Shown piece after piece: positions 1-64,000 of a stretch of DNA of 64,000 bases. The stretch is from Rhodothermales bacterium. Its GTDB lineage: Bacteria > Bacteroidota > Rhodothermia > Rhodothermales > VXPQ01. The position numbers and the translations under genes are program-made. The DNA lies in the NCBI GenBank assembly GCA_951812335.1, contig OX638293.1:62001-126000 (forward strand). Reading direction: 5' to 3'. Position 1 is the stretch's first letter. Every line of letters begins with the position of its first letter. The notes under the pieces were generated by a model. The model saw nothing but the letters and a program-made list of their open reading frames with translations, made no database searches and was not told the DNA's origin.

Positions 1-102
1 AGCGGGATTCGCCCTTGAACCCCGGACCGTGCGGAGAGGCGGCGGGACAACAACTCCAGACAACGGACAATGCCGTTTTAAACCGGGAGAATCCGGATCG
101 AC

Positions 103-402
103 TCAGTAGGCCGCGGGAGCGTTCACAGCCTCGACGCGAGAAATTTGCGGTACGGAACGCTTGAGGGCCTGTTCAATACCGGCGCGCAGCGTCATGGCGC
201 TCATGGGACAGGTGCCGCAAGCGCCCAGCAATTCCAGCTCCACAACCATATCCGGCGTCACGTTCAGAAGACGAACAGATCCCCCGTCCGCCATCAAATA
301 GGGCCGGATTATATCAAGCGCCTCTTCTATCCGGCCGCGGAGTTCGTTATCCGGGCCTGCAGTAGACTCCTGTCGCCCGATGTGCTCGTTTTTTCCGGAC
401 AT
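103..402 (-). CDS. NifU C-terminal domain (Nfu-type) iron-sulfur carrier
   Basis: This 99-residue protein matches the NifU C-terminal domain, a small scaffold that carries a nascent Fe-S cluster and hands it to apo-proteins in the cytoplasm. The family motif GACGTCPMSAMTL is present, with the CxxC cysteines at residues 62 and 65. The preceding stretch (IIRPYLMADGGSV) is also typical. It is a stand-alone domain, without the IscU-like or A-type domains of longer NifU or NfuA proteins. It lies downstream of the Mrp-type carrier gene on the same strand, with only a repeat element between them, so the pair likely forms one Fe-S maturation unit. Confidence 0.9.
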   Translation of the reverse strand: MSGKNEHIGRQESTAGPDNELRGRIEEALDIIRPYLMADGGSVRLLNVTPDMVVELELLGACGTCPMSAMTLRAGIEQALKRSVPQISRVEAVNAPAAY

Positions 403-432
403 GTGCGTTTCCCCGTGATCGGCTATGCTGAC

Positions 433-597
433 AGGATACTCTGATTAAGTCCGCAAAGCTCAGAGGCTGCGAGGGTCGCGTCACGTCCGCGACGCTCCGA
501 ATCCGCAGTGTTTCCCGCTGATTTCGACGATGGAATCATGACGTCCTTTACGCGCGAAAGTAAAGTGCCGGGCGAAGCGGTTTCGATCAGAGTATCC
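433..597 (+). repeat. Dispersed inverted-repeat element, copy A (165 bp)
   Basis: The left end begins AGGATACTCTGATTAAGTCC and the right end finishes GATCAGAGTATCC, so the termini are inverted repeats of about 13 bp. Inside is a shorter version of the variable hairpin seen in full copies: GTCGCG, a 7-nt loop, CGCGAC. The flank of the hairpin arms also pairs (GAG with CTC). It separates the Mrp-type gene from the Nfu-type gene. No coding function is visible in it. Confidence 0.85.
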
Positions 598-617
598 CGA
601 TAGTATTGCAAACTACG

Positions 618-1739
618 CTAAGCCGGTGCGGATCCCTTGTGCAGGATTTCCACCTTTTGCGTGGCGGCTTGCGTGGCGTTACGTACGGTGACCTGGCGCA
701 CAACCCGGTCCGCGAGCTCTCCGAACAGTTTCGCCGACACACTGTCCGGCTCGGCGAATACGATGGGGGTCCCTTCATCGCCCGACTCCCGCAGCCGCTC
801 CCGGATCGGCAGTTCGGCCAGCAAGGGAATGTCCAATTCCCTGCTGAGCGCGGCGGCGCCCCCGCGTCCGAAAAGATAATATTTTTTATCGGGCAATTCG
901 GGCGGCGTGAACCAGGCCATATTCTCGACAAGGCCCAGCACCGGCGCCTGCACATTCTCGAACATGGCAACGCCTTTCCGGGCGTCGGCGAGGGCGACAG
1001 GCTGCGGCGTCGATACGATCACCGCGCCGGTGAGCGCAAGGCTCTGCACGATGGTAAGCTGAATGTCTCCGGTGCCCGGCGGCAGATCCAGAATCATATA
1101 ATCCAGGTCGCCCCATGCACATTCTCCGAGAAACTGCCGGATGGCGTTCGTAACCATGGGGCCTCGCCAGATAACGGCTTTTTCGGGGTCCACCATCATG
1201 CCCATTGAAAGCAGTTTCACGCCGTGGCGCTCCACGGGCATGATCTTGCGGTGCTCATTAACGCGAGGCTTTTCGTCTCCGGCGCCGAACATAAGCGGCA
1301 CGGAAGGCCCGTATATGTCGGCGTCCACGAGCCCTACGTCGTACCCTTTTTTACGGAGCGCGCCCGCCAGATTCACGGCGACCGTGCTCTTGCCCACGCC
1401 CCCTTTCCCCGACGCTACGGCGATAAAATTGACAACCCCCTTGGGCTGTACGGTTTTCGCGGACCCTCCGTCGTGCATATCGAGGGAAATCATCTCGAAA
1501 TCGACGGTAATATCCACGGCGATCTCTTCGCGCGTTTCCTTGCGGATGGCTTCACGGCACAGGGAAGCCACGTTTTCGGCAAACGAAGCCGGAGGGTCCT
1601 TCAACAGGATCGTAAAAACCACCCGGTCATCCTTGACCGCAAGGTCCTTCACCAGATTCAGGCGCAAGATGTCTTTGCCGCGGTCCGGTACGACGACAGT
1701 CGACAGGGCGCGCAATACCGCTTCAAGAGAGATGGGCAT
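618..1739 (-). CDS. mrp: Mrp/NBP35-type P-loop ATPase, Fe-S cluster carrier
   Basis: The 373-residue protein has an N-terminal MIP18 (DUF59) domain of about 95 residues, followed by a ParA/MinD-like ATPase domain. The deviant Walker A motif GKGGVGKS is at residues 111-118 and DADIYGPS follows. The family loads Fe-S clusters onto apo-proteins. I chose the start at MPISLEAVL because the family begins there; the frame stays open 19 codons upstream but that part is not family-like. The CxxC found in many Mrp proteins after ENM is absent: the stretch reads ENMAWFTPPELPDKKYYLFG. I recall this variant in Bacteroidota homologues. Confidence 0.92.
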   Translation of the reverse strand: MPISLEAVLRALSTVVVPDRGKDILRLNLVKDLAVKDDRVVFTILLKDPPASFAENVASLCREAIRKETREEIAVDITVDFEMISLDMHDGGSAKTVQPKGVVNFIAVASGKGGVGKSTVAVNLAGALRKKGYDVGLVDADIYGPSVPLMFGAGDEKPRVNEHRKIMPVERHGVKLLSMGMMVDPEKAVIWRGPMVTNAIRQFLGECAWGDLDYMILDLPPGTGDIQLTIVQSLALTGAVIVSTPQPVALADARKGVAMFENVQAPVLGLVENMAWFTPPELPDKKYYLFGRGGAAALSRELDIPLLAELPIRERLRESGDEGTPIVFAEPDSVSAKLFGELADRVVRQVTVRNATQAATQKVEILHKGSAPA

Positions 1740-1982
1740 AAAGGCAATAAAAAAGGATGGCCGACGTTTCTGTAACGCAACGGCATGATAGCACAACCGT
1801 GCGCTAATATCCGTCCGATTCGGATGACGTGCAACGCCTCTTTGGGCTACTGTTGATCTCCATGCTGTTCAGCGGCGGCGATATCGACGACTGAAAGTAT
1901 CCGGGCCTGTGGGTATATTGGCATTGGCGCTGTTGCTCTGTGCCTGGCTTCGGCTGGGCTTTTTACTTCACACGCTAACCTG

Positions 1983-2729
1983 GTGAACCCTTTGAAACCT
2001 CTACATGGCGTTCTCGCGATTGTTCTTTCGCTAACCTTTCTGGCCCCCATTGGCGCGTACGCACAAAGTCAGGTGAGTATTACCGCTCTCGGAGGCGTGG
2101 GTTTTGCGACGCTCTCCGGGGACCTTAACACAGACCTCGATCCCGAGATTGAAGCAGCGAGTAAAAACCGGTTAACAGGATTCAATGGCAGGATAGCCGT
2201 GAACATACCTTTCGGCAAGGAGAAGACCGGAATGCAGTTGGGAGTCGCATATGCGCGCAAAGGAATGTCGCTAAACCAGCGTTTTGGGTTTGAGGTTAAC
2301 GAGGACGATTTTCTCTTTGGAGAATTTCCTGAAGAACTAAATGTCGACATCAATCTCAACTACGTGGAATTTCCCGTTCTTTTTCGGTACAACCTGAATA
2401 CCGGGACTTTTTCGCCCTATTTAATGCCTGGCCTGAAACTGTCCATACTTACCGATTGCTCTCTTTCCACTGCTTTTTTGGGCGAAGAAGTTTCTGTTTC
2501 CTGCAACAGCGACGAACTTGACACCAACAAGTTGGACATTGGATTCCATGCCGGAGCGGGCATGGATATTGCTTTGCTTCCTTCCGTGATGCTTACGCTC
2601 GATGCGTCCTACAATTACAGCCTGTCTTCCGTCTTCAATGATATGGAAGATTTCTTTCTGGAGGACGGACAGGGAAAAAACCGCGGGTTTTCGATTCTTG
2701 CGGGGATCACCGTACCCATAGGGCGATAA
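1983..2729 (+). CDS. Outer-membrane beta-barrel protein (PorT-like fold)
   Basis: The 248-residue protein starts with a signal peptide (hydrophobic LHGVLAIVLSLTFLAPIGA, likely cleaved after AYA near residue 27). The rest alternates hydrophobic and polar residues in short aromatic-rich strands and ends in a barrel-like strand (FSILAGITVPIGR). This is typical of the small Bacteroidota outer-membrane barrel families. The start is GTG; no clear Shine-Dalgarno lies upstream. The coding stretch looks AT-richer than its neighbours. Substrate and role are unknown, and no partner gene is adjacent on the same strand. Confidence 0.75.
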   Translation: MNPLKPLHGVLAIVLSLTFLAPIGAYAQSQVSITALGGVGFATLSGDLNTDLDPEIEAASKNRLTGFNGRIAVNIPFGKEKTGMQLGVAYARKGMSLNQRFGFEVNEDDFLFGEFPEELNVDINLNYVEFPVLFRYNLNTGTFSPYLMPGLKLSILTDCSLSTAFLGEEVSVSCNSDELDTNKLDIGFHAGAGMDIALLPSVMLTLDASYNYSLSSVFNDMEDFFLEDGQGKNRGFSILAGITVPIGR

Positions 2730-2879
2730 GTTCGGTCATCGTATCGGTCTCCCTGGGCAAATCGCGTGTGCGGATAACCGGTTACGCCGTTTCACACACC
2801 GCGCTCGTTTCCCCCGTTTTGGGCAACCCCTCCAGGCGAACGAAAACCATTCGATTGCAGCCTGACCGCGCTCCGCCCC

Positions 2880-4739
2880 CTACTCCACTTCCTCCGGCGT
2901 ACGCGATGCGAACACTCGGATCCCCCAAGCTCCGGGATCTTGGGGCGGACTATCTGAAAAATCTCCGTAAGCATGCGAAAAATCGGTCCTGAAATGAGCA
3001 GTATAGGCCCCCGGGGCCAGCGAGAGTGTCCCGAGAAACATCCTGTTGCGAGCATCGCCGCCGGCAGGAATCGTATTCTGCCAAGTCATTTCCCAAACGG
3101 TCTCCCCTGTCTCCGCATGTTCGATCCAGCCGTAATCGTACTGCCCGCTGAGCGACACCTCCCCCACGGCCCGAATACGCAGGAATCCTTCCCCGTCGAA
3201 CGTAAACGGGGCCGAAAGATGCTCCCTGTTACCGAGTCCGGTGAGATCGACGAGCGGGGCGCCGGGCGTGCGCTCGCCAGGAAGTCGTCTCCGGTCTGCG
3301 GGCCGTGCGCCCGCCGCCGCAAATACCGAATCTCCTTCCGAGTCCGGGATTTCGACGGATGCCTCCCTGTCTACCGTAAGTACCTCGATAGCAGATGGAT
3401 CCGTGTCCTCGTCGACATGGAACAGCGTAACGCCCCATCTTTCCGGATAATCGGGCTCTCCATGCGTCCACCCGGCGTACGAATGTGAATCGTCGGTTTG
3501 GTAGGTTACCGTGTATATGCCCGGCGGCAGATTTAGAAAAGCCAACTCGCGACGGTTATTACGGCCGCCCGCGGGCAAGGAGCGAGTCTGCGTCATTTCC
3601 CATACTACCTGCTCGGAGCGTCCGGCAGTAATCCTTGCGTAATCGTACCGGTCTTCGTCCCTCATTTCCCCCAGCGCATAGACGGCGATCCGGGCCGGCT
3701 CACGTACATGAAACCGCGCAATATGGCGTTCACTGTCCCCCACGCGGTCTATACGGATAAACGGTTCCCGATCTTCCCAGGGGTCGAAGGGCCGCACCGA
3801 TTCCGGAACAGTGGTGAACAACGAAACACCCCACCCTGCCGGATCAAACGGGGGATTCCGCACCCAGTCCCCATAGTCCTGTCGTGGATCTGTCCGGAAA
3901 ACCGCCCGATACAGGCCGGGCGACAGAGAAATGATCCCGTCGAACAAACGGTTGACCTCCCATCCTCCGGCGGGTACAGTATTCTCGCGACGCATGTCCC
4001 ACACCCGCTCCCCGGTGGACACCTCTTCGATCCAGCCAAAATCCATCCGCTCCTCGCCTATTTCGCCCACCGCATACACATGCACCTCCGCCAGCCGGAT
4101 CACCCCAAACAGATATTCGGCGGTTTCCCGCCCTTCCATGGGCGCCGACGTCCAAAGCAGTTCTTCCTCATCCGGAAGGAATAAAGGGGAAACCGCATCA
4201 AGATGGACCCGGCCGGCAAGCGTATCTCCCAACGTGCGCACAACCATCCGCCACTTGTCGGCGTCGTTACGCCAGAAATGCCCATCGCCTACGGACAGAT
4301 CGAGCAGACCATCCAGCAAGGATAGTCCGAAGGAAGAAACCTCCTCGTTTCCGTACGAAGCAAAATACGCATCGTAAACGCCCGGCTGGAACTCCACCGT
4401 ATCGGTAACGAGAGCCAGCGTATTATTCCCTTTTCGCAGGGGCGCCGAATGCATGCTCCAGACCACCGTGCGGTCTTCCCGGCGCAACACCCATCCATAG
4501 GCGGCAAGGGAAATGCTATCCGCCTGCTCTTCCGACTCGAAAGACCCTGTGGCGTCGATAACGACGCGCACCGGCTGCTCGACGCGGAATGCCTCCTCGA
4601 GAAGCAGATCGGGTTCAATGCCCGAATATACGACCAGGCCATCCGGGGGAGGAGGCGGCTTCATGGCGCGCCACAGCACAAGCAGTGTCAACACTGCAAG
4701 CAGCAGCAACTGAAACCGTATAATACCGGGTCGTTTCAT
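2880..4739 (-). CDS. Exported protein with four copies of an unrecognised domain
   Basis: This 619-residue protein has an N-terminal membrane anchor or signal (residues about 8-24) followed by a PPPPP stretch. The exterior part holds about four copies of a repeat of roughly 100 residues. The last copy shows the features best: YDYGWIEHAETGETVWEMTW, then IPAGG, a central R-lysine-poor L-L-PG-Y strand pair (SLAPGAYTAHFRTDFSHAYGD), and a close near DPGAWGIRVF. Copies two and three repeat WIEEVSTGERVWDM / ARITAGRSEQVVWEM, PAGG and GVSLF / GVTLF. I do not recognise the family. The regular beta-rich pattern suggests stacked sandwich domains on the cell surface or in the periplasm. It is transcribed divergently from the signalling operon at 4904. 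Confidence 0.75.
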   Translation of the reverse strand: MKRPGIIRFQLLLLAVLTLLVLWRAMKPPPPPDGLVVYSGIEPDLLLEEAFRVEQPVRVVIDATGSFESEEQADSISLAAYGWVLRREDRTVVWSMHSAPLRKGNNTLALVTDTVEFQPGVYDAYFASYGNEEVSSFGLSLLDGLLDLSVGDGHFWRNDADKWRMVVRTLGDTLAGRVHLDAVSPLFLPDEEELLWTSAPMEGRETAEYLFGVIRLAEVHVYAVGEIGEERMDFGWIEEVSTGERVWDMRRENTVPAGGWEVNRLFDGIISLSPGLYRAVFRTDPRQDYGDWVRNPPFDPAGWGVSLFTTVPESVRPFDPWEDREPFIRIDRVGDSERHIARFHVREPARIAVYALGEMRDEDRYDYARITAGRSEQVVWEMTQTRSLPAGGRNNRRELAFLNLPPGIYTVTYQTDDSHSYAGWTHGEPDYPERWGVTLFHVDEDTDPSAIEVLTVDREASVEIPDSEGDSVFAAAGARPADRRRLPGERTPGAPLVDLTGLGNREHLSAPFTFDGEGFLRIRAVGEVSLSGQYDYGWIEHAETGETVWEMTWQNTIPAGGDARNRMFLGTLSLAPGAYTAHFRTDFSHAYGDFSDSPPQDPGAWGIRVFASRTPEEVE

Positions 4740-4903
4740 GCGGCTTGGGCGCCTGACGTAAATGGATGGGAAAATACCTGCGCAGGAAATGTACGCAATG
4801 GACGTAACGAACCGTTTATGTGTACGTATCGATCCATAACAAAGTTACCGGCTCCGGGGAAAGGATATGCCGCAGGAAAAGAACCGTATGACACATTTCC
4901 CGT

Positions 4904-7126
4904 ATGAAAGAGGCCCTCTCACCCGGCAGACCGCCTGTGGCCAATCATTTCGCAAATAGGATTCTCCAAAGCAGGCAGGGGTACATCGACGCCGCGTTGC
5001 GCAACCGGGGCCAACGGGTGGCGTTCATCGTCGCCGCGCTGATATGTTTCTTCCTGAGTGTGGCGTTCAATGTAGTCGAGTGGTTGTCCGGCGCGCCCTG
5101 GCATGCCGCGATCGATTTCGCCTATCAGACCGTGGTCATCTCGGGGTTCGTACTGGCCTGGTTTCTGCTGTCGTACTTTCTGAAACGGCGACCGGTCAGC
5201 CCCCTGAAAACGCTCTGGACCACCCTGCTGCTCGCGCTCCTTTCGGCGGCTGTCATCCGGTTGATGATAGGCATTACCACCGCGGAAAATGTGGAAGGCG
5301 ACGCTGCCTTGCTCGGCTTCGAATACGACACCGGCGTTCCGCTCACATTCGCCACGGTCGTCAAGATGCACGCAATAACCTCCCTGCGCGCGTTGCTTGC
5401 CTTTTACCTGTTGCTCCGCTTTCAGGACCTGGTCCTGTTCAAGCGAACGAAGCAAAGCCAGCGGAACTGGTATCTGATGCTCATCTCCATGGGCGTATTT
5501 TCCCTCCTGGCCATCCTGAAGGACCCCGCCGAAGATCCCGGGATAGTACAGTTCGTCGGCGTCACGCTGGTCGTAATCCTTATGCTCCTCAACGCGTTCC
5601 GCGTGTCGTGGATCGTCTTTCTGTCGTTCCGGGCCAAGGCGGCCGGCGTAGGGTTCTCGATCCTGCTCATCCTGTTATTATTCGCCTCTCTGGCCCCGAA
5701 CGGGATTCTGCCGGCGCATTTCATGTACATACGCCATGCCAGCTACCCGCTGGACCAGTTCACCCTGGCCGCATTGACCTTTGGCCTGCTGTACTGCGTG
5801 ACCTCGTTTCTTTTTCTCATTTTCCACCTCCCCACGACGGGCGATTTCCGGCGCAAAGCCGGGGAAATCACCGCCATGTACTCCCTGACGAATCTCGTCA
5901 ATAAGGCATTCGATCCCGACAAATTGCACCTCGCCATTACAAAAACTCCTGTGGATACAGGCACGGCGCAGATGGCCTGGCTGGCCATTGCGGACGAGCG
6001 CAGCGGCTCGCTCCGCCCGCAAGTCGTGGCGACATGGAAGACCCCGACCGAGGACATCGAAACCATGGTGGACATGGCGGCGCTGTACGAAGAACTCGCT
6101 GCCCGGCGCGAACCGGTGGTCCTCGACGAAGGCCACGCAGACCGGCGCATCCGAAAAAAACCGGGCGACCCGATCGGCACCATCCTTATGACGCCGCTGA
6201 TTACGCGGGACAGGTTGCTGGGCGGGCTTTTCGTAGCAAAGGACGTCGTCCAGGGATTCGAGGAGGACGATGTCGAATCGATCAGCGTCTATGCCGCCCA
6301 GGCCGCCATTGCCCTGGACAATGCGCGCCTTTTCGAGGAACAACTTGAACGGGAACGCCTCTCCCGCGAATTGGATATCGCCCGCGAGGTACAACAAAGG
6401 CTCCTGCCCCACGACCTGCCGAAAATGGAGGGACTGGCGGTGGCGGCTTCCAGTATTCCCGCGTACGAGGTGGGAGGAGATTACTACGATTTTCTGGAAC
6501 TGGACGAAGCACGCCTTGCCTTTATCGTTGCGGACGTGTCCGGCAAGGGCACTTCGGCGGCATTCTATATGGCCGAACTACAGGGCATTTTCCGGTCCAC
6601 CACGCGCATGGCGCCCTCGCCGACGGACTTCCTCGAACAAGCCAACCTTGCACTCTCTTCCACGCTCGAGCGCCATGTCTTCGTATCCGTGATCTATGGC
6701 GTAATCGATGTCCGCAAGGGAGAATTGACCCTGGCCCGCGCCGGACATTGCCCGGCCATCCTTATTTCCCGGGAGGGTGCGGGACGTCTGATCCGCCCGC
6801 AAGGACTCGGACTCGGTCTGGACCGGGGCGGGCGTTTCCGGGATGTGCTCGAAGAAGAGCATATTCCGCTCCAGCCCGGCGACACCGTTACGGTATACAC
6901 GGACGGCGTCGTCGAAAGCAGAAATAGCGAGGGGACCGAATACGGGTACGAGCGGCTGCTCGAAGCCGTGAAAACCCACCGGAAGAAAGAGGCGGCGGCG
7001 CTGCATGAAGCGCTCCTCGCGGACCTTCACGATTACCTCGGTCGTACCGAATACGATGACGACATGACTCTCGTGGTCCTGAAATGGGACGGCACGCAAA
7101 ACCACACGAAACGATCGGCAACATGA
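4904..7126 (+). CDS. Membrane GAF-SpoIIE (PP2C-type) serine phosphatase, RsbU-like
   Basis: The 740-residue protein has a membrane domain of about eight helices (residues 39-307), a GAF domain (about 326-478), a short coiled linker, and a C-terminal SpoIIE/PP2C phosphatase domain (about 495-728). Metal-binding motifs are intact: GGDYYD at 524-529, ADVSGKG at 543-549, YTDGVVES at 665-672 and DDDMTLVVLK at 718-727. Such enzymes dephosphorylate a STAS-domain antagonist in partner-switching pathways. The next gene is that antagonist, and its ATGA start overlaps this stop. The membrane and GAF parts suggest that an envelope or small-molecule signal sets its activity. Confidence 0.93.
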   Translation: MKEALSPGRPPVANHFANRILQSRQGYIDAALRNRGQRVAFIVAALICFFLSVAFNVVEWLSGAPWHAAIDFAYQTVVISGFVLAWFLLSYFLKRRPVSPLKTLWTTLLLALLSAAVIRLMIGITTAENVEGDAALLGFEYDTGVPLTFATVVKMHAITSLRALLAFYLLLRFQDLVLFKRTKQSQRNWYLMLISMGVFSLLAILKDPAEDPGIVQFVGVTLVVILMLLNAFRVSWIVFLSFRAKAAGVGFSILLILLLFASLAPNGILPAHFMYIRHASYPLDQFTLAALTFGLLYCVTSFLFLIFHLPTTGDFRRKAGEITAMYSLTNLVNKAFDPDKLHLAITKTPVDTGTAQMAWLAIADERSGSLRPQVVATWKTPTEDIETMVDMAALYEELAARREPVVLDEGHADRRIRKKPGDPIGTILMTPLITRDRLLGGLFVAKDVVQGFEEDDVESISVYAAQAAIALDNARLFEEQLERERLSRELDIAREVQQRLLPHDLPKMEGLAVAASSIPAYEVGGDYYDFLELDEARLAFIVADVSGKGTSAAFYMAELQGIFRSTTRMAPSPTDFLEQANLALSSTLERHVFVSVIYGVIDVRKGELTLARAGHCPAILISREGAGRLIRPQGLGLGLDRGGRFRDVLEEEHIPLQPGDTVTVYTDGVVESRNSEGTEYGYERLLEAVKTHRKKEAAALHEALLADLHDYLGRTEYDDDMTLVVLKWDGTQNHTKRSAT

Positions 7127-7494
7127 GCAATTTTTCGGTTGGATTCCGCGAAGAAGCACACATCCGCATCCTCGATCTGAAAGGCGAGCTGGATGCGCAT
7201 ACCGTATCCGAACTGGAAGCGGCGCTGCAAAAGTGCCGGGAGGATAAAAACCACCACATCATCGTCAACGGCGCGCACCTGCAATATATCTCGAGCGCCG
7301 GCCTGGGCGTGTTCATGGCCTATATCGAGGAAATGCGCGAGGCCGGCGGCGACATCAAAATCGCGGGGCTTCAAGCCAATGTCTTCAACATATTCGACCT
7401 GCTGGGCTTCCCCTTGCTGTTCGACATTGTCGAAGCGGAGGAAGAAGCCATCCGGAAATTCGATGCGGACCGAAACGAAAAGAACGAGTCCTGA
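7123..7494 (+). CDS. STAS-domain anti-sigma factor antagonist, RsbV-like
   Basis: This 123-residue protein is a single STAS domain. The phosphorylatable serine region reads QYISSAGLGVF, with Ser57/Ser58 as the candidate site. The start at 7123 is chosen because its ATG overlaps the upstream stop as ATGA, a classic coupled junction; an in-frame start 13 codons earlier would lie inside the phosphatase gene. In the expected cycle the downstream HATPase kinase phosphorylates this protein and the upstream phosphatase resets it. The tail is charged and probably flexible. Confidence 0.93.
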   Translation: MSNFSVGFREEAHIRILDLKGELDAHTVSELEAALQKCREDKNHHIIVNGAHLQYISSAGLGVFMAYIEEMREAGGDIKIAGLQANVFNIFDLLGFPLLFDIVEAEEEAIRKFDADRNEKNES

Positions 7495-7529
7495 CACGCG
7501 CTTGTATTGCGACGGAAGCAATTCCCCTT

Positions 7530-7979
7530 ATGCCCGAATCCGCACATAGCCTAAGCATCCCCAGCGCCGCGCAGCACCTCGGCAAGGTGCGCCGGTTTGT
7601 GGAGAAGCATGCCCGCGAAGCGCGCCTTGGCGAGGAAGCGATCGCGCATATAAAAATGGCCGTGGACGAGGCGTGCGCCAACATCATCGAACATGCCTAC
7701 GACGACGCCCGGCAAAAAATTTCGGTGCTCGTCAGGGTCGACAGCGAACGATTTACGGTGTGTATCCGGGATCGAGGCCGATCCTTCCACCCGGAATCAT
7801 GGTCGAAACCCAACCTGTTCCGGATTGCGGAGAGCAGGCGGGGAGGCGGACTGGGCGTCCAGATCATGCGGAGCCTGATGGATCAGGTGGAGTACAGTAC
7901 GCAGGGAGACACGAACGAGGTGCGATTGACGAAATTCCGATGCGGGCAACCCGGTCGGAACGGCGGAAAAACAGTCTGA
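7530..7979 (+). CDS. RsbW-like anti-sigma factor / serine kinase (HATPase_c)
   Basis: This 149-residue protein is a GHKL ATPase of the RsbW/SpoIIAB type. The N-box reads MAVDEACANIIEHAY (Glu48, Asn52 region), the G1 region is DRGRSFHP (about 81-88) and the glycine-rich lid is RGGGLGVQIM (about 104-113). Such proteins bind and phosphorylate the STAS antagonist and otherwise hold a sigma factor or other target. It follows the STAS gene by 35 bp in the same operon. No sigma factor gene is next to it, so the final target cannot be read from the neighbourhood. Confidence 0.92.
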   Translation: MPESAHSLSIPSAAQHLGKVRRFVEKHAREARLGEEAIAHIKMAVDEACANIIEHAYDDARQKISVLVRVDSERFTVCIRDRGRSFHPESWSKPNLFRIAESRRGGGLGVQIMRSLMDQVEYSTQGDTNEVRLTKFRCGQPGRNGGKTV

Positions 7980-8047
7980 TCGGTACATGTAAGCCATGTA
8001 GAGCCACCCTGGTTCACAGTGTGCGAATCAGCAAGAAACAAGACCCG

Positions 8048-8773
8048 ATGACTTCAAAATACGGATACAGCGATGCAGTGCGTCGAATTGGCGCGGCGTT
8101 CCCGGTTATCCTGTGCACTGCCTTGTGGGGATTGGCGCCCGGCTCTGCCGGGGACGCCCAGGGACAAACGCCTGAAATCGTCGAACCTCTTGTAAAAAGG
8201 ACATCTTCGGGCAAAGCCTTTGCGCTCAGTATGATCGCTCCCGGATTGGGCGACCGATACGTCCGTGGCGGAGATTGGGGCCGCTGGGGAACCGCCTTCG
8301 CGTTAACGGATGCCGGCATGTGGATAGGACTCCTGGGCACAAGCCGCCGACGCAGTCACCTCATCGAAAGTTATCGAACATTGGCTACTCGACATGCCGG
8401 TGTCGATCCGGACGGAAAGGATCGAACGTTTTACCTGAATACTGCGACGTACCGATCCTCGCAAGCCTTCACCGACGCACAGTTCCGAAACGGCGCCCTG
8501 GATCGGATAACGTACGCTGCCGATCCCTCGTTCCAATGGCGCTGGGATACGGAAGAACATTTTCTTCTTTTTCGCGAGCTCCGCGAGGACGCCGAATCGT
8601 TACGACGGCGGCGCAGCTTGCTCATCGCCTCGCTGGCGGCCAACCGGTTGATTGCCGGCGTTGCCGCCTTGCGAGTTGCGGGACGAAACAAAAGGTCCAA
8701 CTTGCGCATTTCGCTGGACGCTCCGCCCGTCGAAGCCAATGCACCCCTCGTGCGGATGGGATACACGTTCTGA
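8048..8773 (+). CDS. Exported DUF5683-like protein of unknown function
   Basis: The 241-residue protein has an N-terminal signal (AAFPVILCTALWGLAPGSAGDAQG) and then a segment SSGKAFALSMIAPGLGDRYVRGGDWGRWGTAF. The serine-to-APGLG-x-Y-x-R/W pattern resembles DUF5683-type membrane proteins of Bacteroidota. Further hydrophobic stretches follow near ALTDAGMWIGLLG and LLIASLAANRLIAGVAAL. I chose ATG 8048; the frame is open well upstream but that part overlaps the kinase gene out of frame. It follows the kinase by 68 bp and could be co-transcribed with it. Function is unknown. Confidence 0.7.
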   Translation: MTSKYGYSDAVRRIGAAFPVILCTALWGLAPGSAGDAQGQTPEIVEPLVKRTSSGKAFALSMIAPGLGDRYVRGGDWGRWGTAFALTDAGMWIGLLGTSRRRSHLIESYRTLATRHAGVDPDGKDRTFYLNTATYRSSQAFTDAQFRNGALDRITYAADPSFQWRWDTEEHFLLFRELREDAESLRRRRSLLIASLAANRLIAGVAALRVAGRNKRSNLRISLDAPPVEANAPLVRMGYTF

Positions 8774-8780
8774 TCCGTTG

Positions 8781-8823
8781 CCGGAACGGTGTCCCGCGCT
8801 TTTGTAAAGCGCCGCGATTCCGG
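8781..8823. terminator. Bidirectional hairpin between convergent genes
   Basis: A perfect inner stem GCGCTTT / AAAGCGC with a TGT loop spans 8796-8812. An outer stem CCGGAA / TTCCGG encloses it. It sits exactly in the 56-bp gap between two convergent genes, which is where a two-way terminator is expected. There is no long T run, so termination strength is uncertain. Confidence 0.6.
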
Positions 8824-8829
8824 TGACGC

Positions 8830-9405
8830 TCAGGGACGTCGGTGCAAAATATCCCGGACGGGTTTGCGTTGCACGCACGGTACTTCCGCGGCAAAGCCGT
8901 ACCAGGCCAGCCCGACCAGCATCTCCCGCTCCGGATCGATCCCGGCGATCTCAAAAAATCGATCCGTCCGGGTGACCGCCCCGGTCGTCCACTTAACCCC
9001 GATTCCACGCGTCCAGAGGTACAACTGCACGTTATGAAGCGCGCAACAACACGCTGCATAATCCTCGCGCTGCCGGATCTCGTCGTCGGATCGCAGACAG
9101 GTCACAATCGCCCATCCCGGAATACCAAGCCACCGCGCATACTTTGCAGCTTCGGCCTGCTCGCCTCGCGATTGTCCATACATATCCGCATTCAGGCGGG
9201 AAATCTTCCGGGCGGTCTCCGGCCCGATCAGATAGAATCGCCACGGCTCGGTAAGATGATGATTAGGCGCCCACCGCGCAAGGTCGATCGCCGCCAGCAC
9301 CTCCTCTTCCGGAGGCGCAGGGGCCGGTTCAAAATTATGTATGGTGCGGCGGTTCCGGATCGCGCCGGCCACCGCATCCGACTGTGCATCCGTAAATGTC
9401 GTCAT
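8830..9405 (-). CDS. Nitroreductase-family flavoprotein
   Basis: The 191-residue protein matches the FMN-dependent nitroreductase fold: an early IRNRRTIHNFEP motif that contacts the FMN phosphate, then LARWAPNHHLTEPWRF, and a C-terminal LVGLAWYGFAAEVP. It is the short, YdjA-like form. These enzymes transfer hydride from NAD(P)H to nitro-aromatics, quinones or related acceptors; the physiological substrate cannot be told from sequence. An unusual cysteine triplet (AACCCALHN) sits mid-protein. It appears to be a single-gene unit, convergent with the gene at 8048. Confidence 0.88.
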   Translation of the reverse strand: MTTFTDAQSDAVAGAIRNRRTIHNFEPAPAPPEEEVLAAIDLARWAPNHHLTEPWRFYLIGPETARKISRLNADMYGQSRGEQAEAAKYARWLGIPGWAIVTCLRSDDEIRQREDYAACCCALHNVQLYLWTRGIGVKWTTGAVTRTDRFFEIAGIDPEREMLVGLAWYGFAAEVPCVQRKPVRDILHRRP

Positions 9406-9521
9406 GTCGGGAAGCAGAAAAACAAAAGCGAAAAGACGGGCATAACAACGCCCCCCGACCGAAACCGATCCGGCGGAAACCGGTCAGTAAAACGACAGCA
9501 ATTTGGCACAATATTAGTTGA

Positions 9522-10883
9522 TCAAGTCCATGGGCCGGTAATGGCCAATGTCAAACCATCCCACTGAATATTGACAAACAGGGTGGTCCCATCGGGGGAG
9601 AAGGTTGCGCCGGCCAACTCGGAGTCACTCACCGCATTGCGCGCAAATTTGTACATCTCTCCCCCCGGTGTGACTCCAACAAGGAATTGCTCATTGGATC
9701 CATCCTCACATACGATCAGATCCCCCCAGGGGGTGACTGTCAGATTGTCTGCATTCTCAATCAAACCGGGATCATTGGGTTCAATAAATAACTCGAGCCG
9801 ATTCTCTGAGGGAACGAGTCGCCAGATCTGACCACACTTGGCACTTCCCCCATTGGTGCAGGCGAAGTAAACGGCATTGTTTCCGTACCACATCCCCTCA
9901 CCGCGTGCAAACCTTGCTGCACCCTGATCAAATCCTCGAAGACGCAGGTCATCCAACGGAGCTTCAATATCGTCCAGATCTATCCAACTAACCTCCATCT
10001 GTGATCCGACCGTTACGGTCTGCGCCTCCCAATTCCGCGTGTCAAGGCTGGACCTGCCTGTAATTTGAAGTGCCTGCAATGGACCTCCGGCTTCCAGATT
10101 TGCCGGATCCTGCGGAATGAAACGGTAGATCAGACTATCATGCATATCCTCTGTCTGGTAGATTATGTTGGTCGCCGGGTCAACTGCCACTGCCTCATGC
10201 ATAAACCGCCCCATTGCCCGAATCGGGGTTGGGCGTGCAATCTGCGGTGTTACGCTTGCGGGGACCTGAAAGACATAGCCGTGATCTTTGGCAAATCCAT
10301 CTTCCTCTATGGTGGTGATCTCCTCACATGTAATCCAGGTATTCCAAGGCGTTGGGCCGCCGGCGCAATTGCGCAAAGTGCCAGCAAGGCTTAAATACTG
10401 AGATACCAACTGCTGCGTTGCGGTATCATATACAAAGGTCGTCGTTCCACCAAGCGCTGGGCTTCCTTCTGTGCCCGCATCATACAGGAGGTCTGAATCA
10501 ATCCGACTCAACCGCATATTGTCTGCCCCGAATGGACCCATACCTGGATCTGCATCTGGATTAACTTCATGATTCCGAATCACAATAGTTTCTCCGGCAG
10601 GGCCGGCAAATGTGGCCATGCCATCCGCGGCGCCTGGTACATAAAACCCATCATCCATCAGATCCCCCATGCGGGAGACAATTTTGTAACTGAATTTTTC
10701 GGGTAGATCCATAATTCCTTCTGGATCCGTTACCAGAGGCCCAAATCTATCTCTCGCTCGCGCAGGAAAGCTTTGGCATCCTACCAATGATTGAAGTCCG
10801 GCAAAACCAAGCGTAAACGCACCGGATGTCTTCAGGAACTTACGGCGAGAAGCAACTGAAATGGGGTTTTCCAAGGATCTCAT
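9522..10883 (-). CDS. PhoX-family (DUF839) exported phosphatase
   Basis: The 453-residue protein begins with a twin-arginine signal (ASRRKFLKTSG, residues 11-21). A cysteine follows in a lipobox-like LVGCQ at residue 36, so it may be a Tat-exported lipoprotein. The body matches the PhoX family: LPEKFSYKIVSRMGDLMDDGFYVPG, IRNHE, and TPWNTWITCEE with its conserved Cys-Glu. PhoX enzymes are calcium- and iron-dependent alkaline phosphatases that release phosphate from organic esters outside the cytoplasm. The stretch looks AT-richer than its surroundings (two sampled lines near 40-53% GC), which suggests transfer or relaxed codon choice. It is a single gene. Confidence 0.85.
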   Translation of the reverse strand: MRSLENPISVASRRKFLKTSGAFTLGFAGLQSLVGCQSFPARARDRFGPLVTDPEGIMDLPEKFSYKIVSRMGDLMDDGFYVPGAADGMATFAGPAGETIVIRNHEVNPDADPGMGPFGADNMRLSRIDSDLLYDAGTEGSPALGGTTTFVYDTATQQLVSQYLSLAGTLRNCAGGPTPWNTWITCEEITTIEEDGFAKDHGYVFQVPASVTPQIARPTPIRAMGRFMHEAVAVDPATNIIYQTEDMHDSLIYRFIPQDPANLEAGGPLQALQITGRSSLDTRNWEAQTVTVGSQMEVSWIDLDDIEAPLDDLRLRGFDQGAARFARGEGMWYGNNAVYFACTNGGSAKCGQIWRLVPSENRLELFIEPNDPGLIENADNLTVTPWGDLIVCEDGSNEQFLVGVTPGGEMYKFARNAVSDSELAGATFSPDGTTLFVNIQWDGLTLAITGPWT

Positions 10884-11216
10884 TGATCTTCGTTGATGTG
10901 ATTACAGGGCCTGATCCACATCCGAATCTTTCCTTTCGCCTCTGCACGCTGTGCGGTACGGATGCCTGAGATGGCGGTTCCCCTCTTCTCAACCTTGTTA
11001 CAATCGGGCGCCAGCCCCATTCCTCGCCGCCGTGCCCCTCGCAGCCTCTGAACTTTGCGAACTTAATCAGAGTATCCTATATTTGGAACCCTTTCGCCGG
11101 AAAGACGCACGCCTTCCCTGCCGCCTTCTTTTCCGTGGTTGTTTTCACCGGTCTCTGCCGGTTCGAACGGCGGACCATGTGGATGCCGGTCGGCCGCCCG
11201 GCGGAGAAACGTTCGC
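10884..11216. other. Gene-free stretch before tRNA-Val
   Basis: These 333 bp hold a partial dispersed element (11019-11078) and the presumed promoter region of the tRNA. A small ACCGG/CCGGT hairpin lies near 11148-11163. I see no convincing open reading frame or clear -35/-10 pair here. Confidence 0.5.
11019..11078 (-). repeat. Dispersed element, copy B (left half only, inverted)
   Basis: Read on the minus strand, it starts AGGATACTCTGATTAAGTTC and continues through GCAAAGTTCAGAGGCTGCGAGG, matching the left arm of full copies. Similarity fades after about 60 bp. The right terminus is missing, so this is a truncated remnant. Confidence 0.75.
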
Positions 11217-11290
11217 GGGTCCTTAGCTCAGTTGGTTAGAGCGCTACGTTGACATCGTAGAGGTCGATGGTTCGAATCCGTCAGGACCCA
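11217..11290 (+). tRNA. tRNA-Val (anticodon GAC)
   Basis: A full cloverleaf can be drawn by hand. The acceptor stem GGGTCCT pairs with AGGACCC, followed by discriminator A. The D-arm is GCTC/GAGC. The anticodon stem CTACG/CGTAG encloses TTGACAT, giving GAC. The T-arm GATGG/CCGTC (one G-T pair) encloses TTCGAAT. CCA is not encoded. It lies just upstream of thrS on the same strand and may be co-transcribed with it. Confidence 0.96.
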
Positions 11291-11297
11291 CTGCCAA

Positions 11298-11331
11298 GCC
11301 TCTGAGCTTTGTGGACTCAATCAGAGTATCC
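11298..11331 (-). repeat. Dispersed element, copy C (34-bp end remnant)
   Basis: The stretch GCCTCTGAGCTTTG followed by CAATCAGAGTATCC is the left arm of the repeat family in inverted orientation. It fills the space between the tRNA-Val 3' end (11290) and the thrS ATG (11334), ending two bases before the start codon. It therefore forms the 5' untranslated region of thrS if the tRNA and thrS are read together. Confidence 0.75.
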
Positions 11332-11333
11332 AT

Positions 11334-13280
11334 ATGCCCGCCGACCACATCGCCATTACGCTCCCCGACGGTTCCGTCCATGATCGCGAAACCGGGATCA
11401 CGGGGCACGAACTCGCCAGCAGCATCTCGGCAGGCCTTGCCAGGCAGGCGCTGGCCGTGCGAGTCAACGGGGAGGTATGGGATCTGACCCGGCCCATCGA
11501 TCGGGATGCGCGCATCGAGATTCTGACCTGGAACGATCCGGACGGTCGGTTGACCTTCCGGCATTCCACGGCGCATCTCATGGCCGAGGCGCTCGAAAGC
11601 TTGTTCCCCGGCGTGAAGTTCGGCATCGGACCGGCTATCGAAGAGGGGTTCTACTACGATATAGATACAGGCGATCGAAAAATCGGCACGGACGATCTGG
11701 AACGCATTGAGGACCGGATGCGAGAACTGGCTGCACGCGACGCAGCGTACGAACGACAGAACATCCCGAAAGGAGAAGCGATCCAGTATTTCCGGGCCAG
11801 GGGCGACGAATATAAACTGGAACTGCTCGAAGATCTGGAGGACGGTACCATCACATTCTACCGGCAGGGCGACTTCGTCGACCTGTGCCGCGGTCCCCAT
11901 ATCCCCTCGACAGGCCGTATCAAGTACATCAAGCTGCTCCATATCGCCGGGGCCTATTGGCGTGGAGACGAACGGCGACCTCAGCTGACGCGCATCTATG
12001 GCGTCAGCTTCCCGAAAAAGAGTATGCTCGACGAACATCTCGAGCGGCTTGCTCTCGCGGCGCAGCGCGATCATCGCAAGCTGGGCAAGGAACTGTCGCT
12101 TTTCACCTTCGACAGGCAGGTAGGCGCCGGGTTGCCGATGTGGCTGCCTAGAGGGGCGGTGTTGCGGGAAACACTCATGAATTTCCTGAAAAAAGAGCAG
12201 CTCTCGCGGGGATATGAACCCGTTGTTACGCCGCACATCGGACGCCTCGAACTTTACAAAACGAGCGGGCATTATCCCTATTACCGGGAAAGCCAATTCC
12301 CGCCGATGCTGGAGGATGCCGAAGAGGGGTTCCTCCTGAAACCCATGAACTGCCCGCATCACATCCGTATCTACGCAAACCGGTTGCACTCCTACCGGGA
12401 CCTGCCGGTACGCTATGCGGAGTTCGGCACGGTCTACCGTTACGAACAATCCGGTGAACTGGGTGGATTGACCCGTGTGCGCGGGTTCACGCAGGACGAC
12501 GCCCACATCTTCTGCACCGACGAACAGGTGAAAGACGAATTCAAGAACGTGATCGACCTGACGCTGACCGTATTGGGAGCACTGGATTTCACCGATTTCA
12601 AGGTGCAGCTTTCCCTGCACGACCCGTCGGATCGTAAAAAGTACCAAGGCGATGAGACGCGTTGGAAAGAAGCCGAACAGGCTATACGCGAGGCTGTCCA
12701 GGAAATGGAGCTGGATGCGGTGGAGAAAATAGGGGAGGCCGCCTTCTACGGTCCCAAGCTCGACTTCATGGTCAAGGATGCGCTGGGGCGCGAATGGCAA
12801 TTGGGCACGGTACAGCTGGACTACAATCTACCGGAACGGTTCGATCTGTCCTATGTCGGGGCAGACGACAAGAGACACCGCCCGGCGATGATCCACCGCG
12901 CGCCGTTCGGTTCGCTGGAGCGGTTCATCGGGGTGCTGATAGAACACTGCGGCGGCAACTTCCCGCTATGGCTGGCGCCTGTGCAGGCGATAGTCATTCC
13001 GATTTCCGACCATCAACGCGAATACGCCGAGGAAGTAGCTGCACGGCTCCGGGAACGGGATATCCGTGTGGAGGTGGACCGCCGCAACGAGAAAGCGGGA
13101 TACAAGATCCGAAGCGCCGAGATGAACAAAACGCCCGTCATGCTCGTCACCGGCGCACGCGAACAGGAAAAGGGCGCCGTCTCGGTGCGGCGGCATGGCC
13201 AGGGAGAACAGGATACCGTATCCGTCGAGGATTGTGTAAAGCGGATGACAAACGAAATCGCCGAAGGAAAGAAGCGTTGA
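11334..13280 (+). CDS. thrS: Threonyl-tRNA synthetase
   Basis: The 648-residue protein is a full-length class II synthetase. It has a TGS domain at the N-terminus (about 1-65), an editing domain with FRHSTAHLMAEAL (zinc-type HxxxH), the catalytic core with MNCPHHIRIY and RYAEFGTVYRYEQSGELGGLTRVRGFTQDDAHIFC, and a C-terminal anticodon-binding domain. It charges tRNA-Thr. The gene heads the thrS-infC-rpmI-rplT order common in bacteria, but 455 bp holding a repeat element separate it from infC. No Shine-Dalgarno is visible at the ATG, where a repeat remnant ends. Confidence 0.97.
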   Translation: MPADHIAITLPDGSVHDRETGITGHELASSISAGLARQALAVRVNGEVWDLTRPIDRDARIEILTWNDPDGRLTFRHSTAHLMAEALESLFPGVKFGIGPAIEEGFYYDIDTGDRKIGTDDLERIEDRMRELAARDAAYERQNIPKGEAIQYFRARGDEYKLELLEDLEDGTITFYRQGDFVDLCRGPHIPSTGRIKYIKLLHIAGAYWRGDERRPQLTRIYGVSFPKKSMLDEHLERLALAAQRDHRKLGKELSLFTFDRQVGAGLPMWLPRGAVLRETLMNFLKKEQLSRGYEPVVTPHIGRLELYKTSGHYPYYRESQFPPMLEDAEEGFLLKPMNCPHHIRIYANRLHSYRDLPVRYAEFGTVYRYEQSGELGGLTRVRGFTQDDAHIFCTDEQVKDEFKNVIDLTLTVLGALDFTDFKVQLSLHDPSDRKKYQGDETRWKEAEQAIREAVQEMELDAVEKIGEAAFYGPKLDFMVKDALGREWQLGTVQLDYNLPERFDLSYVGADDKRHRPAMIHRAPFGSLERFIGVLIEHCGGNFPLWLAPVQAIVIPISDHQREYAEEVAARLRERDIRVEVDRRNEKAGYKIRSAEMNKTPVMLVTGAREQEKGAVSVRRHGQGEQDTVSVEDCVKRMTNEIAEGKKR

Positions 13281-13298
13281 GGAAAGGCATAAAAATCC

Positions 13299-13557
13299 TA
13301 AGGATACTCTTATTAAGTCCGCAAAGCTCAGAGGCTGAAAGGGGTACGCTGGCAAGGAATGACGAAGCAATGTGGCAGGCCCCACACAATGAGGAATGAC
13401 TCAGCCAGCGTGCTTCTCGCAGACTCCCGCAGGGCGCTTCGCGCCCGCACTGCCCCGAATCCGCAGCGTTTCCGCTAATTCCGACGATGCCATTATGATA
13501 TCCTTTACGCACGAACGTGAAGCGCCGGTCGAAGCGGTTTCGATCAGAGTATCCTTA
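13299..13557 (+). repeat. Dispersed element, copy D (259 bp, full length)
   Basis: This copy runs from TAAGGATACTC to GAGTATCCTTA, so a TA dinucleotide flanks both termini. The internal hairpin arms are ACGCTGGC and GCCAGCGT. Between them lies a block with two GGAATGAC direct repeats around TGTGG-CAGGC-CCACA. It occupies most of the gap between thrS and infC. Short open frames in it are not supported as genes. Confidence 0.88.
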
Positions 13558-13737
13558 AAACTACCTGCGCGTGTCCGGCCCTGCAGAGGTTTCCACAAAA
13601 ACATGCGCCCGGCGGATAATGCACAACCTTGTTACATTTCGCGTGAAACCAAACCATCCCGGCTCGCGTGGAACGGATCTTGAGGATACCTGTATGTGTA
13701 CCCCTTTTTCCGCCAGGCAGTGCGCCTGACTCACCAG
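13558..13737 (+). promoter_or_regulatory. infC leader region
   Basis: This 180-bp stretch lies between repeat copy D and infC. I see no clear promoter. It is the place where an infC autoregulatory leader would lie, and the preferred infC start (ATT at 13738) would fit that mode of control. Confidence 0.35.
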
Positions 13738-14286
13738 ATTAAACCCCTCCGTTCACCAACAAAAAAACAAAGAACCATCGCTCGTAAAGTACGCATCAAC
13801 GAAGATATCCGGGCCAATAAGGTTCGGGTCGTAGATCCTGGCGGAGAACACCATGTGGTCTTTATCGACGAGGCCTTGCAACGGGCCCGGGCACACAGAA
13901 TGGATCTGGTCGAGATTGCGCCATCGGCCGACCCTCCGGTTTGCAAGATCGTCGACTACGGAAAATTCCGTTACGAACAACAGAAAAAAGGGAAGGAACA
14001 GCGAAAAAAATCGCAAACCATCCAACTGAAGGAAGTGCGTTTCCGCCCGCACACCGATACGCACGACTTTGAGTTCAAAACGCGCCATGCGCGCAGTTTC
14101 CTGCAAAGCGGGAACAAGGTCAAGGCATGGGTACAGTTTCGCGGCCGGGACATCATTTACAAGGAGCAGGGCATGGCTCTGCTGCAACGATTCACCGAGG
14201 ATTTGCAGGACGTAGCGCGCATCGATCAGCCGCCTCGTATGGAAGGACGCCGCATGACCACGATTCTCACCCCGGACAAGAAATAG
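13738..14286 (+). CDS. infC: Translation initiation factor IF-3
   Basis: The protein has the IF-3 N domain (KVRINEDIRANKVRVVDPGG), the lysine-rich linker (YEQQKKGKEQRKKSQTIQLKEVRFRP) and the C domain ending in RRMTTILTPDKK. IF-3 binds the 30S subunit and checks initiator tRNA and start codon. The frame opens at GTG 13696, but I prefer ATT at 13738, which gives 182 residues. Rare ATT starts are known in infC genes, where IF-3 represses its own mRNA; here this is inferred from position only. rpmI and rplT follow. Confidence 0.9.
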   Translation: MKPLRSPTKKQRTIARKVRINEDIRANKVRVVDPGGEHHVVFIDEALQRARAHRMDLVEIAPSADPPVCKIVDYGKFRYEQQKKGKEQRKKSQTIQLKEVRFRPHTDTHDFEFKTRHARSFLQSGNKVKAWVQFRGRDIIYKEQGMALLQRFTEDLQDVARIDQPPRMEGRRMTTILTPDKK

Positions 14287-14366
14287 CGGCTACCCGATGC
14301 ACAAGGAAATGGGAACCTGACGATATCGGCAAAGTATTTTTCGTTTAGTACCATTTGTACAAGACA

Positions 14367-14397
14367 GCATGCCGTACTCTGTGCGATACAGGCATGC
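14367..14397 (+). promoter_or_regulatory. Hairpin in the infC-rpmI gap, candidate r-protein leader
   Basis: The arms GCATGCC and GGCATGC pair perfectly around a 17-nt loop. The 171-bp gap between infC and rpmI is long for this operon. An autoregulatory site bound by L20 is known at this place in other bacteria, so a similar role is possible. It could equally be a weak attenuator. Confidence 0.4.
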
Positions 14398-14457
14398 GCA
14401 CCGCCCAAAAATGCGTACCCTCGCGATGCCCCAAACGCGCCCGGCGCCAGGATGCTT

Positions 14458-14652
14458 ATGCCCAAGATGAAATCGAATAGTGGAGCCCGGAAACGTTTCA
14501 AGGTGACCGCAACCGGGAAACTGGCCCGGAAAAAGGCGTACAAAAGCCACATTCTGACCAAGAAATCGGCTAAACGCAAGCGTGGCCTGCGTGAAAGTAC
14601 GCTCGTCGACAAAACCGACACGCCGCGGATGAAACAGCTCATTCAATCCTGA
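14458..14652 (+). CDS. rpmI: 50S ribosomal protein L35
   Basis: The 64-residue basic protein starts [17 protein letters not shown], the normal L35 beginning; the in-frame ATG two codons earlier is less likely. The body [24 protein letters not shown]-type pattern is intact. It binds 23S rRNA in the large subunit. The gene lies 16 bp before rplT in the usual infC-rpmI-rplT order. Confidence 0.95.
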
Positions 14653-14668
14653 TTGTCCCTTTATTCTT

Positions 14669-15019
14669 ATGCCACGTACCGCTCACAGCGTAGCGTCGAG
14701 ACGGCGTCGCAAAAAAATACTCCGGATGGCCAAAGGCTATCGCGGCGCGCGTTCGAAGATTTATACCGTTGCAAAGCATTCCGTCGAGAAAGCCCTGGCG
14801 TACGCCTATCGGGATCGCAGGCAGCGCAAGCGCGTGTTTCGGCGCCTCTGGATTGCGCGCATCAATGCAGCGGCGCGCCTGAACGACACCACCTATTCTC
14901 GTCTCATGGGAGGGCTGCGGAAGGCCGGCATTGGCCTGAATAGAAAGGTGCTCGCGGATATGGCCGTCCACGATCCGGAAACGTTCCAGCGGATTACGCA
15001 GCATCTCACCGGCAAGTAA
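14669..15019 (+). CDS. rplT: 50S ribosomal protein L20
   Basis: The 116-residue protein has the standard start [18 protein letters not shown] and the [16 protein letters not shown] rRNA-binding region. L20 is needed early in 50S assembly and in some bacteria represses its own operon. The gene is followed 14 bp later by pheS, a common extension of this operon. Confidence 0.97.
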
Positions 15020-15033
15020 GCGGGCGTAGAAAG

Positions 15034-16026
15034 ATGCCCGACGACATCCTGAAAGATATCGAGTCGGAGATCATTGACTCGAAGGAGGCTGCCGAGTCGT
15101 TCCGGGTCAAATACCTGGGGAGGAAAAGCGGAAAAATCACCGGAATGCTCAAGCGAATTCCGGAAGCCCCCCCACAGGAACGAAAAGAACTCGGCCGGCG
15201 CATCAACGAAATCAAGAAACAGGCGGAAGAGCGTCTGGCGGCCTTCCAGGCCAACCTGGGCAAACCGGATGCTTCCGGACCGCAAACAAGCATCGATCTC
15301 ACGCTTCCGGGGCGATTCCCGGCGCCTCCGGGTTCTATTCACCCGCTGACGCACACACTGAACGAAATTTCTCGCGTCTTCGAAGGATTCGGATTTTCGA
15401 TCGCCACCGGACCCGAGATCGAAACGGAATGGCATAATTTCACGGCGCTGAATTTCCCGTCGGACCATCCCGCGCGGGACATGCAGGATACCTTCTTCCT
15501 GGAGCCGGACCGCGTCCTGTTGCGCACGCACACATCGCCCGTGCAAATACGCACCCTGCTGACCGAGCCGCCGCCCGTACGCGTCATCGTGCCCGGGCGG
15601 GTGTACCGGAACGAAGCCGTTTCCTACAAATCGTATTGCCTGTTCCATCAGGTGGAAGGGCTGTACGTGGACGAAGGGGTTACCTTTGCCGACCTGAAAC
15701 AGGTGCTGCGCCTGTTTGTGCAAGCGCTGTTCGGCGCCGATGCCCGGATGCGCTTCCGTCCCAGTTTTTTCCCTTTCACCGAGCCCAGTGCCGAGGTGGA
15801 TATCTGGTGGGCCGACGAAGCCTTGCCGGGGAATGGGCGCTGGCTTGAAATCCTCGGATGCGGTATGGTGGATCCCAATGTATTCGATGCCGTCGATCTG
15901 GATTCGGAACGATGGACCGGGTATGCATTCGGAATGGGCATCGAGCGTATTGCCATGTTGCGGTATGGAATCCGCGATATCCGTACGTTCTATGAAAACG
16001 ATATCCGGTTCCTGGAACAGTTTTAA
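15034..16026 (+). CDS. pheS: Phenylalanyl-tRNA synthetase alpha subunit
   Basis: The 330-residue protein has an N-terminal coiled-coil arm and a class II catalytic core with [42 protein letters not shown] and [14 protein letters not shown]. It forms an alpha2-beta2 enzyme with PheT and charges tRNA-Phe. The protein ends FLEQF, one residue short of the common ...QFK-type end. Its TAA stop (16024-16026) is the first three bases of a repeat element (TAAGGATAC), so the element's insertion appears to have set the exact end of the gene. Confidence 0.97.
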
Positions 16027-16149
16027 GGATACTCTGATCGAAACCGCTTCGACCGGCGCTTCACATTCGTGCGTAAAGGATGTCATAATTGCATCGTCGG
16101 AATCAGCGGAAAATGCTGCGGATTCGGGACAGTGCGGGCGTGAAGCGCC
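16024..16149 (-). repeat. Dispersed element, copy E (right half, inverted)
   Basis: On the minus strand this is the right half of the element. On the plus strand it begins TAAGGATACTCTGATCGAAA and matches the complement of copy D for about 125 bp with few differences. The left half is missing. It overlaps the pheS stop codon and lies between pheS and pheT, separating two subunits that are usually tightly linked. Confidence 0.85.
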
Positions 16150-16308
16150 GTACACATTTTCAAGTACCGGGAGTTTGGGAACGGTCCGGGAACAGGGATC
16201 GCCGCCCCGTACGTTGACGAAACATGCGCATAGCATGGACAACCACCGGATTAAGGCGGAAGCACGGTGCACCGGCGCTTCCGTCCCGGCACAACAACAC
16301 AGTACGTC

Positions 16309-18813
16309 ATGAACATCTCGTACAATTGGTTACGGGAATACGCACCCGTCCGGGAGACCCCGGAGGAGCTTGCAGATATCCTCACTATGGGCGGTCTGGA
16401 AGTAGAAAGCATTGACGAGACAGGTTCGTCGATGGATGGGGTGATCGTAGGACGCGTGGAGCGTGTACGTCCACACCCGAATGCCCATCGTCTCTCGTGT
16501 TGCGAGGTCGATCTGGGCGGGCCGGATCCTGCCCGCATCGTGTGCGGCGCACCGAATGTCGCCGAGGGACAATATGTCCCCGTAGCCACGCCGGGCGCAA
16601 CGCTTATGCTACCTGATCGGAAAGACTCCGATAAACGCACGCCCGTCGCCATCCGAAAGACAAAACTTCGGGGGGAGCCTTCGGAAGGCATGATCTGTGC
16701 GGAAGACGAACTGGGGCTCTCCGATAACCACGACGAAATCATGGTGCTGACCGGTGCGCCCGACGCCGAGCCCCGCATCGGGCAGCCTTTTTCGGAATAC
16801 CTCGCGGCCTGCGGCGTCGTATACCGGGACGCCGTGCTGGACATCAGCGTCACGCCTAACCGCCCGGATGCAACCAGCCACCTGGGCGTAGCCCGCGATG
16901 CAGCGGCTCTCACAAACATCCCGCTTCGCCTCCCGGAGGCGCCCGAACCGAAACCCGGCGGCGAAGCTGCCGACCTCGTTACGATCGACATACAGGCGCC
17001 CGAGGCGTGTCCGCGGTACGTGGCGACGATCGTGCGCGACGTAACCGTCCGCGAATCTCCCGCCTGGCTCCAGGCAAAGCTGAAAGCCATCGGGTTGCGG
17101 CCCCACAACCACATCGTAGATGTCACGAACTACCTTCTCCATGATGTGGGTCAACCGCTGCACGCTTTCGATTTCGACACCATTGCAGGACAGCACATTC
17201 GCGTACATCTCACCCAGGAGGCCACGCCCTTTACCACCCTCGACGATAAGGAGCACTCCATCCCTCCCGGGACCATCATGATTTCGGACGCCGAAGGCGA
17301 CGTAGCGATCGGCGGTGTGATGGGCGGGCAAAATTCGGAGGTCCGCGAAACCACAAGGAACGTACTCGTCGAGTCCGCCTTTTTCGACCCGTCGCATATC
17401 CGCAGGGCCGCGAAGGCGCTCGGCATCCAGAGCGATGCCTCCTATCGCTTCGAGCGCGGCGTTGACCCAACCGGGCAGGTACGCGCTGCTGCCCGGGCTG
17501 CCGCCCTCATAGCGGAACTGGGCGGTGGAACGGTCGTCCCCGGTATGGTAGACGCACATCCCGCACCTTCTTCGCCCAGGCACATTACCGTACGCGCAGA
17601 GCGGATAGACAGCTTGCTTGGCGTGCACATTCCCCTCGAAACCACCGAACGCCTGTTGCAAGGCATCGGATTCGACATAGAACGACAAGGCAACGCGGAA
17701 ACAACCCGGCTTCGCTGCACCGTTCCCTCTTTCCGGCCCGATATCGAGCGCGAAGTAGATGTAATCGAGGAAATTGTGCGTCTCTACGGGTATGACAACA
17801 TACCTGAGCCAGTCCAGGCGGCCTCTCTGTCGACAGGTACATTGCACGAAAACCCCGAAACGCGCCTGCGACAGGCAGCCCGCACCCTGCTTGCCTGCAC
17901 CGGCCACCGGGAAATCTACACGAACAGTATGTTACGGTCGGAAACGGCCGAACAGTTTGCCAGGTTCGCGGGAGATGCACCCGATCGTGTCGTCAGGACG
18001 CTTAACCCGATCTCCAGCGAAATGGCGGCCCTGCGTCCCAGCTTGTTGCCCGGCGCCCTGCAGGTCATTGCCTTCAATCGCAATCATGGACAGCGCTCGC
18101 TGCGGTTTTTCGAATTCGGCCATGTGTTCCGTCGCACAAACGATCGGAACCGGAACGAAACCGCCGTGGAAAACTATGCGGAGTACGAATCCTTGCTGCT
18201 GACTTTGTCGGGCCAGGCAACGGACACCGGTTGGAATACGTCCGCTCGGGATTTCGATCTGTTCGATGCGAAGGGCGCTGTGGAGATGCTGCTCCGGCAC
18301 GTACGGGCGCCCGAGTTCCGTATGGTACCTGTCCATACCCCCGTGACCGGAACATCTTGCCGGCTTGACATCTTTTCGAACGATGTCCGCATTGGAAGCG
18401 TCCTTGAGGTGGCTCCGGACCTTTCCGGCGGAAACACCCCGGAAGAAACCGTCTATGCGGCGGAACTGAATTGGACCGAAGCAGTGCGGTTGGCAACGCC
18501 ATACCTTGATAGCACGTATCGACCTGTAGAACGGTATCCCGCAGTGGACCGCGATATTGCTCTGGTCGTTGGCCGTGAGGAACCGGCGGGAGCTATACTG
18601 CAAACGATTCGACGCGCCGGGGGGCGCCTGTTGCAACAGGCGCACCTCTTTGACCTCTACGAAGGCGAACATGTAGACCCGGGCAAAAAAAGCGTGGCTT
18701 TTGCCCTGCGCTTTGGCGCCAAGCGGACGCTCAAAGACCGGGAAGTGAACAAAAGGATAGCTCGTATCGTCCACGCGCTGGAAAAAGAACACGGCGCCTT
18801 TTTGCGAAGTTAG
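16309..18813 (+). CDS. pheT: Phenylalanyl-tRNA synthetase beta subunit
   Basis: The 834-residue protein starts MNISYNWLREYAP, the standard PheT beginning; the frame is open 14 codons earlier without family resemblance. It has the EMAP-like tRNA-binding domain (about 40-150), B3/B4 editing domain, B5 domain with FRPDIEREVDVIEEIVRLYGYDNIP, and a C-terminal FDX-ACB domain (RYPAVDRDIALVV...RTLKDREVNKR). It pairs with PheS. A 282-bp gap with a repeat element lies between the two genes, so they may need separate initiation or long read-through. Confidence 0.97.
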   Translation: MNISYNWLREYAPVRETPEELADILTMGGLEVESIDETGSSMDGVIVGRVERVRPHPNAHRLSCCEVDLGGPDPARIVCGAPNVAEGQYVPVATPGATLMLPDRKDSDKRTPVAIRKTKLRGEPSEGMICAEDELGLSDNHDEIMVLTGAPDAEPRIGQPFSEYLAACGVVYRDAVLDISVTPNRPDATSHLGVARDAAALTNIPLRLPEAPEPKPGGEAADLVTIDIQAPEACPRYVATIVRDVTVRESPAWLQAKLKAIGLRPHNHIVDVTNYLLHDVGQPLHAFDFDTIAGQHIRVHLTQEATPFTTLDDKEHSIPPGTIMISDAEGDVAIGGVMGGQNSEVRETTRNVLVESAFFDPSHIRRAAKALGIQSDASYRFERGVDPTGQVRAAARAAALIAELGGGTVVPGMVDAHPAPSSPRHITVRAERIDSLLGVHIPLETTERLLQGIGFDIERQGNAETTRLRCTVPSFRPDIEREVDVIEEIVRLYGYDNIPEPVQAASLSTGTLHENPETRLRQAARTLLACTGHREIYTNSMLRSETAEQFARFAGDAPDRVVRTLNPISSEMAALRPSLLPGALQVIAFNRNHGQRSLRFFEFGHVFRRTNDRNRNETAVENYAEYESLLLTLSGQATDTGWNTSARDFDLFDAKGAVEMLLRHVRAPEFRMVPVHTPVTGTSCRLDIFSNDVRIGSVLEVAPDLSGGNTPEETVYAAELNWTEAVRLATPYLDSTYRPVERYPAVDRDIALVVGREEPAGAILQTIRRAGGRLLQQAHLFDLYEGEHVDPGKKSVAFALRFGAKRTLKDREVNKRIARIVHALEKEHGAFLRS

Positions 18814-18877
18814 CGAATCTCTTTGCACACGTTGCGCATTCATTAAAACAGTATCCCCTTGACTCCCTGACCTGTCG

Positions 18878-19237
18878 ATGACCGAGAAGACGAGCGATTC
18901 CATGCCAGAACCCGATACCGATGCGCCGAACATGGATCCCGGAATCGAAGAGGGCATGCATGAACGCGCCGAAAAAGAGAAGCCGCCGCCACCGGAACCT
19001 GCCTTGCTGGACGCCTTGCGCTGCCGTGTCGAGGAAGCCGTCAAGGCCATTGAACATCTGCGCACAACCAACACCGCTCTCCTGAAACGAATACGCGAAC
19101 TGGAAAAGCGCCCCGAAATCGACCGAGACCATGCATTCTTCTCGCTATCGCGCGACCCGGATTCGCTAAAGAACGATTTGCGTTCCTTCATTGAAACGCT
19201 CGACGAGTATATGGAACAGGAGCGCGACGATGCATAA
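18878..19237 (+). CDS. Small coiled-coil protein upstream of zapA
   Basis: The 119-residue acidic protein has a disordered N-terminus rich in Pro, Asp and Glu, then a helical stretch (LLDALRCRVEEAVKAIEHLRTTNTALLKRIRELEKRP) that should form a coiled coil, and an acidic tail. I do not recognise a family. A small coiled-coil gene between pheT and zapA is common in Bacteroidota, so it may work with ZapA in cell division, as ZapB does elsewhere. It lies 64 bp after pheT and 39 bp before zapA. Confidence 0.7.
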   Translation: MTEKTSDSMPEPDTDAPNMDPGIEEGMHERAEKEKPPPPEPALLDALRCRVEEAVKAIEHLRTTNTALLKRIRELEKRPEIDRDHAFFSLSRDPDSLKNDLRSFIETLDEYMEQERDDA

Positions 19238-19276
19238 CGCACCCGCTACCCGATCCCGCATAAACCGATAATCACC

Positions 19277-19609
19277 GTGTCCAAGTCCATTCGCGTCCGC
19301 ATCCTGAACCGCGACTATTCCCTGCAAGTAGACAGGCGGAACGAGCAACGCGTACGCAAAATGGCGCAATACGTCGACACCAGGATCCGGCAATTCCAGC
19401 AAGACCATCCCGATCAGTCGGATATAACAGGCCCTGTCATTGTGGCGCTGGGTATTGCCGAGGAACTCTTTGCAGAACGCGAGGAGTGGACCGCCGCCGA
19501 GAACGACCGGAATGCGGATATCGGGGAGCTCATTGCCTCGCTGGACGCGGTGCTGGTTTCCGGCGGATCGTCGACCCTTTCACGCAAGGGAAGAGGTGGT
19601 CCGGGTTGA
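19277..19609 (+). CDS. zapA: Cell division protein ZapA
   Basis: The 110-residue protein has the ZapA pattern: a short N-terminal beta domain (SIRVRILNRDYSLQV), then RRVRKMAQYVDTRI-type and a long helix (IVALGIAEELFAEREEW). ZapA binds and bundles FtsZ filaments at midcell. The start is GTG. The C-terminal tail is glycine- and serine-rich. It ends 52 bp from the convergent ubiE-type gene. Confidence 0.85.
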   Translation: MSKSIRVRILNRDYSLQVDRRNEQRVRKMAQYVDTRIRQFQQDHPDQSDITGPVIVALGIAEELFAEREEWTAAENDRNADIGELIASLDAVLVSGGSSTLSRKGRGGPG

Positions 19610-19661
19610 TTGGACAGATTCTATCAAAATTTAAAGCGCAGCGTTGCGATTCTGTATGTTC

Positions 19662-20405
19662 TCAAACAACAGGAACCCGCCCCCTGTACAGGGAGACCAC
19701 CCCGAACGTCAGCGGCTTCCATAACAGATCTGCGTACCCGGCCTCCCGGAGTTCGTCCAGAAAGTCCTCTCCCGACGGAAACACCTTCACGGAGGCAGGC
19801 AGGTACTGGTAGGCTGCCGGATTGCCCGACAGAAGACGGCCGATAAAGGGCAGCACGACATTCGAGTAGACCTCGTACAACTTCCGGATCGGAAATGCGC
19901 CGGGCCGGCTGAACTCGAGGATCACCAGCACCCCCCCTGGACGGAGCACGCGCCGCATCTCCCGGATACCGTCCTGAAGGTTCTCGAAGTTTCGTACGCC
20001 GAACCCCACCAGGGCCGCGTCGAAACAAGCGTCCGGAAAAGACAAACGGGCCGCATCTCCGCACTCGAGCGTGACGGTCCCGTCGAGACCCAGGCGCCGG
20101 ACCTTCATCCGGCCCCGCGCCAGCATCTGCTCGGAAAGATCGACGCCCACGACGCGCTCGGGGCCAAGCCCGGCGGCGGCGATAGCCAGATCGGCGGTAC
20201 CGGTCGCTATATCCAGAATCCGGGCCGGCGCTTCCGCGCGCAGCAGACGAATCGCCGCCCGGCGCCACACGCGGTCCATACCGAAACTCAGCAGCCGATT
20301 GAGCAGATCGTACCGGGGCGCCACCCCGTCGAACATGGCTTCGACGGCTTCTCTCTTGCCGGGAGCTTGTCCCGGCGGCGGCATACGGTGTGGAGATGTG
20401 GACAA
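19662..20405 (-). CDS. ubiE: Demethylmenaquinone methyltransferase
   Basis: The 247-residue class I SAM methyltransferase begins with the family segment VEAMFDGVAPRYDLLNRLLSFGMDRVWRR. It then shows SAM-binding motif I (ILDIATGTADLAIAAAG), GVDLSEQML and the UbiE/MenG signature GFGVRNFENLQDGIREMRRVLRPGGVLVILEFS. It methylates demethylmenaquinone in the last step of menaquinone synthesis; Bacteroidota use menaquinone, so that is the likely role (menG is an alternative name). It is a single-gene unit by spacing. Confidence 0.95.
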   Translation of the reverse strand: MSTSPHRMPPPGQAPGKREAVEAMFDGVAPRYDLLNRLLSFGMDRVWRRAAIRLLRAEAPARILDIATGTADLAIAAAGLGPERVVGVDLSEQMLARGRMKVRRLGLDGTVTLECGDAARLSFPDACFDAALVGFGVRNFENLQDGIREMRRVLRPGGVLVILEFSRPGAFPIRKLYEVYSNVVLPFIGRLLSGNPAAYQYLPASVKVFPSGEDFLDELREAGYADLLWKPLTFGVVSLYRGRVPVV

Positions 20406-20546
20406 GACGCAATAAAATATCCGTTATTCGACCGCAACATACGCACGACCCGATGTGCGGGGTCCGCCTTTGGCCTGTACAGCACCGTACGATGCGTTTA
20501 TGGTAACGTGTTGTTTCGACCGCGACCCCAAAACCTGTCCCTTACC

Positions 20547-21524
20547 TCAGAGGGCGTCGGCGATGCGCTGCGCCGTTTCCTCAAAGGGGCGGGGGCGCCA
20601 CCCCAGTTTTTCACGGGCAAACGTGTTGTCGTACCGGTTCACTGCGGACATGAAACGGGCATTGGCGCGAGGAAGAAGGGGTTCCGTACGGGTCAGAAAA
20701 GCGCCTGCTTCCGAGAAACATGCAAAAAATATAGCGGCTGCCGGCGCCAAACGAACGGTCGGGGGCGCCACCCCGCATGCCCGCGCCATCTGGTCGAAAA
20801 TTTCTTCCCAGGACAGGTTATGTCCCGCCAACACAAACCGTTCACCGACCTCGCCGTACTTCATTGCACGCATCATGCCGTCCGCCACATCCAGCACATC
20901 GACCACATTCGTAACGCCTGCAGGAAACATGAGCATCCGTTTGCGACGAATCTGATCCGCAATGCGCCGGGTATTCTCCCCTTTACGACCCAGGCCGAAA
21001 ATGAGAGAGGGATTTACCGTCACCGCATCCAGACCTTCCGCAATGCCTCGTTTCACCTCCAGTTCCGCAAGGTACTTCGAGTAGCCGTAGGTACTACTTG
21101 ATTTTGATCCCTGCCATTGCGCATTCTCGTCCAGGATGGCGTCGGAGCGATTGGGGCGGCCTAGAGCCGCCACGGACGAGACATGAACAAGGCGCCGGAT
21201 GCCCCCGGCGAGCGCCGCATTGACGACCGCTGCGGTTCCGTCCACATTGACGGACATGAGCCGATTCCGCACACGAGAAGAGCCAAAGCCGATATTTCCG
21301 GCAACATGATAGACGCACTCCACGCCCTGCATGGCCTGTTGAAGCGCCAGATCGTCTGCGATGTCTCCGAAGATGTGTTCAACTTCCTGTGCTGTCTCAC
21401 CGAGCAAGTCGAGTTTTGAGCCGGCGCGCCGGAAAACACGGACGGGAATCCCTTCCAGCACAAGTCGCCTGGTCAGCACGGCCCCCACAAATCCCGTGGC
21501 CCCCGTGACAAGAGTCATCGACAT
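20547..21524 (-). CDS. NAD(P)-dependent epimerase/dehydratase, SDR extended
   Basis: The 325-residue protein has the Rossmann motif TGATGFVG (about 7-14) and the SDR active-site pattern YGYSKYLAE. It most resembles dihydroflavonol-reductase-like or sugar-nucleotide epimerase members, including the DxxD and VDVLDVADGMMRAMK segment. The exact substrate is not readable. It starts 6 bp after the biotinyl carrier gene stop on the same strand, so the two are probably co-transcribed even though their functions do not obviously join. Confidence 0.88.
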   Translation of the reverse strand: MSMTLVTGATGFVGAVLTRRLVLEGIPVRVFRRAGSKLDLLGETAQEVEHIFGDIADDLALQQAMQGVECVYHVAGNIGFGSSRVRNRLMSVNVDGTAAVVNAALAGGIRRLVHVSSVAALGRPNRSDAILDENAQWQGSKSSSTYGYSKYLAELEVKRGIAEGLDAVTVNPSLIFGLGRKGENTRRIADQIRRKRMLMFPAGVTNVVDVLDVADGMMRAMKYGEVGERFVLAGHNLSWEEIFDQMARACGVAPPTVRLAPAAAIFFACFSEAGAFLTRTEPLLPRANARFMSAVNRYDNTFAREKLGWRPRPFEETAQRIADAL

Positions 21525-21530
21525 GGCAAA

Positions 21531-22046
21531 CTACTCTATTTCGAGGAGGATATCGTTCTTGCCGACCGCATCGCCCGGAGCCACATGCACCGCCTTTACA
21601 GCGCCCCTTCTCGCAATACGCAATTCATTTTCCATTTTCATGGCTTCAAGGACCAGAGCGCCGGTTCCCGCCTCGACAAGCTGCCCCGGTTCTACAGCCA
21701 CGGACAGGACCATACCAGGCATAGGCGCATGCACTTTCATCGTGGCGCTTGCAGGCCCCCCGGATAACCCGAAACGTTCAAGCAGCAGTGCCCGCTCGCT
21801 TTTCAAAGACACATCGAACGTATAGCCGCCGATCCTTATGCGCCGCCGATCCCCGGACGCTTCCAGAACCGTCGCCACATAACTCTTGCCATCTATCAGC
21901 AAGGCCATGCGTTCCTCTCCGAGGCGTTCGTATGAAAACGGGACGGTGCGGCCATCGAGCGTAAACTCGTCCGCGCGCACGGAAATATCCATAACCCGAT
22001 CGGCGCAGGCTATCTGAAAATGTTCTGAGGCTCGTTTTGTCGCCAT
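21531..22046 (-). CDS. Biotin/lipoyl attachment carrier protein
   Basis: The 171-residue protein ends in a biotinyl domain with the attachment motif EAMKMEN, preceded by VHAPMPGMVLSVAVEPGQ and followed by the paired half VHVAPGDAVGKNDILLEIE. The N-terminal half is the small beta-rich region seen in carboxyltransferase-associated carriers of acyl-CoA carboxylases. It should carry biotin between carboxylase and carboxyltransferase subunits. Those catalytic subunits are not in this window, so the carrier is orphaned here. Confidence 0.88.
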   Translation of the reverse strand: MATKRASEHFQIACADRVMDISVRADEFTLDGRTVPFSYERLGEERMALLIDGKSYVATVLEASGDRRRIRIGGYTFDVSLKSERALLLERFGLSGGPASATMKVHAPMPGMVLSVAVEPGQLVEAGTGALVLEAMKMENELRIARRGAVKAVHVAPGDAVGKNDILLEIE

Positions 22047-22093
22047 AATCCGGATCGGGAACGGTGTTATGCAATATAATACACTTCAAATAC

Positions 22094-22113
22094 AGGATAC
22101 TCTGATTAAGTCC
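22094..22113 (+). repeat. Dispersed element, copy F (20-bp end only)
   Basis: The sequence AGGATACTCTGATTAAGTCC is a perfect left end of the repeat family. Nothing else of the element follows. It lies between the biotinyl carrier gene and the small membrane-protein gene and, with copy G, brackets that single gene. Confidence 0.75.
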
Positions 22114-22134
22114 CCGGCATAGTCCTTGTTCATC

Positions 22135-22413
22135 ATGCATGCTTCCACGGACGGCGCAACAGGCCACGCGCGTACGAAAAGGGCGCTGAAATGGGTGATC
22201 CTGATCATAGGCGCCCTCTTCTTTATTCTCGTCCTCCGGGAAGCCATCGACCCGTACGGCGACCGGCCGTACATAGAGATCACCCATGGGGACCATGTCC
22301 ACTACGTGCCGCACGATCGGGACCCGAAGGTTTCCATCAGCAAATTCCCCACGACCCCACCCGGACCGGATGAAACCATTACGCCGGAAGGACGCATTGT
22401 GCCAAAGGAATGA
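22135..22413 (+). CDS. Small single-pass membrane protein
   Basis: The 92-residue protein has one transmembrane helix (ALKWVILIIGALFFILVL, about residues 18-35). A short exterior part follows with a HGDHVHYVPHD cluster of histidines and a proline-rich tail. I do not recognise the family. I chose ATG 22135 over a TTG three codons earlier. The gene is bracketed by repeat ends on both sides (22094-22113 and 22421-22506) and lies next to a metal-uptake cassette, so a metal-related role is possible but unproven. Confidence 0.6.
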   Translation: MHASTDGATGHARTKRALKWVILIIGALFFILVLREAIDPYGDRPYIEITHGDHVHYVPHDRDPKVSISKFPTTPPGPDETITPEGRIVPKE

Positions 22414-22420
22414 ATCCTGA

Positions 22421-22506
22421 AGGATACTCTGATTAAGTCCGCAAAACTCAGAGGTTGCGAGGGGCGTACAGCGCCGAGCGAAGCGGTTTTGATCAGAGTA
22501 TCCTTA
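22421..22506 (+). repeat. Dispersed element, copy G (86 bp, internal deletion)
   Basis: Both termini are present (AGGATACTCTGATTAAGTCC and GATCAGAGTATCCTTA) but the internal hairpin block is lost. The last three bases, TTA at 22504-22506, are the complement of the TAA stop of the TonB receptor gene on the minus strand. The element therefore sits between a plus-strand gene end and a minus-strand gene end. Confidence 0.88.
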
Positions 22507-24723
22507 AAACAACACTTTGACGAGCATCTTGATATTGCGTCCCTGCTGCGGCATGATGCTCTTTACCTTCGAAAGATGATCCCGGTACTCGGCGTTGGTT
22601 GCATTCTCGACGCCGATATCGAACGTGTACAAGGAGCGTCCTATCGAAAGGTAGTACTGCACATAGCCTCCAAACACGAGGTACCCGTCTGTCGGTTCTT
22701 CGAAATCGCCGAGACGATCCTGATTGCGTGCCGCCTCGGCGGAACCGGACACCCTGAGTTTACCCTTGGCGTACGCCGCTTCCAGGCGACCCCGCAGGGG
22801 AGGAATCAAGGGCATCGGTTCGTCGATATCGACCAGCGTACCGCGTACGTACGCCCCCGACCCGGAAAGGGTTACGGAGGGGGCGAGCTGTAGCGCAAAG
22901 GAGGCCTCCGATCCCGCCATACGCACCGTCGAGCCGGTTTGCTGGTATACCGCGAGAAGGGTGCGCACGCTGATCTCGCCTGTATTTCTGGGATAAATGA
23001 AATCCCGGATGTAATTGCGATACAGGTTCAGAGATGCGGAAAAACGCTCGCGCTGGTATTCCCCGAACACTTCCGCGCCCAATCCCTTTTCGACGCCGAG
23101 AGCCGCATTGCCTATTTCGAAGGTATATGCCGCCAGATGGGGCCCTGACGAGAACAATTCTTCGATCCCCGGCATGCGAATCGAGCGCACGCCGCCGATA
23201 CCCACGGAAAAATCGCTGCCGAATCGGCGAAACATACGAAAAGAGCCGGAAAAGCCTCCGGTCGTTCGGTTGCGGATCAGGCCTGCGAGTGTTTCCTGCC
23301 CAACGGTACGGGGGCGAACGATGCGCAGGTCGTAGCGAAGCCCCCCCTGAAACGACATGTTTTCCAGATTGATATCCTGATATCTGAACACGGCCACCGT
23401 CCACTCCCTCGAATTCGGAGTGAATGAAAAACCGCCGGAGGCATAATCGCGATACCCCCCCCAAATGCTTACCAGACGATTGTGCCTGCGCCCGTGGGTG
23501 CGGGCAAGAAGCCGACCATAGTACGACAGGAGTCCGAACTCGATGCCGAGTGCGCCGCTCGCTTCGTATTCCTGATGGAAATATCTCGAAAACGATCCCT
23601 CGAATTCGAGATGCGAAAACCGGGGCAAAACATCCAGTATCATGCCCTTCGTTTTCAGGTGACGGCGAGACAACTCGACATCGACGCCCTGCGGGTGCGC
23701 TCCGATAAACCCGCCCGGTATGCCGTACCGGGACGTGTAATAACTGCCGGAGACACCCGCATGACCCCATTCGCCGATGCGGCTGATCCCCACGGAACCG
23801 TTTCCGGTGATCAATGCGGTATTCGCAAGAATGCCGATCGGGGTGGATACGTCCCCCGAGTTTCGCAGGCTGCCGTCGGTGCGCACCGCAAAACCGCCGA
23901 TCGGCGCTTCCAGACTGAATCCTCCGGACAGGCCATCGTTGACGGATTGCCCCTGAAAAACGCCGACAGCATGAATCTCCGCGGGCATGATCACCGGAAC
24001 ATACCCGCGGACCACATTCACCACGCCGCCCAATGCGTTCGGCCCGTAAAGCAGCGCGGCCGGACCGCGAACCACTTCGATATGTTCCGTCATGAGCGGG
24101 TCTACCGCGACCGCATGATCGGCGGAGGTAGCGGACAGATCGCCGACACGCCCGCCATCTTCGATGACAAGCAGCCGGTCGCCGCCCAACCCCCGCAGGA
24201 CCGGTCGGGCAGGCGCCGGCCCCATGGACCTCATAGCAATGCCAGGCTCGTTATCGAGCGTTTCGGCAATGGTCGTTCCGAGGTGCTGCCGAAGCCGCTT
24301 GCCCCCCATCTCCATATCCGAATCGCTGATCATGTGGGACTCGCTTTGGCCGTCCACGATGACCTCGCCAAGCTGGATCAGCGAAACCGGCATCCGCAGG
24401 AGGACATGCGACGTATCCGAACCGGCGCCGCCCACTTCCACCAGGGTCACCAGAGGCTCGTAGCCTATGCGCCAGGCCTTGAGCGTGTACTGCCCGGCTT
24501 CCAGAAAACGGACCTCGAAACGACCTTCCCGATCCGTTCTCGAGCTACGATTGGCCTCTTCGACAAGGACCTGCGCAAAGCGGATCGGCTCTCCGGTTTG
24601 CGCATCCTCGATGGATCCTGCGATCACCGCCGTATGCTGCGCATGCGACGACGTTGCGGCCGTCATGGTCATGCACGCCGCAAAACCCATCCACAAAAAC
24701 CGGCAGAGCCCGAAGCAACGCAT
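22504..24723 (-). CDS. TonB-dependent receptor, ZnuD-like (cassette copy 1)
   Basis: The 739-residue protein has a signal peptide (MRCFGLCRFLWMGFAACMTMTAATSSHA), a carboxypeptidase-regulatory-like domain (GSIEDAQTGEPIRFAQVLVEEA...), a plug domain and an outer-membrane barrel ending KMLVKVLF. The plug segment RPVLRGLGGDRLLVIEDGGR...DHAVAVDPLMTEHIEVVRGPAALLYGPNALGGVVNV is typical of ZnuD-type zinc receptors. It should import a metal or metal complex across the outer membrane, driven by TonB. I chose the MRCF start, 32 codons inside the open frame, because it opens a clean signal peptide. Its TAA stop is the end of repeat copy G. It follows a His-rich lipoprotein by 7 bp. Confidence 0.9.
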   Translation of the reverse strand: MRCFGLCRFLWMGFAACMTMTAATSSHAQHTAVIAGSIEDAQTGEPIRFAQVLVEEANRSSRTDREGRFEVRFLEAGQYTLKAWRIGYEPLVTLVEVGGAGSDTSHVLLRMPVSLIQLGEVIVDGQSESHMISDSDMEMGGKRLRQHLGTTIAETLDNEPGIAMRSMGPAPARPVLRGLGGDRLLVIEDGGRVGDLSATSADHAVAVDPLMTEHIEVVRGPAALLYGPNALGGVVNVVRGYVPVIMPAEIHAVGVFQGQSVNDGLSGGFSLEAPIGGFAVRTDGSLRNSGDVSTPIGILANTALITGNGSVGISRIGEWGHAGVSGSYYTSRYGIPGGFIGAHPQGVDVELSRRHLKTKGMILDVLPRFSHLEFEGSFSRYFHQEYEASGALGIEFGLLSYYGRLLARTHGRRHNRLVSIWGGYRDYASGGFSFTPNSREWTVAVFRYQDINLENMSFQGGLRYDLRIVRPRTVGQETLAGLIRNRTTGGFSGSFRMFRRFGSDFSVGIGGVRSIRMPGIEELFSSGPHLAAYTFEIGNAALGVEKGLGAEVFGEYQRERFSASLNLYRNYIRDFIYPRNTGEISVRTLLAVYQQTGSTVRMAGSEASFALQLAPSVTLSGSGAYVRGTLVDIDEPMPLIPPLRGRLEAAYAKGKLRVSGSAEAARNQDRLGDFEEPTDGYLVFGGYVQYYLSIGRSLYTFDIGVENATNAEYRDHLSKVKSIMPQQGRNIKMLVKVLF

Positions 24724-24730
24724 GGTCTGC

Positions 24731-25183
24731 CTATTCCACAGTGACGGATATATCCGGCGTTGTGAAATCGGCGTGACCTTCATGCAGAAGTTGAACCCGT
24801 ATGGCGGTATCGCCGGCATCGCCTCCTTCCAGCGTAAACGTCCACCGACCCGTATAGGCTATGGTAACGATATTGCTGCCCCGGACCTCAACCCCCAAAG
24901 AAAATTCCTTGTCAAGGTCTTCGCCATGCACCTCATGTCCATCGTGATCGAGAAACTCGACCTCGATGTCGGACGTGGTTTCGCCGGCTCCGACGGTAAG
25001 CGATCCCGTCACTTTGGCCTCTTCGACGCGAACGACTTCTTCGTCGTCGAGAACGAGCACAAGACCTTCGGCGTCGGCATGCTCGTCATGGTCGTCGTCT
25101 TCGGCGGGATTGGAGCAGGCAGCCAGCCCGCCCATGATCAAAAATACAATAACGGCAACGCCGTACTGTTTGCGTACAAACAT
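24731..25183 (-). CDS. Histidine/aspartate-rich lipoprotein of metal cassette, copy 1
   Basis: The 150-residue protein has a lipoprotein signal (MFVRKQYGVAVIVFLIMGGLAACSN, lipobox Cys23). The mature start is a metal-binding-like cluster (AEDDDHDEHADAEG), and further histidines occur in FLDHDGHEVHGEDLD and LLHEGHADF. It is probably a periplasmic or surface metal-binding partner of the TonB receptor, whose start lies 7 bp downstream. I do not recognise a named family. In the second cassette only the signal peptide of this gene survives, fused to the receptor. Confidence 0.8.
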   Translation of the reverse strand: MFVRKQYGVAVIVFLIMGGLAACSNPAEDDDHDEHADAEGLVLVLDDEEVVRVEEAKVTGSLTVGAGETTSDIEVEFLDHDGHEVHGEDLDKEFSLGVEVRGSNIVTIAYTGRWTFTLEGGDAGDTAIRVQLLHEGHADFTTPDISVTVE

Positions 25184-25255
25184 GGCTCTCCTCTGATGTG
25201 TAGTGTAAATGTGTCTTGAGAAAACAAAACGCCGCCAGAACGGCGTGGGATGGGG

Positions 25256-25630
25256 TCAAGACACCACAGGAGGAGCGCGTATCGGGCGATAGAAAAGGCT
25301 GCGGGCAGACAGTGCGGACCAGAGCGTCTGCCCGGTCACATGCACGGGAAGCAGCGGCGCCCGGATTTGATCGATAACCGGGGTCGTCAATGAACGAAAC
25401 GCGCACAGATCGCACTCGAAATGATGCGGAGGCGTTTGTTCTTCGACAAGAAAATCGACCGGGACGCCTGTCGACCCGCTCTGCACTCCCTCGGCAGCAG
25501 CACCATGCACATGCTCCAGAGAGCGGATATGCGACAGGTTATGCCCGAACGGCGCCGCCAGGGCGCCGCACAACATCACGGCGAGCAAAAGAACTCCCGA
25601 CCGTTCGATATGTGTGCGCAGCGAAAACAT
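25256..25630 (-). CDS. DUF2946-like small exported protein, copy 1
   Basis: The 124-residue protein has a signal or anchor helix (SGVLLLAVMLCGALAAPFGHNL) and a histidine-cysteine motif HHFECDLCAF near residue 70, plus HIRSLEHVHG. HxxCxxC-bearing small proteins of this kind are often linked to metal handling. It is the first gene of the three-gene cassette, 72 bp before the lipoprotein gene. The near-identical second copy is at 28308-28682. The family assignment is by motif and size only. Confidence 0.7.
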   Translation of the reverse strand: MFSLRTHIERSGVLLLAVMLCGALAAPFGHNLSHIRSLEHVHGAAAEGVQSGSTGVPVDFLVEEQTPPHHFECDLCAFRSLTTPVIDQIRAPLLPVHVTGQTLWSALSARSLFYRPIRAPPVVS

Positions 25631-25740
25631 ATATCCCGGATGCTGTAAGAGCAGGTTACCGGATTCGTATGCCCGATTACGGCAGGCCCCTTACACACGA
25701 CACGTTGCGCAAGGTTGCAGCGCCCCGCAGGAAATTCTCA
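25631..25740 (-). promoter_or_regulatory. Upstream region of metal cassette copy 1
   Basis: This region is conserved in both cassette copies. It holds a palindrome TTGCGCAA at 25705-25712, about 75 bp before the first gene, within GTTGCGCAAGGTTGC. It could be an operator for a metal-responsive repressor. I see no clear -35/-10 pair. Confidence 0.35.
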
Positions 25741-25999
25741 TAAGGATACTCTGATTAAATCTGCAAAGTTCAGAGGCTTCGAGAAGCGCGCTGGCAAGGA
25801 ATAACGAAGCAATGTGACAGGCCCCACATAATGAGGAATGACACAGCAAGCGCGCTTCTCGAAGCCTACCGAAGGGCGCTTCATGTACGCCATGCACCAA
25901 ATCACAGCATTTTTCGCTGATTTCAACGACATCGTCATGATGTCCTGTACGCACGAACATGAAGCGCTGATCGAAGTAGAATTAATCAGAGTATCCTTA
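25741..25999 (+). repeat. Dispersed element, copy H (259 bp, full length)
   Basis: It runs from TAAGGATACTCTGATTAAAT to AGAGTATCCTTA. The internal arms CTTCGAGAAGCGCGCT and AGCGCGCTTCTCGAAG pair perfectly over 16 bp, with the CACATAATG/GGAATGAC block in the loop. After it, a second partial end (GGAGCATCCTTA, to 26014) follows; its last TTA is the complement of the second receptor's stop. It separates the two copies of the metal cassette. Confidence 0.88.
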
Positions 26000-26011
26000 A
26001 TCGGAGCATCC

Positions 26012-28243
26012 TTAAAACAACACTTTGACAAGGATCTTGAGATTGCGTCCCTGCTCGGGCATGATGCTCTTTACCCTCGAAAGGTGATCCCTGTATTCGG
26101 CATTGGTTGCATTTTCGATGCCGATATCGAACGTGTACAAGGAGCGGCCTATCGAAAGATAGTACTGCACATAGCCTCCAAGCACGACGTACCCGTCCGT
26201 CGGTTCTTCGAACGCGCCGAGACGATCCTGTTTGCGCGCCGCCTCAGCGGAACCGGACACCCGAAACCGCCCCTTGGCGTACGCCGCTTCCAGACGACCC
26301 CGCAGGGGAGGAGTAAAGGGCATCGGCTCATCAATGTCGATCAGCGTACCGCGTACGTACGCCCCCGATCCGGAAAGAGTTACGGAGGGAGCGATCTGTA
26401 GTGCAAAGGAGGCTTCCGATCCTGACATACGTACCGTCGAGCCGGTTTGCTGGTATACCGGCAGAAGCGTACGCACACTGATCTCACCTGTATTTCTGGG
26501 ATAAATGTAATCCCGGATGTAATTGTGATACAGGTTCAGAGATCCGGAAAAACGCTCGCTTCGGTATTCTCCAAACACTTCCGCACCCAATCCCTTTTCA
26601 ACACCAAGATCCGCATTGCCTACCTCGAAGGTATAGGCCCCCAGATGTGGCCCTGACGAGAACAGTTCTTCGATGCCCGGCATGCGAATCGAGCGCACGC
26701 CGCCGATACCCACGGAGAAATCATCGCCGAATCGGCGAAACATACGAAAAGAGCCGGAGAAGCCTCCGGTCGTTCGGTTGCGTATCCGGCCGGCCAGTGT
26801 CTCCTCCCCAACAATCCGGGGGTCCCCAACCACTCGGGGGCGAACGATACGCAGGTCGTATCAAAGCCCCCCCTGAAACGACATGTTTTCCAGGTTGATA
26901 TCCTGATATCTGAACGCCGCCACCGTCCACTCCCTCGAATTCGGAGTGAATGTAAAACCGCCGGAGGCAAAATCGCGATACCCACCCCAAAGGCTTACCA
27001 GACTATTGTGCCTGCGGCCATGGGTTCGGGCAAGAAGCCGACCATAGTACGACAGGAGCCCGAACTCGATGCCGACTGTGCCGCTCGCTTCATATTCCTG
27101 ATGAAAATACCTCGAAAACGACCCCTCGAATTCGAGATGCGAAAACCGGGGCAGAATATCCAGTATCATGCCCTTCGTTTTCAGGTGACGGCGAGACAAC
27201 TCGATGTCAACACCCTGCGGGTGCGCTCCGATAAACCCGCCCGGTATACCGTACCGAGATGTGTAATAACTACCCGAGACGCCCGCATGCCCCCATTCGC
27301 CGATGCGGCTGATCCCCACGGAACCGTTTCCGGTGGTCAATGCGGTATTCGCAAGGATGCCGATCGGGGTGGATACGTCCCCCGAGTTTCGCAGGCTGCC
27401 GTCGGTGCGCACCGCAAAACCGCCGATCGGCGCCTCCAGGCTGAATCCTCCTGACAGACCATCGTTGGCGGATTGCCCCTGGAACACGCCGACGGCATGA
27501 ATCTCCGCGGGCATGATCACGGGAACATACCCGCGGACTGCATTCACCACGCCGCCCAACGCATTCGGCCCGTAAAGCAGCGCAGCCGGACCGCGAACCA
27601 CTTCGATACGCTCCGTCATGAGCGGGTCTATCGCAACCACATGATCGGCGGAGGTAGCGGACAGGTCGCCGGTGCGCCCGCCATCTTCGATGACAAGCAG
27701 CCGCTCGCCGCCCAATCCCCGCAGGACCGGACGGGCAGGGGCAGGACCCATAGACCTCATAGCAATGCCGGGCTCGTTATCGAGTGTTTCGGCGATCGTC
27801 GTTCCGAGGTGCTGACGAAGCCGCCTGCCCCCTATATCCATATCCGAATCGCTCATCACATGGGACTCGCCGCGCCCGTCCACAATGACCTCACCGAGCT
27901 GGACCAGTGAAACCGGCATCCGCAGGATGACGTGCGACGTATCCGAACCGGCGCCGCCAACCTCCACCAGGCTCACGAGAGGCTCATAGCCTATGCGCCA
28001 GGCCTTGAGCGTGTAGTTCCCGGCTTCCAGAAAACGGACCTCGAAACGACCTTCCCGATCCGTTCTTGAACTACGGTTGGCCTCTTCGACAAGGACCTGC
28101 GCAAAGCGGATCGGTTCTCCGGTTTCCGCATCCTCGATAGACCCGGCGATCACCGCCGTATGCTGGGCATTGGAACAGGCAACAAGCCCGCTCATGATCA
28201 AAAAAACAATAACGGCAGCGCCGTGATGTTTGCGTACAAACAT
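26012..28243 (-). pseudogene. Chimeric lipoprotein-signal/TonB receptor with internal TGA (cassette copy 2)
   Basis: This is the second copy of the receptor, about 90% or more like copy 1 by eye. The N-terminus is the lipoprotein signal MFVRKHHGAAVIVFLIMSGLVACSN fused directly to the receptor at AQHTAVIAGS, so the lipoprotein body and the receptor's own signal are deleted. An in-frame TGA at 26861-26863 replaces the Arg codon of copy 1 after MSFQGGL. The frame continues after it to KILVKVLF. A nearby in-frame 18-bp tandem duplication adds PRVVGD beside PRIVGE. It probably makes a truncated, inactive barrel unless the TGA is read through. The rest of the frame is well kept, so the break looks recent. 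Confidence 0.82.
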
Positions 28244-28307
28244 GACTCCTCTCTTGTTTGAAAGATGTGTCTTGTAAAAAACGGCGCCGGAACGGCGCCG
28301 GATAGGG

Positions 28308-28682
28308 TCAAGACACTACAGGAGGAGCACGTATCGGGCGATAGAAAAGGCTGCGGGCAGACAGTGCGGACCAGAGCGTCTGCCCGGTCACATGCACGGG
28401 AAGCAGCGGCGTCCGGATTTGATCGATAACCGGGGTGGCCAATGAACAAAACGCACACAGATCGCACTCGAAATGATGCGGATGCGTTTGTTCTTCGACG
28501 AGAAAATCGACAGGCAGGCCTGTCGATCCGCTCTGCACCCCCTCGGCAGCAGCCCCATGCACATGCTCGAGAGAGCGAATATGCGACAAGTTATGCCCGA
28601 ACGGCGCCGCCACGGCGCCGCACAACATCACGGCGAGTAAAAAAACTCCCGACCGTTCGATATGTGCGCGCAGCGAAAACAT
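28308..28682 (-). CDS. DUF2946-like small exported protein, copy 2
   Basis: This 124-residue protein differs from the copy at 25256-25630 at only a few positions, for example THPHH for TPPHH and AFCSLAT for AFRSLTT. The signal helix and HHFECDLCAF motif are kept, with one extra cysteine. It lies 64 bp upstream of the chimeric receptor gene. It appears intact, so the first gene of the second cassette may still be expressed. Confidence 0.7.
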   Translation of the reverse strand: MFSLRAHIERSGVFLLAVMLCGAVAAPFGHNLSHIRSLEHVHGAAAEGVQSGSTGLPVDFLVEEQTHPHHFECDLCAFCSLATPVIDQIRTPLLPVHVTGQTLWSALSARSLFYRPIRAPPVVS

Positions 28683-28803
28683 ATATCCCGGATGCTGTGA
28701 GGGCGGGTTGCCGAATCCGTATACCTGATTACGGCAAGTCCCTTACACACGACACGTTGCGCAAGGTTGCAGCGCCCTACAGGAAATTCTCATTTAGGGC
28801 CCG
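28683..28803 (-). promoter_or_regulatory. Upstream region of metal cassette copy 2
   Basis: This stretch matches the upstream region of cassette copy 1 almost base for base, including the TTGCGCAA palindrome at 28757-28764. The match ends at AGGAAATTCTCA, where each copy meets a repeat element. The duplication therefore included the control region. Confidence 0.4.
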
Positions 28804-28981
28804 TAAGGATACGCTAATTCAAGGACGCAAATCTCTATTATGCATTTTTTGCATAATGACATACCTTTCTATTCATTTTGTGCATAATTGCTATGCTGGA
28901 GCACCTGAGTAACATTCCGCGGCTCCTCTTCACCCTTTACCCTGGCTGAGCAAAGTGGTTTTGACCAGAGAATCCTATCTA
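28804..28981 (+). repeat. Dispersed element, copy I (degenerate, AT-rich interior)
   Basis: The left end TAAGGATACGCTAATTCAAGG and right end TTTTGACCAGAGAATCCTA are recognisable but diverged. The interior is AT-rich and unlike other copies. It contains a hairpin ATTATGCA-TTTTT-TGCATAAT at 28837-28857. The right end is identical over about 28 bp to the right end of copy J, which follows directly. Confidence 0.65.
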
Positions 28982-29240
28982 TAGGATACTCTGATTAAAT
29001 CCGCAAAGATTCAGAGGCTGAAAGGGGTGCGCTGGCAAGGAATGACGAAGCAATGTGGCAGGCCCCACATAATGAGGAATGACACGGTCAGCGTGCCCCT
29101 CTCTGCCTCCCGAAGGGCGTTTCACGTTCGCGACGCCCCGAATTCGCAGTGTTTCCCGCTGATTCCGACGATGAAATCATGATATCCTGTATTTGCGAAC
29201 GTGAAGCGCTGAACGAAGTGGTTTTGACCAGAGAATCCTA
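28982..29240 (+). repeat. Dispersed element, copy J (259 bp, full length)
   Basis: It runs from TAGGATACTCTGATTAAATC to CCAGAGAATCCTA. The internal arms, GGGGTGCGCTGGC and GTCAGCGTGCCCC, pair with a few G-T pairs or mismatches, around the GGAATGAC/CCACATAATG block. Its final CTA (29238-29240) is the complement of the def stop codon TAG. TCTA lies outside both ends, so a short target duplication is possible. Confidence 0.85.
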
Positions 29241-29792
29241 TCTATACAAGGCGTAATCGGCTTCCACCTTTCCATGGGCGATCTCACGGAGCTTGCGACG
29301 CAGAAGACGCCTCCGAAATTCACTTATGCGATCCACAAAGAAGATACCCTCAAGATGATCCACCTCATGCTGGATCACACGCGCCGGCAAACCACCCACA
29401 TCCAGTTCTTGCGGCCGGAAATGGCGATCCAGATACGTTACCCGGATGCGTTCGGAGCGCTTAACGGTCTCGCATATATCCGGAATGGACAGACACCCCT
29501 CCTCGAATTCGCTTTCCTCCTCACTCTCCCGGACAATCTCGGGATTGATGAATGTCATCGGGCCCAACGCCCCCTCCGATACATGCTCATGCTGTATTTC
29601 TGCCGCCAGATCAGCCACGAAGATACGCTCCGTACGGCCCACCTGCGGGGCGGCCAGACCGATGCCCGATGCGCCCCGCATGGTCTCGATCATATTGTCG
29701 ATAAGTTGCTGGACACTTGCACTATCCCCAACGACATCTTCGGCGCCGCACCTGAGCACAGGATCGCCATACAAACGAATAGGAAGAATCAT
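29238..29792 (-). CDS. def: Peptide deformylase
   Basis: The 184-residue protein has the three deformylase motifs: GIGLAAPQVG (about 43-52), EGCLSIP and the metal-binding QHEVDHLEG. It removes the formyl group from nascent proteins. The C-terminus has an arginine-rich RRRLLRRKLRE stretch. The stop codon lies within the end of repeat copy J. It follows ruvX by about 12 bp in an HU-ruvX-def unit on the minus strand. Confidence 0.96.
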   Translation of the reverse strand: MILPIRLYGDPVLRCGAEDVVGDSASVQQLIDNMIETMRGASGIGLAAPQVGRTERIFVADLAAEIQHEHVSEGALGPMTFINPEIVRESEEESEFEEGCLSIPDICETVKRSERIRVTYLDRHFRPQELDVGGLPARVIQHEVDHLEGIFFVDRISEFRRRLLRRKLREIAHGKVEADYALYR

Positions 29793-29804
29793 AAGAACAC
29801 CGGA

Positions 29805-30239
29805 TCAGGATATTTTCTCCTGCGTCTCGTCAATATAATCCTGAAGAATGACCGCGGCAGCTGCGGCATTTACTCTTTCCTTGCGGCGGCGGGCTTTCTT
29901 GCGGACACCCGACCGGATCAGCAAATTTTTTGCCCGAACCGAGGAATACCGTTCATCCTGCATAACCACTTCTTTGTCGGGAAAACGCTTGGAAAGAAGG
30001 CGAATGAAAGACCGGACAATATCCGTAGCCGCTCCCTGTTCGCCCGACAAGGTCAAAGGCCACCCTACTACGATCGTATCGAATCCGGGATCGGCGTTCA
30101 GAGCCGTAAGTTGCCGTATTACTTCCTCGCTGGAATATGCCCCGAGGGATTGCGCATACAGCCGAAGCGGGTCGGACATCGCCAGTCCGATTCGCTGCGT
30201 GCCGTAATCGACACCGACGATACGAGGCAATGCGTCCAT
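29805..30239 (-). CDS. ruvX: YqgF/RuvX-type putative Holliday junction resolvase or pre-16S rRNA nuclease
   Basis: The 144-residue protein begins MDALPRIVGVDYGTQRIGLAMSD, the RNase H-like active-site motif of the YqgF family, and ends with the conserved region VNAAAAAVILQDYID. Members mature the 16S rRNA 5' end or resolve junctions. I chose the ATG at 30239; the frame is open 11 codons upstream but that part overlaps the HU-like gene. It lies between the HU-like gene and def. Confidence 0.9.
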   Translation of the reverse strand: MDALPRIVGVDYGTQRIGLAMSDPLRLYAQSLGAYSSEEVIRQLTALNADPGFDTIVVGWPLTLSGEQGAATDIVRSFIRLLSKRFPDKEVVMQDERYSSVRAKNLLIRSGVRKKARRRKERVNAAAAAVILQDYIDETQEKIS

Positions 30240-30252
30240 ACAACCGGAGAGT

Positions 30253-30645
30253 CTACAATGCTTCGGCAGCATCAGGGGTTTGCATGGGATCGCCGGCTAT
30301 ATGTCCGTCCGGGATCCGATGTGTCGATTCGGACAGGGGCGTTTGCAACACCTTCCTCAGTCGCTTGCCCGGTCTGAAATGCGTCTTGCGCCGACCGGGT
30401 ACGAAGATCGTCTGGTTCGTTCTCGGATTGCGAGCCTTCGGTCTGGCTTTGGTCTTTTTGACTTCGAATACGCCAAAATCGCGCAACTCGATGCGGACCT
30501 CCGAATCTGCATCGATCATTATATCGCGGATGGCATGAATGACCGCTCGAACCCAGGGTTCCGCTTTGTAAACCGGCTCGCCCATGGATTCCGCAACCCG
30601 GCGAGCCACATCTTTCCGGGTCTTTGTACTGGATGCATCAGGCAT
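30253..30645 (-). CDS. HU/IHF-family DNA-binding protein with C-terminal tail
   Basis: The 130-residue protein has the HU/IHF body: MPDASSTKTRKDVARRVAESMG, VRIELRDFGVFEVKKTKARPKARNPRTNQTI and PGKRLRKVLQ. The beta-arm has NPRT, the DNA-contacting motif. A tail of about 28 residues (ESTHRIPDGHIAGDPMQTPDAAEAL) extends past the usual end. I chose ATG 30645, since the longer frame has no family match. It likely bends or compacts DNA. Confidence 0.9.
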   Translation of the reverse strand: MPDASSTKTRKDVARRVAESMGEPVYKAEPWVRAVIHAIRDIMIDADSEVRIELRDFGVFEVKKTKARPKARNPRTNQTIFVPGRRKTHFRPGKRLRKVLQTPLSESTHRIPDGHIAGDPMQTPDAAEAL

Positions 30646-30668
30646 GGTAGTAGTCCTTAACCTTCTGG

Positions 30669-30684
30669 GATAAATGAATTTATC
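30669..30684. promoter_or_regulatory. Palindrome upstream of the HU-like gene
   Basis: GATAAAT and ATTTATC are perfect inverted repeats around GA. The site lies 24 bp before the HU-like gene start, in the 109-bp gap after rel. It is a good candidate operator; no binding protein is known from this sequence. Confidence 0.4.
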
Positions 30685-30754
30685 GGCAAAAAACGAGCAA
30701 TAGTTTACGCCAAAAAGCACACGACATACAAGACCCATGCGCAAAAAAGGCCCA

Positions 30755-32998
30755 TCACTCCTCAAACCGGTACACTCCGTGAATCCCGTCGACGCGCTTT
30801 AGCCGCTCGATAAGACGACGAAGATGCGACAGATCCGTTACCGAGCACACGATGGTGCCTTCAAAAACGCCATCCTCGGAATCCACTGTGATGGAACGAA
30901 TATTTGTTTTCAGATTTTTGGAAATAACGGTCGTGATATCGCTTACCATACCCACGCGATCCTCTCCCATCACGCGCAAGCCGGACAGGAATTGCACGTC
31001 TTTCTGCCTGCTCCATTCCACCGATACGATGCGGTCGGGATGGTTTACGAGCAGACTGGGAGCGTTCCGACAATTCACGCGATGAATCTTTATGCCGTCG
31101 CTGCGACTTATGTAGCCGAAAACATCGTCGCCGGGGATCGGATTGCAGCAAGGAGCATATCGCGTGACGATGTCCGTATGCAATTCGCCGTCGATCTCGA
31201 GAGCCGGGCGGGCTGCCACCTGGGCCGAATCCAGAAAATTTTCGTACCGCAACCGAAGCCCTTCCTGCTCGGCAAATTCTTCTTCCTCTTCCTTTCGCCC
31301 ACGGGACTCGTTCCTGACGAACTCCACAAAGTCCTTCGCATCGAAAAGCCCCGTTCCAATCTCATAGAACATTTGTTGGGCGTTCGGAAACTTGAGCAGA
31401 TTGGCCGCTCTGCGCAACTTTTGCTCTTCGACATCCAGGCCGGCCTTGTCGAGTTTTTTCTCGAGCATTTCCCGGCCCAGGTCAACGCTGCGGCGCCGCT
31501 TCTCGTTGATTAAGTGCCGTATTCTACTGCGCGCCTTGTGCGTAACGACAAACTTCATCCAGTCCGGATTCGGCGTTTGCTTCTTCGATGTGATGACCTC
31601 CACCTGATCGCCACTCTGAAGTTTGTACGAAAGCGGCACCATCCTTCCGTTCACTTTCGCCCCGATGCAGTGCATGCCTATTTCAGTATGCACCTGAAAT
31701 GCAAAATCGACAGGGGTCGCATCACGGGGCAGTGTCATCAAATCCCCCTTGGGGGTGAAAATATATATTTCTTCGTCGTACAGGTTGAGTCGAAACTCCT
31801 TGACAAACTCCGTGGCATGTTCGGGGTTGGGGTTTTCAAGAATATCCCGCACCCATACAAGAAATTGCTCCATCCCCCGGTCCCGATCGCTAACGGGCTC
31901 CTTGTACTTCCAGTGCGCCGCCACACCGCGCTCGGCGATGGCATGCATTTCTTCCGTGCGAATCTGCACCTCCACCCGTCGCCCCGTTGGGCCAAGAACC
32001 GTCGTGTGCAGGCTCTGGTAGCCGTTGGACTTGGGCACTGAAATAAAATCCCGGAAGCGTTCCGGCAACGGTTTGTATAAGTCCGTAACGATCGAATACA
32101 CCCTCCAGCAATCTTCTTTTCCTTTTTTTCCTGTGCTTTTCAGGACAATACGAATGGCAAGCAAGTCGTATATCTCTTCAATCGGCTTATCCTTCCGCTT
32201 CATCTTCCGCCAGATCGAATAGAGATTCTTCGAGCGGCCCGCCATTTCGAAATCGAAGCGATCGCTCTCAAGGCGCTCCCTCAAAGGTTTGATAAAACGG
32301 CCTACATAGCCGTCCCGCTCGACTTTGGATGCCCGCAGGCTTCGCACAATGTCGCGGTATTCTTCCGGATGGAGGATTTTCAGAGAGATATCTTCCAACT
32401 CGGCTTTGATGGCGTTCAACCCGAAACGATGGGCAAGCGGCGCAAAGAGATCCAGGGTCTCACTCGCAATCTTGAGTTGCTTTTGTTTAGGGAGCGACTC
32501 GATGGTGCGCAGATTGTGCAAACGGTCTGCAAACTTTATGAGAATGACGCGAATGTCCGTCGCCATGGAAAGCATGAGCTTGCGGACATTTTCTGCCTGA
32601 CCCAGTTCGCGGTTCCAGGAAACCCCGCGGATCTTGGTCAATCCGTCGACAATGTTCGATACCGTATCGCCGAATTCTTCTCGTATGAGATCCAGGGAAA
32701 ATTCGGTGTCTTCCACGGTGTCGTGCAATAGCGCCGAGACGACACTTATGTCGTCAAACCCGATATCCCTGGCCACGATCACCGCTACCTCGATCGGGTG
32801 CGTAATGAATCGTTCGCCCGAGGCTCGCCGATCGTTGCGATGCGCCCAATAGCCCAGCATGAAGGCGCGACGGATCATATCCTCATCCACCGACCGCAGA
32901 GATTGGCGGCACGCATCAAGCAATTCGTCGAGCCCGGCTTCAAATTCCGGTTCGACCTGCAAGTCGGTATTGGTCAGGATGGAAGAAGCTCGCAACAT
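30755..32998 (-). CDS. rel: Bifunctional (p)ppGpp synthetase/hydrolase, Rel/SpoT
   Basis: The 747-residue protein has an HD hydrolase domain (RFITHPIEVAVIVA...ALLHDTVEDTEF), a RelA/SpoT nucleotidyltransferase domain (KRKDKPIEEIYDLLAIRIVL...SVPKSNGYQSLHTTVLGP), a TGS domain (EEIYIFTPKGDLMTLPRDATPVDFAF) and a C-terminal zinc-finger-like and ACT region. It makes and destroys the alarmone (p)ppGpp in starvation. Both catalytic halves look intact, as expected for the sole long RSH protein of many bacteria. The HU-ruvX-def genes follow on the same strand. Confidence 0.96.
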   Translation of the reverse strand: MLRASSILTNTDLQVEPEFEAGLDELLDACRQSLRSVDEDMIRRAFMLGYWAHRNDRRASGERFITHPIEVAVIVARDIGFDDISVVSALLHDTVEDTEFSLDLIREEFGDTVSNIVDGLTKIRGVSWNRELGQAENVRKLMLSMATDIRVILIKFADRLHNLRTIESLPKQKQLKIASETLDLFAPLAHRFGLNAIKAELEDISLKILHPEEYRDIVRSLRASKVERDGYVGRFIKPLRERLESDRFDFEMAGRSKNLYSIWRKMKRKDKPIEEIYDLLAIRIVLKSTGKKGKEDCWRVYSIVTDLYKPLPERFRDFISVPKSNGYQSLHTTVLGPTGRRVEVQIRTEEMHAIAERGVAAHWKYKEPVSDRDRGMEQFLVWVRDILENPNPEHATEFVKEFRLNLYDEEIYIFTPKGDLMTLPRDATPVDFAFQVHTEIGMHCIGAKVNGRMVPLSYKLQSGDQVEVITSKKQTPNPDWMKFVVTHKARSRIRHLINEKRRRSVDLGREMLEKKLDKAGLDVEEQKLRRAANLLKFPNAQQMFYEIGTGLFDAKDFVEFVRNESRGRKEEEEEFAEQEGLRLRYENFLDSAQVAARPALEIDGELHTDIVTRYAPCCNPIPGDDVFGYISRSDGIKIHRVNCRNAPSLLVNHPDRIVSVEWSRQKDVQFLSGLRVMGEDRVGMVSDITTVISKNLKTNIRSITVDSEDGVFEGTIVCSVTDLSHLRRLIERLKRVDGIHGVYRFEE

Positions 32999-33021
32999 GG
33001 AATGGTTGGCAAAACCATCGG

Positions 33022-33050
33022 GATATATATGCGACAGCTACAAATAACAA
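33022..33050 (-). promoter_or_regulatory. Candidate sigma-70-type promoter of rel
   Basis: On the minus strand TTGTTA and TATATC are 17 bp apart, close to the -35/-10 consensus. Transcription would start about 15-20 bp before the rel ATG at 32998. It is a hand-read match, not scored. Confidence 0.4.
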
Positions 33051-33241
33051 CGTCTAAAGGATTAAATCTCGCTCCCTGCGCGCGGTTTCCCCATAGCGCT
33101 TGCGAGGCAAAGACCATTAGGAAGATACACCCGGGACGTACCCGCTTCTGCGCGAATAATACCCCGTGCAGGAAACAGGAAGATGTACGAAACGGATCAG
33201 GTCGCGGCGATGTGCAAACCGCCCGTCATCACCTGATCCTT

Positions 33242-34726
33242 TCATTCCGCTATGAAGCGCTCCACCTCGCCGTGAACGCGCGCGACCGTCTCGCCGGAAG
33301 GCGGCGGCGTCATGCAGGAGACGCCCACGGCAACCGCTGCGTTCGCGAGGAGCGCCCACAACCCGCCGTGCATGCCTAACGGATGAGGAAATACGACCAG
33401 CGTAAGCCATAGAATAACCATCCCGACAGCCAGCCCGGCCAGTACGCCCGCCCGGCTGAGCGAGCGGCCGCCGGGAAAGCATATGCCAATGATGGCGGGC
33501 ATGAGCTGGAGGGCGCCTGCGCCGGATAGCGTAATGATGTGTACGAGTAAGTCGCTCTCCGCCAGCGAAAGAATGCAGGCTACCACAAGGAGCGCAAGCA
33601 CAATGACGCGCCCGACGAAAACGTAGTGCGCCTGACTTTTGCCCCGCGCCACATAGCGCTGGTACACATCGCGCGTGAGCACCGTCATGTTAGCGTGCAG
33701 GATTGAATCCAGCGTGGACATGGCGGCAGCCGCAGCCCCGGCAAGAATGACGCCGGTAAGCCACGCCGGGGCATGTGCAAAAAGCAATTCGGGGAAAATG
33801 CGGTCGGCCGCTTCCAGTTCCGGCATGACCAGCGCCCCACCCAGTCCTACGAGTGCTGCTGGAATATAAAGCGTCATCAAATAGATAGGCGTGGTTGCGC
33901 CGAGCAGTTTGAGGGTCTTGCCATCCACCGCCGTGTAATAGCGAATCATCATGTGCGGCTGAAAAACGATCCCGAAGGAGAGCGTGATCACCATCCCGAC
34001 CCACATGCCGGGCGTAAAGAACCCCGAGGGACCCGGAAGTGTGAGCAGATCGGGCCGTTCTGCGGCAACGTGCCGCCACAATTCCAACGGACCGCCGAAA
34101 AGTTCGAAGGAGAGCAGAAGGGCTCCCGCCCAGATAGCGATATACATCCAGATCCCTTGAAGTACATCGGTCCAGTAGACTGCACGCAATCCCCCGATCA
34201 TAAGGTGGACGACCGCAACGACCAGCATGACGATAACGCCGATCTCGAATGGGATACGCCCACCGGAGGCCACATCCATGATGTAACCGAGAGCGATCGC
34301 CTGCACTTGAATGTAGAGAATGGTGAACGCCACGGAGAAGATAGCAACCGCTATGCGCACTGCTTCCGACTCGTAAAAGTCAGCGAGCATATCCGCCGGC
34401 GTAACGTATCCGAACGCTTTGCCAAGCGCCCAGATGCGGGAACCGAGTACGTAGGTGATGGCGCCGACAAGCACCGTCCACGCCCCGGCAGCCCAGAAAC
34501 CGATCCCGTGCGTAAAGAAGAAGCCTCCTGAGCCGAGAAAAGCAAACGCCGAGTGGAAGGTGGCGACGACCGTAAGATAAAGCACCACGAAACCGGCTCG
34601 GCGTCCGTAGAGAAAGAAATCCTCCATATCGACCGTCAAACGACGGCCCGCCACTACGGCCAACCCGAGCGTGACCAGCAAGTAGATAAAAATCAGGCCA
34701 GTGGCAACAATCCAGGTTTCCATCAT
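33242..34726 (-). CDS. Sodium:solute symporter (SSS family)
   Basis: This roughly 494-residue protein has 12-13 hydrophobic helices in the SSS pattern: DFFLYGRRAGFVVLYLTVVATFHSAFAFLGSGGFFF, GYVTPADMLADFYES and the sodium-site segment AGAAAAAMSTLDSILHANMTVLTRDVY. Such symporters take up organic acids, amino acids or sugars with sodium; substrate is unknown. I chose the ATG at 34726 because AGGGGG lies 5-6 bases upstream; a TTG at 34741 is an alternative. It overlaps functionally with the DUF3311 gene just upstream, a pairing seen often in this family. Confidence 0.9.
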   Translation of the reverse strand: MMETWIVATGLIFIYLLVTLGLAVVAGRRLTVDMEDFFLYGRRAGFVVLYLTVVATFHSAFAFLGSGGFFFTHGIGFWAAGAWTVLVGAITYVLGSRIWALGKAFGYVTPADMLADFYESEAVRIAVAIFSVAFTILYIQVQAIALGYIMDVASGGRIPFEIGVIVMLVVAVVHLMIGGLRAVYWTDVLQGIWMYIAIWAGALLLSFELFGGPLELWRHVAAERPDLLTLPGPSGFFTPGMWVGMVITLSFGIVFQPHMMIRYYTAVDGKTLKLLGATTPIYLMTLYIPAALVGLGGALVMPELEAADRIFPELLFAHAPAWLTGVILAGAAAAAMSTLDSILHANMTVLTRDVYQRYVARGKSQAHYVFVGRVIVLALLVVACILSLAESDLLVHIITLSGAGALQLMPAIIGICFPGGRSLSRAGVLAGLAVGMVILWLTLVVFPHPLGMHGGLWALLANAAVAVGVSCMTPPPSGETVARVHGEVERFIAE

Positions 34727-34760
34727 ACCGCCCCCTGACAAGGAAAAATATCTCCGATGA

Positions 34761-34994
34761 CTACACGCCCCGTCGATACGCCAGGATCAGAACGGCGATG
34801 AGCGCCACATAGACAATAAATAGCGCCACATATAGAAAGGGCACTCCGAAGAAAGACGGCTCTATGCGGTTTAGGAAAGCATGGGTAACCGGTGGCATCG
34901 CGAGCAAAAACAGCGCTACGAAGGCAAAGGTTACAATGCGCCCGTCACGAGTGCGCGGAAGAAATCGGCGACGTTGAAGAGGTGAAAGAGCCAT
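34761..34994 (-). CDS. DUF3311-like small membrane partner of symporter
   Basis: The 77-residue protein has two hydrophobic helices (VTFAFVALFLLAMPPVTHAFL and VPFLYVALFIVYVALIAVLILAYR) separated by NRIEPSFFGVPF, the DUF3311 signature. Members occur directly before SSS-type symporter genes, and that is the case here (34 bp). It may assist or stabilise the transporter. Confidence 0.85.
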   Translation of the reverse strand: MALSPLQRRRFLPRTRDGRIVTFAFVALFLLAMPPVTHAFLNRIEPSFFGVPFLYVALFIVYVALIAVLILAYRRGV

Positions 34995-35066
34995 AGAGGA
35001 AGATACGAAGGGCCCCGCGGCGATGCACCAGACCCTATCGTAGTCCCCGATCTTGTCGTCAGCTAT

Positions 35067-35846
35067 CTACGAAGATGCCTCCGAAGCCTTACCGGTCGGC
35101 TTGTTTTTTTTATCCTCGGATGCTTCCGGCCCTGTGTCGGATGTTGCCAGCTCCGTGTCGGATGCTTCCGGCCCTGTATCGGATGTTGCCAACTCCGTGT
35201 CGGATGTTGTCGACTCCGTGTCGGATGCTTCCGGCTCCGTGTCGGATGTTGTCGACTCCGTGTCGGATGCTTCCGGAGAAGGTACTTCCGTCTCGTTCAC
35301 CTCCTTTACCTCTTCAGCCGATTTCTCATGCATGACTTCCTCGTCGCCGGAATACTCGGGCGCCTCCGCCGCAGAGATTTCGTCCGCTTGTTTCGTTGTC
35401 GCCGGTGTCGCCGACTTGCTGCGGCGGCCGCCACGGCGCGTCCGTTTACTGCTTTTCTGCGATCCGTCTCCGGTCGTTCCGCCCGTCTCATTGTAATCGA
35501 CAAGTTCGACGATAGCCATAGGAGCAGCATCTCCTGCACGACGGCCAATCCTGACAACGCGCGTATACCCGCCTGGACGCTCTCCAACCTTCTCGGCCAC
35601 TTCCGTGAACAGTGCGGTGACGGATTGCTTGTCCCGCAGATGCCGAAACGCCTGCCGACGATTATGCTGCGAATCGTCTTTAGCCCGGGTAATAATGGGC
35701 TCGATGAAGGTGCGCAGGGCCTTGGCCCGCGGCACCGTCGTCGTAACGCGCTTGTGTGCGATCAACGCATTGCCCAACGCTACGAGCGTAGCCTTTCGAT
35801 GAGATGCGTTGCGCCCAAGTTTGTGTCGCTTTCTCTGGTGTCTCAT
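35067..35846 (-). CDS. rplQ: 50S ribosomal protein L17 with long acidic repeat tail
   Basis: Residues 1 to about 118 are a normal L17 (MRHQRKRHKLGRNASHRKA...GERPGGYTRVVRIGRRAGDAAPMAIVELVDYN). The following 140 residues are an added tail: a basic linker (KRTRRGGRRSK), an acidic helix region, and then seven-residue repeats of the ASDTEST/SDTELAT/DTGPEAS kind. Total length is 259 residues against about 115-175 usual. The repeats come from a 21-bp minisatellite at 35116-35278. It is the last gene of the alpha operon, after rpoA. Confidence 0.93.
   Translation of the reverse strand: MRHQRKRHKLGRNASHRKATLVALGNALIAHKRVTTTVPRAKALRTFIEPIITRAKDDSQHNRRQAFRHLRDKQSVTALFTEVAEKVGERPGGYTRVVRIGRRAGDAAPMAIVELVDYNETGGTTGDGSQKSSKRTRRGGRRSKSATPATTKQADEISAAEAPEYSGDEEVMHEKSAEEVKEVNETEVPSPEASDTESTTSDTEPEASDTESTTSDTELATSDTGPEASDTELATSDTGPEASEDKKNKPTGKASEASS
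35116..35278 (-). repeat. 21-bp minisatellite coding the L17 tail
   Basis: About eight units of 21 bp start TCGGATGCTTCCGG or TCGGATGTTGCC and alternate two unit types. The unit length is a multiple of three, so unit gain or loss would keep the frame. It encodes the DTE-rich tail. Confidence 0.85.
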
Positions 35847-35855
35847 AATATCCGA

Positions 35856-36836
35856 CTACGCCTTTTCCTCGTGTTTTTCGTCGCTCATACCAAAATGCAG
35901 ACCCCGATCACTAAGCACACGAACCAGTTCCTGTAACGATTTGCGTCCAAAATTCCGAAATTTCAGCATCTCCGATTCCTCTCGACTGACCAGATCGCCG
36001 ATATTCGTGATATTGGCAGCCTTCAGACAATTCTGCGCACGCACGGACAGGTCCAGTTCGTCTACGGGTTGTACAAGCAATTCGCGAATACGCTGTGTTT
36101 CCGTATCGACGACCTCTGCCTTTTCGGTAGGATCAGGTACGCTATCCATCGAAATAAACAGGTCCACGTGATTCCTTAGAATGGTCGCGGCCTGCATCAG
36201 CGCCTTCTCTGCCGAAATGGAACCGTCCGTTTCGATCTCTATCGTAAGGTATTCGTAGTCGATCTTTTGCCCGACGCGCGTCGTCTTGACCGAATACTTG
36301 ACATTCCGAATGGGTGTATAGATAGCATCCATGGCGATCACCCCTATCGGATCGTCGGCGCGCTTGTTTTCGTCAGCAGGTATGTACCCCCTCCCCCGCT
36401 CAATGCGCAACTCAATGCTCAGCGCCGCATTTTCATCCATTGTGGCGATGTGATGATCCGGATTGAGCACTTCGTAATCGTTCGTGGCGGCGTCTATATC
36501 TTCGGCCGTGAACGAACCGGGACCTCGGATCACAAGGTGAATGACGCCGTCTTCCGCCTCTACGTTCGCACGAAAGCGTACTTCCTTGAGATTCAGAATG
36601 ATATCGGCAACATCCTCTGTTACGCCCTCAATCGTCGAAAATTCATGCTGTACGCCGTCGATCTTCACCCCCGTAACGGCAACGCCTTCCAGCGACGACA
36701 AAAGAACACGCCGCATCGCGTTCCCGATCGTTACGCCGTACCCGCGTTCGAGAGGCTGCAACGAAAACCGCCCGGAAAAATCCGATGCATCTTCAATCTG
36801 AATGCCGTCCGGCATATGGATTACATGACTGCTCAT
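35856..36836 (-). CDS. rpoA: RNA polymerase alpha subunit
   Basis: The 326-residue protein has the alpha N-terminal assembly domain (FSLQPLERGYGVTIGNAMRRVLLSSLEG), and a C-terminal domain with LVQPVDELDLSVRAQNCLKAANITNIGDLVSREESEMLKFRNFGRKSLQEL. It forms the core enzyme dimer and contacts promoter DNA and activators. It lies between rpsD and rplQ as usual. Confidence 0.98.
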   Translation of the reverse strand: MSSHVIHMPDGIQIEDASDFSGRFSLQPLERGYGVTIGNAMRRVLLSSLEGVAVTGVKIDGVQHEFSTIEGVTEDVADIILNLKEVRFRANVEAEDGVIHLVIRGPGSFTAEDIDAATNDYEVLNPDHHIATMDENAALSIELRIERGRGYIPADENKRADDPIGVIAMDAIYTPIRNVKYSVKTTRVGQKIDYEYLTIEIETDGSISAEKALMQAATILRNHVDLFISMDSVPDPTEKAEVVDTETQRIRELLVQPVDELDLSVRAQNCLKAANITNIGDLVSREESEMLKFRNFGRKSLQELVRVLSDRGLHFGMSDEKHEEKA

Positions 36837-36917
36837 GGCTTCTCAATCGGTCAAAGTCTTGCAAGAGTGGAATAGCGGATACCGTAACGCATCTGTTCGG
36901 CGAAAATCGTCAGGCAA

Positions 36918-37520
36918 CTACCTCGAATACAACTCGACGATCAACTGCTCGCGAATATTTTCCGGGATGTCTTCCCGGGCCGGCATATCCAGCATTTTTC
37001 CTCGGAGATCGCCGCGATCGACCTCGAGCCAGGCGAACGTCCGTCGGTTCTGCGTAACCGACTCCACGATCGGTCGCATGGCGCGGCTCCTCGGTCGAAT
37101 CGCAATCGTGTCGCCCGGGCGCAGTTGCGCCGACGGGATATTTACGATCTGGTCATTCACCATGATATGTCCATGGTTTATCAGTTGTCGGGCCTGACGC
37201 CTCGTACGCGCAAAACCGAGACGAAACACCGTATTGTCCAGTCTGGCCTCCAAAAATTTCAGCAGGTTTTCTCCGGTGACGCCTTTTTTTCGGGATGCCT
37301 TTTCGAACAGGTTGCGAAACTGGCGTTCCTGGAGACCATAGGTATACCGCGCCTTTTGTTTTTCCTTGAGCTGCACGGCGTAATCGCTTTCTCTGGACCG
37401 GCGTCCCTGTCCGTGCTGGCCTGGCGGATACAACTTGCGCTCAAGCGCCTTACTCGGACCGAAGATCGGTTCCTTGAAACGCCGGGCAACTTTCTGTTTG
37501 GGGCCTCTATATCGAGCCAT
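36918..37520 (-). CDS. rpsD: 30S ribosomal protein S4
   Basis: The 200-residue protein starts [22 protein letters not shown] and has the S4 RNA-binding domain ([30 protein letters not shown]). It is a primary 16S rRNA binder in 30S assembly. There are no zinc cysteines near the N-terminus, so it is the C-minus form. It lies between rpsK and rpoA. Confidence 0.97.
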
Positions 37521-37587
37521 TATCTGCTGTCCACTGTTTCTGCTTTCTTGTATCTGGCTGCCTCGTCGATCAACAGCGCTGCTATCG

Positions 37588-37998
37588 TCACACGCGGCGA
37601 CGTTTTGGAGAACGACAGCCGTTATGAGGAATGGGCGTTACATCCCGGATCGACGCAATATCGAGTCCCGCCCCGGCAAGCGCCCGAATGGCCGACTCCC
37701 GCCCCGATCCAGGACCCTTCACATACACATCTACACGCCGCAGGCCCAAGCCATGCGCCTCTTCCGCAGCCGTCGTAGCTGCTACCTGAGCCGCATACGG
37801 CGTATTCTTGCGGCTGCCTTTGAAACCCATCTTACCGGAACTCGCCCACGAAATAACATTTCCGTACTGGTCCGTCAATGTTACGATCACATTGTTGAAC
37901 GTGGCCTTGATGTGCGCCTGTCCATTCGACTCGACGATAACGTTTCGTTTCCGAGCCGAACGGCCGGAGCGCCCCGATCTTTGCTGCTTCTTCGCCAT
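37588..37998 (-). CDS. rpsK: 30S ribosomal protein S11
   Basis: The 136-residue protein has a serine/arginine-rich start ([18 protein letters not shown]) and the conserved body [44 protein letters not shown], ending [13 protein letters not shown]. It sits in the platform of the 30S subunit near the mRNA exit. It follows rpsM by 36 bp. No Shine-Dalgarno is seen before the ATG. Confidence 0.97.
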
Positions 37999-38034
37999 AT
38001 AATTCTGAATTTACGAGGGGTCGAGACGGTACGA

Positions 38035-38415
38035 TTACTTCCGCGGCGCCTTCTTCCTTCCGGCTACGGTCTTCCGACGTCCCTTGCGCGTACGTGCATT
38101 TGTACGTGTGCGCTGTCCACGTACAGGAAGACCCCGGCGATGTCGAAGACCCCGGTAACAGCCGATGTCCATCAATCGCTTGATATTCATCTGTACTTCC
38201 GAACGCAACTGCCCCTCGACAAGGTACTCGTCCTCAATGAGGCGCCGTACGCTCCGGGTCTGCTCCTCCGTCCAGTCGTTCGGATGCACATCGTGCTTGA
38301 TGCCGACACGATCAAGAATTTCGAGAGCACGAGAACGTCCGATCCCGAAAATCGAGGACAAGGCAATTTCTCCGCGTTTATGCGGAGGTACGTCCACTCC
38401 GGCTATTCGAGGCAT
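38035..38415 (-). CDS. rpsM: 30S ribosomal protein S13
   Basis: The 126-residue protein starts [27 protein letters not shown] and ends in the usual basic tail ([27 protein letters not shown]). It lies at the head of the 30S and contacts the P-site tRNA and L5. It follows rpmJ directly in the alpha operon. Confidence 0.97.
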
Positions 38416-38475
38416 ATACTTTCAGGTTTCCCGGCAGCATCCGTTCGGAAACACCGCATCGTACACCGAAGGGTT

Positions 38476-38592
38476 TCAACCCTGTCGCTGCTTGTGCTTC
38501 GGGTTCTTTTTGTTGATGACGTAAATGCGCCCTTTGCGCCGAACGATCTTGTCGTCGGAGCTGCGCTTTTTGACACTGGCACGAACTTTCAT
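38476..38592 (-). CDS. rpmJ: 50S ribosomal protein L36, cysteine-free form
   Basis: A 38-codon frame reads [20 protein letters not shown], then [18 protein letters not shown]. It is a complete L36. The zinc-ribbon cysteines of the C-plus form are all absent, as in other Bacteroidota that I recall. It lies 60 bp after map and 60 bp before rpsM. The neighbour infA, often found here, is missing. Confidence 0.95.
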
Positions 38593-38652
38593 GCGTTCGC
38601 TCGGTCTCGTTCGTGAAAAATCAAGGCATAGCCGTTACGTAACGCGCATCGG

Positions 38653-39480
38653 CTACGCAGGTTCATAAATTTTGTATGTAGTCGGCGAATCAAAAGCAAT
38701 GCCGGACGCTTCTTCGATATACTCGAAGGTGCTTAGCACTTCGGCCTTTTCGGAAGACACAACCACCATGTGCTCGTAATGCGCAGCGGCTTTCCCATCC
38801 ACTGCGCGAATAGCCCAACCGTTCGGATCCGTTACGATCCTGGCGGTTCCGAGGTTAATCATGGGTTCGATACATAGCGTCATACCGCGCACCAACCGGG
38901 ATCCGGTTCCCGGTTCGCCGACATTCGGCACATTAGGTTTTTCGTGAAGTTTTTTGCCGATGCCATGGCCCACGAGTTCCTGCACGACGCCATACCCCCT
39001 GCTTTCACAGTGCTCTTGTATGGCAAAGGATATATCTCCGATGCGCCCCTTCGTCGTGGCGTGCTCAATACCTTTGTACAAGGCTGCGTACGTCGTTTCG
39101 CACAAGGCGCGCTTTTCGTCGGATATCTCGCCGACAGCAAAGGTATAGGCGCTATCGCCGTAATAGCCATTCAGCCGCACACCGCAATCAACGGACAGCA
39201 AGTCCCCCTGTCGAAGTGGGCTGTCATTCGGAATGCCGTGTACTACCGTATCGTTTACGGATGTACAGAGCGTGCTGGGAAACACCAGGTTGCCCAAACG
39301 ATATCCTTTGAATGCCGGCTCGGCGCCATGGTCGCGGATGAATGCTTCCGCTATCCGATCAAGCTCGCGCGTCGTAACACCCGGCTCAATGTGTCGTGCT
39401 ACCTGGCCAAGCGTCTGCCCGACAAGCTTCGCGCTTTCCCTGAGACGGTCGATTTTGTATGCGCTTTTCGTCAAGGCCAT
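38653..39480 (-). CDS. map: Methionine aminopeptidase, type I
   Basis: The 275-residue protein has the metal ligands of the family: VDCGVRLNGYYGDSAYTF (two Asp), ELVGHGIGKKLHEKPNV (His), and the late Glu residues in CIEPMINLG and the region HYEHMVVV. It removes the initiator methionine after deformylation. It follows secY by 47 bp in the spc operon. Confidence 0.97.
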   Translation of the reverse strand: MALTKSAYKIDRLRESAKLVGQTLGQVARHIEPGVTTRELDRIAEAFIRDHGAEPAFKGYRLGNLVFPSTLCTSVNDTVVHGIPNDSPLRQGDLLSVDCGVRLNGYYGDSAYTFAVGEISDEKRALCETTYAALYKGIEHATTKGRIGDISFAIQEHCESRGYGVVQELVGHGIGKKLHEKPNVPNVGEPGTGSRLVRGMTLCIEPMINLGTARIVTDPNGWAIRAVDGKAAAHYEHMVVVSSEKAEVLSTFEYIEEASGIAFDSPTTYKIYEPA

Positions 39481-39527
39481 GGGCTTGGGGAGACGGTAAC
39501 GGTCTTACGACCGGCCTACCGCCACTA

Positions 39528-40844
39528 CTACATATATCGTCCTCGAACACGTCCGCTTTTCATGAAACCATCGTAATGACGCATGAGCAAATGGCTTTCG
39601 ATCTGTTGGAGCGTATCCAGCGTCACCTGCACGAGAATAAGCAGACTCGTCCCTCCGAAGAAGATCGCAAAACCGGGCGAGACGCCAGCCTGCATAGCGA
39701 ATGCGGGAAGAATCGCAACAAGCCCGAGAAAAACCGATCCGGGCAAGGTGATTTTCGTGAGGATGTTGTCGATGAACTCACTGGTCTGCTTACCCGGCCT
39801 GATTCCGGGGATAAATCCACCCTGCCGCTTCATGGTGTCCGCCATTTCCCTCGGGTTAACCGCAATAGCGGTATAGAAATACGTAAAGAATACGCAGATC
39901 ACGAAGAATACTGTCGAATAACCCCAGCCGGAAATGTCTGAGAACCAGCGTCCAAATTCGACCATGAAGGCACTGTCGGGGAAAAACGATGCGACCGTCG
40001 CCGGAACGAACATGATCGACTGCGCAAAGATAATAGGCATGACCCCCGCCGCATTGACGCGAAGCGGAAGGTACTGGGTCGTGCCGCCGTACACTTTGCG
40101 CCCCACGACACGCTTCGCATACTGCACAGGAATACGGCGCATGCCCTGAGAAACCAGCACGACGCCAAGCATCACCAGCGCCCATATACCGATCTCCATC
40201 AGGAAGATGAAGAGATTGCCCGCGAGCGTAAACTCGTTGAAAAGCGCATTGGGCAAGAAGGCGATAATACCCACCATAATGACGATGGATATGCCGTTCC
40301 CGATACCGTTTTCCGTAATACGCTCCCCAAGCCACATAACGAATATGGTGCCGGCGGTCAGCACGATTACCGTCGAGATCATAAAAAACGTGGAATTGAT
40401 TACGATCGCCTGACCTGTGGCCCCATACTGCAGGTTGATCGCATATCCGATGGACTGGAAAGCGGTAATACCTACTGTCCCATACCGTGTGAGTTGGGTG
40501 ATTTTGCGGCGGCCTTCCTCGCCCTCACGCTGAAGCTTCTGAAAATAGGGAACCACCGCACCCAACAACTGGATGATAATGGAAGCGGTGATATACGGCA
40601 TAATGCCGAGTGCGAAAATACCCGCCTGGCTAAAGGCTCCTCCCACAAACATATCGAGAAAACCGAAAATGTCGTTCGGATTTCCTTGTGCATTGACATC
40701 CGCCAAAATACCGGCATCCACACCGGGAAGCGTTACGTATGCCCCCAATCGATACACGAGGAGTAACCCGACCGTGTACAGGATCCGGCGACGGAGCTCA
40801 TCTATCTTCCAGATGTTGCGTACGTTCTCGCCGATACTCGCCAT
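39528..40844 (-). CDS. secY: Protein translocase subunit SecY
   Basis: The 438-residue protein has the ten-helix pattern of SecY, with TVGLLLVYRLGAYVTLPGVD at helix 1 and the region GISIVIMVGIIAFLPN. It forms the protein-conducting channel of the inner membrane with SecE and SecG. It lies after rplO in the spc operon. Confidence 0.98.
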   Translation of the reverse strand: MASIGENVRNIWKIDELRRRILYTVGLLLVYRLGAYVTLPGVDAGILADVNAQGNPNDIFGFLDMFVGGAFSQAGIFALGIMPYITASIIIQLLGAVVPYFQKLQREGEEGRRKITQLTRYGTVGITAFQSIGYAINLQYGATGQAIVINSTFFMISTVIVLTAGTIFVMWLGERITENGIGNGISIVIMVGIIAFLPNALFNEFTLAGNLFIFLMEIGIWALVMLGVVLVSQGMRRIPVQYAKRVVGRKVYGGTTQYLPLRVNAAGVMPIIFAQSIMFVPATVASFFPDSAFMVEFGRWFSDISGWGYSTVFFVICVFFTYFYTAIAVNPREMADTMKRQGGFIPGIRPGKQTSEFIDNILTKITLPGSVFLGLVAILPAFAMQAGVSPGFAIFFGGTSLLILVQVTLDTLQQIESHLLMRHYDGFMKSGRVRGRYM

Positions 40845-40883
40845 AATGGAGTGTTGGATAGAGGACCGTTGCCGGTCCGTACA

Positions 40884-41345
40884 TTAGTCGAGGACGGTTG
40901 CCTTGCCTCCGGCAACTTCAATCTTTTTTCTCGCGGAGGCACTGAAAGCGTGCGCGGTAACCGAAAGCCCTTGCGGAGACTCGCCGGTCCCGAGAATTTT
41001 AATCCGATCGGCCTTGCGCACAACCCCGGCGCCCATAAGCACCTCGGGCGTCACCTCCGCGGCGCCATCGATTCGCCCCTCCTCTGCAAGACGTGCTATC
41101 CAGGACAGGTTTACTGCACGGTATTCGACGCGAAACCGGTTATAAAATCCGAACTTCGGAACACGGCGCTGAAGTGGCATTTGACCTCCCTCAAACCATG
41201 CGGGAATACTTGCCCCCGCTCGGCTCTTTTGGCCCTTCGTCCCCTTTGTGGAACTGTGACCGCCCTTGCCCGAACCCACGCCGCGGGCAATGCGCTTGTT
41301 TTTTCGAGTAGCGCCCTTAACAGGCTTCAGATTGCTGAGATCCAT
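40884..41345 (-). CDS. rplO: 50S ribosomal protein L15
   Basis: The 153-residue protein starts MDLSNLKPVKGATRKNKRIARGVGSGKGGHSSTKGTKGQ, the glycine-rich L15 extension, and has the globular C-terminal domain (ILGTGESPQGLSVTAHAFSASARKKIEVAGG). It assembles late in the 50S subunit. It follows rpmD. Confidence 0.97.
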   Translation of the reverse strand: MDLSNLKPVKGATRKNKRIARGVGSGKGGHSSTKGTKGQKSRAGASIPAWFEGGQMPLQRRVPKFGFYNRFRVEYRAVNLSWIARLAEEGRIDGAAEVTPEVLMGAGVVRKADRIKILGTGESPQGLSVTAHAFSASARKKIEVAGGKATVLD

Positions 41346-41417
41346 AATGCATTTCGAATGGATGTCCGTCCTCGGACGGAAGCCAGGGAATGAAAAACGC
41401 CCGGTCTTTAAAACGAA

Positions 41418-41600
41418 TCAGGCTTCGGTAACGGTAACGAGATGTCGAACCTTGTCGATCATCCCTCGCAGTTGCGGAGAGTCCGTATGTTCGACGCGCT
41501 GGTGCATCCGCCGGATACCGAGCGCCTCCAGGGTACGAACCAGACGCTTCGATGAACCGATTGAGGATTTTGTCTGGGTTACGATAATCTTGTTCGCCAT
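41418..41600 (-). CDS. rpmD: 50S ribosomal protein L30
   Basis: The 60-residue protein reads MANKIIVTQTKSSIGSSKRL...RRMHQRVEHTDSPQLRGMIDKVRHLVTV, the short bacterial L30. It lies between rpsE and rplO in the spc operon. Confidence 0.96.
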   Translation of the reverse strand: MANKIIVTQTKSSIGSSKRLVRTLEALGIRRMHQRVEHTDSPQLRGMIDKVRHLVTVTEA

Positions 41601-41653
41601 ATCCTTGTACGATCTGACCGCGAGCCATCGCGCGCAAAAAACCCGGTTGTCGT

Positions 41654-42178
41654 TTATCCCTCGAACACCCTCTTGAGCGAAACGCCGCGGCGTTTGGCCA
41701 CTTCCATAGGGTCTTCAATCCGCTCGAGCGCCTGCATCGTTGCAGAGACCTGATTGTGCGGATTGCTGGATCCAAGGGATTTTGAAAGAATGTCCCGAAT
41801 ACCGGCGCATTCCAGTACAGCTCGTACGCCCCCCCCGGCAATCACGCCCGTCCCGGGAGCTGCGGGCTTCAGCAACACCTTTCCGGCATCCTGCCGACCC
41901 ACGACGGGGTGTGGAATCGTATGATCCTTGAGCCGAACGCGAATAAGATTCTTCTTCGCATCTTCCGTCCCTTTTGAGATGGCGTCGGCCACCTCGTTCG
42001 CCTTGCCGAGACCAGCCCCGACCGTTCCCTGCCCGTCGCCTACTACCACGACGGCATTGAATGAAAAACGGCGCCCGCCTTTGACGACCTTCGCCACACG
42101 GGAAACGGATACAAGCCGCTCCTGCCAATCCTGGCCTTCCGCCGCTTCACGTCGTCGTTGTTCCTTTCGTGCTGCCAT
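41654..42178 (-). CDS. rpsE: 30S ribosomal protein S5
   Basis: The 174-residue protein has the S5 double-stranded RNA-binding domain ([42 protein letters not shown]) and the second domain with [26 protein letters not shown]. It helps translational accuracy and the mRNA entry site. It lies between rplR and rpmD. Confidence 0.97.
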
Positions 42179-42217
42179 ACAAAACCTTAATGAGTGTACC
42201 TAATGTCTTGTGAGAAA

Positions 42218-42571
42218 CTACAGTTGTAATCCCCCTTCGCGGGCGCCGTCCGCCAAAGCTCGCACGCGCCCGTGGTACCGATAGCCGTTCCTGTCGAACA
42301 CAACCCGTTCAATACCCTTTTCGAGGGCGCGGCGGGCAAGATTCGCTCCAACGGCTTTGCTGACTTCCATGGGCGTATCGCCGACCATGTCAGACTCTGC
42401 GCTCGAAGCCGCCGCCAGCGTAACGCCCGCCCGGTCGTCAATCAGTTGTGCATATATGTACCTGTTCGAACGAAAGACGGAAAGACGAGGGCGCGAAGGG
42501 GTACCTGCGACCTTATCGCGCATGCCGCGTTTTACGCGTCGTTTCCGTTCCTGCTTTTTATGCAGCGCCAT
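42218..42571 (-). CDS. rplR: 50S ribosomal protein L18
   Basis: The 117-residue protein starts with a basic tail ([42 protein letters not shown]) and ends [17 protein letters not shown]. It binds 5S rRNA in the central protuberance. It lies between rplF and rpsE. Confidence 0.97.
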
Positions 42572-42623
42572 AATTCCTGTCGGATACTCAAATCAAGATG
42601 CTGAGGATTGAGATGGCAAGCAT

Positions 42624-43178
42624 TTAGCGAGCTGCCGTCTTCCCGGCCTTTCGGCGAACATATTCGCCCACATAGCGAATCCCTTTGCCTTTGTACGGCT
42701 CGGGGGGACGTAGCTCCCGGATCTTCGCGGCTACCTGCCCGACGATTTGCTTGTCCGTTCCTTCGATCGTAACCACCGTGTTCCTGCCTCGCTGGGCCTC
42801 TACCGTAACAGACACCGTCCCTGGCGGCACAAAATAAATCGGATGCGAAAAACCAAGGGCCAGTTCGAGAACTTCATTGTTTACCGAAGCGCGGTAACCG
42901 ACGCCGATCACTTCCAGTTGCTTTCGATACCCTTTCGTAACGCCCTCGACCGCATTATCGATCAGCGAACGATACAACCCGTGCATCGCTTTACTACGCT
43001 TGTGCTCGTCGGGGCGCCGGACCACGATACTTCCGTCTTCGTACGCCACCGTAATTTCAGGAGCGACCCGGACGGACAGTGCTCCCCTGGGCCCCTTGAC
43101 GGTCACAAGATTGTCCGCCGAGATGTCCACGGATACGCCGTCACTGGTCTCAATGGGTCGGTTGCCTACACGAGACAT
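42624..43178 (-). CDS. rplF: 50S ribosomal protein L6
   Basis: The 184-residue protein starts MSRVGNRPIETSDGV and shows two L6 domains, with the conserved end PEPYKGKGIRYVGEYVRRKAGK. It binds near the sarcin-ricin loop. It lies between rpsH and rplR. Confidence 0.97.
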   Translation of the reverse strand: MSRVGNRPIETSDGVSVDISADNLVTVKGPRGALSVRVAPEITVAYEDGSIVVRRPDEHKRSKAMHGLYRSLIDNAVEGVTKGYRKQLEVIGVGYRASVNNEVLELALGFSHPIYFVPPGTVSVTVEAQRGRNTVVTIEGTDKQIVGQVAAKIRELRPPEPYKGKGIRYVGEYVRRKAGKTAAR

Positions 43179-43248
43179 GTTTCTTCTCTTTCGGGATTCA
43201 CGGATAGTGTGGGTATACCTGCAATTCGCAGCGGCACAGCTTCAGAAA

Positions 43249-43650
43249 TCAATAGAGATACGCAAGCACCTCGCCACCGATGTGCGCCTTGCGCGCCTCC
43301 TTGTCGGTCATCATACCACGGGATGTGGACAAAATAGCTATCCCCAATCCGTTCATTACGCGGGGCAATTCATGCGCCCCCGTATACCGACGCAAGCCCG
43401 GCGTGGACACACGTTTCATCATGCGAATGACAGGCTCGCCCTGCACATCGTACTTCAGACGGACTCGAATGAGTCCCTGCTTGCCATCGTCCACATTCAG
43501 GTAACTGCGGATGTAGCCTTTATCCAGCAAAATCTGCGTGATTGCACGCTTTTGTTTCGAGGCAGGTATATCCACGTACTTTCGGCCGGCCTGCTGGCCA
43601 TTTCGAATGCGTGTCAGATAATCTGAAACCGGGTCTGTAATGCCACTCAT
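43249..43650 (-). CDS. rpsH: 30S ribosomal protein S8
   Basis: The 133-residue protein starts MSGITDPVSDYLTRIRNGQQAG and ends with the conserved STSRGMMTDKEARKAHIGGEVLAYLY. It binds the central domain of 16S rRNA and in some bacteria represses the spc operon. It lies between rpsN and rplF. Confidence 0.97.
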   Translation of the reverse strand: MSGITDPVSDYLTRIRNGQQAGRKYVDIPASKQKRAITQILLDKGYIRSYLNVDDGKQGLIRVRLKYDVQGEPVIRMMKRVSTPGLRRYTGAHELPRVMNGLGIAILSTSRGMMTDKEARKAHIGGEVLAYLY

Positions 43651-43671
43651 ATCGTATTGGGTAGAAAAACG

Positions 43672-43941
43672 TTACCAGGATGCCTTGCGCACACCGGGTA
43701 TCTTACCTGCAAGCGCCATCTCGCGAAAAGCAATACGAGAAATGCCGAAATCACGCATATAGCCCCGGGAACGGCCCGTAAGCGGGCACCGGTTGTGCAA
43801 CCGGACGGGGCTTGCGTCGCGTGGAAGTCGTTGCAGACCGACCCAGTCGCCCTGTTCCTTGAGCAGGCGACGTTTCCCGGCATACTTCTCGACAATACGC
43901 CGTCGCTTCCTTTCGCGCGCCATCCAACTGGTTTTCGCCAT
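43672..43941 (-). CDS. rpsN: 30S ribosomal protein S14, zinc-free form
   Basis: The 89-residue protein ends [39 protein letters not shown], the conserved S14 C-terminus. It is the long form lacking the CxxC...CxxC zinc ribbon of the short form. It lies between rplE and rpsH. Confidence 0.97.
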
Positions 43942-44008
43942 AGCGTTGAAGATTTTCTTAAGTGCAGGTGTCGAATATAGGAGGGATACAAAGACCGTAT
44001 ACTAAGGA

Positions 44009-44581
44009 TCAGGCAGCTGCGGATCTTTCTTCTCGTCGCACAAAAGGAATACCGATTTCCTTTAGAAGCGCATACGCCGCATCGTCTGTGGCTGCCGTCG
44101 TTACAAAAGTAATGTCCAGCCCGCCGATCCGGTCAATCTTGTCTACATCGATCTCGGGAAAGATGATCTGTTCCCGGATGCCCAGTGTGAAGTTGCCCCG
44201 ACCATCGAAACTGCGATCCGATACGCCACGAAAGTCGCGCACGCGAGGCAACGCCAACGTAATGAGACGATCCACAAACTCGTACATGTGATCTCCGCGC
44301 AACGTCACGTTACAGCCGATAGGCATACCCTGCCGCAGTTTGAAGTTCGAGACGCTCTTCCGCGCTCTCGCCACCCTGGGCTGCCGCCCGGTGATGCGCC
44401 GCAATTCGTCCATGGCGTTGTCCAACGCTTTCTTGTCCGCAGAAGCATCTCCCACTCCCTTGTTGACAACTACTTTCTCCAAGCAAGGGACTTGCATAAC
44501 ATTCCCATACCCGAACTGCTTCATCAGCGCGGGTACGATCTTCTTTCGATACCGGTCCTTCAATCTCGGTGTGTATGTCAT
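44009..44581 (-). CDS. rplE: 50S ribosomal protein L5
   Basis: The 190-residue protein starts [33 protein letters not shown] chose this ATG since the open frame upstream has no family match. The [29 protein letters not shown] segment is typical. It binds 5S rRNA and contacts S13 and P-site tRNA. It lies between rplX and rpsN. Confidence 0.97.
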
Positions 44582-44653
44582 CTGTCCAATCTCAATGGGA
44601 AAGGTGTGGAGAAATAACGCTCCGAAATCTCGAGATCCGTGCGAGCGCATGCC

Positions 44654-45007
44654 TCATGCAAGCTCTTCCCCCGTGGTTTTTGCATATCGGACCCATTGTC
44701 CGCGCCCTGTTTCCATATCCGTAATTCGCTTGCGCCCCACCCGCGTCGGATTACCATCCGAAGCGATCGGTTGTACGTTGGATACATGGACAGGCGCTTC
44801 TTTCTCTATGCGCCCTCCCTGGGGATTGGCGGCATTCGGTTTTTCGTGATGGAAGCGGAGGTTGACCCCCTCGACAATCACACGTTCCTTCTCCGGGAAA
44901 GTCACGAGTATCTTCCCTTCGTAACCCCGATAATTGCCCGCAATCACGCGTACTCGATCCCCCTTTTTCACGTGAATCTTCTTTTGCGCGTTGTATTTTC
45001 TAGGCAT
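44654..45007 (-). CDS. rplX: 50S ribosomal protein L24
   Basis: The 117-residue protein has a KOW motif ([37 protein letters not shown]) and the conserved end [18 protein letters not shown]-type. It starts 50S assembly with L3. It begins 5 bp after the rplN stop. Confidence 0.96.
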
Positions 45008-45012
45008 GGCTG

Positions 45013-45381
45013 CTAAAGCACCTCCGGGGCAAGGGAAACAATGCGCATAAAACGTTTTTCGCGCAATTCGCGGGCCACAGGCCCAAAAATACGCGTGCCG
45101 CGCGGCTCGTCCTGGGGATTCAAAAGTACGGCGGCATTCTCATCGAAGCGGATATACGAGCCGTCCTTGCGGCGAAGTTCTTTCTTCGTGCGCACCACCA
45201 CTGCCGGCGAAACGTCTCCTTTTTTGACAGCGCCTCCCGGCATAGCGGATTTGACCGTCACAATAATTCGATCGCCGATGCGGGCATAGCGTCGGCCGCT
45301 TCCGCCGAGTACACGGATACACAGCACCTCTTTGGCGCCGCTGTTATCTGCAACGGTAAGTCTCGACTCCTGCTGAATCAT
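45013..45381 (-). CDS. rplN: 50S ribosomal protein L14
   Basis: The 122-residue protein starts [27 protein letters not shown] and has the standard length of the family. It contributes to the subunit interface bridge and is the binding site for silencing factor RsfS. It lies between rpsQ and rplX. Confidence 0.98.
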
Positions 45382-45403
45382 GGCTTCCCTGAGAGTATTG
45401 GGG

Positions 45404-45694
45404 CTATCTGGCCCGCTCTATGACTTCTGAAAGACGCCAGCGCTTGCGTTTGCTAAGCGGGCGCGTTTCCATGATGCGAACGGAATCTCCCCGCTTCGCA
45501 TCGTTGCGCTCATCATGCGCCATCAACTTCGTGGTCTTCTTGATGAACTTGCCGTATATCGGATGCTTGATCTGGCGCTGCACCGCCACCAGAATCGTCT
45601 TGTCCATGCGATCGCCGATGACAATGCCGATACGCTCCTTGCGCGATGGCCGGCTTACCTGCCGTTCCACAGTTTCTGTAGTGTCTGTACTCAT
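45404..45694 (-). CDS. rpsQ: 30S ribosomal protein S17
   Basis: The 96-residue protein has the S17 OB fold ([42 protein letters not shown]...[20 protein letters not shown]). Its N-terminus is about ten residues longer than usual. It lies between rpmC and rplN. Confidence 0.97.
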
Positions 45695-45711
45695 AGTCTT
45701 TCCGTTCCGAT

Positions 45712-45909
45712 TCAGGCCTCTTTTTCCTGCTCGTGAAGGATGGTCCTCAGCCGCGCAACCAGGCGCCGCTTTCGGCGCAGCAACGTCGGATTCTCAATCT
45801 GCGCAATGGCATGCTGAAAATGAAGCCGGCGCAATTGATCCTCTTCCTCGTCAATGCGTTTTCGGACCTCTTCCAGACCGAGTTCACGAATTTCTTTTGC
45901 CTTCAACAT
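45712..45909 (-). CDS. rpmC: 50S ribosomal protein L29
   Basis: The 65-residue helical protein reads [53 protein letters not shown], matching L29. It lies near the exit tunnel. It sits between rplP and rpsQ. Confidence 0.96.
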
Positions 45910-45930
45910 GGCATGCTCCGATGAGATTTT

Positions 45931-46371
45931 CTATCGTCCGACAGATTCGGAGGGCTTGTAATCCGGGCGCATTACAAACTTTGTCTTGATCGGCAACTTG
46001 TGCCGAGCAAGCCGAAGCGCCTCCCGAGCCAGTTCTTCCGGGATACCCCCGCCGATTTCGAACAAGATGCGTCCCGGTTTCACATTGGCGGCCCAATACT
46101 CCGGAGAGCCTTTGCCCTTGCCCATACGAGTTTCCGCCGGTTTTTTCGTAATCGGCTTGTCCGGAAAAATGCGAATCCACACCTTGCCGACACGCTTCAT
46201 TCGACGCGTCATGGCAATACGTGCGGCCTCGATCTGCCGGCTGGTAATACGCCCCGGCTCCAGTGCCTTGATACCGAAATCTCCAAAATTGACGCTTGCT
46301 CCCCGGTGCGCATTCCCCTTGATGCGTCCTTTCTGGTATTTCCGATACTTTGTGCGCTTCGGCATTAACAT
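45931..46371 (-). CDS. rplP: 50S ribosomal protein L16
   Basis: The 146-residue protein starts [21 protein letters not shown]; the second ATG two codons later is the other possible start. The conserved region [39 protein letters not shown] is intact. It helps place tRNA at the A site. It lies between rpsC and rpmC. Confidence 0.97.
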
Positions 46372-46414
46372 GGCTATCCTCTATCTCGAATCTCTGAGTG
46401 AGAGAAAAAAATGG

Positions 46415-47158
46415 TCAGGACGATTGGTCGCCACCGCGTGGCCGACGGCTTCGACGCTTGCGAGCCGGCGGCTGGAACTGTTGCTGCATTTGCTGTCGCT
46501 GCGCCTGAATATTCGGGCTCAGATCTGGCTGACCGAGAATTTCGCCCCGATAGATCCATACTTTCACGCCGATAGAACCGTAAATGGTGTGGGATGTCGC
46601 CTGGGCGAAATCGATGTCGGCCCGGATAGTGTGCAGGGGAACGCGTCCTTCAAGATACTGTTCTGTGCGGCCCATTTCTGCACCGCCAAGACGCCCTGCA
46701 ACACGAATACGGATACCCTCCGCCCCCATGCGCATGGCCGCCGTAACCGCCTGCTTCATGGCTCGACGGAACGAAACGCGGCCCTCCAACTGTTGAGCCA
46801 CGTTCTGAGCGACCAGTTCGGCATCAAGTTCAGGACGCTTGATTTCGTTGATGTTTATCCGAATGTCCTCTTTGTTCGTCAGTTTCTTAATCTCCTCCCG
46901 GAGCTTCTCCACCTCGCTGCCACTGCGGCCAATGACGACGCCGGGGCGACTTGTATGTAACGTCAGCACCACGCTCTTCAACGTGCGTTCGATAACGCAA
47001 CGGCTTAAGCCCGCACGACGCAGGCGCGTCGCGAGATACCGGCGAATTTCTTCGTCCTCAACAAGTTTTACCGGAAGATCCCGGGCCGCATACCAGTTGG
47101 AATCCCAACCCCGAATGATGCCCAATCGAAATCCGATCGGATGTGTTTTCTGACCCAA
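46415..47158 (-). CDS. rpsC: 30S ribosomal protein S3
   Basis: The 247-residue protein starts [24 protein letters not shown] and has the KH domain with [18 protein letters not shown], and the C-terminal part [32 protein letters not shown] glutamine- and arginine-rich tail follows. It lies at the mRNA entry. It follows rplV. Confidence 0.97.
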
Positions 47159-47207
47159 TGTCTTTCTCTTTTTAGCGTGTCATGTCCTTTGGTTACGCGA
47201 TGGCGCT

Positions 47208-47591
47208 TCACGCATCGTCATCCGACTGTTCCGATTCGGCCTCGCCCGTCGTCGCCACCACCACAGTCAGGTGACACGAACGCTTGAGTATGGGGTGCGC
47301 GCGGCCACGAGACACTGGACGAAAACGCTTCATGCGTGCTCCTTCGTCCGCTCGTATCTCCTTGACCACCAGATCGCTTTCTTCAAAACGATCATCCGGA
47401 TTCCTGTCCATCAGGTTGTAGACCGCCGATTGAATCGTCAATTCGACCGGGCGGGTTATCCGGTGCGGCTGATAGTGAAGAATGCCGAGTGCGTCGGCGA
47501 CCGTCTTCCCGCGAACGAGATTGATCACCGTACGCATCTTGCGAGGCGAACTCCGAATGTGCTTTCTGATGGCGCGTGCTTCCATATACAT
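47208..47591 (-). CDS. rplV: 50S ribosomal protein L22
   Basis: The 127-residue protein has ARAIRKHIRSSPRKMRTVINLVRGKTVADALGIL and the end FRPVSRGRAHPILKRSCHLTVVV. A start two codons later (47585) is equally possible. Its beta-hairpin lines the exit tunnel. The acidic tail (EAESEQSDDDA) is slightly longer than usual. It lies between rpsS and rpsC. Confidence 0.96.
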   Translation of the reverse strand: MYMEARAIRKHIRSSPRKMRTVINLVRGKTVADALGILHYQPHRITRPVELTIQSAVYNLMDRNPDDRFEESDLVVKEIRADEGARMKRFRPVSRGRAHPILKRSCHLTVVVATTGEAESEQSDDDA

Positions 47592-47660
47592 CGTGCGTCC
47601 CGGTATACCATGCGGAGACCGACAAGGCTAGCGCGGTAACGCGGAGCGCGATTTTTTCCG

Positions 47661-47945
47661 TTATCGTTTCATGCGCTTGTCCGTGTTCTTCCCGGCGTGT
47701 CCCCGAAAAGAACGTGTGGGTGAAAATTCGCCCAATTTGTGTCCGACCATATTCTCCGTCACATATACGGGGATAAACTGCTTCCCGTTGTGTACGGCGA
47801 ATGTATGCCCGACGAATTCCGGCGTGATCATGGAATCCCGGCTCCAGGTTTTGATCACCTTTTTTGAGTTACTCTTGTTCAAGGCGTCGACCTTGCCTTG
47901 CAACTTAAAGTGAACGTAAGGCCCTTTGCGTAGTGAACGTGCCAT
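47661..47945 (-). CDS. rpsS: 30S ribosomal protein S19
   Basis: The 94-residue protein reads [22 protein letters not shown]...[54 protein letters not shown], a standard S19. It binds the 30S head near S13. It lies between rplB and rplV. Confidence 0.98.
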
Positions 47946-47993
47946 CTTGCTGTAATCTGATCCTTCCGGAAACGATCGGACGCGGAACGGCGC

Positions 47994-48818
47994 CTATCGG
48001 CCTCGGCGTCGGACAATGTACTTGTCGGATTGCTTGTTTTTCTTGCGTGTCTTGTATCCCTTGGCCGGCACACCATGCGGAGAGCGTGGAAGCCCCCCGG
48101 AAGCCTTCCCTTCCCCGCCGCCCATCGGGTGATCGACCGGATTCATCGCCACACCGCGCGTCTTCGGGCGTATGCCGAGCCACCGGCTACGTCCGGCCTT
48201 TCCGATGTCGATGTTCATATGATCCGGATTGCTCGCCGTACCGATTGTCGCCATGCACCGCACAGGAACAAGGCGAGTCTCTCCGGAAGGAAGTTTGAGT
48301 GTGGCGTACTTCCCTTCGCGCGCCGTTAGCTGTGCACTGGCGCCGGCCGAGCGAGCCAGTTGCGCTCCTTTTCCGGGACGCATTTCAATAGCATGTACTT
48401 GCGTGCCGAGGGGAATGCTGGACAGCGGGAGGCAATTACCCGGTTCGGGCGGCGCATCCGAACCACTCTGAAGAGTCATACCCACTCCTACGCCATCGGG
48501 AGCAATGATATAGCGCTTCTCCCCGTCGGCGTAGGCCAGTAGCGCAATGCGGGCCGAACGATTTGGATCATACTCGATGGTGGCAACCCGCGCCGGGACC
48601 CCCGTTTTGTCGCGCTTGAAGTCGATGATGCGGTACCGCCGCTTGTGTCCCCCGCCCTGGTGACGGGTCGTAATCCGACCCGTGTTGTTGCGACCGGCCT
48701 TATGCTTCAGCGGAGCCAGCAGACTTTTCTCGGGCGTCGACGAGGTAATGTCGTCGAAGGCATCGAGCGTATATTGCCGTCTGGCGTTGGACGTTGGCTT
48801 TACTTTCCTGATGGCCAT
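47994..48818 (-). CDS. rplB: 50S ribosomal protein L2
   Basis: The 274-residue protein has the [15 protein letters not shown]-type segment ([25 protein letters not shown]) and the conserved C-terminal [17 protein letters not shown] around the histidine linked to peptidyl-transfer function. It lies between rplW and rpsS. Confidence 0.98.
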
Positions 48819-48868
48819 GAGATATAAGCGATCCTGCAGGGGATAAGATCCTTGCTTCGCAATGTGTA

Positions 48869-49168
48869 TTAAACCTGCTCGAAAAAGTCGATCGGTTCCG
48901 AATCCGGGTGGAGCGTTATAATAGCCCGCTTGTGCCGTGAGGTGCGTCCCTGCACGATGCCACGCCGGGTACGCTGACTGCGTTGCTTGCCCCGAACGAT
49001 ATAGGTGCGAACCTTCCTGATCGAGACGGACGGATAGCGCTCCTGCACTGCTTTTTTGATCTCGATCTTATTGGCGTCCAGCCGGACATGGAATGTGTAA
49101 TGGTTCTCTTCCATGAGCCTCGTCAGCTTTTCGGTAACCAGTGGCTGGATGAGTATGTCGTTATGCAT
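48869..49168 (-). CDS. rplW: 50S ribosomal protein L23
   Basis: The 99-residue protein starts [29 protein letters not shown] chose this ATG over an upstream in-frame start that overlaps rplD. The [23 protein letters not shown] segment fits. It surrounds the tunnel exit and docks trigger factor and SRP. It lies between rplD and rplB. Confidence 0.96.
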
Positions 49169-49205
49169 GGCGATTTTTCCGTCGATCCGTTCGAAATATT
49201 GCGGC

Positions 49206-49853
49206 TCAAGCCGCAGCTTTTTCACTTGATCCCAGCAGCCGAGTGAGGAGCGCCAAGGCCCCTTCCTCAAGTACCACCACATCTGCTTCGAGAATGTCTA
49301 GTGTCGAAACATGCCGCGCCTCCTTAACCCGGACGCGCGGAAGGTTACTGCTTGAACGATACACCTCCGGGCTATGCGTTTCCGTAAGGACAAGCACCTT
49401 GTCGCCGGAAAGCTCCATCGTCGTCATGAGCCCGGAAAGTTTTTTTGAACCGGGCTGGTCATATCCAAGATATCCCACAACTCGCAACGCATTTCCCTGC
49501 GCCTTGTAACTGAGCGCCGACCGGCGAGCAAGGCGACTCGCCTTCGTATTCATCTTGAAACCGTATTGCCGCGGACGCGGGCCAAAGAACGTTCCGCCAC
49601 TCCGGCGAAGCGACGAGGTTCTGGCGCCCGCGCGCGCATACCCTGTACCTTTCTGGCGATACATCTTTCTGGTGCTCCCCCGCACTTCGCTGCGTTCCTT
49701 CGTTTTATGCGTCCCCTGCCGGGCACTGGCCTGTATTCTCCGCACATCCAGCCAGATAACATGGTCATTGGGTTCGATGGCGAACACCAGGGGGTCCAGT
49801 TTCACCTTACGCTTTGTGGCACTCCCGTCAGAACCGAAAACCCTGGCATTCAT
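49206..49853 (-). CDS. rplD: 50S ribosomal protein L4
   Basis: The protein of about 215 residues has the tunnel-loop region RQGTHKTKERSEVRGSTRKMYRQKGTGYARAGARTSSLRRSGGTFFGPRPR. I prefer ATG 49853; an in-frame ATG five codons earlier (49868) is possible. In some bacteria L4 represses the S10 operon. It lies between rplC and rplW. Confidence 0.96.
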   Translation of the reverse strand: MNARVFGSDGSATKRKVKLDPLVFAIEPNDHVIWLDVRRIQASARQGTHKTKERSEVRGSTRKMYRQKGTGYARAGARTSSLRRSGGTFFGPRPRQYGFKMNTKASRLARRSALSYKAQGNALRVVGYLGYDQPGSKKLSGLMTTMELSGDKVLVLTETHSPEVYRSSSNLPRVRVKEARHVSTLDILEADVVVLEEGALALLTRLLGSSEKAAA

Positions 49854-49922
49854 AATGTATCCGGACATGCACGTTCCTGCACGAGCGAGCGGCGGAGCAT
49901 CCCCCGGCCCGAAACAGGACGA

Positions 49923-50558
49923 TCATTTCTTTTTATGGATGGTGACAAAGCCTCCTTTGGGGCCCGGTACGGCGCCCTTCAGCAGAATAACATGCTGCTC
50001 GCCCAGCACCTGCACTACTTCAAGATTCTGCACGGTTGTACGAGCGTTGCCCTGACGCCCGGCCATCTTCATGCCGGGAAACACACGCGAAGGGTCGGAG
50101 GATGCACCAATGGACCCTGGCGCACGCTCCCGGTTGTGCTGCCCGTGCGTGCGCGAGCCGACCCCCTTGAAACCATGCCGGCGCACCACGCCCTGGAAAC
50201 CTTTCCCTTTCGAAACGCCGACAACATCCACAATATCACCTTCCGCGAACACATCTCCCACGGCGATTTCGTCCCCTGGCGATATCTCTTGTCCGACAAA
50301 ATCACGACGAAATTCGACCGATTTCTGCTTGGGCGAGGTCCCCGCCCGCTCATAATGACCGCGCCGGGCGCGCGTTACTCGCCCAGCCTTGCGTTCGACT
50401 GCTGCAAGTTGTACCGCATCGTAGCCATCCACTCCATCGCCAGACTTCACCTGGGTGACTACATTCGGCGTTACTTCGACGAGCGTACAAGGAATATTAT
50501 TCCCGATCTCGTCGAACACACTGGTCATGCCAACTTTTCTGCCGATCAGCCCGCCCAT
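49923..50558 (-). CDS. rplC: 50S ribosomal protein L3
   Basis: The 211-residue protein starts MGGLIGRKVGMTSVFDEIGN and has the GKGFQGVVRRHGFKGVGSRTHGQHNRERAPGSIGASSDPSRVFPGMKMAGRQG signature near the peptidyl-transferase centre. It is an early 50S assembler. Its ATG lies only 2 bp after the stop of an inserted lipoprotein gene, so its translation may be coupled to that gene. Confidence 0.98.
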   Translation of the reverse strand: MGGLIGRKVGMTSVFDEIGNNIPCTLVEVTPNVVTQVKSGDGVDGYDAVQLAAVERKAGRVTRARRGHYERAGTSPKQKSVEFRRDFVGQEISPGDEIAVGDVFAEGDIVDVVGVSKGKGFQGVVRRHGFKGVGSRTHGQHNRERAPGSIGASSDPSRVFPGMKMAGRQGNARTTVQNLEVVQVLGEQHVILLKGAVPGPKGGFVTIHKKK

Positions 50559-50560
50559 GA

Positions 50561-51025
50561 TTACGACTGCTTTTGAATAATGACCGTGACCGTACCCTCG
50601 TACGGGTCGGTCAGGTTGAAAATCGGATTAATGAACGCCGCATTGGACGAAAGATTCACCCGCATGTCGTTCTGGAAAGCATAGTTGAACGGAAGATTAG
50701 CGCCACCGGGAATCGTTAGCGTGAGGGTTTGTGCTCCGTCATCCACCGCGTAGGTTCCGCTAAGTAATACATCGTCGCGCTCCGCCTCCTCGTTGTAATC
50801 TAACGTAAGCAAGAAAGCAGGGTCCTCGTCGCCCGCTCGAAATATGGCTGTCAGGTGGTTTACAAGCGCCATAAATTCTTCCGATTGATCTCCATTGCTG
50901 TCACTGACACCGGCAGCCATCCAAGTTCCGACAAACCTCTCCGCGTCGGAGGGATCATCGTTCGAATCGCACCCCGCAAACGGAAAAGCGAGTAAGGCCA
51001 CTATGAAGAAGGTTCTCCTCGCCAT
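50561..51025 (-). CDS. Small lipoprotein gene inserted in the S10 operon
   Basis: The 154-residue protein starts MARRTFFIVALLAFPFAGCDSND, a lipoprotein signal with Cys19 in FAGC. The mature part opens DAERFVGTWMAAGVSDSNG and continues with short beta-like strands (LLSGTYAVDDGAQTLTLTIPGG). This resembles lipocalin-like small lipoproteins of Bacteroidota, but I cannot assign a family. An in-frame ATG nine codons earlier (51052) lies 3 bp after the rpsJ stop and is a second candidate start. It sits between rpsJ and rplC, where bacteria normally have no gene. Its composition is somewhat AT-richer than the neighbours. Confidence 0.8.
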   Translation of the reverse strand: MARRTFFIVALLAFPFAGCDSNDDPSDAERFVGTWMAAGVSDSNGDQSEEFMALVNHLTAIFRAGDEDPAFLLTLDYNEEAERDDVLLSGTYAVDDGAQTLTLTIPGGANLPFNYAFQNDMRVNLSSNAAFINPIFNLTDPYEGTVTVIIQKQS

Positions 51026-51055
51026 CGTTACTTTTGCCCGATTTGAGATCATAAG

Positions 51056-51367
51056 TCACACTTTGATCTCCACATCGACACCGCTCGGAAGCTCCAGCTT
51101 CATAAGCGCATCCACGGTCTTGCTGCTGGTGGACAGGATATCGATCAGGCGCTCGTGACTCCGTGTTTCGAATTGCTCTCGACTTTTCTTGTCCACATGC
51201 GGACTGCGCAGCACGGTATAGACCGACCGCTTCGTAGGAAGAGGAATCGGTCCACTTACGACAGCACCTGTCGATTTCACCGTACGGAGTATCTTCCCCG
51301 CACTCTTGTCGATCAGTCGATGGTCGTACGACCTGAGCTTGATTCGAATTTTCTGATTTACCGCCAT
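51056..51367 (-). CDS. rpsJ: 30S ribosomal protein S10
   Basis: The 103-residue protein starts [26 protein letters not shown] and has [39 protein letters not shown]. It also acts in transcription antitermination as NusE. The ATG at 51367 is preferred to one five codons earlier. It lies between tuf and the lipoprotein gene. Confidence 0.97.
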
Positions 51368-51422
51368 GATCCTTCCGTTCACGCCACCACTCCGGAGAGC
51401 CGGCGGCTATACCTCGTTCCTG

Positions 51423-52619
51423 CTAATCCAGTATTTTCGTCACCACGCCGGCGCCCACGGTACGGCCGCCTTCACGAATCGCGAATCGCAACCCTTCCTC
51501 CATCGCCACGGGCTGAATCAGCTTCACCTCGAACTGCGTATTGTCGCCGGGCATGACCATCTCCACGCCCGCAGGCAATTCGATATCCCCCGTTACATCC
51601 GTGGTGCGGAAGTAAAACTGTGGACGATATCCCTTGAAGAACGGCGTATGACGCCCTCCTTCTTCCTTGGACAACACATATACCTCGCATTCGAAATGAC
51701 GGTGGGGCGTAATAGACCCCGGCTTGCAGATCACCATCCCGCGCTCGATAGCCTCCTTGTCGATGCCGCGAAGAAGCAACCCTACATTGTCCCCGGCCTG
51801 GCCGGAGTCAAGAAGCTTCCTGAACATTTCCACTCCCGTCACCGTGGAGGTCAGTTTCTCTTCTTGCATACCCAAAATCTCCACCGGTTCACCCACATTG
51901 ACAACGCCGCGCTCGATGCGCCCCGTGGCGACCGTCCCGCGACCCGTAATGGAGAAAATGTCCTCCACAGGCATCAGAAAAGGCTTGTCCATCTCGCGAA
52001 CAGGCGTCGGAATATAGGAATCCACTGCCGACATCAACTCGATGACCTTGTCCTCCCACTCCGTTTCGCCATTCAGCGCACCCAGTGCAGAACCTGAAAT
52101 TACCGGCGTATCGTCTCCGGGGAACTCGTATGTATCCAGTAGCTCTCGAACCTCCATCTCGACGAGTTCCAGCAGCTCCTCGTCATCGACAAGATCCACC
52201 TTGTTCAAAAACACCACGATGTAGGGAACGCCCACCTGACGAGCAAGCAGAATGTGCTCCCGGGTTTGTGGCATGGGACCGTCGGTTGCCGCCACCACGA
52301 GAATCGCTCCATCCATCTGGGCCGCTCCCGTCACCATGTTCTTGACATAGTCCGCGTGTCCCGGACAATCCACATGTGCATAATGGCGCGCCTCCGTTGC
52401 ATACTCCACGTGCGCCGTAGCGATCGTGATGCCGCGTTCGCGCTCTTCGGGGGCATTGTCGATTGAATCGAACGAACGGATTGCATTCGCCGGATCTTCC
52501 ACGCGACGATTCAAAACCAGCGTAATTGCTGCCGTCAGCGTAGTCTTTCCGTGATCCACATGTCCGATCGTGCCTATGTTCACGTGAGGCTTACTGCGTT
52601 CAAAAGTTTCCTTGGCCAT
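51423..52619 (-). CDS. tuf: Elongation factor Tu
   Basis: The 398-residue protein has the G motifs [27 protein letters not shown] and [11 protein letters not shown], and three domains of normal length. It delivers aminoacyl-tRNA to the ribosome. It lies between fusA and rpsJ, so it belongs to the str part of the supercluster. Confidence 0.98.
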
Positions 52620-52687
52620 GGCTGAATGCTTTGTTTGGCGATAACGTGTTCAGAAAAATGGTTTCAGTGATGGCGCCATCCCGGCGG

Positions 52688-54784
52688 TTATGCCGCAACG
52701 GCTCCGGTGTTTGACGAAACGATCCCCTCGGCAATGCTCTTCGGCGCCTCTTCGTAATGGTCAAATTGCATCGTATATATAGCTCGCCCTTGTGTAATGG
52801 ACCGAAGGTCGGTCGAGTACCCGAACATCTCCGACAGAGGTACGGACGCCGTAATGCCCTGTGCATCCTGACGCGGAGCCATACTCTCGATACACCCCCG
52901 ACGGCTATTCAGGTCACCAATCACGTCGCCCATGTACTCCTCCGGCGTGACGACCTCCACATGCATAATGGGCTCCATCATAACCGGCCTTGCTTTTCGA
53001 GCCGCACTACGAAAAGCCATACGACCCGCAATCTCGAAGGCGTTCTGGTCGGAATCCACATCGTGGTATTTTCCGTCGTAGAGACGAGCCTTGACCCCTT
53101 CGATGGGATAACCGGCCAATGGTCCTTGCATCATAGCGGCCTTGATACCCTTCTCTACGGAGGAAATGAATTCCTTCGGAATATTTCCTCCCTTGACCTC
53201 GTCGACAAATTCGAACCCCACACCATCCTCTGTGGGCGTGAACTCGATGTGCACCTCTGCAAATTGTCCGCGGCCCCCTGTCTGCTTTTTGTGTACGTAG
53301 CGCTCGTCCCATGAGGCGGTAATCGCTTCGCGATACGCTACCTGGGGGCGACCGACATTGGCGCCAACCTGGAACTCGCGTTTCAGACGGTCCACAATGA
53401 TTTCAAGGTGTAATTCGCCCATCCCCGCAATGATCGTCTGTCCGGTTTCGTCGTCGGTACGGACTACGAACGTCGGATCTTCCTCGGATAACTTCATGAG
53501 GCCCTGCGACATTTTGTCCCCGTCCGCCTTGGTCTTCGGCTCGATCGCAATGCGAATGACCGGCTCCGGAAATTCCATGTGTTCGAGCACAACCGGGTGT
53601 CCGGGATCGCACAAAGTGTCTCCCGTTCTGATTTGCCTGAGCCCGACTGCGGCCGCAATGTCTCCAGCCACTACATGCTGGACATCCTCGCGGTGATTCG
53701 CATGCATAAAGAGAATGCGTCCAATCCGCTCCTTCTTCTGCGAGGAGGCATTCAGCACTTGGGAACCCTTGTTGAGCGTACCGCTATAGACACGGAAAAA
53801 AGTCAGTTTTCCGACGTAGGGATCCGTTGCGATTTTGAATGCAATGGCGCTGAACGGAGCCGACGGATCCGGATAGCGTTCCGCTTCCTGTCCGGATCCG
53901 GGATGCATGCCCGATACCGCCGGAATGTCGACAGGGCCCGGCAGATAATCAATGGCGCCGTCCAGCAAACGCTGCACGCCCTTGTTTTTGAACGCGGAGC
54001 CGCAGAAAACCGGCGTGATGTCGATGTTTAATGTAGCCGCGCGCACCGCCGTTCTGATTTCCTGCGCCGTAATATCTTCGCCTTCGAGATACTTCATCAG
54101 GAGCGCATCGTTGTACTCCGCAATCGCTTCGAGAAGGTAAATGCGCCAGTGTCGAGCCTCTTTCCTGAGATCCGCAGGGATATCGATCTCATCCCAGGTC
54201 GCCCCCTGCGATTCGTCGTGCCAAACAATAGCCTTGTCCTCGATCAGATCTATTACACCCCGAAACATGTCCCCGGCGCCAATAGGAATCTGCACAGGGA
54301 TCGGATGTGCTTTCAGCCGTTCGCGCATCATCTGCACGGTATTCTCGAAATCGGCCCCCGTGCGATCCATCTTGTTTACAAAGGCAATGCGTGGCACGCC
54401 ATATTTGTTGGCCTGACGCCATACCGTCTCGGATTGCGGTTCCACCCCTCCCACAGCGCAGAAAAGCGCAATAGCTCCATCGAGCACGCGCAGGGAACGT
54501 TCCACTTCGATAGTGAAATCCACATGGCCCGGCGTGTCGATAATGTTGATGCGATGAGCTTTCCAGAAACAGGTGGTCGCCGCACTCGTGATCGTAATGC
54601 CACGCTCCTTCTCCTGCTCCATCCAGTCCATTGTAGCGCCGCCTTCGTGCACCTCTCCCATGCGATGGAGGCGACCCGTATAGAACAGAATGCGCTCCGT
54701 CGTGGTGGTTTTCCCCGCATCAATATGGGCCATGATCCCGATATTGCGGGTTTTTTCAAGCGGTATCGTCTTTACGTTGGCCAT
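52688..54784 (-). CDS. fusA: Elongation factor G
   Basis: The 698-residue protein starts [37 protein letters not shown] and has [23 protein letters not shown] and [10 protein letters not shown]. All domains through domain V are present ([16 protein letters not shown]). It drives translocation and ribosome recycling. I chose the ATG 16 codons inside the longer frame, since that is the family start. It lies between rpsG and tuf. Confidence 0.98.
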
Positions 54785-54856
54785 AATCTTGTTTTCGATG
54801 GATCGAACCCACAGCCGTAAACAAACATCCACAGGCTGCGAATCACATCGTTTCCA

Positions 54857-55324
54857 TTAAAACCGAAAGTGTGCGAATGCTTTATTGGATTCGGCCATTC
54901 TGTGCGTATCGTCTTTCTTCTTCACAGACCCTCCTTCTCCATTTGCAGCAGCCTGCAACTCGTTTGCAAGCCGCAACGCAAAGCTCTTGTCGCTGCGGGC
55001 TCGCGCATATCTGATAATCCACCGGAATGCCAGCGCTGTGCGTCGCTCGGGGCGCACTTCGACGGGTATTTGATAGGTGGCGCCCCCCACCCGGCGGCTC
55101 CGAACTTCAATGAGCGGCGCTACGTTGTTCACGGCCTTTCTGAATACCTCGACGCCCGGTTCGCCGTTACGCTCCCCTGCAATCTCGAAAGCATTGTACA
55201 CAAGTCGTTGCGCCGTGCTTTTCTTGCCATCTTTCAGCACACTGCTGATAAAACGGCCAACGAGCTCGTCGCCATAAACAGAATCTTCGACCGCCTTGCG
55301 TTTTTCCGCTCTGTTTCTGCGCAT
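54857..55324 (-). CDS. rpsG: 30S ribosomal protein S7
   Basis: The 155-residue protein has the S7 pattern LVGRFISSVLKDGKKSTAQRLVYNAFEIA and KAVNNVAPLIEVRSRRVGGATYQIPVEVRPERR. It initiates head assembly of the 30S subunit. It lies between rpsL and fusA. A repeat-end-like sequence (GATCGAGTATCCT, 55347-55359) occurs just upstream. Confidence 0.97.
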   Translation of the reverse strand: MRRNRAEKRKAVEDSVYGDELVGRFISSVLKDGKKSTAQRLVYNAFEIAGERNGEPGVEVFRKAVNNVAPLIEVRSRRVGGATYQIPVEVRPERRTALAFRWIIRYARARSDKSFALRLANELQAAANGEGGSVKKKDDTHRMAESNKAFAHFRF

Positions 55325-55386
55325 GATTCAGACCCTCTTTCAATACGGATCGAGTATCCTGTGTTCGAACAATAAAATCCGGTGCG

Positions 55387-55761
55387 TTACTTCCGCGGCC
55401 TTTTCGCGCCGTACTTCGACCGACTCTGCATTCGATCTCCGACACCTGCCGTGTCCAGTGCGCCACGTACAATGTGATACTTCACGCCGGGCAAGTCCTT
55501 TACGCGCCCTCCGCGCACAAGTACAATCGAATGCTCCTGCAAATTATGCCCCTCGCCCGGTATGTAGGCGATAACCTCATAGCCGTTCGTAAGCCGCACC
55601 TTCGCTACCTTACGGAGTGCAGAGTTGGGCTTCTTCGGCGTCGTCGTGTAGACGCGCGTACAGACGCCCCGCTTCTGCGGACTGCTTTCGAGCGCCGCAG
55701 CCTTGGTTTTTCCAGGCTTTCGGGTTCGTCCCTGTCGAACGAGTTGCTGAATGGTTGGCAC
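55387..55761 (-). CDS. rpsL: 30S ribosomal protein S12
   Basis: The 124-residue protein is standard S12: [14 protein letters not shown]..., [18 protein letters not shown] and [20 protein letters not shown]. The lysines of the streptomycin-sensitive form (PKKPNS and VKDLPG) are kept. It starts the transcribed order of the supercluster. Confidence 0.98.
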
Positions 55762-55861
55762 AATATCGGTATCGGTTCAATGTGGTGGGTGCGCGCATCG
55801 GGATGCCGTAGAGCCGTCTTGAACGATTCCGTAGCAAAAGCCAGAATAACACAAGCCGAAT

Positions 55862-55890
55862 AATATAATGCTTCTCGAGTTTTTATTCAA
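55862..55890 (-). promoter_or_regulatory. Candidate sigma-70-type promoter of the ribosomal supercluster
   Basis: On the minus strand TTGAAT and TATATT are 17 bp apart. Transcription would start about 95 bp before rpsL in a 190-bp, locally AT-rich gap after ftsH. The match is hand-read. A weak hairpin with a T run (TCGAGGCC-TTTCGA then T6, about 55913-55934) lies just upstream and could end ftsH transcription. Confidence 0.5.
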
Positions 55891-55951
55891 TGAAATCGGT
55901 TAAGATCAAGTAAAAAATCGAAAGGCCTCGAGGAGTGGGAGTACCCCTGCA

Positions 55952-58081
55952 TCAGATTTGCGTGCTACTGGCAGCTTCCCCGGTCTCTTCAGAATTTGCC
56001 TCCGAATCCGGAACAGCCTCCCCATCCAATGCTGCGCCAAGGCCGTCTGCAGCAACCCCGTTTCCACCAACCTCTGCCTTGGCTTCCTTGTCGGGAGCGC
56101 CGTTCAGCGAAATATATTCGCCATGGGGGCGCGGCCCGAGAATCTCGACAATTTCTTTCGGACCCAGCACTTCCTTCTTCAGCAACGCCTTCGCCATATC
56201 TTCAAGCGATGCGCGCTTCTCTTCAAGTAATTCTCGCGCGCTCGCGCGAATCTCGTCAATGATGGCTCGCACCTCCTCGTCGATAATGCGGGCAGTTTCG
56301 TTGGAATAAGGTTTTTCGAAAACCGGTGCGTCTTCATCGCGGTTCGAGCGATTATAAGAGACACACCCGACTCGCTCGCTCATGCCGTAATAGACCACCA
56401 TGGCATACGCCATCCTGGTAATGCGTTCGAGGTCGTTCTGCGCACCGGTCGAAATACGCCCGAAAACGATTTCCTCGGCAACGCGTCCGCCGATAGCCAT
56501 GGTCATCCGATCCAGCAACGCCTCTTTGGTGTAGAGATAGCGTTCTTCGGGCAGATACTGGGCATAGCCGAGAGCGGCCAGGCCACGTGGTATAATCGAC
56601 ACCTTGACAATCGGATCCGTATTCTCCAGAAACCAGCCCGTAATTGCGTGGCCCGCCTCATGGTAGGCAACAATCTTTCGCTCTTCCGGCGAAATGAGTT
56701 TGTTCTTTTTTTCAAGCCCGGCGATCACTCTGTCGATCGCATGCTCGAAATCCTCCATCTCAATGGATTCCTTTTCTTCGCGGGCAGCAAGCAAGGCAGC
56801 CTCATTACATACATTGGCGATCTCGGCGCCTGCAAATCCTGGTGTTTGCCCGGCCAGGACCTCCGGATTCACGTCGTCATGCAACACTAACCGGCGGGTA
56901 TGCACCCTGAAAATTTCTGCACGCTCACGCCGGTCGGGTTTGTCGATCATGATCTGCCGATCGAAGCGGCCGGGACGTAGCAATGCACTGTCAAGTACGT
57001 CCGGGCGATTGGTGGCGGCCATGATAATGACCCCCTTGTCGGTATTGAACCCGTCCATCTCGACAAGTAACTGATTCAGCGTATTCTCGCGTTCGTCGTT
57101 GGCTCCCATCATCATGCCGCGCCCGCGAGTCCGTCCGATGGCGTCAATTTCGTCTATAAAAATGATGCAGGGCGCCTTCTCCTTGGCCTGCTTGAAAAGA
57201 TCGCGCACACGGGCGGCGCCTACCCCCACGAACATCTCGACGAAATCGGATCCGGACAGGGAAAAGAACGGAACTCCGGCTTCCCCGGCGACAGCCTTTG
57301 CCAGCAAGGTCTTGCCCGTCCCCGGGGGGCCCACCAGCAGCACGCCCTTGGGGAGCTTGCCGCCCAGTTTGATGAACTTTTTCGGATTCGTTAGAAAATC
57401 GGCAACCTCGGCAACCTCTTCCTTGGCTTCGTCGAGTCCCGCCACATCCTTGAACGTCAACTGCTGGTCCCCCATAGCGTCGAAAAGCACTGCCTTGTTC
57501 TTTCCGATATTGAGCACCTGGGACCCCGGGTTCATACGGCGAATCAGAAAAATCCACAGAAAAACAATAAGAAGCAGGGGGAAAATCCATACCAGCATCC
57601 CGCCGAACCACCGCTCCTCGACCCGTGCGGAAAATTCCACAGTCGAACCGCCATCGGCGTTGGCCTGCTCATTGTAATCTCGCAAGAAATCGGTCAGATC
57701 ATGGTCGTCCGGTTTCGTGCTGGCAAAAGCAAGGGAGGGCTCTTCGGAACGGTCGGCAAGAAAATTGTTTGTCGGCTCCGGTACTTCGACTACTCCCCGT
57801 TCGACGGCTTCCAGCGTATAAACGCCCTCAATACTCCGGTCGTTGACAACGACCACCTTATCGACATACCCGTTCTCCACATACTGAAGAAATGTGCTGT
57901 AGTCGATCGGATCCAATGACCCGGCAGACCGGAAGAGCAAAATGTGGAAGAGCAGCATCAGAAATACCGCCAGATATATCCACACTGCAAGCCTCGGCCT
58001 GCGTTTCAGAGGCCGCGAACTATCCTCTCTGGAGGAATTGTCCACTTCCGGTTGTGTGTGTTCAGGGCCGGTTTCCGGCAT
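55952..58081 (-). CDS. ftsH: ATP-dependent zinc metalloprotease FtsH
   Basis: The 709-residue protein has two transmembrane helices (about 32-50 and 165-185) around a periplasmic domain, an AAA domain with GPPGTGKT and [10 protein letters not shown], the second region of homology [19 protein letters not shown], and the zinc site HEAGH. It degrades membrane and short-lived cytoplasmic proteins. The C-terminal tail (about 40 residues, acidic and alanine-rich) is longer than needed. The periplasmic segment is also enlarged. It precedes the ribosomal genes on the same strand. Confidence 0.97.
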
Positions 58082-58270
58082 ATCGCAAGTGATTGTTCCA
58101 ATACGGCGGTACGCCCCGTCAACCTGTTTGTCGCATTCTGATGCGTTTCATACGTAAGGGCAAACATTGTTTACCTGTAACAGATGGGGCTGTTCCTCCG
58201 GGAGGCACGACGCATCGGGAAAAAGAACGAGGCGAATAGCGCCAGGCCACCCTGCCCCCGGACAGGGAGT

Positions 58271-61200
58271 CTACGGAAGGGCGAGTGGTTCGACGCGGGA
58301 GTTTCCCGCAAATTCCCCGAGCATATACCCAAGTCCTTCCAGCGCCATACCGGCAGCCGCTTCATCCGGAAAATGTCCAATTGCAGCACGATAAAAAATC
58401 CTGTCGTTCACCGAGCCGGGCACCACACCGGCACGAAGACCCTGCTGGATATATGGAGCGACAAGCATTTCCATAGATTCGCGGTCGGCCTGCGTGTCGA
58501 GCACGATCGTGAATCCGCCCAATTCCGGCCGTATGCCCCCGGGACCGTACAAGGAAAATTCATCGCTCGGGATCGCAGGCAGGGTTGTCTCATTGGAAAG
58601 TAAAGGCGCCTCGTCAAGAGATAAGCGGGTTTCGTCGGGGGGCAAGAGCACCTTGTCGGGAACAGCAGGAACATCGCCAACCTGTTCGCTGGCAAGGGAA
58701 TCCGGAAGAGATGAACCGGCAAGGGAATCCGGAAGAGATGAATCGGCAAGGGAATCCGGAAGAGATGAACCGGCAAGGGAATCCGGAAGAGATGAACCGG
58801 CAAGGGAATCCGGAAGAGATGAACCGGCAAGGGAATCCGGAAGAGATGAACCGGCAAGGGAATCGGCTGCTACAGAGTCCGCAGCAGCTTGCAATGCCTG
58901 AAGTTCCTGATCCAGCATGTCGAGAATATATCCGGCTCTATCGGCATAGGTCGTGGATGGATACAAGGTGCGCACGCCGGTATACACCGAACGGAGATCG
59001 ACCATATCCGTGCCCGCGGAAGCAAGAAGATCATGTTGCGGCGCAACGTCGCTCCCGGATGGCGCACCAAGCGTATCCGGGGCGGCGTACTCTTCCGAAT
59101 CTTCCGTAAAAAGACTTGTGTTGGCTTCGCGCTCTTCGACCAGCAGCGTGTCTGCAGAAGAGGGAACGGCCGGAGCAAGTTCCAGAATCCCGGCCTGCGC
59201 AAGCACCGAATCGGGTAGCCGTACAGGCAACGGACCAAACACATCCAGCGAATCGGAGACCGCCCATTCGAAATAAATACGCCCCGCTGCAAACAGCGCC
59301 CTCGGCGCCACCTCCATATTTCGATATCGGGAGGCAATGAGCACCATGCGGTTGAGCGCTTCTTCGTACGCCCCGCGACGCCATCGGAGCACCGCCTCAT
59401 CGTATTCCTGCAGCGCCACAGCGAGACTATCGGACGTTTCCTCGGGTTCCAGGCCAAGTTCTATGCGGACCCTGGCCGCAAAATCAGAATCCGGATAGTC
59501 AGCCAACACCTGTCTGTATATCCCTTGCGCACTAGCGATATCGCCCAGTGAGCGCTGCACTTCGGCCAGTGCATAAAACGCCCGCTGAGCAACTTCCGTA
59601 TCGGCATCTTTCTCAATCACCATGCGATACAAGACTGCCGCGGAATCCGCCTGATTCATCGAAAGAAAAAGGACATTCCCCAGTTCGTATCGGGCCAACG
59701 CCCGTTCCTCTTCCATAATCGCCTGACTCAGCGAATCACGCGGAACGCCCGAAATATCGATCAAGGGCAACGCATACATCCCTATACCTTCGCCGCCGTC
59801 GTCCGAAAAAACCGCTCCCTCTCTCGAATCGGGATCCTCTCTCGCGCTCAAGGCGATCGACACGGCTTCCATACGGCGCCAGCCGGGCACATGGGGACGT
59901 TCGCCCCAGCGCGCTACAAAGTTCATACGCGCTTCCTGCACGCGAGTACGATCCCGATGATATAAAAAACCGGCCTCACCGGTATCGGCGACATTGGAAC
60001 CTGCCCCCGCACCTTCCACACCCGTCCGGGAGGCCACATCCTGAAAGCCGCGTTCCGCTTGCAATTGTTCTGCGCGCCGGCGCTCTTCGGCAAGCTCTTC
60101 GGCTTTCTGCTGCTGCAATACACGAATACGCTCGTCGAATGCCTCGTCGGGCAAGCGCCCCAACTCAAGCAACGAATCCATACGTGCGATGTTGTTGCGC
60201 ACTTCGGCGAAACTGGCGAACACTTCGGCCTGATGGGCCGCATCCGTCACAGCTTCGGGAGCGTATTGCGCGGATGTCCCAGAGCCGGACGAGGAGGAGG
60301 GCATTGCTGTGCGCGCAGTATCGAAGTGCGCCGAGGCAAGAAGGTAATCCCTGAAAACGTCCCGGTACAGTTCGGCCAGCGCATAGTGGGTCAAGCCCCT
60401 GACAGCCTGACCTGTGTTTTCTTCCTCATACAGGATATGCCGGTACATGGAAAGCGCATCCCGGGATTGTTCTTGCGCATGATAAATACGGCCGCGCACG
60501 TACGCGAGTTCGAAGCGCCGATCATAATGCTTGTCGTCACGATCCATGCGACGCAATGCTTCAAGGGCCGCAACACTATCGAGGTGCATGCCCTGTACAC
60601 GCACGATACTCAACGACGCAGCATAGTCAAGTTCATACGGGGGACGCGCCTTGAGCACACGCCTGTAGGCCTCGACCGCTTCTTCGTACCGCTCCAGTGT
60701 TTCGTACACCTGACCGAGCAAAAAAGCCCCTTTAGCCCGGAGCTCGTTGCTGCGCACATCCAGCAAACCCGCTTCGAGTTCGGTAGCCGCTTTTTCGAAG
60801 GCCCCCTGTTTAACGGAAAGTTCGCCGAGAGCAAGGCGCAGACGCGCCGCCGATCGCCGGGACGTGTTTTCCCTGCCCAGGCTGCTCACAAGATGTTCCT
60901 GCGCCGATTCGTAGGCTCGCGCCGCCATCAGTGTCCGGGCCAGCCATATCCGGGCCTCGTCTTCAAGACTGGTCCCGAAGGCGATTACTTCACGGAATTT
61001 CTGCTCGGCCCCCACATAATTTTCCTGATAGAAATAGGATTTTCCGATAAGTACGAGCGCATCGTCCACCCATTTGGAGCGCGGATGGTCTCGCAGCATA
61101 TTGGCGCTTCTATCTATCGCATTCTGGAAATTTACATTACCGCCCGACCGGGGCGGGGCGCCGAAGATGCCAAGATAGCGTGTCCGGTCTACAGGCTGTT

Positions 61201-61381
61201 CGGAGGACTCCATGGCGTTAACGCCAGCCTTATAGTCCTGCCCTGCGTTATAGAACGTGTTGTAATAGGAAGTGAAATTGTCGTACCGCTTCCCAATGAA
61301 GGAATTGCCACCGCAGCCGGCTGCAGCGAAAAACAGGATCGCCGCAAACAGATAGACGCCGGTGCGAACGGATGGCGGCAT
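58271..61381 (-). CDS. TPR lipoprotein, PorW/SprE-like, with repeat linker and SPOR-like C-terminus
   Basis: The 1036-residue protein has a lipoprotein signal (Cys23 in AAAGCGG) and the segment KRYDNFTSYYNTFYNAGQDYKAG, like the start of PorW/SprE lipoproteins of the type IX secretion system. Many TPR-like helices follow (about 90-740). Then comes a serine/leucine/proline linker of 9-residue units (DSLAGSSLP) and a last domain of about 80 residues (GGFTIVLDTQADRESMEMLVAPYI...RAAIGHF) that fits a SPOR peptidoglycan-binding fold. It may link the secretion machinery to the cell wall. The T9SS link is inferred from motif and TPR layout only. Confidence 0.7.
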   Translation of the reverse strand: MPPSVRTGVYLFAAILFFAAAGCGGNSFIGKRYDNFTSYYNTFYNAGQDYKAGVNAMESSEQPVDRTRYLGIFGAPPRSGGNVNFQNAIDRSANMLRDHPRSKWVDDALVLIGKSYFYQENYVGAEQKFREVIAFGTSLEDEARIWLARTLMAARAYESAQEHLVSSLGRENTSRRSAARLRLALGELSVKQGAFEKAATELEAGLLDVRSNELRAKGAFLLGQVYETLERYEEAVEAYRRVLKARPPYELDYAASLSIVRVQGMHLDSVAALEALRRMDRDDKHYDRRFELAYVRGRIYHAQEQSRDALSMYRHILYEEENTGQAVRGLTHYALAELYRDVFRDYLLASAHFDTARTAMPSSSSGSGTSAQYAPEAVTDAAHQAEVFASFAEVRNNIARMDSLLELGRLPDEAFDERIRVLQQQKAEELAEERRRAEQLQAERGFQDVASRTGVEGAGAGSNVADTGEAGFLYHRDRTRVQEARMNFVARWGERPHVPGWRRMEAVSIALSAREDPDSREGAVFSDDGGEGIGMYALPLIDISGVPRDSLSQAIMEEERALARYELGNVLFLSMNQADSAAVLYRMVIEKDADTEVAQRAFYALAEVQRSLGDIASAQGIYRQVLADYPDSDFAARVRIELGLEPEETSDSLAVALQEYDEAVLRWRRGAYEEALNRMVLIASRYRNMEVAPRALFAAGRIYFEWAVSDSLDVFGPLPVRLPDSVLAQAGILELAPAVPSSADTLLVEEREANTSLFTEDSEEYAAPDTLGAPSGSDVAPQHDLLASAGTDMVDLRSVYTGVRTLYPSTTYADRAGYILDMLDQELQALQAAADSVAADSLAGSSLPDSLAGSSLPDSLAGSSLPDSLAGSSLPDSLADSSLPDSLAGSSLPDSLASEQVGDVPAVPDKVLLPPDETRLSLDEAPLLSNETTLPAIPSDEFSLYGPGGIRPELGGFTIVLDTQADRESMEMLVAPYIQQGLRAGVVPGSVNDRIFYRAAIGHFPDEAAAGMALEGLGYMLGEFAGNSRVEPLALP
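58688..58862 (-). repeat. 27-bp minisatellite coding the DSLAGSSLP linker
   Basis: About six full 27-bp units (CGGCAAGGGAATCCGGAAGA core) and a partial unit lie in tandem inside the TPR gene. Units are almost identical, one having GAT for GGT (LADSS). The unit is a multiple of three, so copy number can change without frameshift. Confidence 0.9.
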
Positions 61382-61452
61382 AAAGCGGCAGTCGAATGTG
61401 CTGCGCAGGAAAGAGAGAAAACGTGAAGGAGCCCAACCAGAACGCAGGAAAA

Positions 61453-61470
61453 CGGGGAATAGTATCCCGT
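61453..61470 (-). terminator. Candidate terminator downstream of pyk
   Basis: A short stem GGGA/TCCC with further partial pairing lies directly after the pyk stop. On the minus strand it is followed by CCGTTTTCC. The stem is short, so this is tentative. Confidence 0.35.
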
Positions 61471-61471
61471 A

Positions 61472-62899
61472 CTATATGCGGCTTACCTGAATCATATTGG
61501 TTCGCCCCTTTGCGGGCAACGGCATCCCCGCCGTAATGACGATCAGGTCTCCGGACCGGACCAACCCATGCTCTCGCAAGACGGAGTGAACGCTCTGGAC
61601 TCCTTCGTCGGTGTCCCGCTGAAACGGGATCAGGAACGATGTTGTTCCCCAGAGAAGGTGCAGACGACGCATTACCCTTTCGTCATCGGTGAATGCATGC
61701 AGGGGCATGCCGGGACGATGGCGGGCGATCGCGCGCGCCGTAGTTCCCGTAGCCGTAAGACAAGAAATGGCGGTAGCGCCTACCTGCTCGGCCAGATCGA
61801 CCGCCGTAAAGCTTACCGACTCCGTAAGGTCGTCGGAGATAAAACGGCGCTCCACCGGCTTGGAAAGCGGGTTCTGGTATTGCCGCCGATGCCGTTCGGC
61901 TTCCTCGACAATCCGGGACATGACTTCGACCACTCGAACGGGATGTTTTCCCACCGCCGTTTCACCGGAAAGCATAACCGCATCACTCCCGTCAAGCACC
62001 GCATTGGCGACATCGCTTGCCTCGGCTCTCATCGGGCGAGGATTATCGATCATGCTCTCGAGCATCTGCGTAGCGGTGATCACCGGCTTGCCAGCCGCAA
62101 TACACTTGTGGATGATCATTTTCTGCGTGGATGGCACCTGTGAGATAGGCATTTCGATGCCCAGATCCCCGCGTGCCACCATGATGCCCTCGCTGGCCTC
62201 CAAAACGGCATCGAAACGGCGGACCGCTTCCGGTTTCTCGATCTTGGCTAATGCCATAACCTGTTTGCCCGATGCACGTATACGCTGCAGCAAGTCGATT
62301 ACGTCGGAATCGTCGCGCACGAACGACAGGGCAATCATATCGACATCCTGTGACAAGCCGAATGCAAGGTCGCGCCGATCTTTTGCAGTAAGCGCCGGCG
62401 CAGACGTTTTGATGTCGGGCAGATTGACTCCCTTTCGGGAAGACAAAGGCCCGCCGACAATCACCTCGGTAACGACATCGGTGTCGACAATATCTACTAC
62501 TTGCAATTCTAGCAAGCCGTCGTCGACCAGAATGCGCCCGCCTACACTGACATCCTGCGCCAGCAGGTCGTACGTGATCCGCACCCGCTCGGCCGTGCCG
62601 TATTCGATGGGTTCGGTAGTCAGTGTTAACCGCTGCCCCTTGCCGATCGGAACGGCGCCGTTTCTGATCGGCCCAAGCCGGATTTTGGGCCCCTGCAGAT
62701 CCTGGAGAATCGGCACCACCTTCCCCTGTTCGTCGGCTGCCTCGCGCACGTACCGAATAAGCCGGGCATGATCATCGTGATTGCCGTGAGAAAAGTTGAG
62801 CCGGGCAATATCCATACCCGCCCGAATCAACTCCCGGATCGTGCCGGCATCCGACGAAGACGGTCCCAGGGTACAAACAATTTTGGTGCGTCGCCTCAT
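61472..62899 (-). CDS. pyk: Pyruvate kinase
   Basis: The 475-residue protein has RTKIVCTLGPSS, LNFSHGNHDDHARLI, KIEKPEAVRRFD, VARGDLGIEMP and the C-terminal regulatory domain. It makes pyruvate and ATP from phosphoenolpyruvate and ADP. The ATG at 62899 is chosen; GTG 62905 is in frame just before. Repeat copy K begins one base upstream of that GTG, so the element forms the whole near-upstream region. Confidence 0.97.
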   Translation of the reverse strand: MRRRTKIVCTLGPSSSDAGTIRELIRAGMDIARLNFSHGNHDDHARLIRYVREAADEQGKVVPILQDLQGPKIRLGPIRNGAVPIGKGQRLTLTTEPIEYGTAERVRITYDLLAQDVSVGGRILVDDGLLELQVVDIVDTDVVTEVIVGGPLSSRKGVNLPDIKTSAPALTAKDRRDLAFGLSQDVDMIALSFVRDDSDVIDLLQRIRASGKQVMALAKIEKPEAVRRFDAVLEASEGIMVARGDLGIEMPISQVPSTQKMIIHKCIAAGKPVITATQMLESMIDNPRPMRAEASDVANAVLDGSDAVMLSGETAVGKHPVRVVEVMSRIVEEAERHRRQYQNPLSKPVERRFISDDLTESVSFTAVDLAEQVGATAISCLTATGTTARAIARHRPGMPLHAFTDDERVMRRLHLLWGTTSFLIPFQRDTDEGVQSVHSVLREHGLVRSGDLIVITAGMPLPAKGRTNMIQVSRI

Positions 62900-62905
62900 A
62901 GTCAC

Positions 62906-63024
62906 AGGATACTCTGGTCGAGTCCGCGAAGTTCAGAGTATCCTTAATTTCAACGATGGAATCATGATGTCATCTACGCGCGAAAGTAAAGTGCCGGGCG
63001 AAGCGGTTTTGATCAGAGTATCCT
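62906..63024 (+). repeat. Dispersed element, copy K (119 bp, rearranged)
   Basis: The termini are AGGATACTCTGGTCGAGTCC and GATCAGAGTATCCT. The internal hairpin is missing; in its place an extra partial end (TTCAGAGTATCCTTAA) lies at about 62932-62948. The right half closely matches copy A. It lies between hisI and pyk, both on the minus strand. Confidence 0.85.
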
Positions 63025-63032
63025 GAATATTT

Positions 63033-63422
63033 CTACCCGTACACTTCATCCGGGTCAAACACGCGTTCGCTGTCCGTAACAAGGCGTGCATGTTCGTATC
63101 GACGATGAAAACACGACTTGTGCCCGGTGTGACAGGCAGCTCCTCCATGCTGCTTCACCTTAAAAAGAAGCACATCGCCGTCGCAATCGATCCGGATTTC
63201 CATGACCTCCTGAATATGACCGCTGCTTTGCCCCTTCACCCAGGTTTCCTGACGAGAACGACTCCAATACGTCATAACGTTCTCTTCGAGTGTGCGTTGC
63301 AGGGTATCCCGGTTCATCCAGGCAAGCATCAATACCTCGCCCGTTTCGTGATCTTGCGCCAGTGCCGCAACCAATCCATCGGGGCCGAATTTTATTTGTT
63401 CGAGCAATTCATTCCTGTCCAT
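63033..63422 (-). CDS. hisI: Phosphoribosyl-AMP cyclohydrolase
   Basis: The 129-residue protein starts [37 protein letters not shown] and has the metal-binding motif [27 protein letters not shown] with its cysteines. It opens the ring of phosphoribosyl-AMP in histidine synthesis. The hisE pyrophosphohydrolase domain is not fused. I chose this ATG because the frame upstream has no family match. A repeat element separates it from pyk. Confidence 0.94.
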
Positions 63423-63582
63423 GATTCCACATTCGGTTTTGCTGCCGCACGAGAGCTTCTTCCAAGGCCCCCGCACACAAGCGGATTGCATAGTATGCAG
63501 GAACCGGAGCTGTCTTCGCCGAATTACACGGAATCCCTGACGAACGGTTCTCTGCCCGTTTCCCGGTCCCGACTTTGCGTTC

Positions 63583-63858
63583 ATGCACCGCACGATCACA
63601 CACGTAGTAGGTATCCCGCGCATCCTGCTCAAGGGGCTCGTGCGATGCTACCAGTACGTCCTGTCTCCGCATATGCCGTCCAGCTGCCGCTACACGCCCT
63701 CGTGTTCGGAATACGCCGTGGAAGCCCTCGAGAAATACGGCGCATTGAAAGGGACGGTGCTGGCTATTCACCGCCTCCTGCGATGCGCTCCCTGGGGCCA
63801 GGGAGGATACGACCCGCCGTGCTGGTATAACGAAAAAGAAGTGGCGAAGCATCCGTGA
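63583..63858 (+). CDS. yidD: YidD membrane protein insertion efficiency factor
   Basis: The 91-residue protein has [44 protein letters not shown] and [12 protein letters not shown], the full YidD signature. It helps YidC-dependent membrane insertion. It is transcribed divergently from hisI. The next gene overlaps its stop as GTGA. Confidence 0.94.
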
Positions 63859-64000
63859 GCTACGACGAACACAAGCAAGCCGCACAAAACACCCCCGTGC
63901 GCGCTGGCGTGATCACTGTCAGCGATACGCGGACGGAAGCGACGGATACCAGCGGTGGATACATAGTGGAAACCCTGACGGAAGCCGGCGTCGAGATCAT
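63855..64000 (+). CDS. MoaB/MogA-type molybdenum cofactor protein (5' part)
   Basis: A GTG start overlaps the yidD stop by four bases. The 48 codons seen include [27 protein letters not shown], the start of the MoaB/MogA fold that binds molybdopterin and adenylates it. The TDTSG form is closer to MoaB. The gene continues past the window. Confidence 0.85.

Follow-up and report, generated by a model that had tools for sequence, protein, structure and literature searches.

A genus-wide family of miniature inverted-repeat elements in Rhodothermales, most likely moved by an IS5-family transposase

The inverted repeats scattered through 64,000 nucleotides of a Rhodothermales genome (the window, taken as a whole) are, with high confidence, copies of a single miniature inverted-repeat element (MITE) that is present across the genus and was most likely moved by an IS5-family transposase with duplication of four base pairs. 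This reading builds on the ends of the element, the 4-bp duplication, element-free sites in relatives, and IS5 remnants adjoining ends of this kind in a sister species. MITEs and IS5 elements are already well known, and these copies of about 254 bp are a new member. An abundant repeat without a name is thereby tied to a likely parent transposase, and the mover proposed in an earlier sequence-only reading of the window is corrected from IS630/Tc1 to IS5.

Copies in the window, the genome and the genus

The full unit begins with GGATACTCTGATTAA and finishes with the near-complement TGATCAGAGTATCC. It is short and non-coding, and its terminal inverted repeats are 12 bp long. When up to two mismatches are permitted, the end AGGATACTCTGAT has 21 matches in the window against 0.86 expected (mean of shuffled sequences; largest value 4). 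The sequence-only reading had described a dispersed family at eleven places, and its ends are indeed present at all of them, some with one or two mismatches, accounting for 20 of the 21 matches. A match at 10129 lies outside these places and may be due to chance.

Three copies are full length, as had been proposed. Counted from GGATAC through GTATCC, their lengths are 253, 253 and 255 bp, and the earlier figure of 259 bp counts flanking bases. The first (13302..13554, plus strand, 253 bp) is located just after thrS between flanks CTAA and TTAA, and the full element is absent from this place in the related genomes G113 and G109. The second (25744..25996, plus strand, 253 bp; flanks ATAA/TTAA) is absent in G113 and is adjoined by a degenerate second right end at 26000-26011. 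The third (28984..29238, plus strand, 255 bp) has flanks TATA and TATC.

The other window copies are internally deleted, halved, fragmentary, reduced to a single end, or consist of ends that enclose unrelated sequence, and every copy is too short for a transposase gene, in agreement with the earlier statement that none carries one. Internally deleted copies that retain both ends, all on the plus strand, include one of 164 bp (434..597), identified by end matches at a place where no element was seen in G113, G109, G110 or G111, and one of 82 bp (22422..22503), at a place that is empty in G110 and G111 and filled in G113. A further internally deleted copy (62907..63023, plus strand), also identified by end matches, carries an extra end at 62932-62943; the same place holds a short remnant in G109 and different sequence in G113. 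Two left-end fragments with approximate inner borders are found on the minus strand: 11034..11077, recognized by end matches and represented in G113 by a longer left-end piece, and 11293..11331, which lies between a tRNA gene and thrS, stops two bases before the thrS ATG, and was not seen in G113. A right-end half copy (16027..16160, minus strand, inner border approximate) begins directly after the pheS stop codon, where G113 has a short end only. An end-only piece (22095..22116, plus strand) sits just downstream of a TATAAT-like sequence, and degenerate element ends occupy this place in G113, G109, G110 and G111 as well. End matches also reveal a degenerate left end and a right end with unrelated sequence between them (28807..28975, plus strand). 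We considered whether the elements caused a tandem TonB-receptor duplication at 22.5-28.7 kb, but this is not supported because the duplication is present in G113, where its middle junction holds no element.

Across the whole 2.69-Mb genome, exact 13-mer ends number at least 198, with none of the reversed pattern among the matches listed, and elements occupy about a hundred chromosomal sites or more, so the eleven in the window are a minor share. The family is matched in all six genomes compared from the genus, the sister species included, and in none of 108 others in the order; the six species have at least 50-198 exact ends each among the matches listed. Further copies in the genome and its relatives, which the sequence-only reading had called for, are thus present. 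Its statement that no named family has these ends stands insofar as the exact 26-nt left end occurs only in three Rhodothermales MAGs among 84,980 species genomes (a set that may lack the genome of the window itself); however, the end motif does resemble that of the ISXfu2 family (see below). Among open-licence PMC papers, we found none that contains 'Rhodothermales' together with 'miniature inverted-repeat', and none with 'OX638295'.

Full-length copies were gathered either through their resemblance to one of the window copies or as pairs of exact ends. The 158 candidates fell to 143 once alternative ends at a single locus and copies outside the length range 243-266 were discarded, and to 141 distinct copies once duplicate flanks were removed; 66 of these come from the window's own genome. 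Mean pairwise identity is 0.89 in G110 and G111 versus 0.82 in G000, and by this comparison the copies in G110 and G111 look to be the youngest in the genus, although copy ages between species are rough and decayed copies under-sampled because of how the set was gathered. With its filled and empty sites, and with copies that are apparently young (G110, G111) or more diverged (G000, G113), the six species compared in the genus provide a natural series for the spread and decay of a bacterial MITE once its transposase is broken.

Target duplication and insertion sites

An exact 4-bp direct repeat flanks 43 of the 141 full-length copies, compared with a mean of 15.2 and a maximum of 26 in 2000 shuffles. 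Sixteen of these repeats are non-palindromic (2.7 in shuffles), and among the same copies there is no enrichment of 3-bp (8 versus 12.2) or 5-bp (1 versus 0.9) repeats. TTAA is the commonest target word, TTTA and TATA also recur, and there are single cases such as TGTA; this range is broader than YTAR, the label for the IS5-type 4-bp duplication. The remaining 98 copies have no exact 4-bp repeat, and nested copies at one spot are flanked by TGAA and TTAA.

Filled and empty loci were compared, as had been suggested earlier. G110 and G111, about 94-95% alike where aligned, yielded a clean empty site: G111 is filled (CCTTAA..TTAAATCAAG) and the same place in G110 reads CCTTACATCAAG. A further set of 377 comparisons, cited here for the matches listed, includes a different small repeat that has the element inside one member (L189, AATTTAA..TTAAGG), and three element-free members among the matches listed read ATTTAAGG (L044), ATTTAAGG (L126) and ATGTAAGG (L183). 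Both observations support insertion of the element. Other empty-site pairs among the matches listed (L004, L022, L089 and the first G111 site) are not clean. Together, a short non-coding unit with inverted ends and no room for a gene, a target-site duplication, and insertion polymorphism between relatives identify the family as a MITE, as the sequence-only reading had offered.

That reading also proposed insertion at TA by an IS630- or Tc1/mariner-type transposase. TA does lie inside many flanks, and in 60 of the 141 copies it is equally far from the element on the left and on the right (shuffles gave 38.4, at most 52); one empty-site pair among the matches listed (L073 versus L060) would also be compatible with a TA duplication of 2 bp. 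However, the flanking TA is accounted for as the middle of TTAA, and a TA duplication does not explain the TTTA/TTTA direct repeats of seven copies. Moreover, the DDE_3 profile is matched in none of the six genus genomes versus 3 of 14 control genomes, and ends of the same kind flank an IS5 transposase. We therefore regard this mover as very improbable. Its stated alternative, REP/BIME-like extragenic palindromes kept by a RAYT (Y1) transposase, would suit copies that are palindromic, dispersed and in many cases halved; yet the Y1_Tnp profile is likewise matched in none of the six genomes versus 5 of 14 controls, and the unit length of 254 bp, the IS-type ends and the 4-bp duplication at the target leave this the remotest of the readings. 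Both proposals are thus largely refuted.

Hairpin loops were rejected as the usual insertion site. The flanks show inverted complementarity at positions 1 and 2 (z 11 and 7) but no clear sign of it farther out, as follows from a palindromic 4-bp target. Five copies (for example L010, L011, L014 and L025) have inverted rather than direct 4-bp flanks, versus 2.3 in shuffles. We also observed 8-bp inverted flanks in three copies versus 0.2 in shuffles, which stand outside the palindromic-target account.

The probable IS5-family parent

In the sister species G113, three broken IS5 transposase genes are located beside MITE-type ends, one of them with both. At this locus (L205; flanks TTAT/TTAA) a left end GGATACTCTGATTTAATCC and a right end that reads inwards GGATACTCTGATCAATCC enclose an internally deleted transposase gene, and the other two loci (L198 and L202) retain the 3' part of the gene and the right end. 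Protein pieces from G113 match NCBIfam NF033581 (IS5 family) with E values of 5e-40 and 2e-12; the scores, 137.6 and 46.9, are under the cut-off of 140, as expected of fragments. They also match Pfam DDE_Tnp_1 and DUF772, and E. coli InsH1 (IS5) is 37% and 42% identical to them. Near 2685034-2685280 the window genome itself has a C-terminal transposase fragment and a right end that has decayed. Just inside the 12-bp core, the MITE and the IS are asymmetric in the same way, with TTAA or TTTAA at the left and CAA at the right. The search for an autonomous element with the same ends, which had been suggested earlier, led to the broken IS5 copies of G113, but no intact transposase with MITE-type ends was found in the six genomes of the genus. 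The MITE core has no blastn match to the comparable parts of the IS, of which about 300 bp of the middle is missing.

No match to the G113-type transposase was found in G111, which is listed as matchless, or in G110, which is absent from the matching genomes. G111 has two further DDE_Tnp_1 matches (L204 and L206). Elsewhere in the order, locus L208 holds a relative with an open frame, an IS5-group transposase whose ends are similar, and the relative in G011 shows no duplication (CAAA/TTAG). Other candidate parents were rejected: the genome's other IS (L199, ends GGGCGTGTTAACACTA) has different ends; the four loci checked where more widely spaced ends might mark autonomous elements (L092, L093, L094 and L099) showed no transposase among their long frames, which appear by eye to be host-like genes; and DDE_5, a Pfam family we take to be linked to IS701, is found in none of the six genomes.

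Among known elements, an ISXfu2-family element (NZ_CP020997.1) has ends GGAAGGTCTGATCAA and GGATGGTCTGATTAA, and its two copies are flanked by duplications CTAG and CTAA. Thirteen of 15 bases agree between GGATACTCTGATTAA of the MITE and GGATGGTCTGATTAA, and both begin with GGA, as do the ends of IS5A of E. coli K-12, although the copy of IS5A that we viewed showed no duplication. The MITE is thus like ISXfu2 in having a 4-bp target duplication, and the remnants at its ends belong to the IS5 family; unlike ISXfu2 and IS5A, it is 254 bp long, lacks a transposase, and has TTAA as its commonest target.

From these sequence comparisons, the most likely mover is an IS5-family transposase with remnants at the same ends. 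Such an enzyme, whose parent IS would carry ends GGATACTCTGAT, would recognize the ends of the MITE and then cut and insert it in trans. It would favour targets of 4 bp that are rich in A and T and in many cases palindromic, chiefly TTAA but also TTTA and TATA, and would duplicate them, and subsequent deletion, nested insertion and drift would give rise to half copies and lone ends. Because no intact transposase was found in the genus, the family is probably now immobile and decaying in the window's species.

Internal hairpins

A further proposal, which adds to the IS5-MITE origin, is that selection, and not mobility alone, now preserves the internal hairpins, whether as a transcribed structured RNA, as a terminator or as a DNA cruciform. 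The structure alignment used 56 copies drawn at random from the 120 of 141 with lengths of 252-256. Its consensus has 58 pairs, of which 16 changed on both sides, and there are 89 compensatory cells, where column shuffles give 26.6 and sliding gives 0-9, although this shuffle significance is overstated because the copies are related. Among the 62 nearest copy pairs, one-sided changes in the internal stem kept the pair in 113 of 188 cases, where 35% is expected from the loop spectrum, and two-sided changes did so in 24 of 25. However, correction of imperfect palindromes, or few source copies, would leave the same pattern. The internal stem and the 5'-half loops have the same substitution rate (0.049 each; 3'-half loops, 0.086), and the window copy at 28984..29238 folds at z -5.6 but a second only at -2.4.

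We rejected a strand-specific excess of G-U over A-C (876 versus 162 cells) as a sign of selection on RNA, since the excess is reversed with opposite-strand structures (16:5 versus 2:12 columns); this strand test for RNA function failed, with 17 versus 17 columns when pooled. Selection on the branched hairpins is consequently a tentative and rather unlikely addition, under which hundreds of full and partial copies might serve genus-wide as RNA or DNA signals, for example at transcript 3' ends or processing sites, after loss of the transposase. If the compensatory changes do reflect selection, a MITE would have turned into a structural signal throughout the genome.

Two described bacterial MITEs offer parallels, as set out in a review (PMC10969869). 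Chunjie of Geobacter uraniireducens is 178-235 bp long, with 38 copies that are complete or almost so and 57 partial ones, mostly intergenic. By that description, the Rhodothermales MITE is similar in size, in having full and partial copies, and in its location mostly between genes; unlike Chunjie, there described from one distant genome, it occurs in six species of one genus with at least 50-198 exact ends each. In QMITE2 of Coxiella burnetii, 10 of 78 copies are full length and the predicted fold is -113, according to the same review. The direct repeats of QMITE2 are 7-9 bp, whereas the Rhodothermales MITE duplicates 4 bp; the two are alike in their many truncated copies and stable predicted folds (-102 kcal/mol for one Rhodothermales copy).

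Copies in the genome and the genus

All eleven places at which the sequence-only reading had put inverted-repeat ends bear them, some with one or two mismatches. The 13-nucleotide end (13-mer) of the element, a transposase-less repeat of about 254 bp bounded by GGATAC and GTATCC, has 21 matches in the window at up to two mismatches, 20 of them at these places, compared with a mean of 0.86 in shuffled sequence. As that reading also held, three copies are full length when the sites are read in the sequence (13302–13554, 25744–25996 and 28984–29238), and the remaining sites are internally deleted, half or end-only copies. The genome containing the window (G000), a single contig of 2,686,407 bases, carries the exact 13-mer 101 times on the forward and 97 times on the reverse strand; the same pattern read backwards gives zero. 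Further copies were recovered there with one full copy as query, which gave at least 40 matches at 84–100% identity, all of full or nearly full length (the best 40 of 265 candidates).

The element is also present in relatives: it matches 6 of 114 genomes of the order, and these are all six genomes of the window's genus in the set. Exact ends number 198 in G000 and 50, 67, 71, 75 and 176 in the sister species G109, G110, G111, G112 and G113, respectively. In a collection with one genome for each of 84,980 species, which may omit records of the window's own genome, the 26-nucleotide left end matches only three Rhodothermales MAGs. A tree of the copies clusters by species beyond chance (40 label changes; shuffled mean 69, minimum 61, 200 shuffles), and 88 of 141 copies have their closest counterpart within their own genome. 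Mean pairwise identity is 0.82 in G000 (n = 66), 0.77 in G113 (n = 23) and 0.89 in both G110 and G111 (23 and 19 copies). Because these last copies are the most uniform collected, amplification in G110 and G111 seems to have been more recent, in a comparison where the sampling of copies differed between genomes. At least 13 contigs of these two genomes start 124–166 bases from an element end, so the repeat seems to break their assemblies.

Target duplication and element-free sites

For 141 full-length copies, free of redundancy, the 4 bp preceding GGATAC were compared with the 4 bp that follow GTATCC. An exact direct repeat is found in 43, compared with 15.2 (SD 3.0, maximum 26) in 2000 shuffles, and is absent from the other 98. 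Non-palindromic repeats are likewise in excess (16 versus 2.7), and testing the flanks position by position shows a 4-bp diagonal (z 3.3, 6.2, 4.9 and 2.3). Repeats of 3 bp (8 versus 12.2) and 5 bp (1 versus 0.9) are not enriched in these copies, and inverted rather than direct flanks occur in five (2.3 in shuffles). The most frequent duplicated words are TTAA (20), TTTA (7) and TATA (5). The TA noted earlier beside several ends is the centre of TTAA; among the comparisons listed, the empty-site pair of one locus, L073, could fit a TA duplication.

Comparison of syntenic sites in relatives revealed presence and absence of the element. At 434–597 no element is seen in G113, G109, G110 or G111; 22422–22503 is filled in G113 and empty in G110 and G111; and 62907–63023 corresponds to a remnant in G109 and other sequence in G113. 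Two G111 elements are missing from colinear G110 sequence, one as a clean insertion, CCTTAA[element]TTAAATCAAG versus CCTTACATCAAG, the other with extra differences in its surroundings. Among the comparisons listed, elements are also nested in other elements and in one member of a small repeat, three element-free members of which read ATTTAAGG or ATGTAAGG, and three cross-species pairs (L004, L022 and L089) are not clean and lack a duplication. The small dispersed repeat that serves as an insertion target (GGGTTGATTGGACAGATTTCG...) is represented at loci L189, L183, L044 and L126.

Transposase remnants

Neither reading suggested earlier was borne out. For an IS630/Tc1-mariner enzyme, Pfam DDE_3 has no match in the six genus genomes (3 of 14 control genomes are positive), and the duplication is 4 bp; for a REP-type role, the RAYT-type Y1_Tnp (also of IS200) has none in the six (5 of 14 controls). 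DDE_5 likewise has no match in the six (2 of 14 controls). DDE_Tnp_1 matches nine places in four of the six genomes. At least two of these, L199 (G000) and L203 (G111), fall within a different IS, whose ends are GGGCGTGTTAACACTA or GGGCCTGTTAACACTA. The L203 protein recurs at L200 and L201, and two more matches lie at L204 and L206. This second IS (L199, G000:C1:636280-636654; L203) has ends GGGC(G/C)TGTTAACACTA about 850 bp apart, and a lone end (GGGCCTGTTAACACTA) lies in G109 where the first window element sits.

All three G113 matches adjoin MITE ends. The search for an autonomous element with the same ends met IS5 remnants, with broken genes. L205 has both MITE-type ends over a 666-bp span and, between them, a transposase gene that has lost a large internal part; at L198 and L202 the 3' part of the gene remains together with the right end. 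Over the 379 bp that they share, the pieces at L198 and L205 do not differ. At the protein level, the pieces match models of the IS5 family. In the window's genome a C-terminal transposase fragment survives, with a decayed right end after it. A 72%-identical relative from a different genus of the order (G011, L208) has a 329-codon open frame and ends GGATGTTCTGATTTA and GGAATGTCTGATCAA, without target duplication. An ISXfu2-family element has ends GGAAGGTCTGATCAA and GGATGGTCTGATTAA; two copies of it in tandem show 4-bp duplications, CTAG and CTAA. Since blastn of the compared IS parts against MITE cores found no match among the fetched loci, MITE and IS appear to have only their ends in common.

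With common ends, a 4-bp duplication, element-free sites and transposase remnants all observed, we infer mobilisation by an IS5-family transposase. Acting in trans, the enzyme most likely bound the 12–15 bp ends and carried the 254-bp unit to 4-bp targets that are AT-rich and often palindromic; deletion and nesting would have produced the half and end-only copies. In the window's species, whose only remnant found is the fragment, mobilisation has presumably ceased. The elements are a new family of IS5-type MITE, already a known kind; no paper joining Rhodothermales with 'miniature inverted-repeat' was found in literature of partial coverage.

Internal structure and composite copies

An alignment of 56 copies drawn at random from 120 gives a consensus structure in which 58 pairs build six helices: the terminal stem plus two arms that are internal hairpins. 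Sixteen pairs are altered on both sides, and compensatory cells number 89, compared with 26.6 in shuffles and 0–9 with the partner slid. Across 62 nearest copy pairs, pairing in the internal stems is kept in 24 of 25 two-sided changes and 113 of 188 one-sided changes (35% expected). Single window copies fold with z of -5.6 and -2.4. Palindrome correction or descent from few source copies could leave the same pairing pattern, and a strand test for distinguishing pairing in RNA from pairing in DNA did not give a robust result; selection on the structure is therefore kept only as an added, rather improbable reading.

At five G000 loci (L003, L007, L008, L012 and L020) a full-length copy has behind it a second right-end module, about 80 bp long, with the same junction, GTATCCTTAATTCCGACG, which points to either a single hot spot of nesting or a composite that was amplified. 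An element within an element with an identical TGAA/TTAA junction occurs at three loci in two species (L051:488, L036:3144 and L025:402), perhaps a composite spread as a unit. At 22040–22140 a TATAAT-like sequence precedes an element end in a gene leader, and degenerate ends occupy the matching place in G113, G109, G110 and G111; this is possibly an old insertion retained as leader sequence.

Other repeats are present in the window. A tandem duplication of about 3 kb with TonB-dependent receptor genes (22489–28682) is also found in G113, and G109, G110 and G111 match with a single copy. Tandem repeats at 58691–58879 and 35116–35295 have periods of 27 and 21 bp, both multiples of three, and lie within long open frames.
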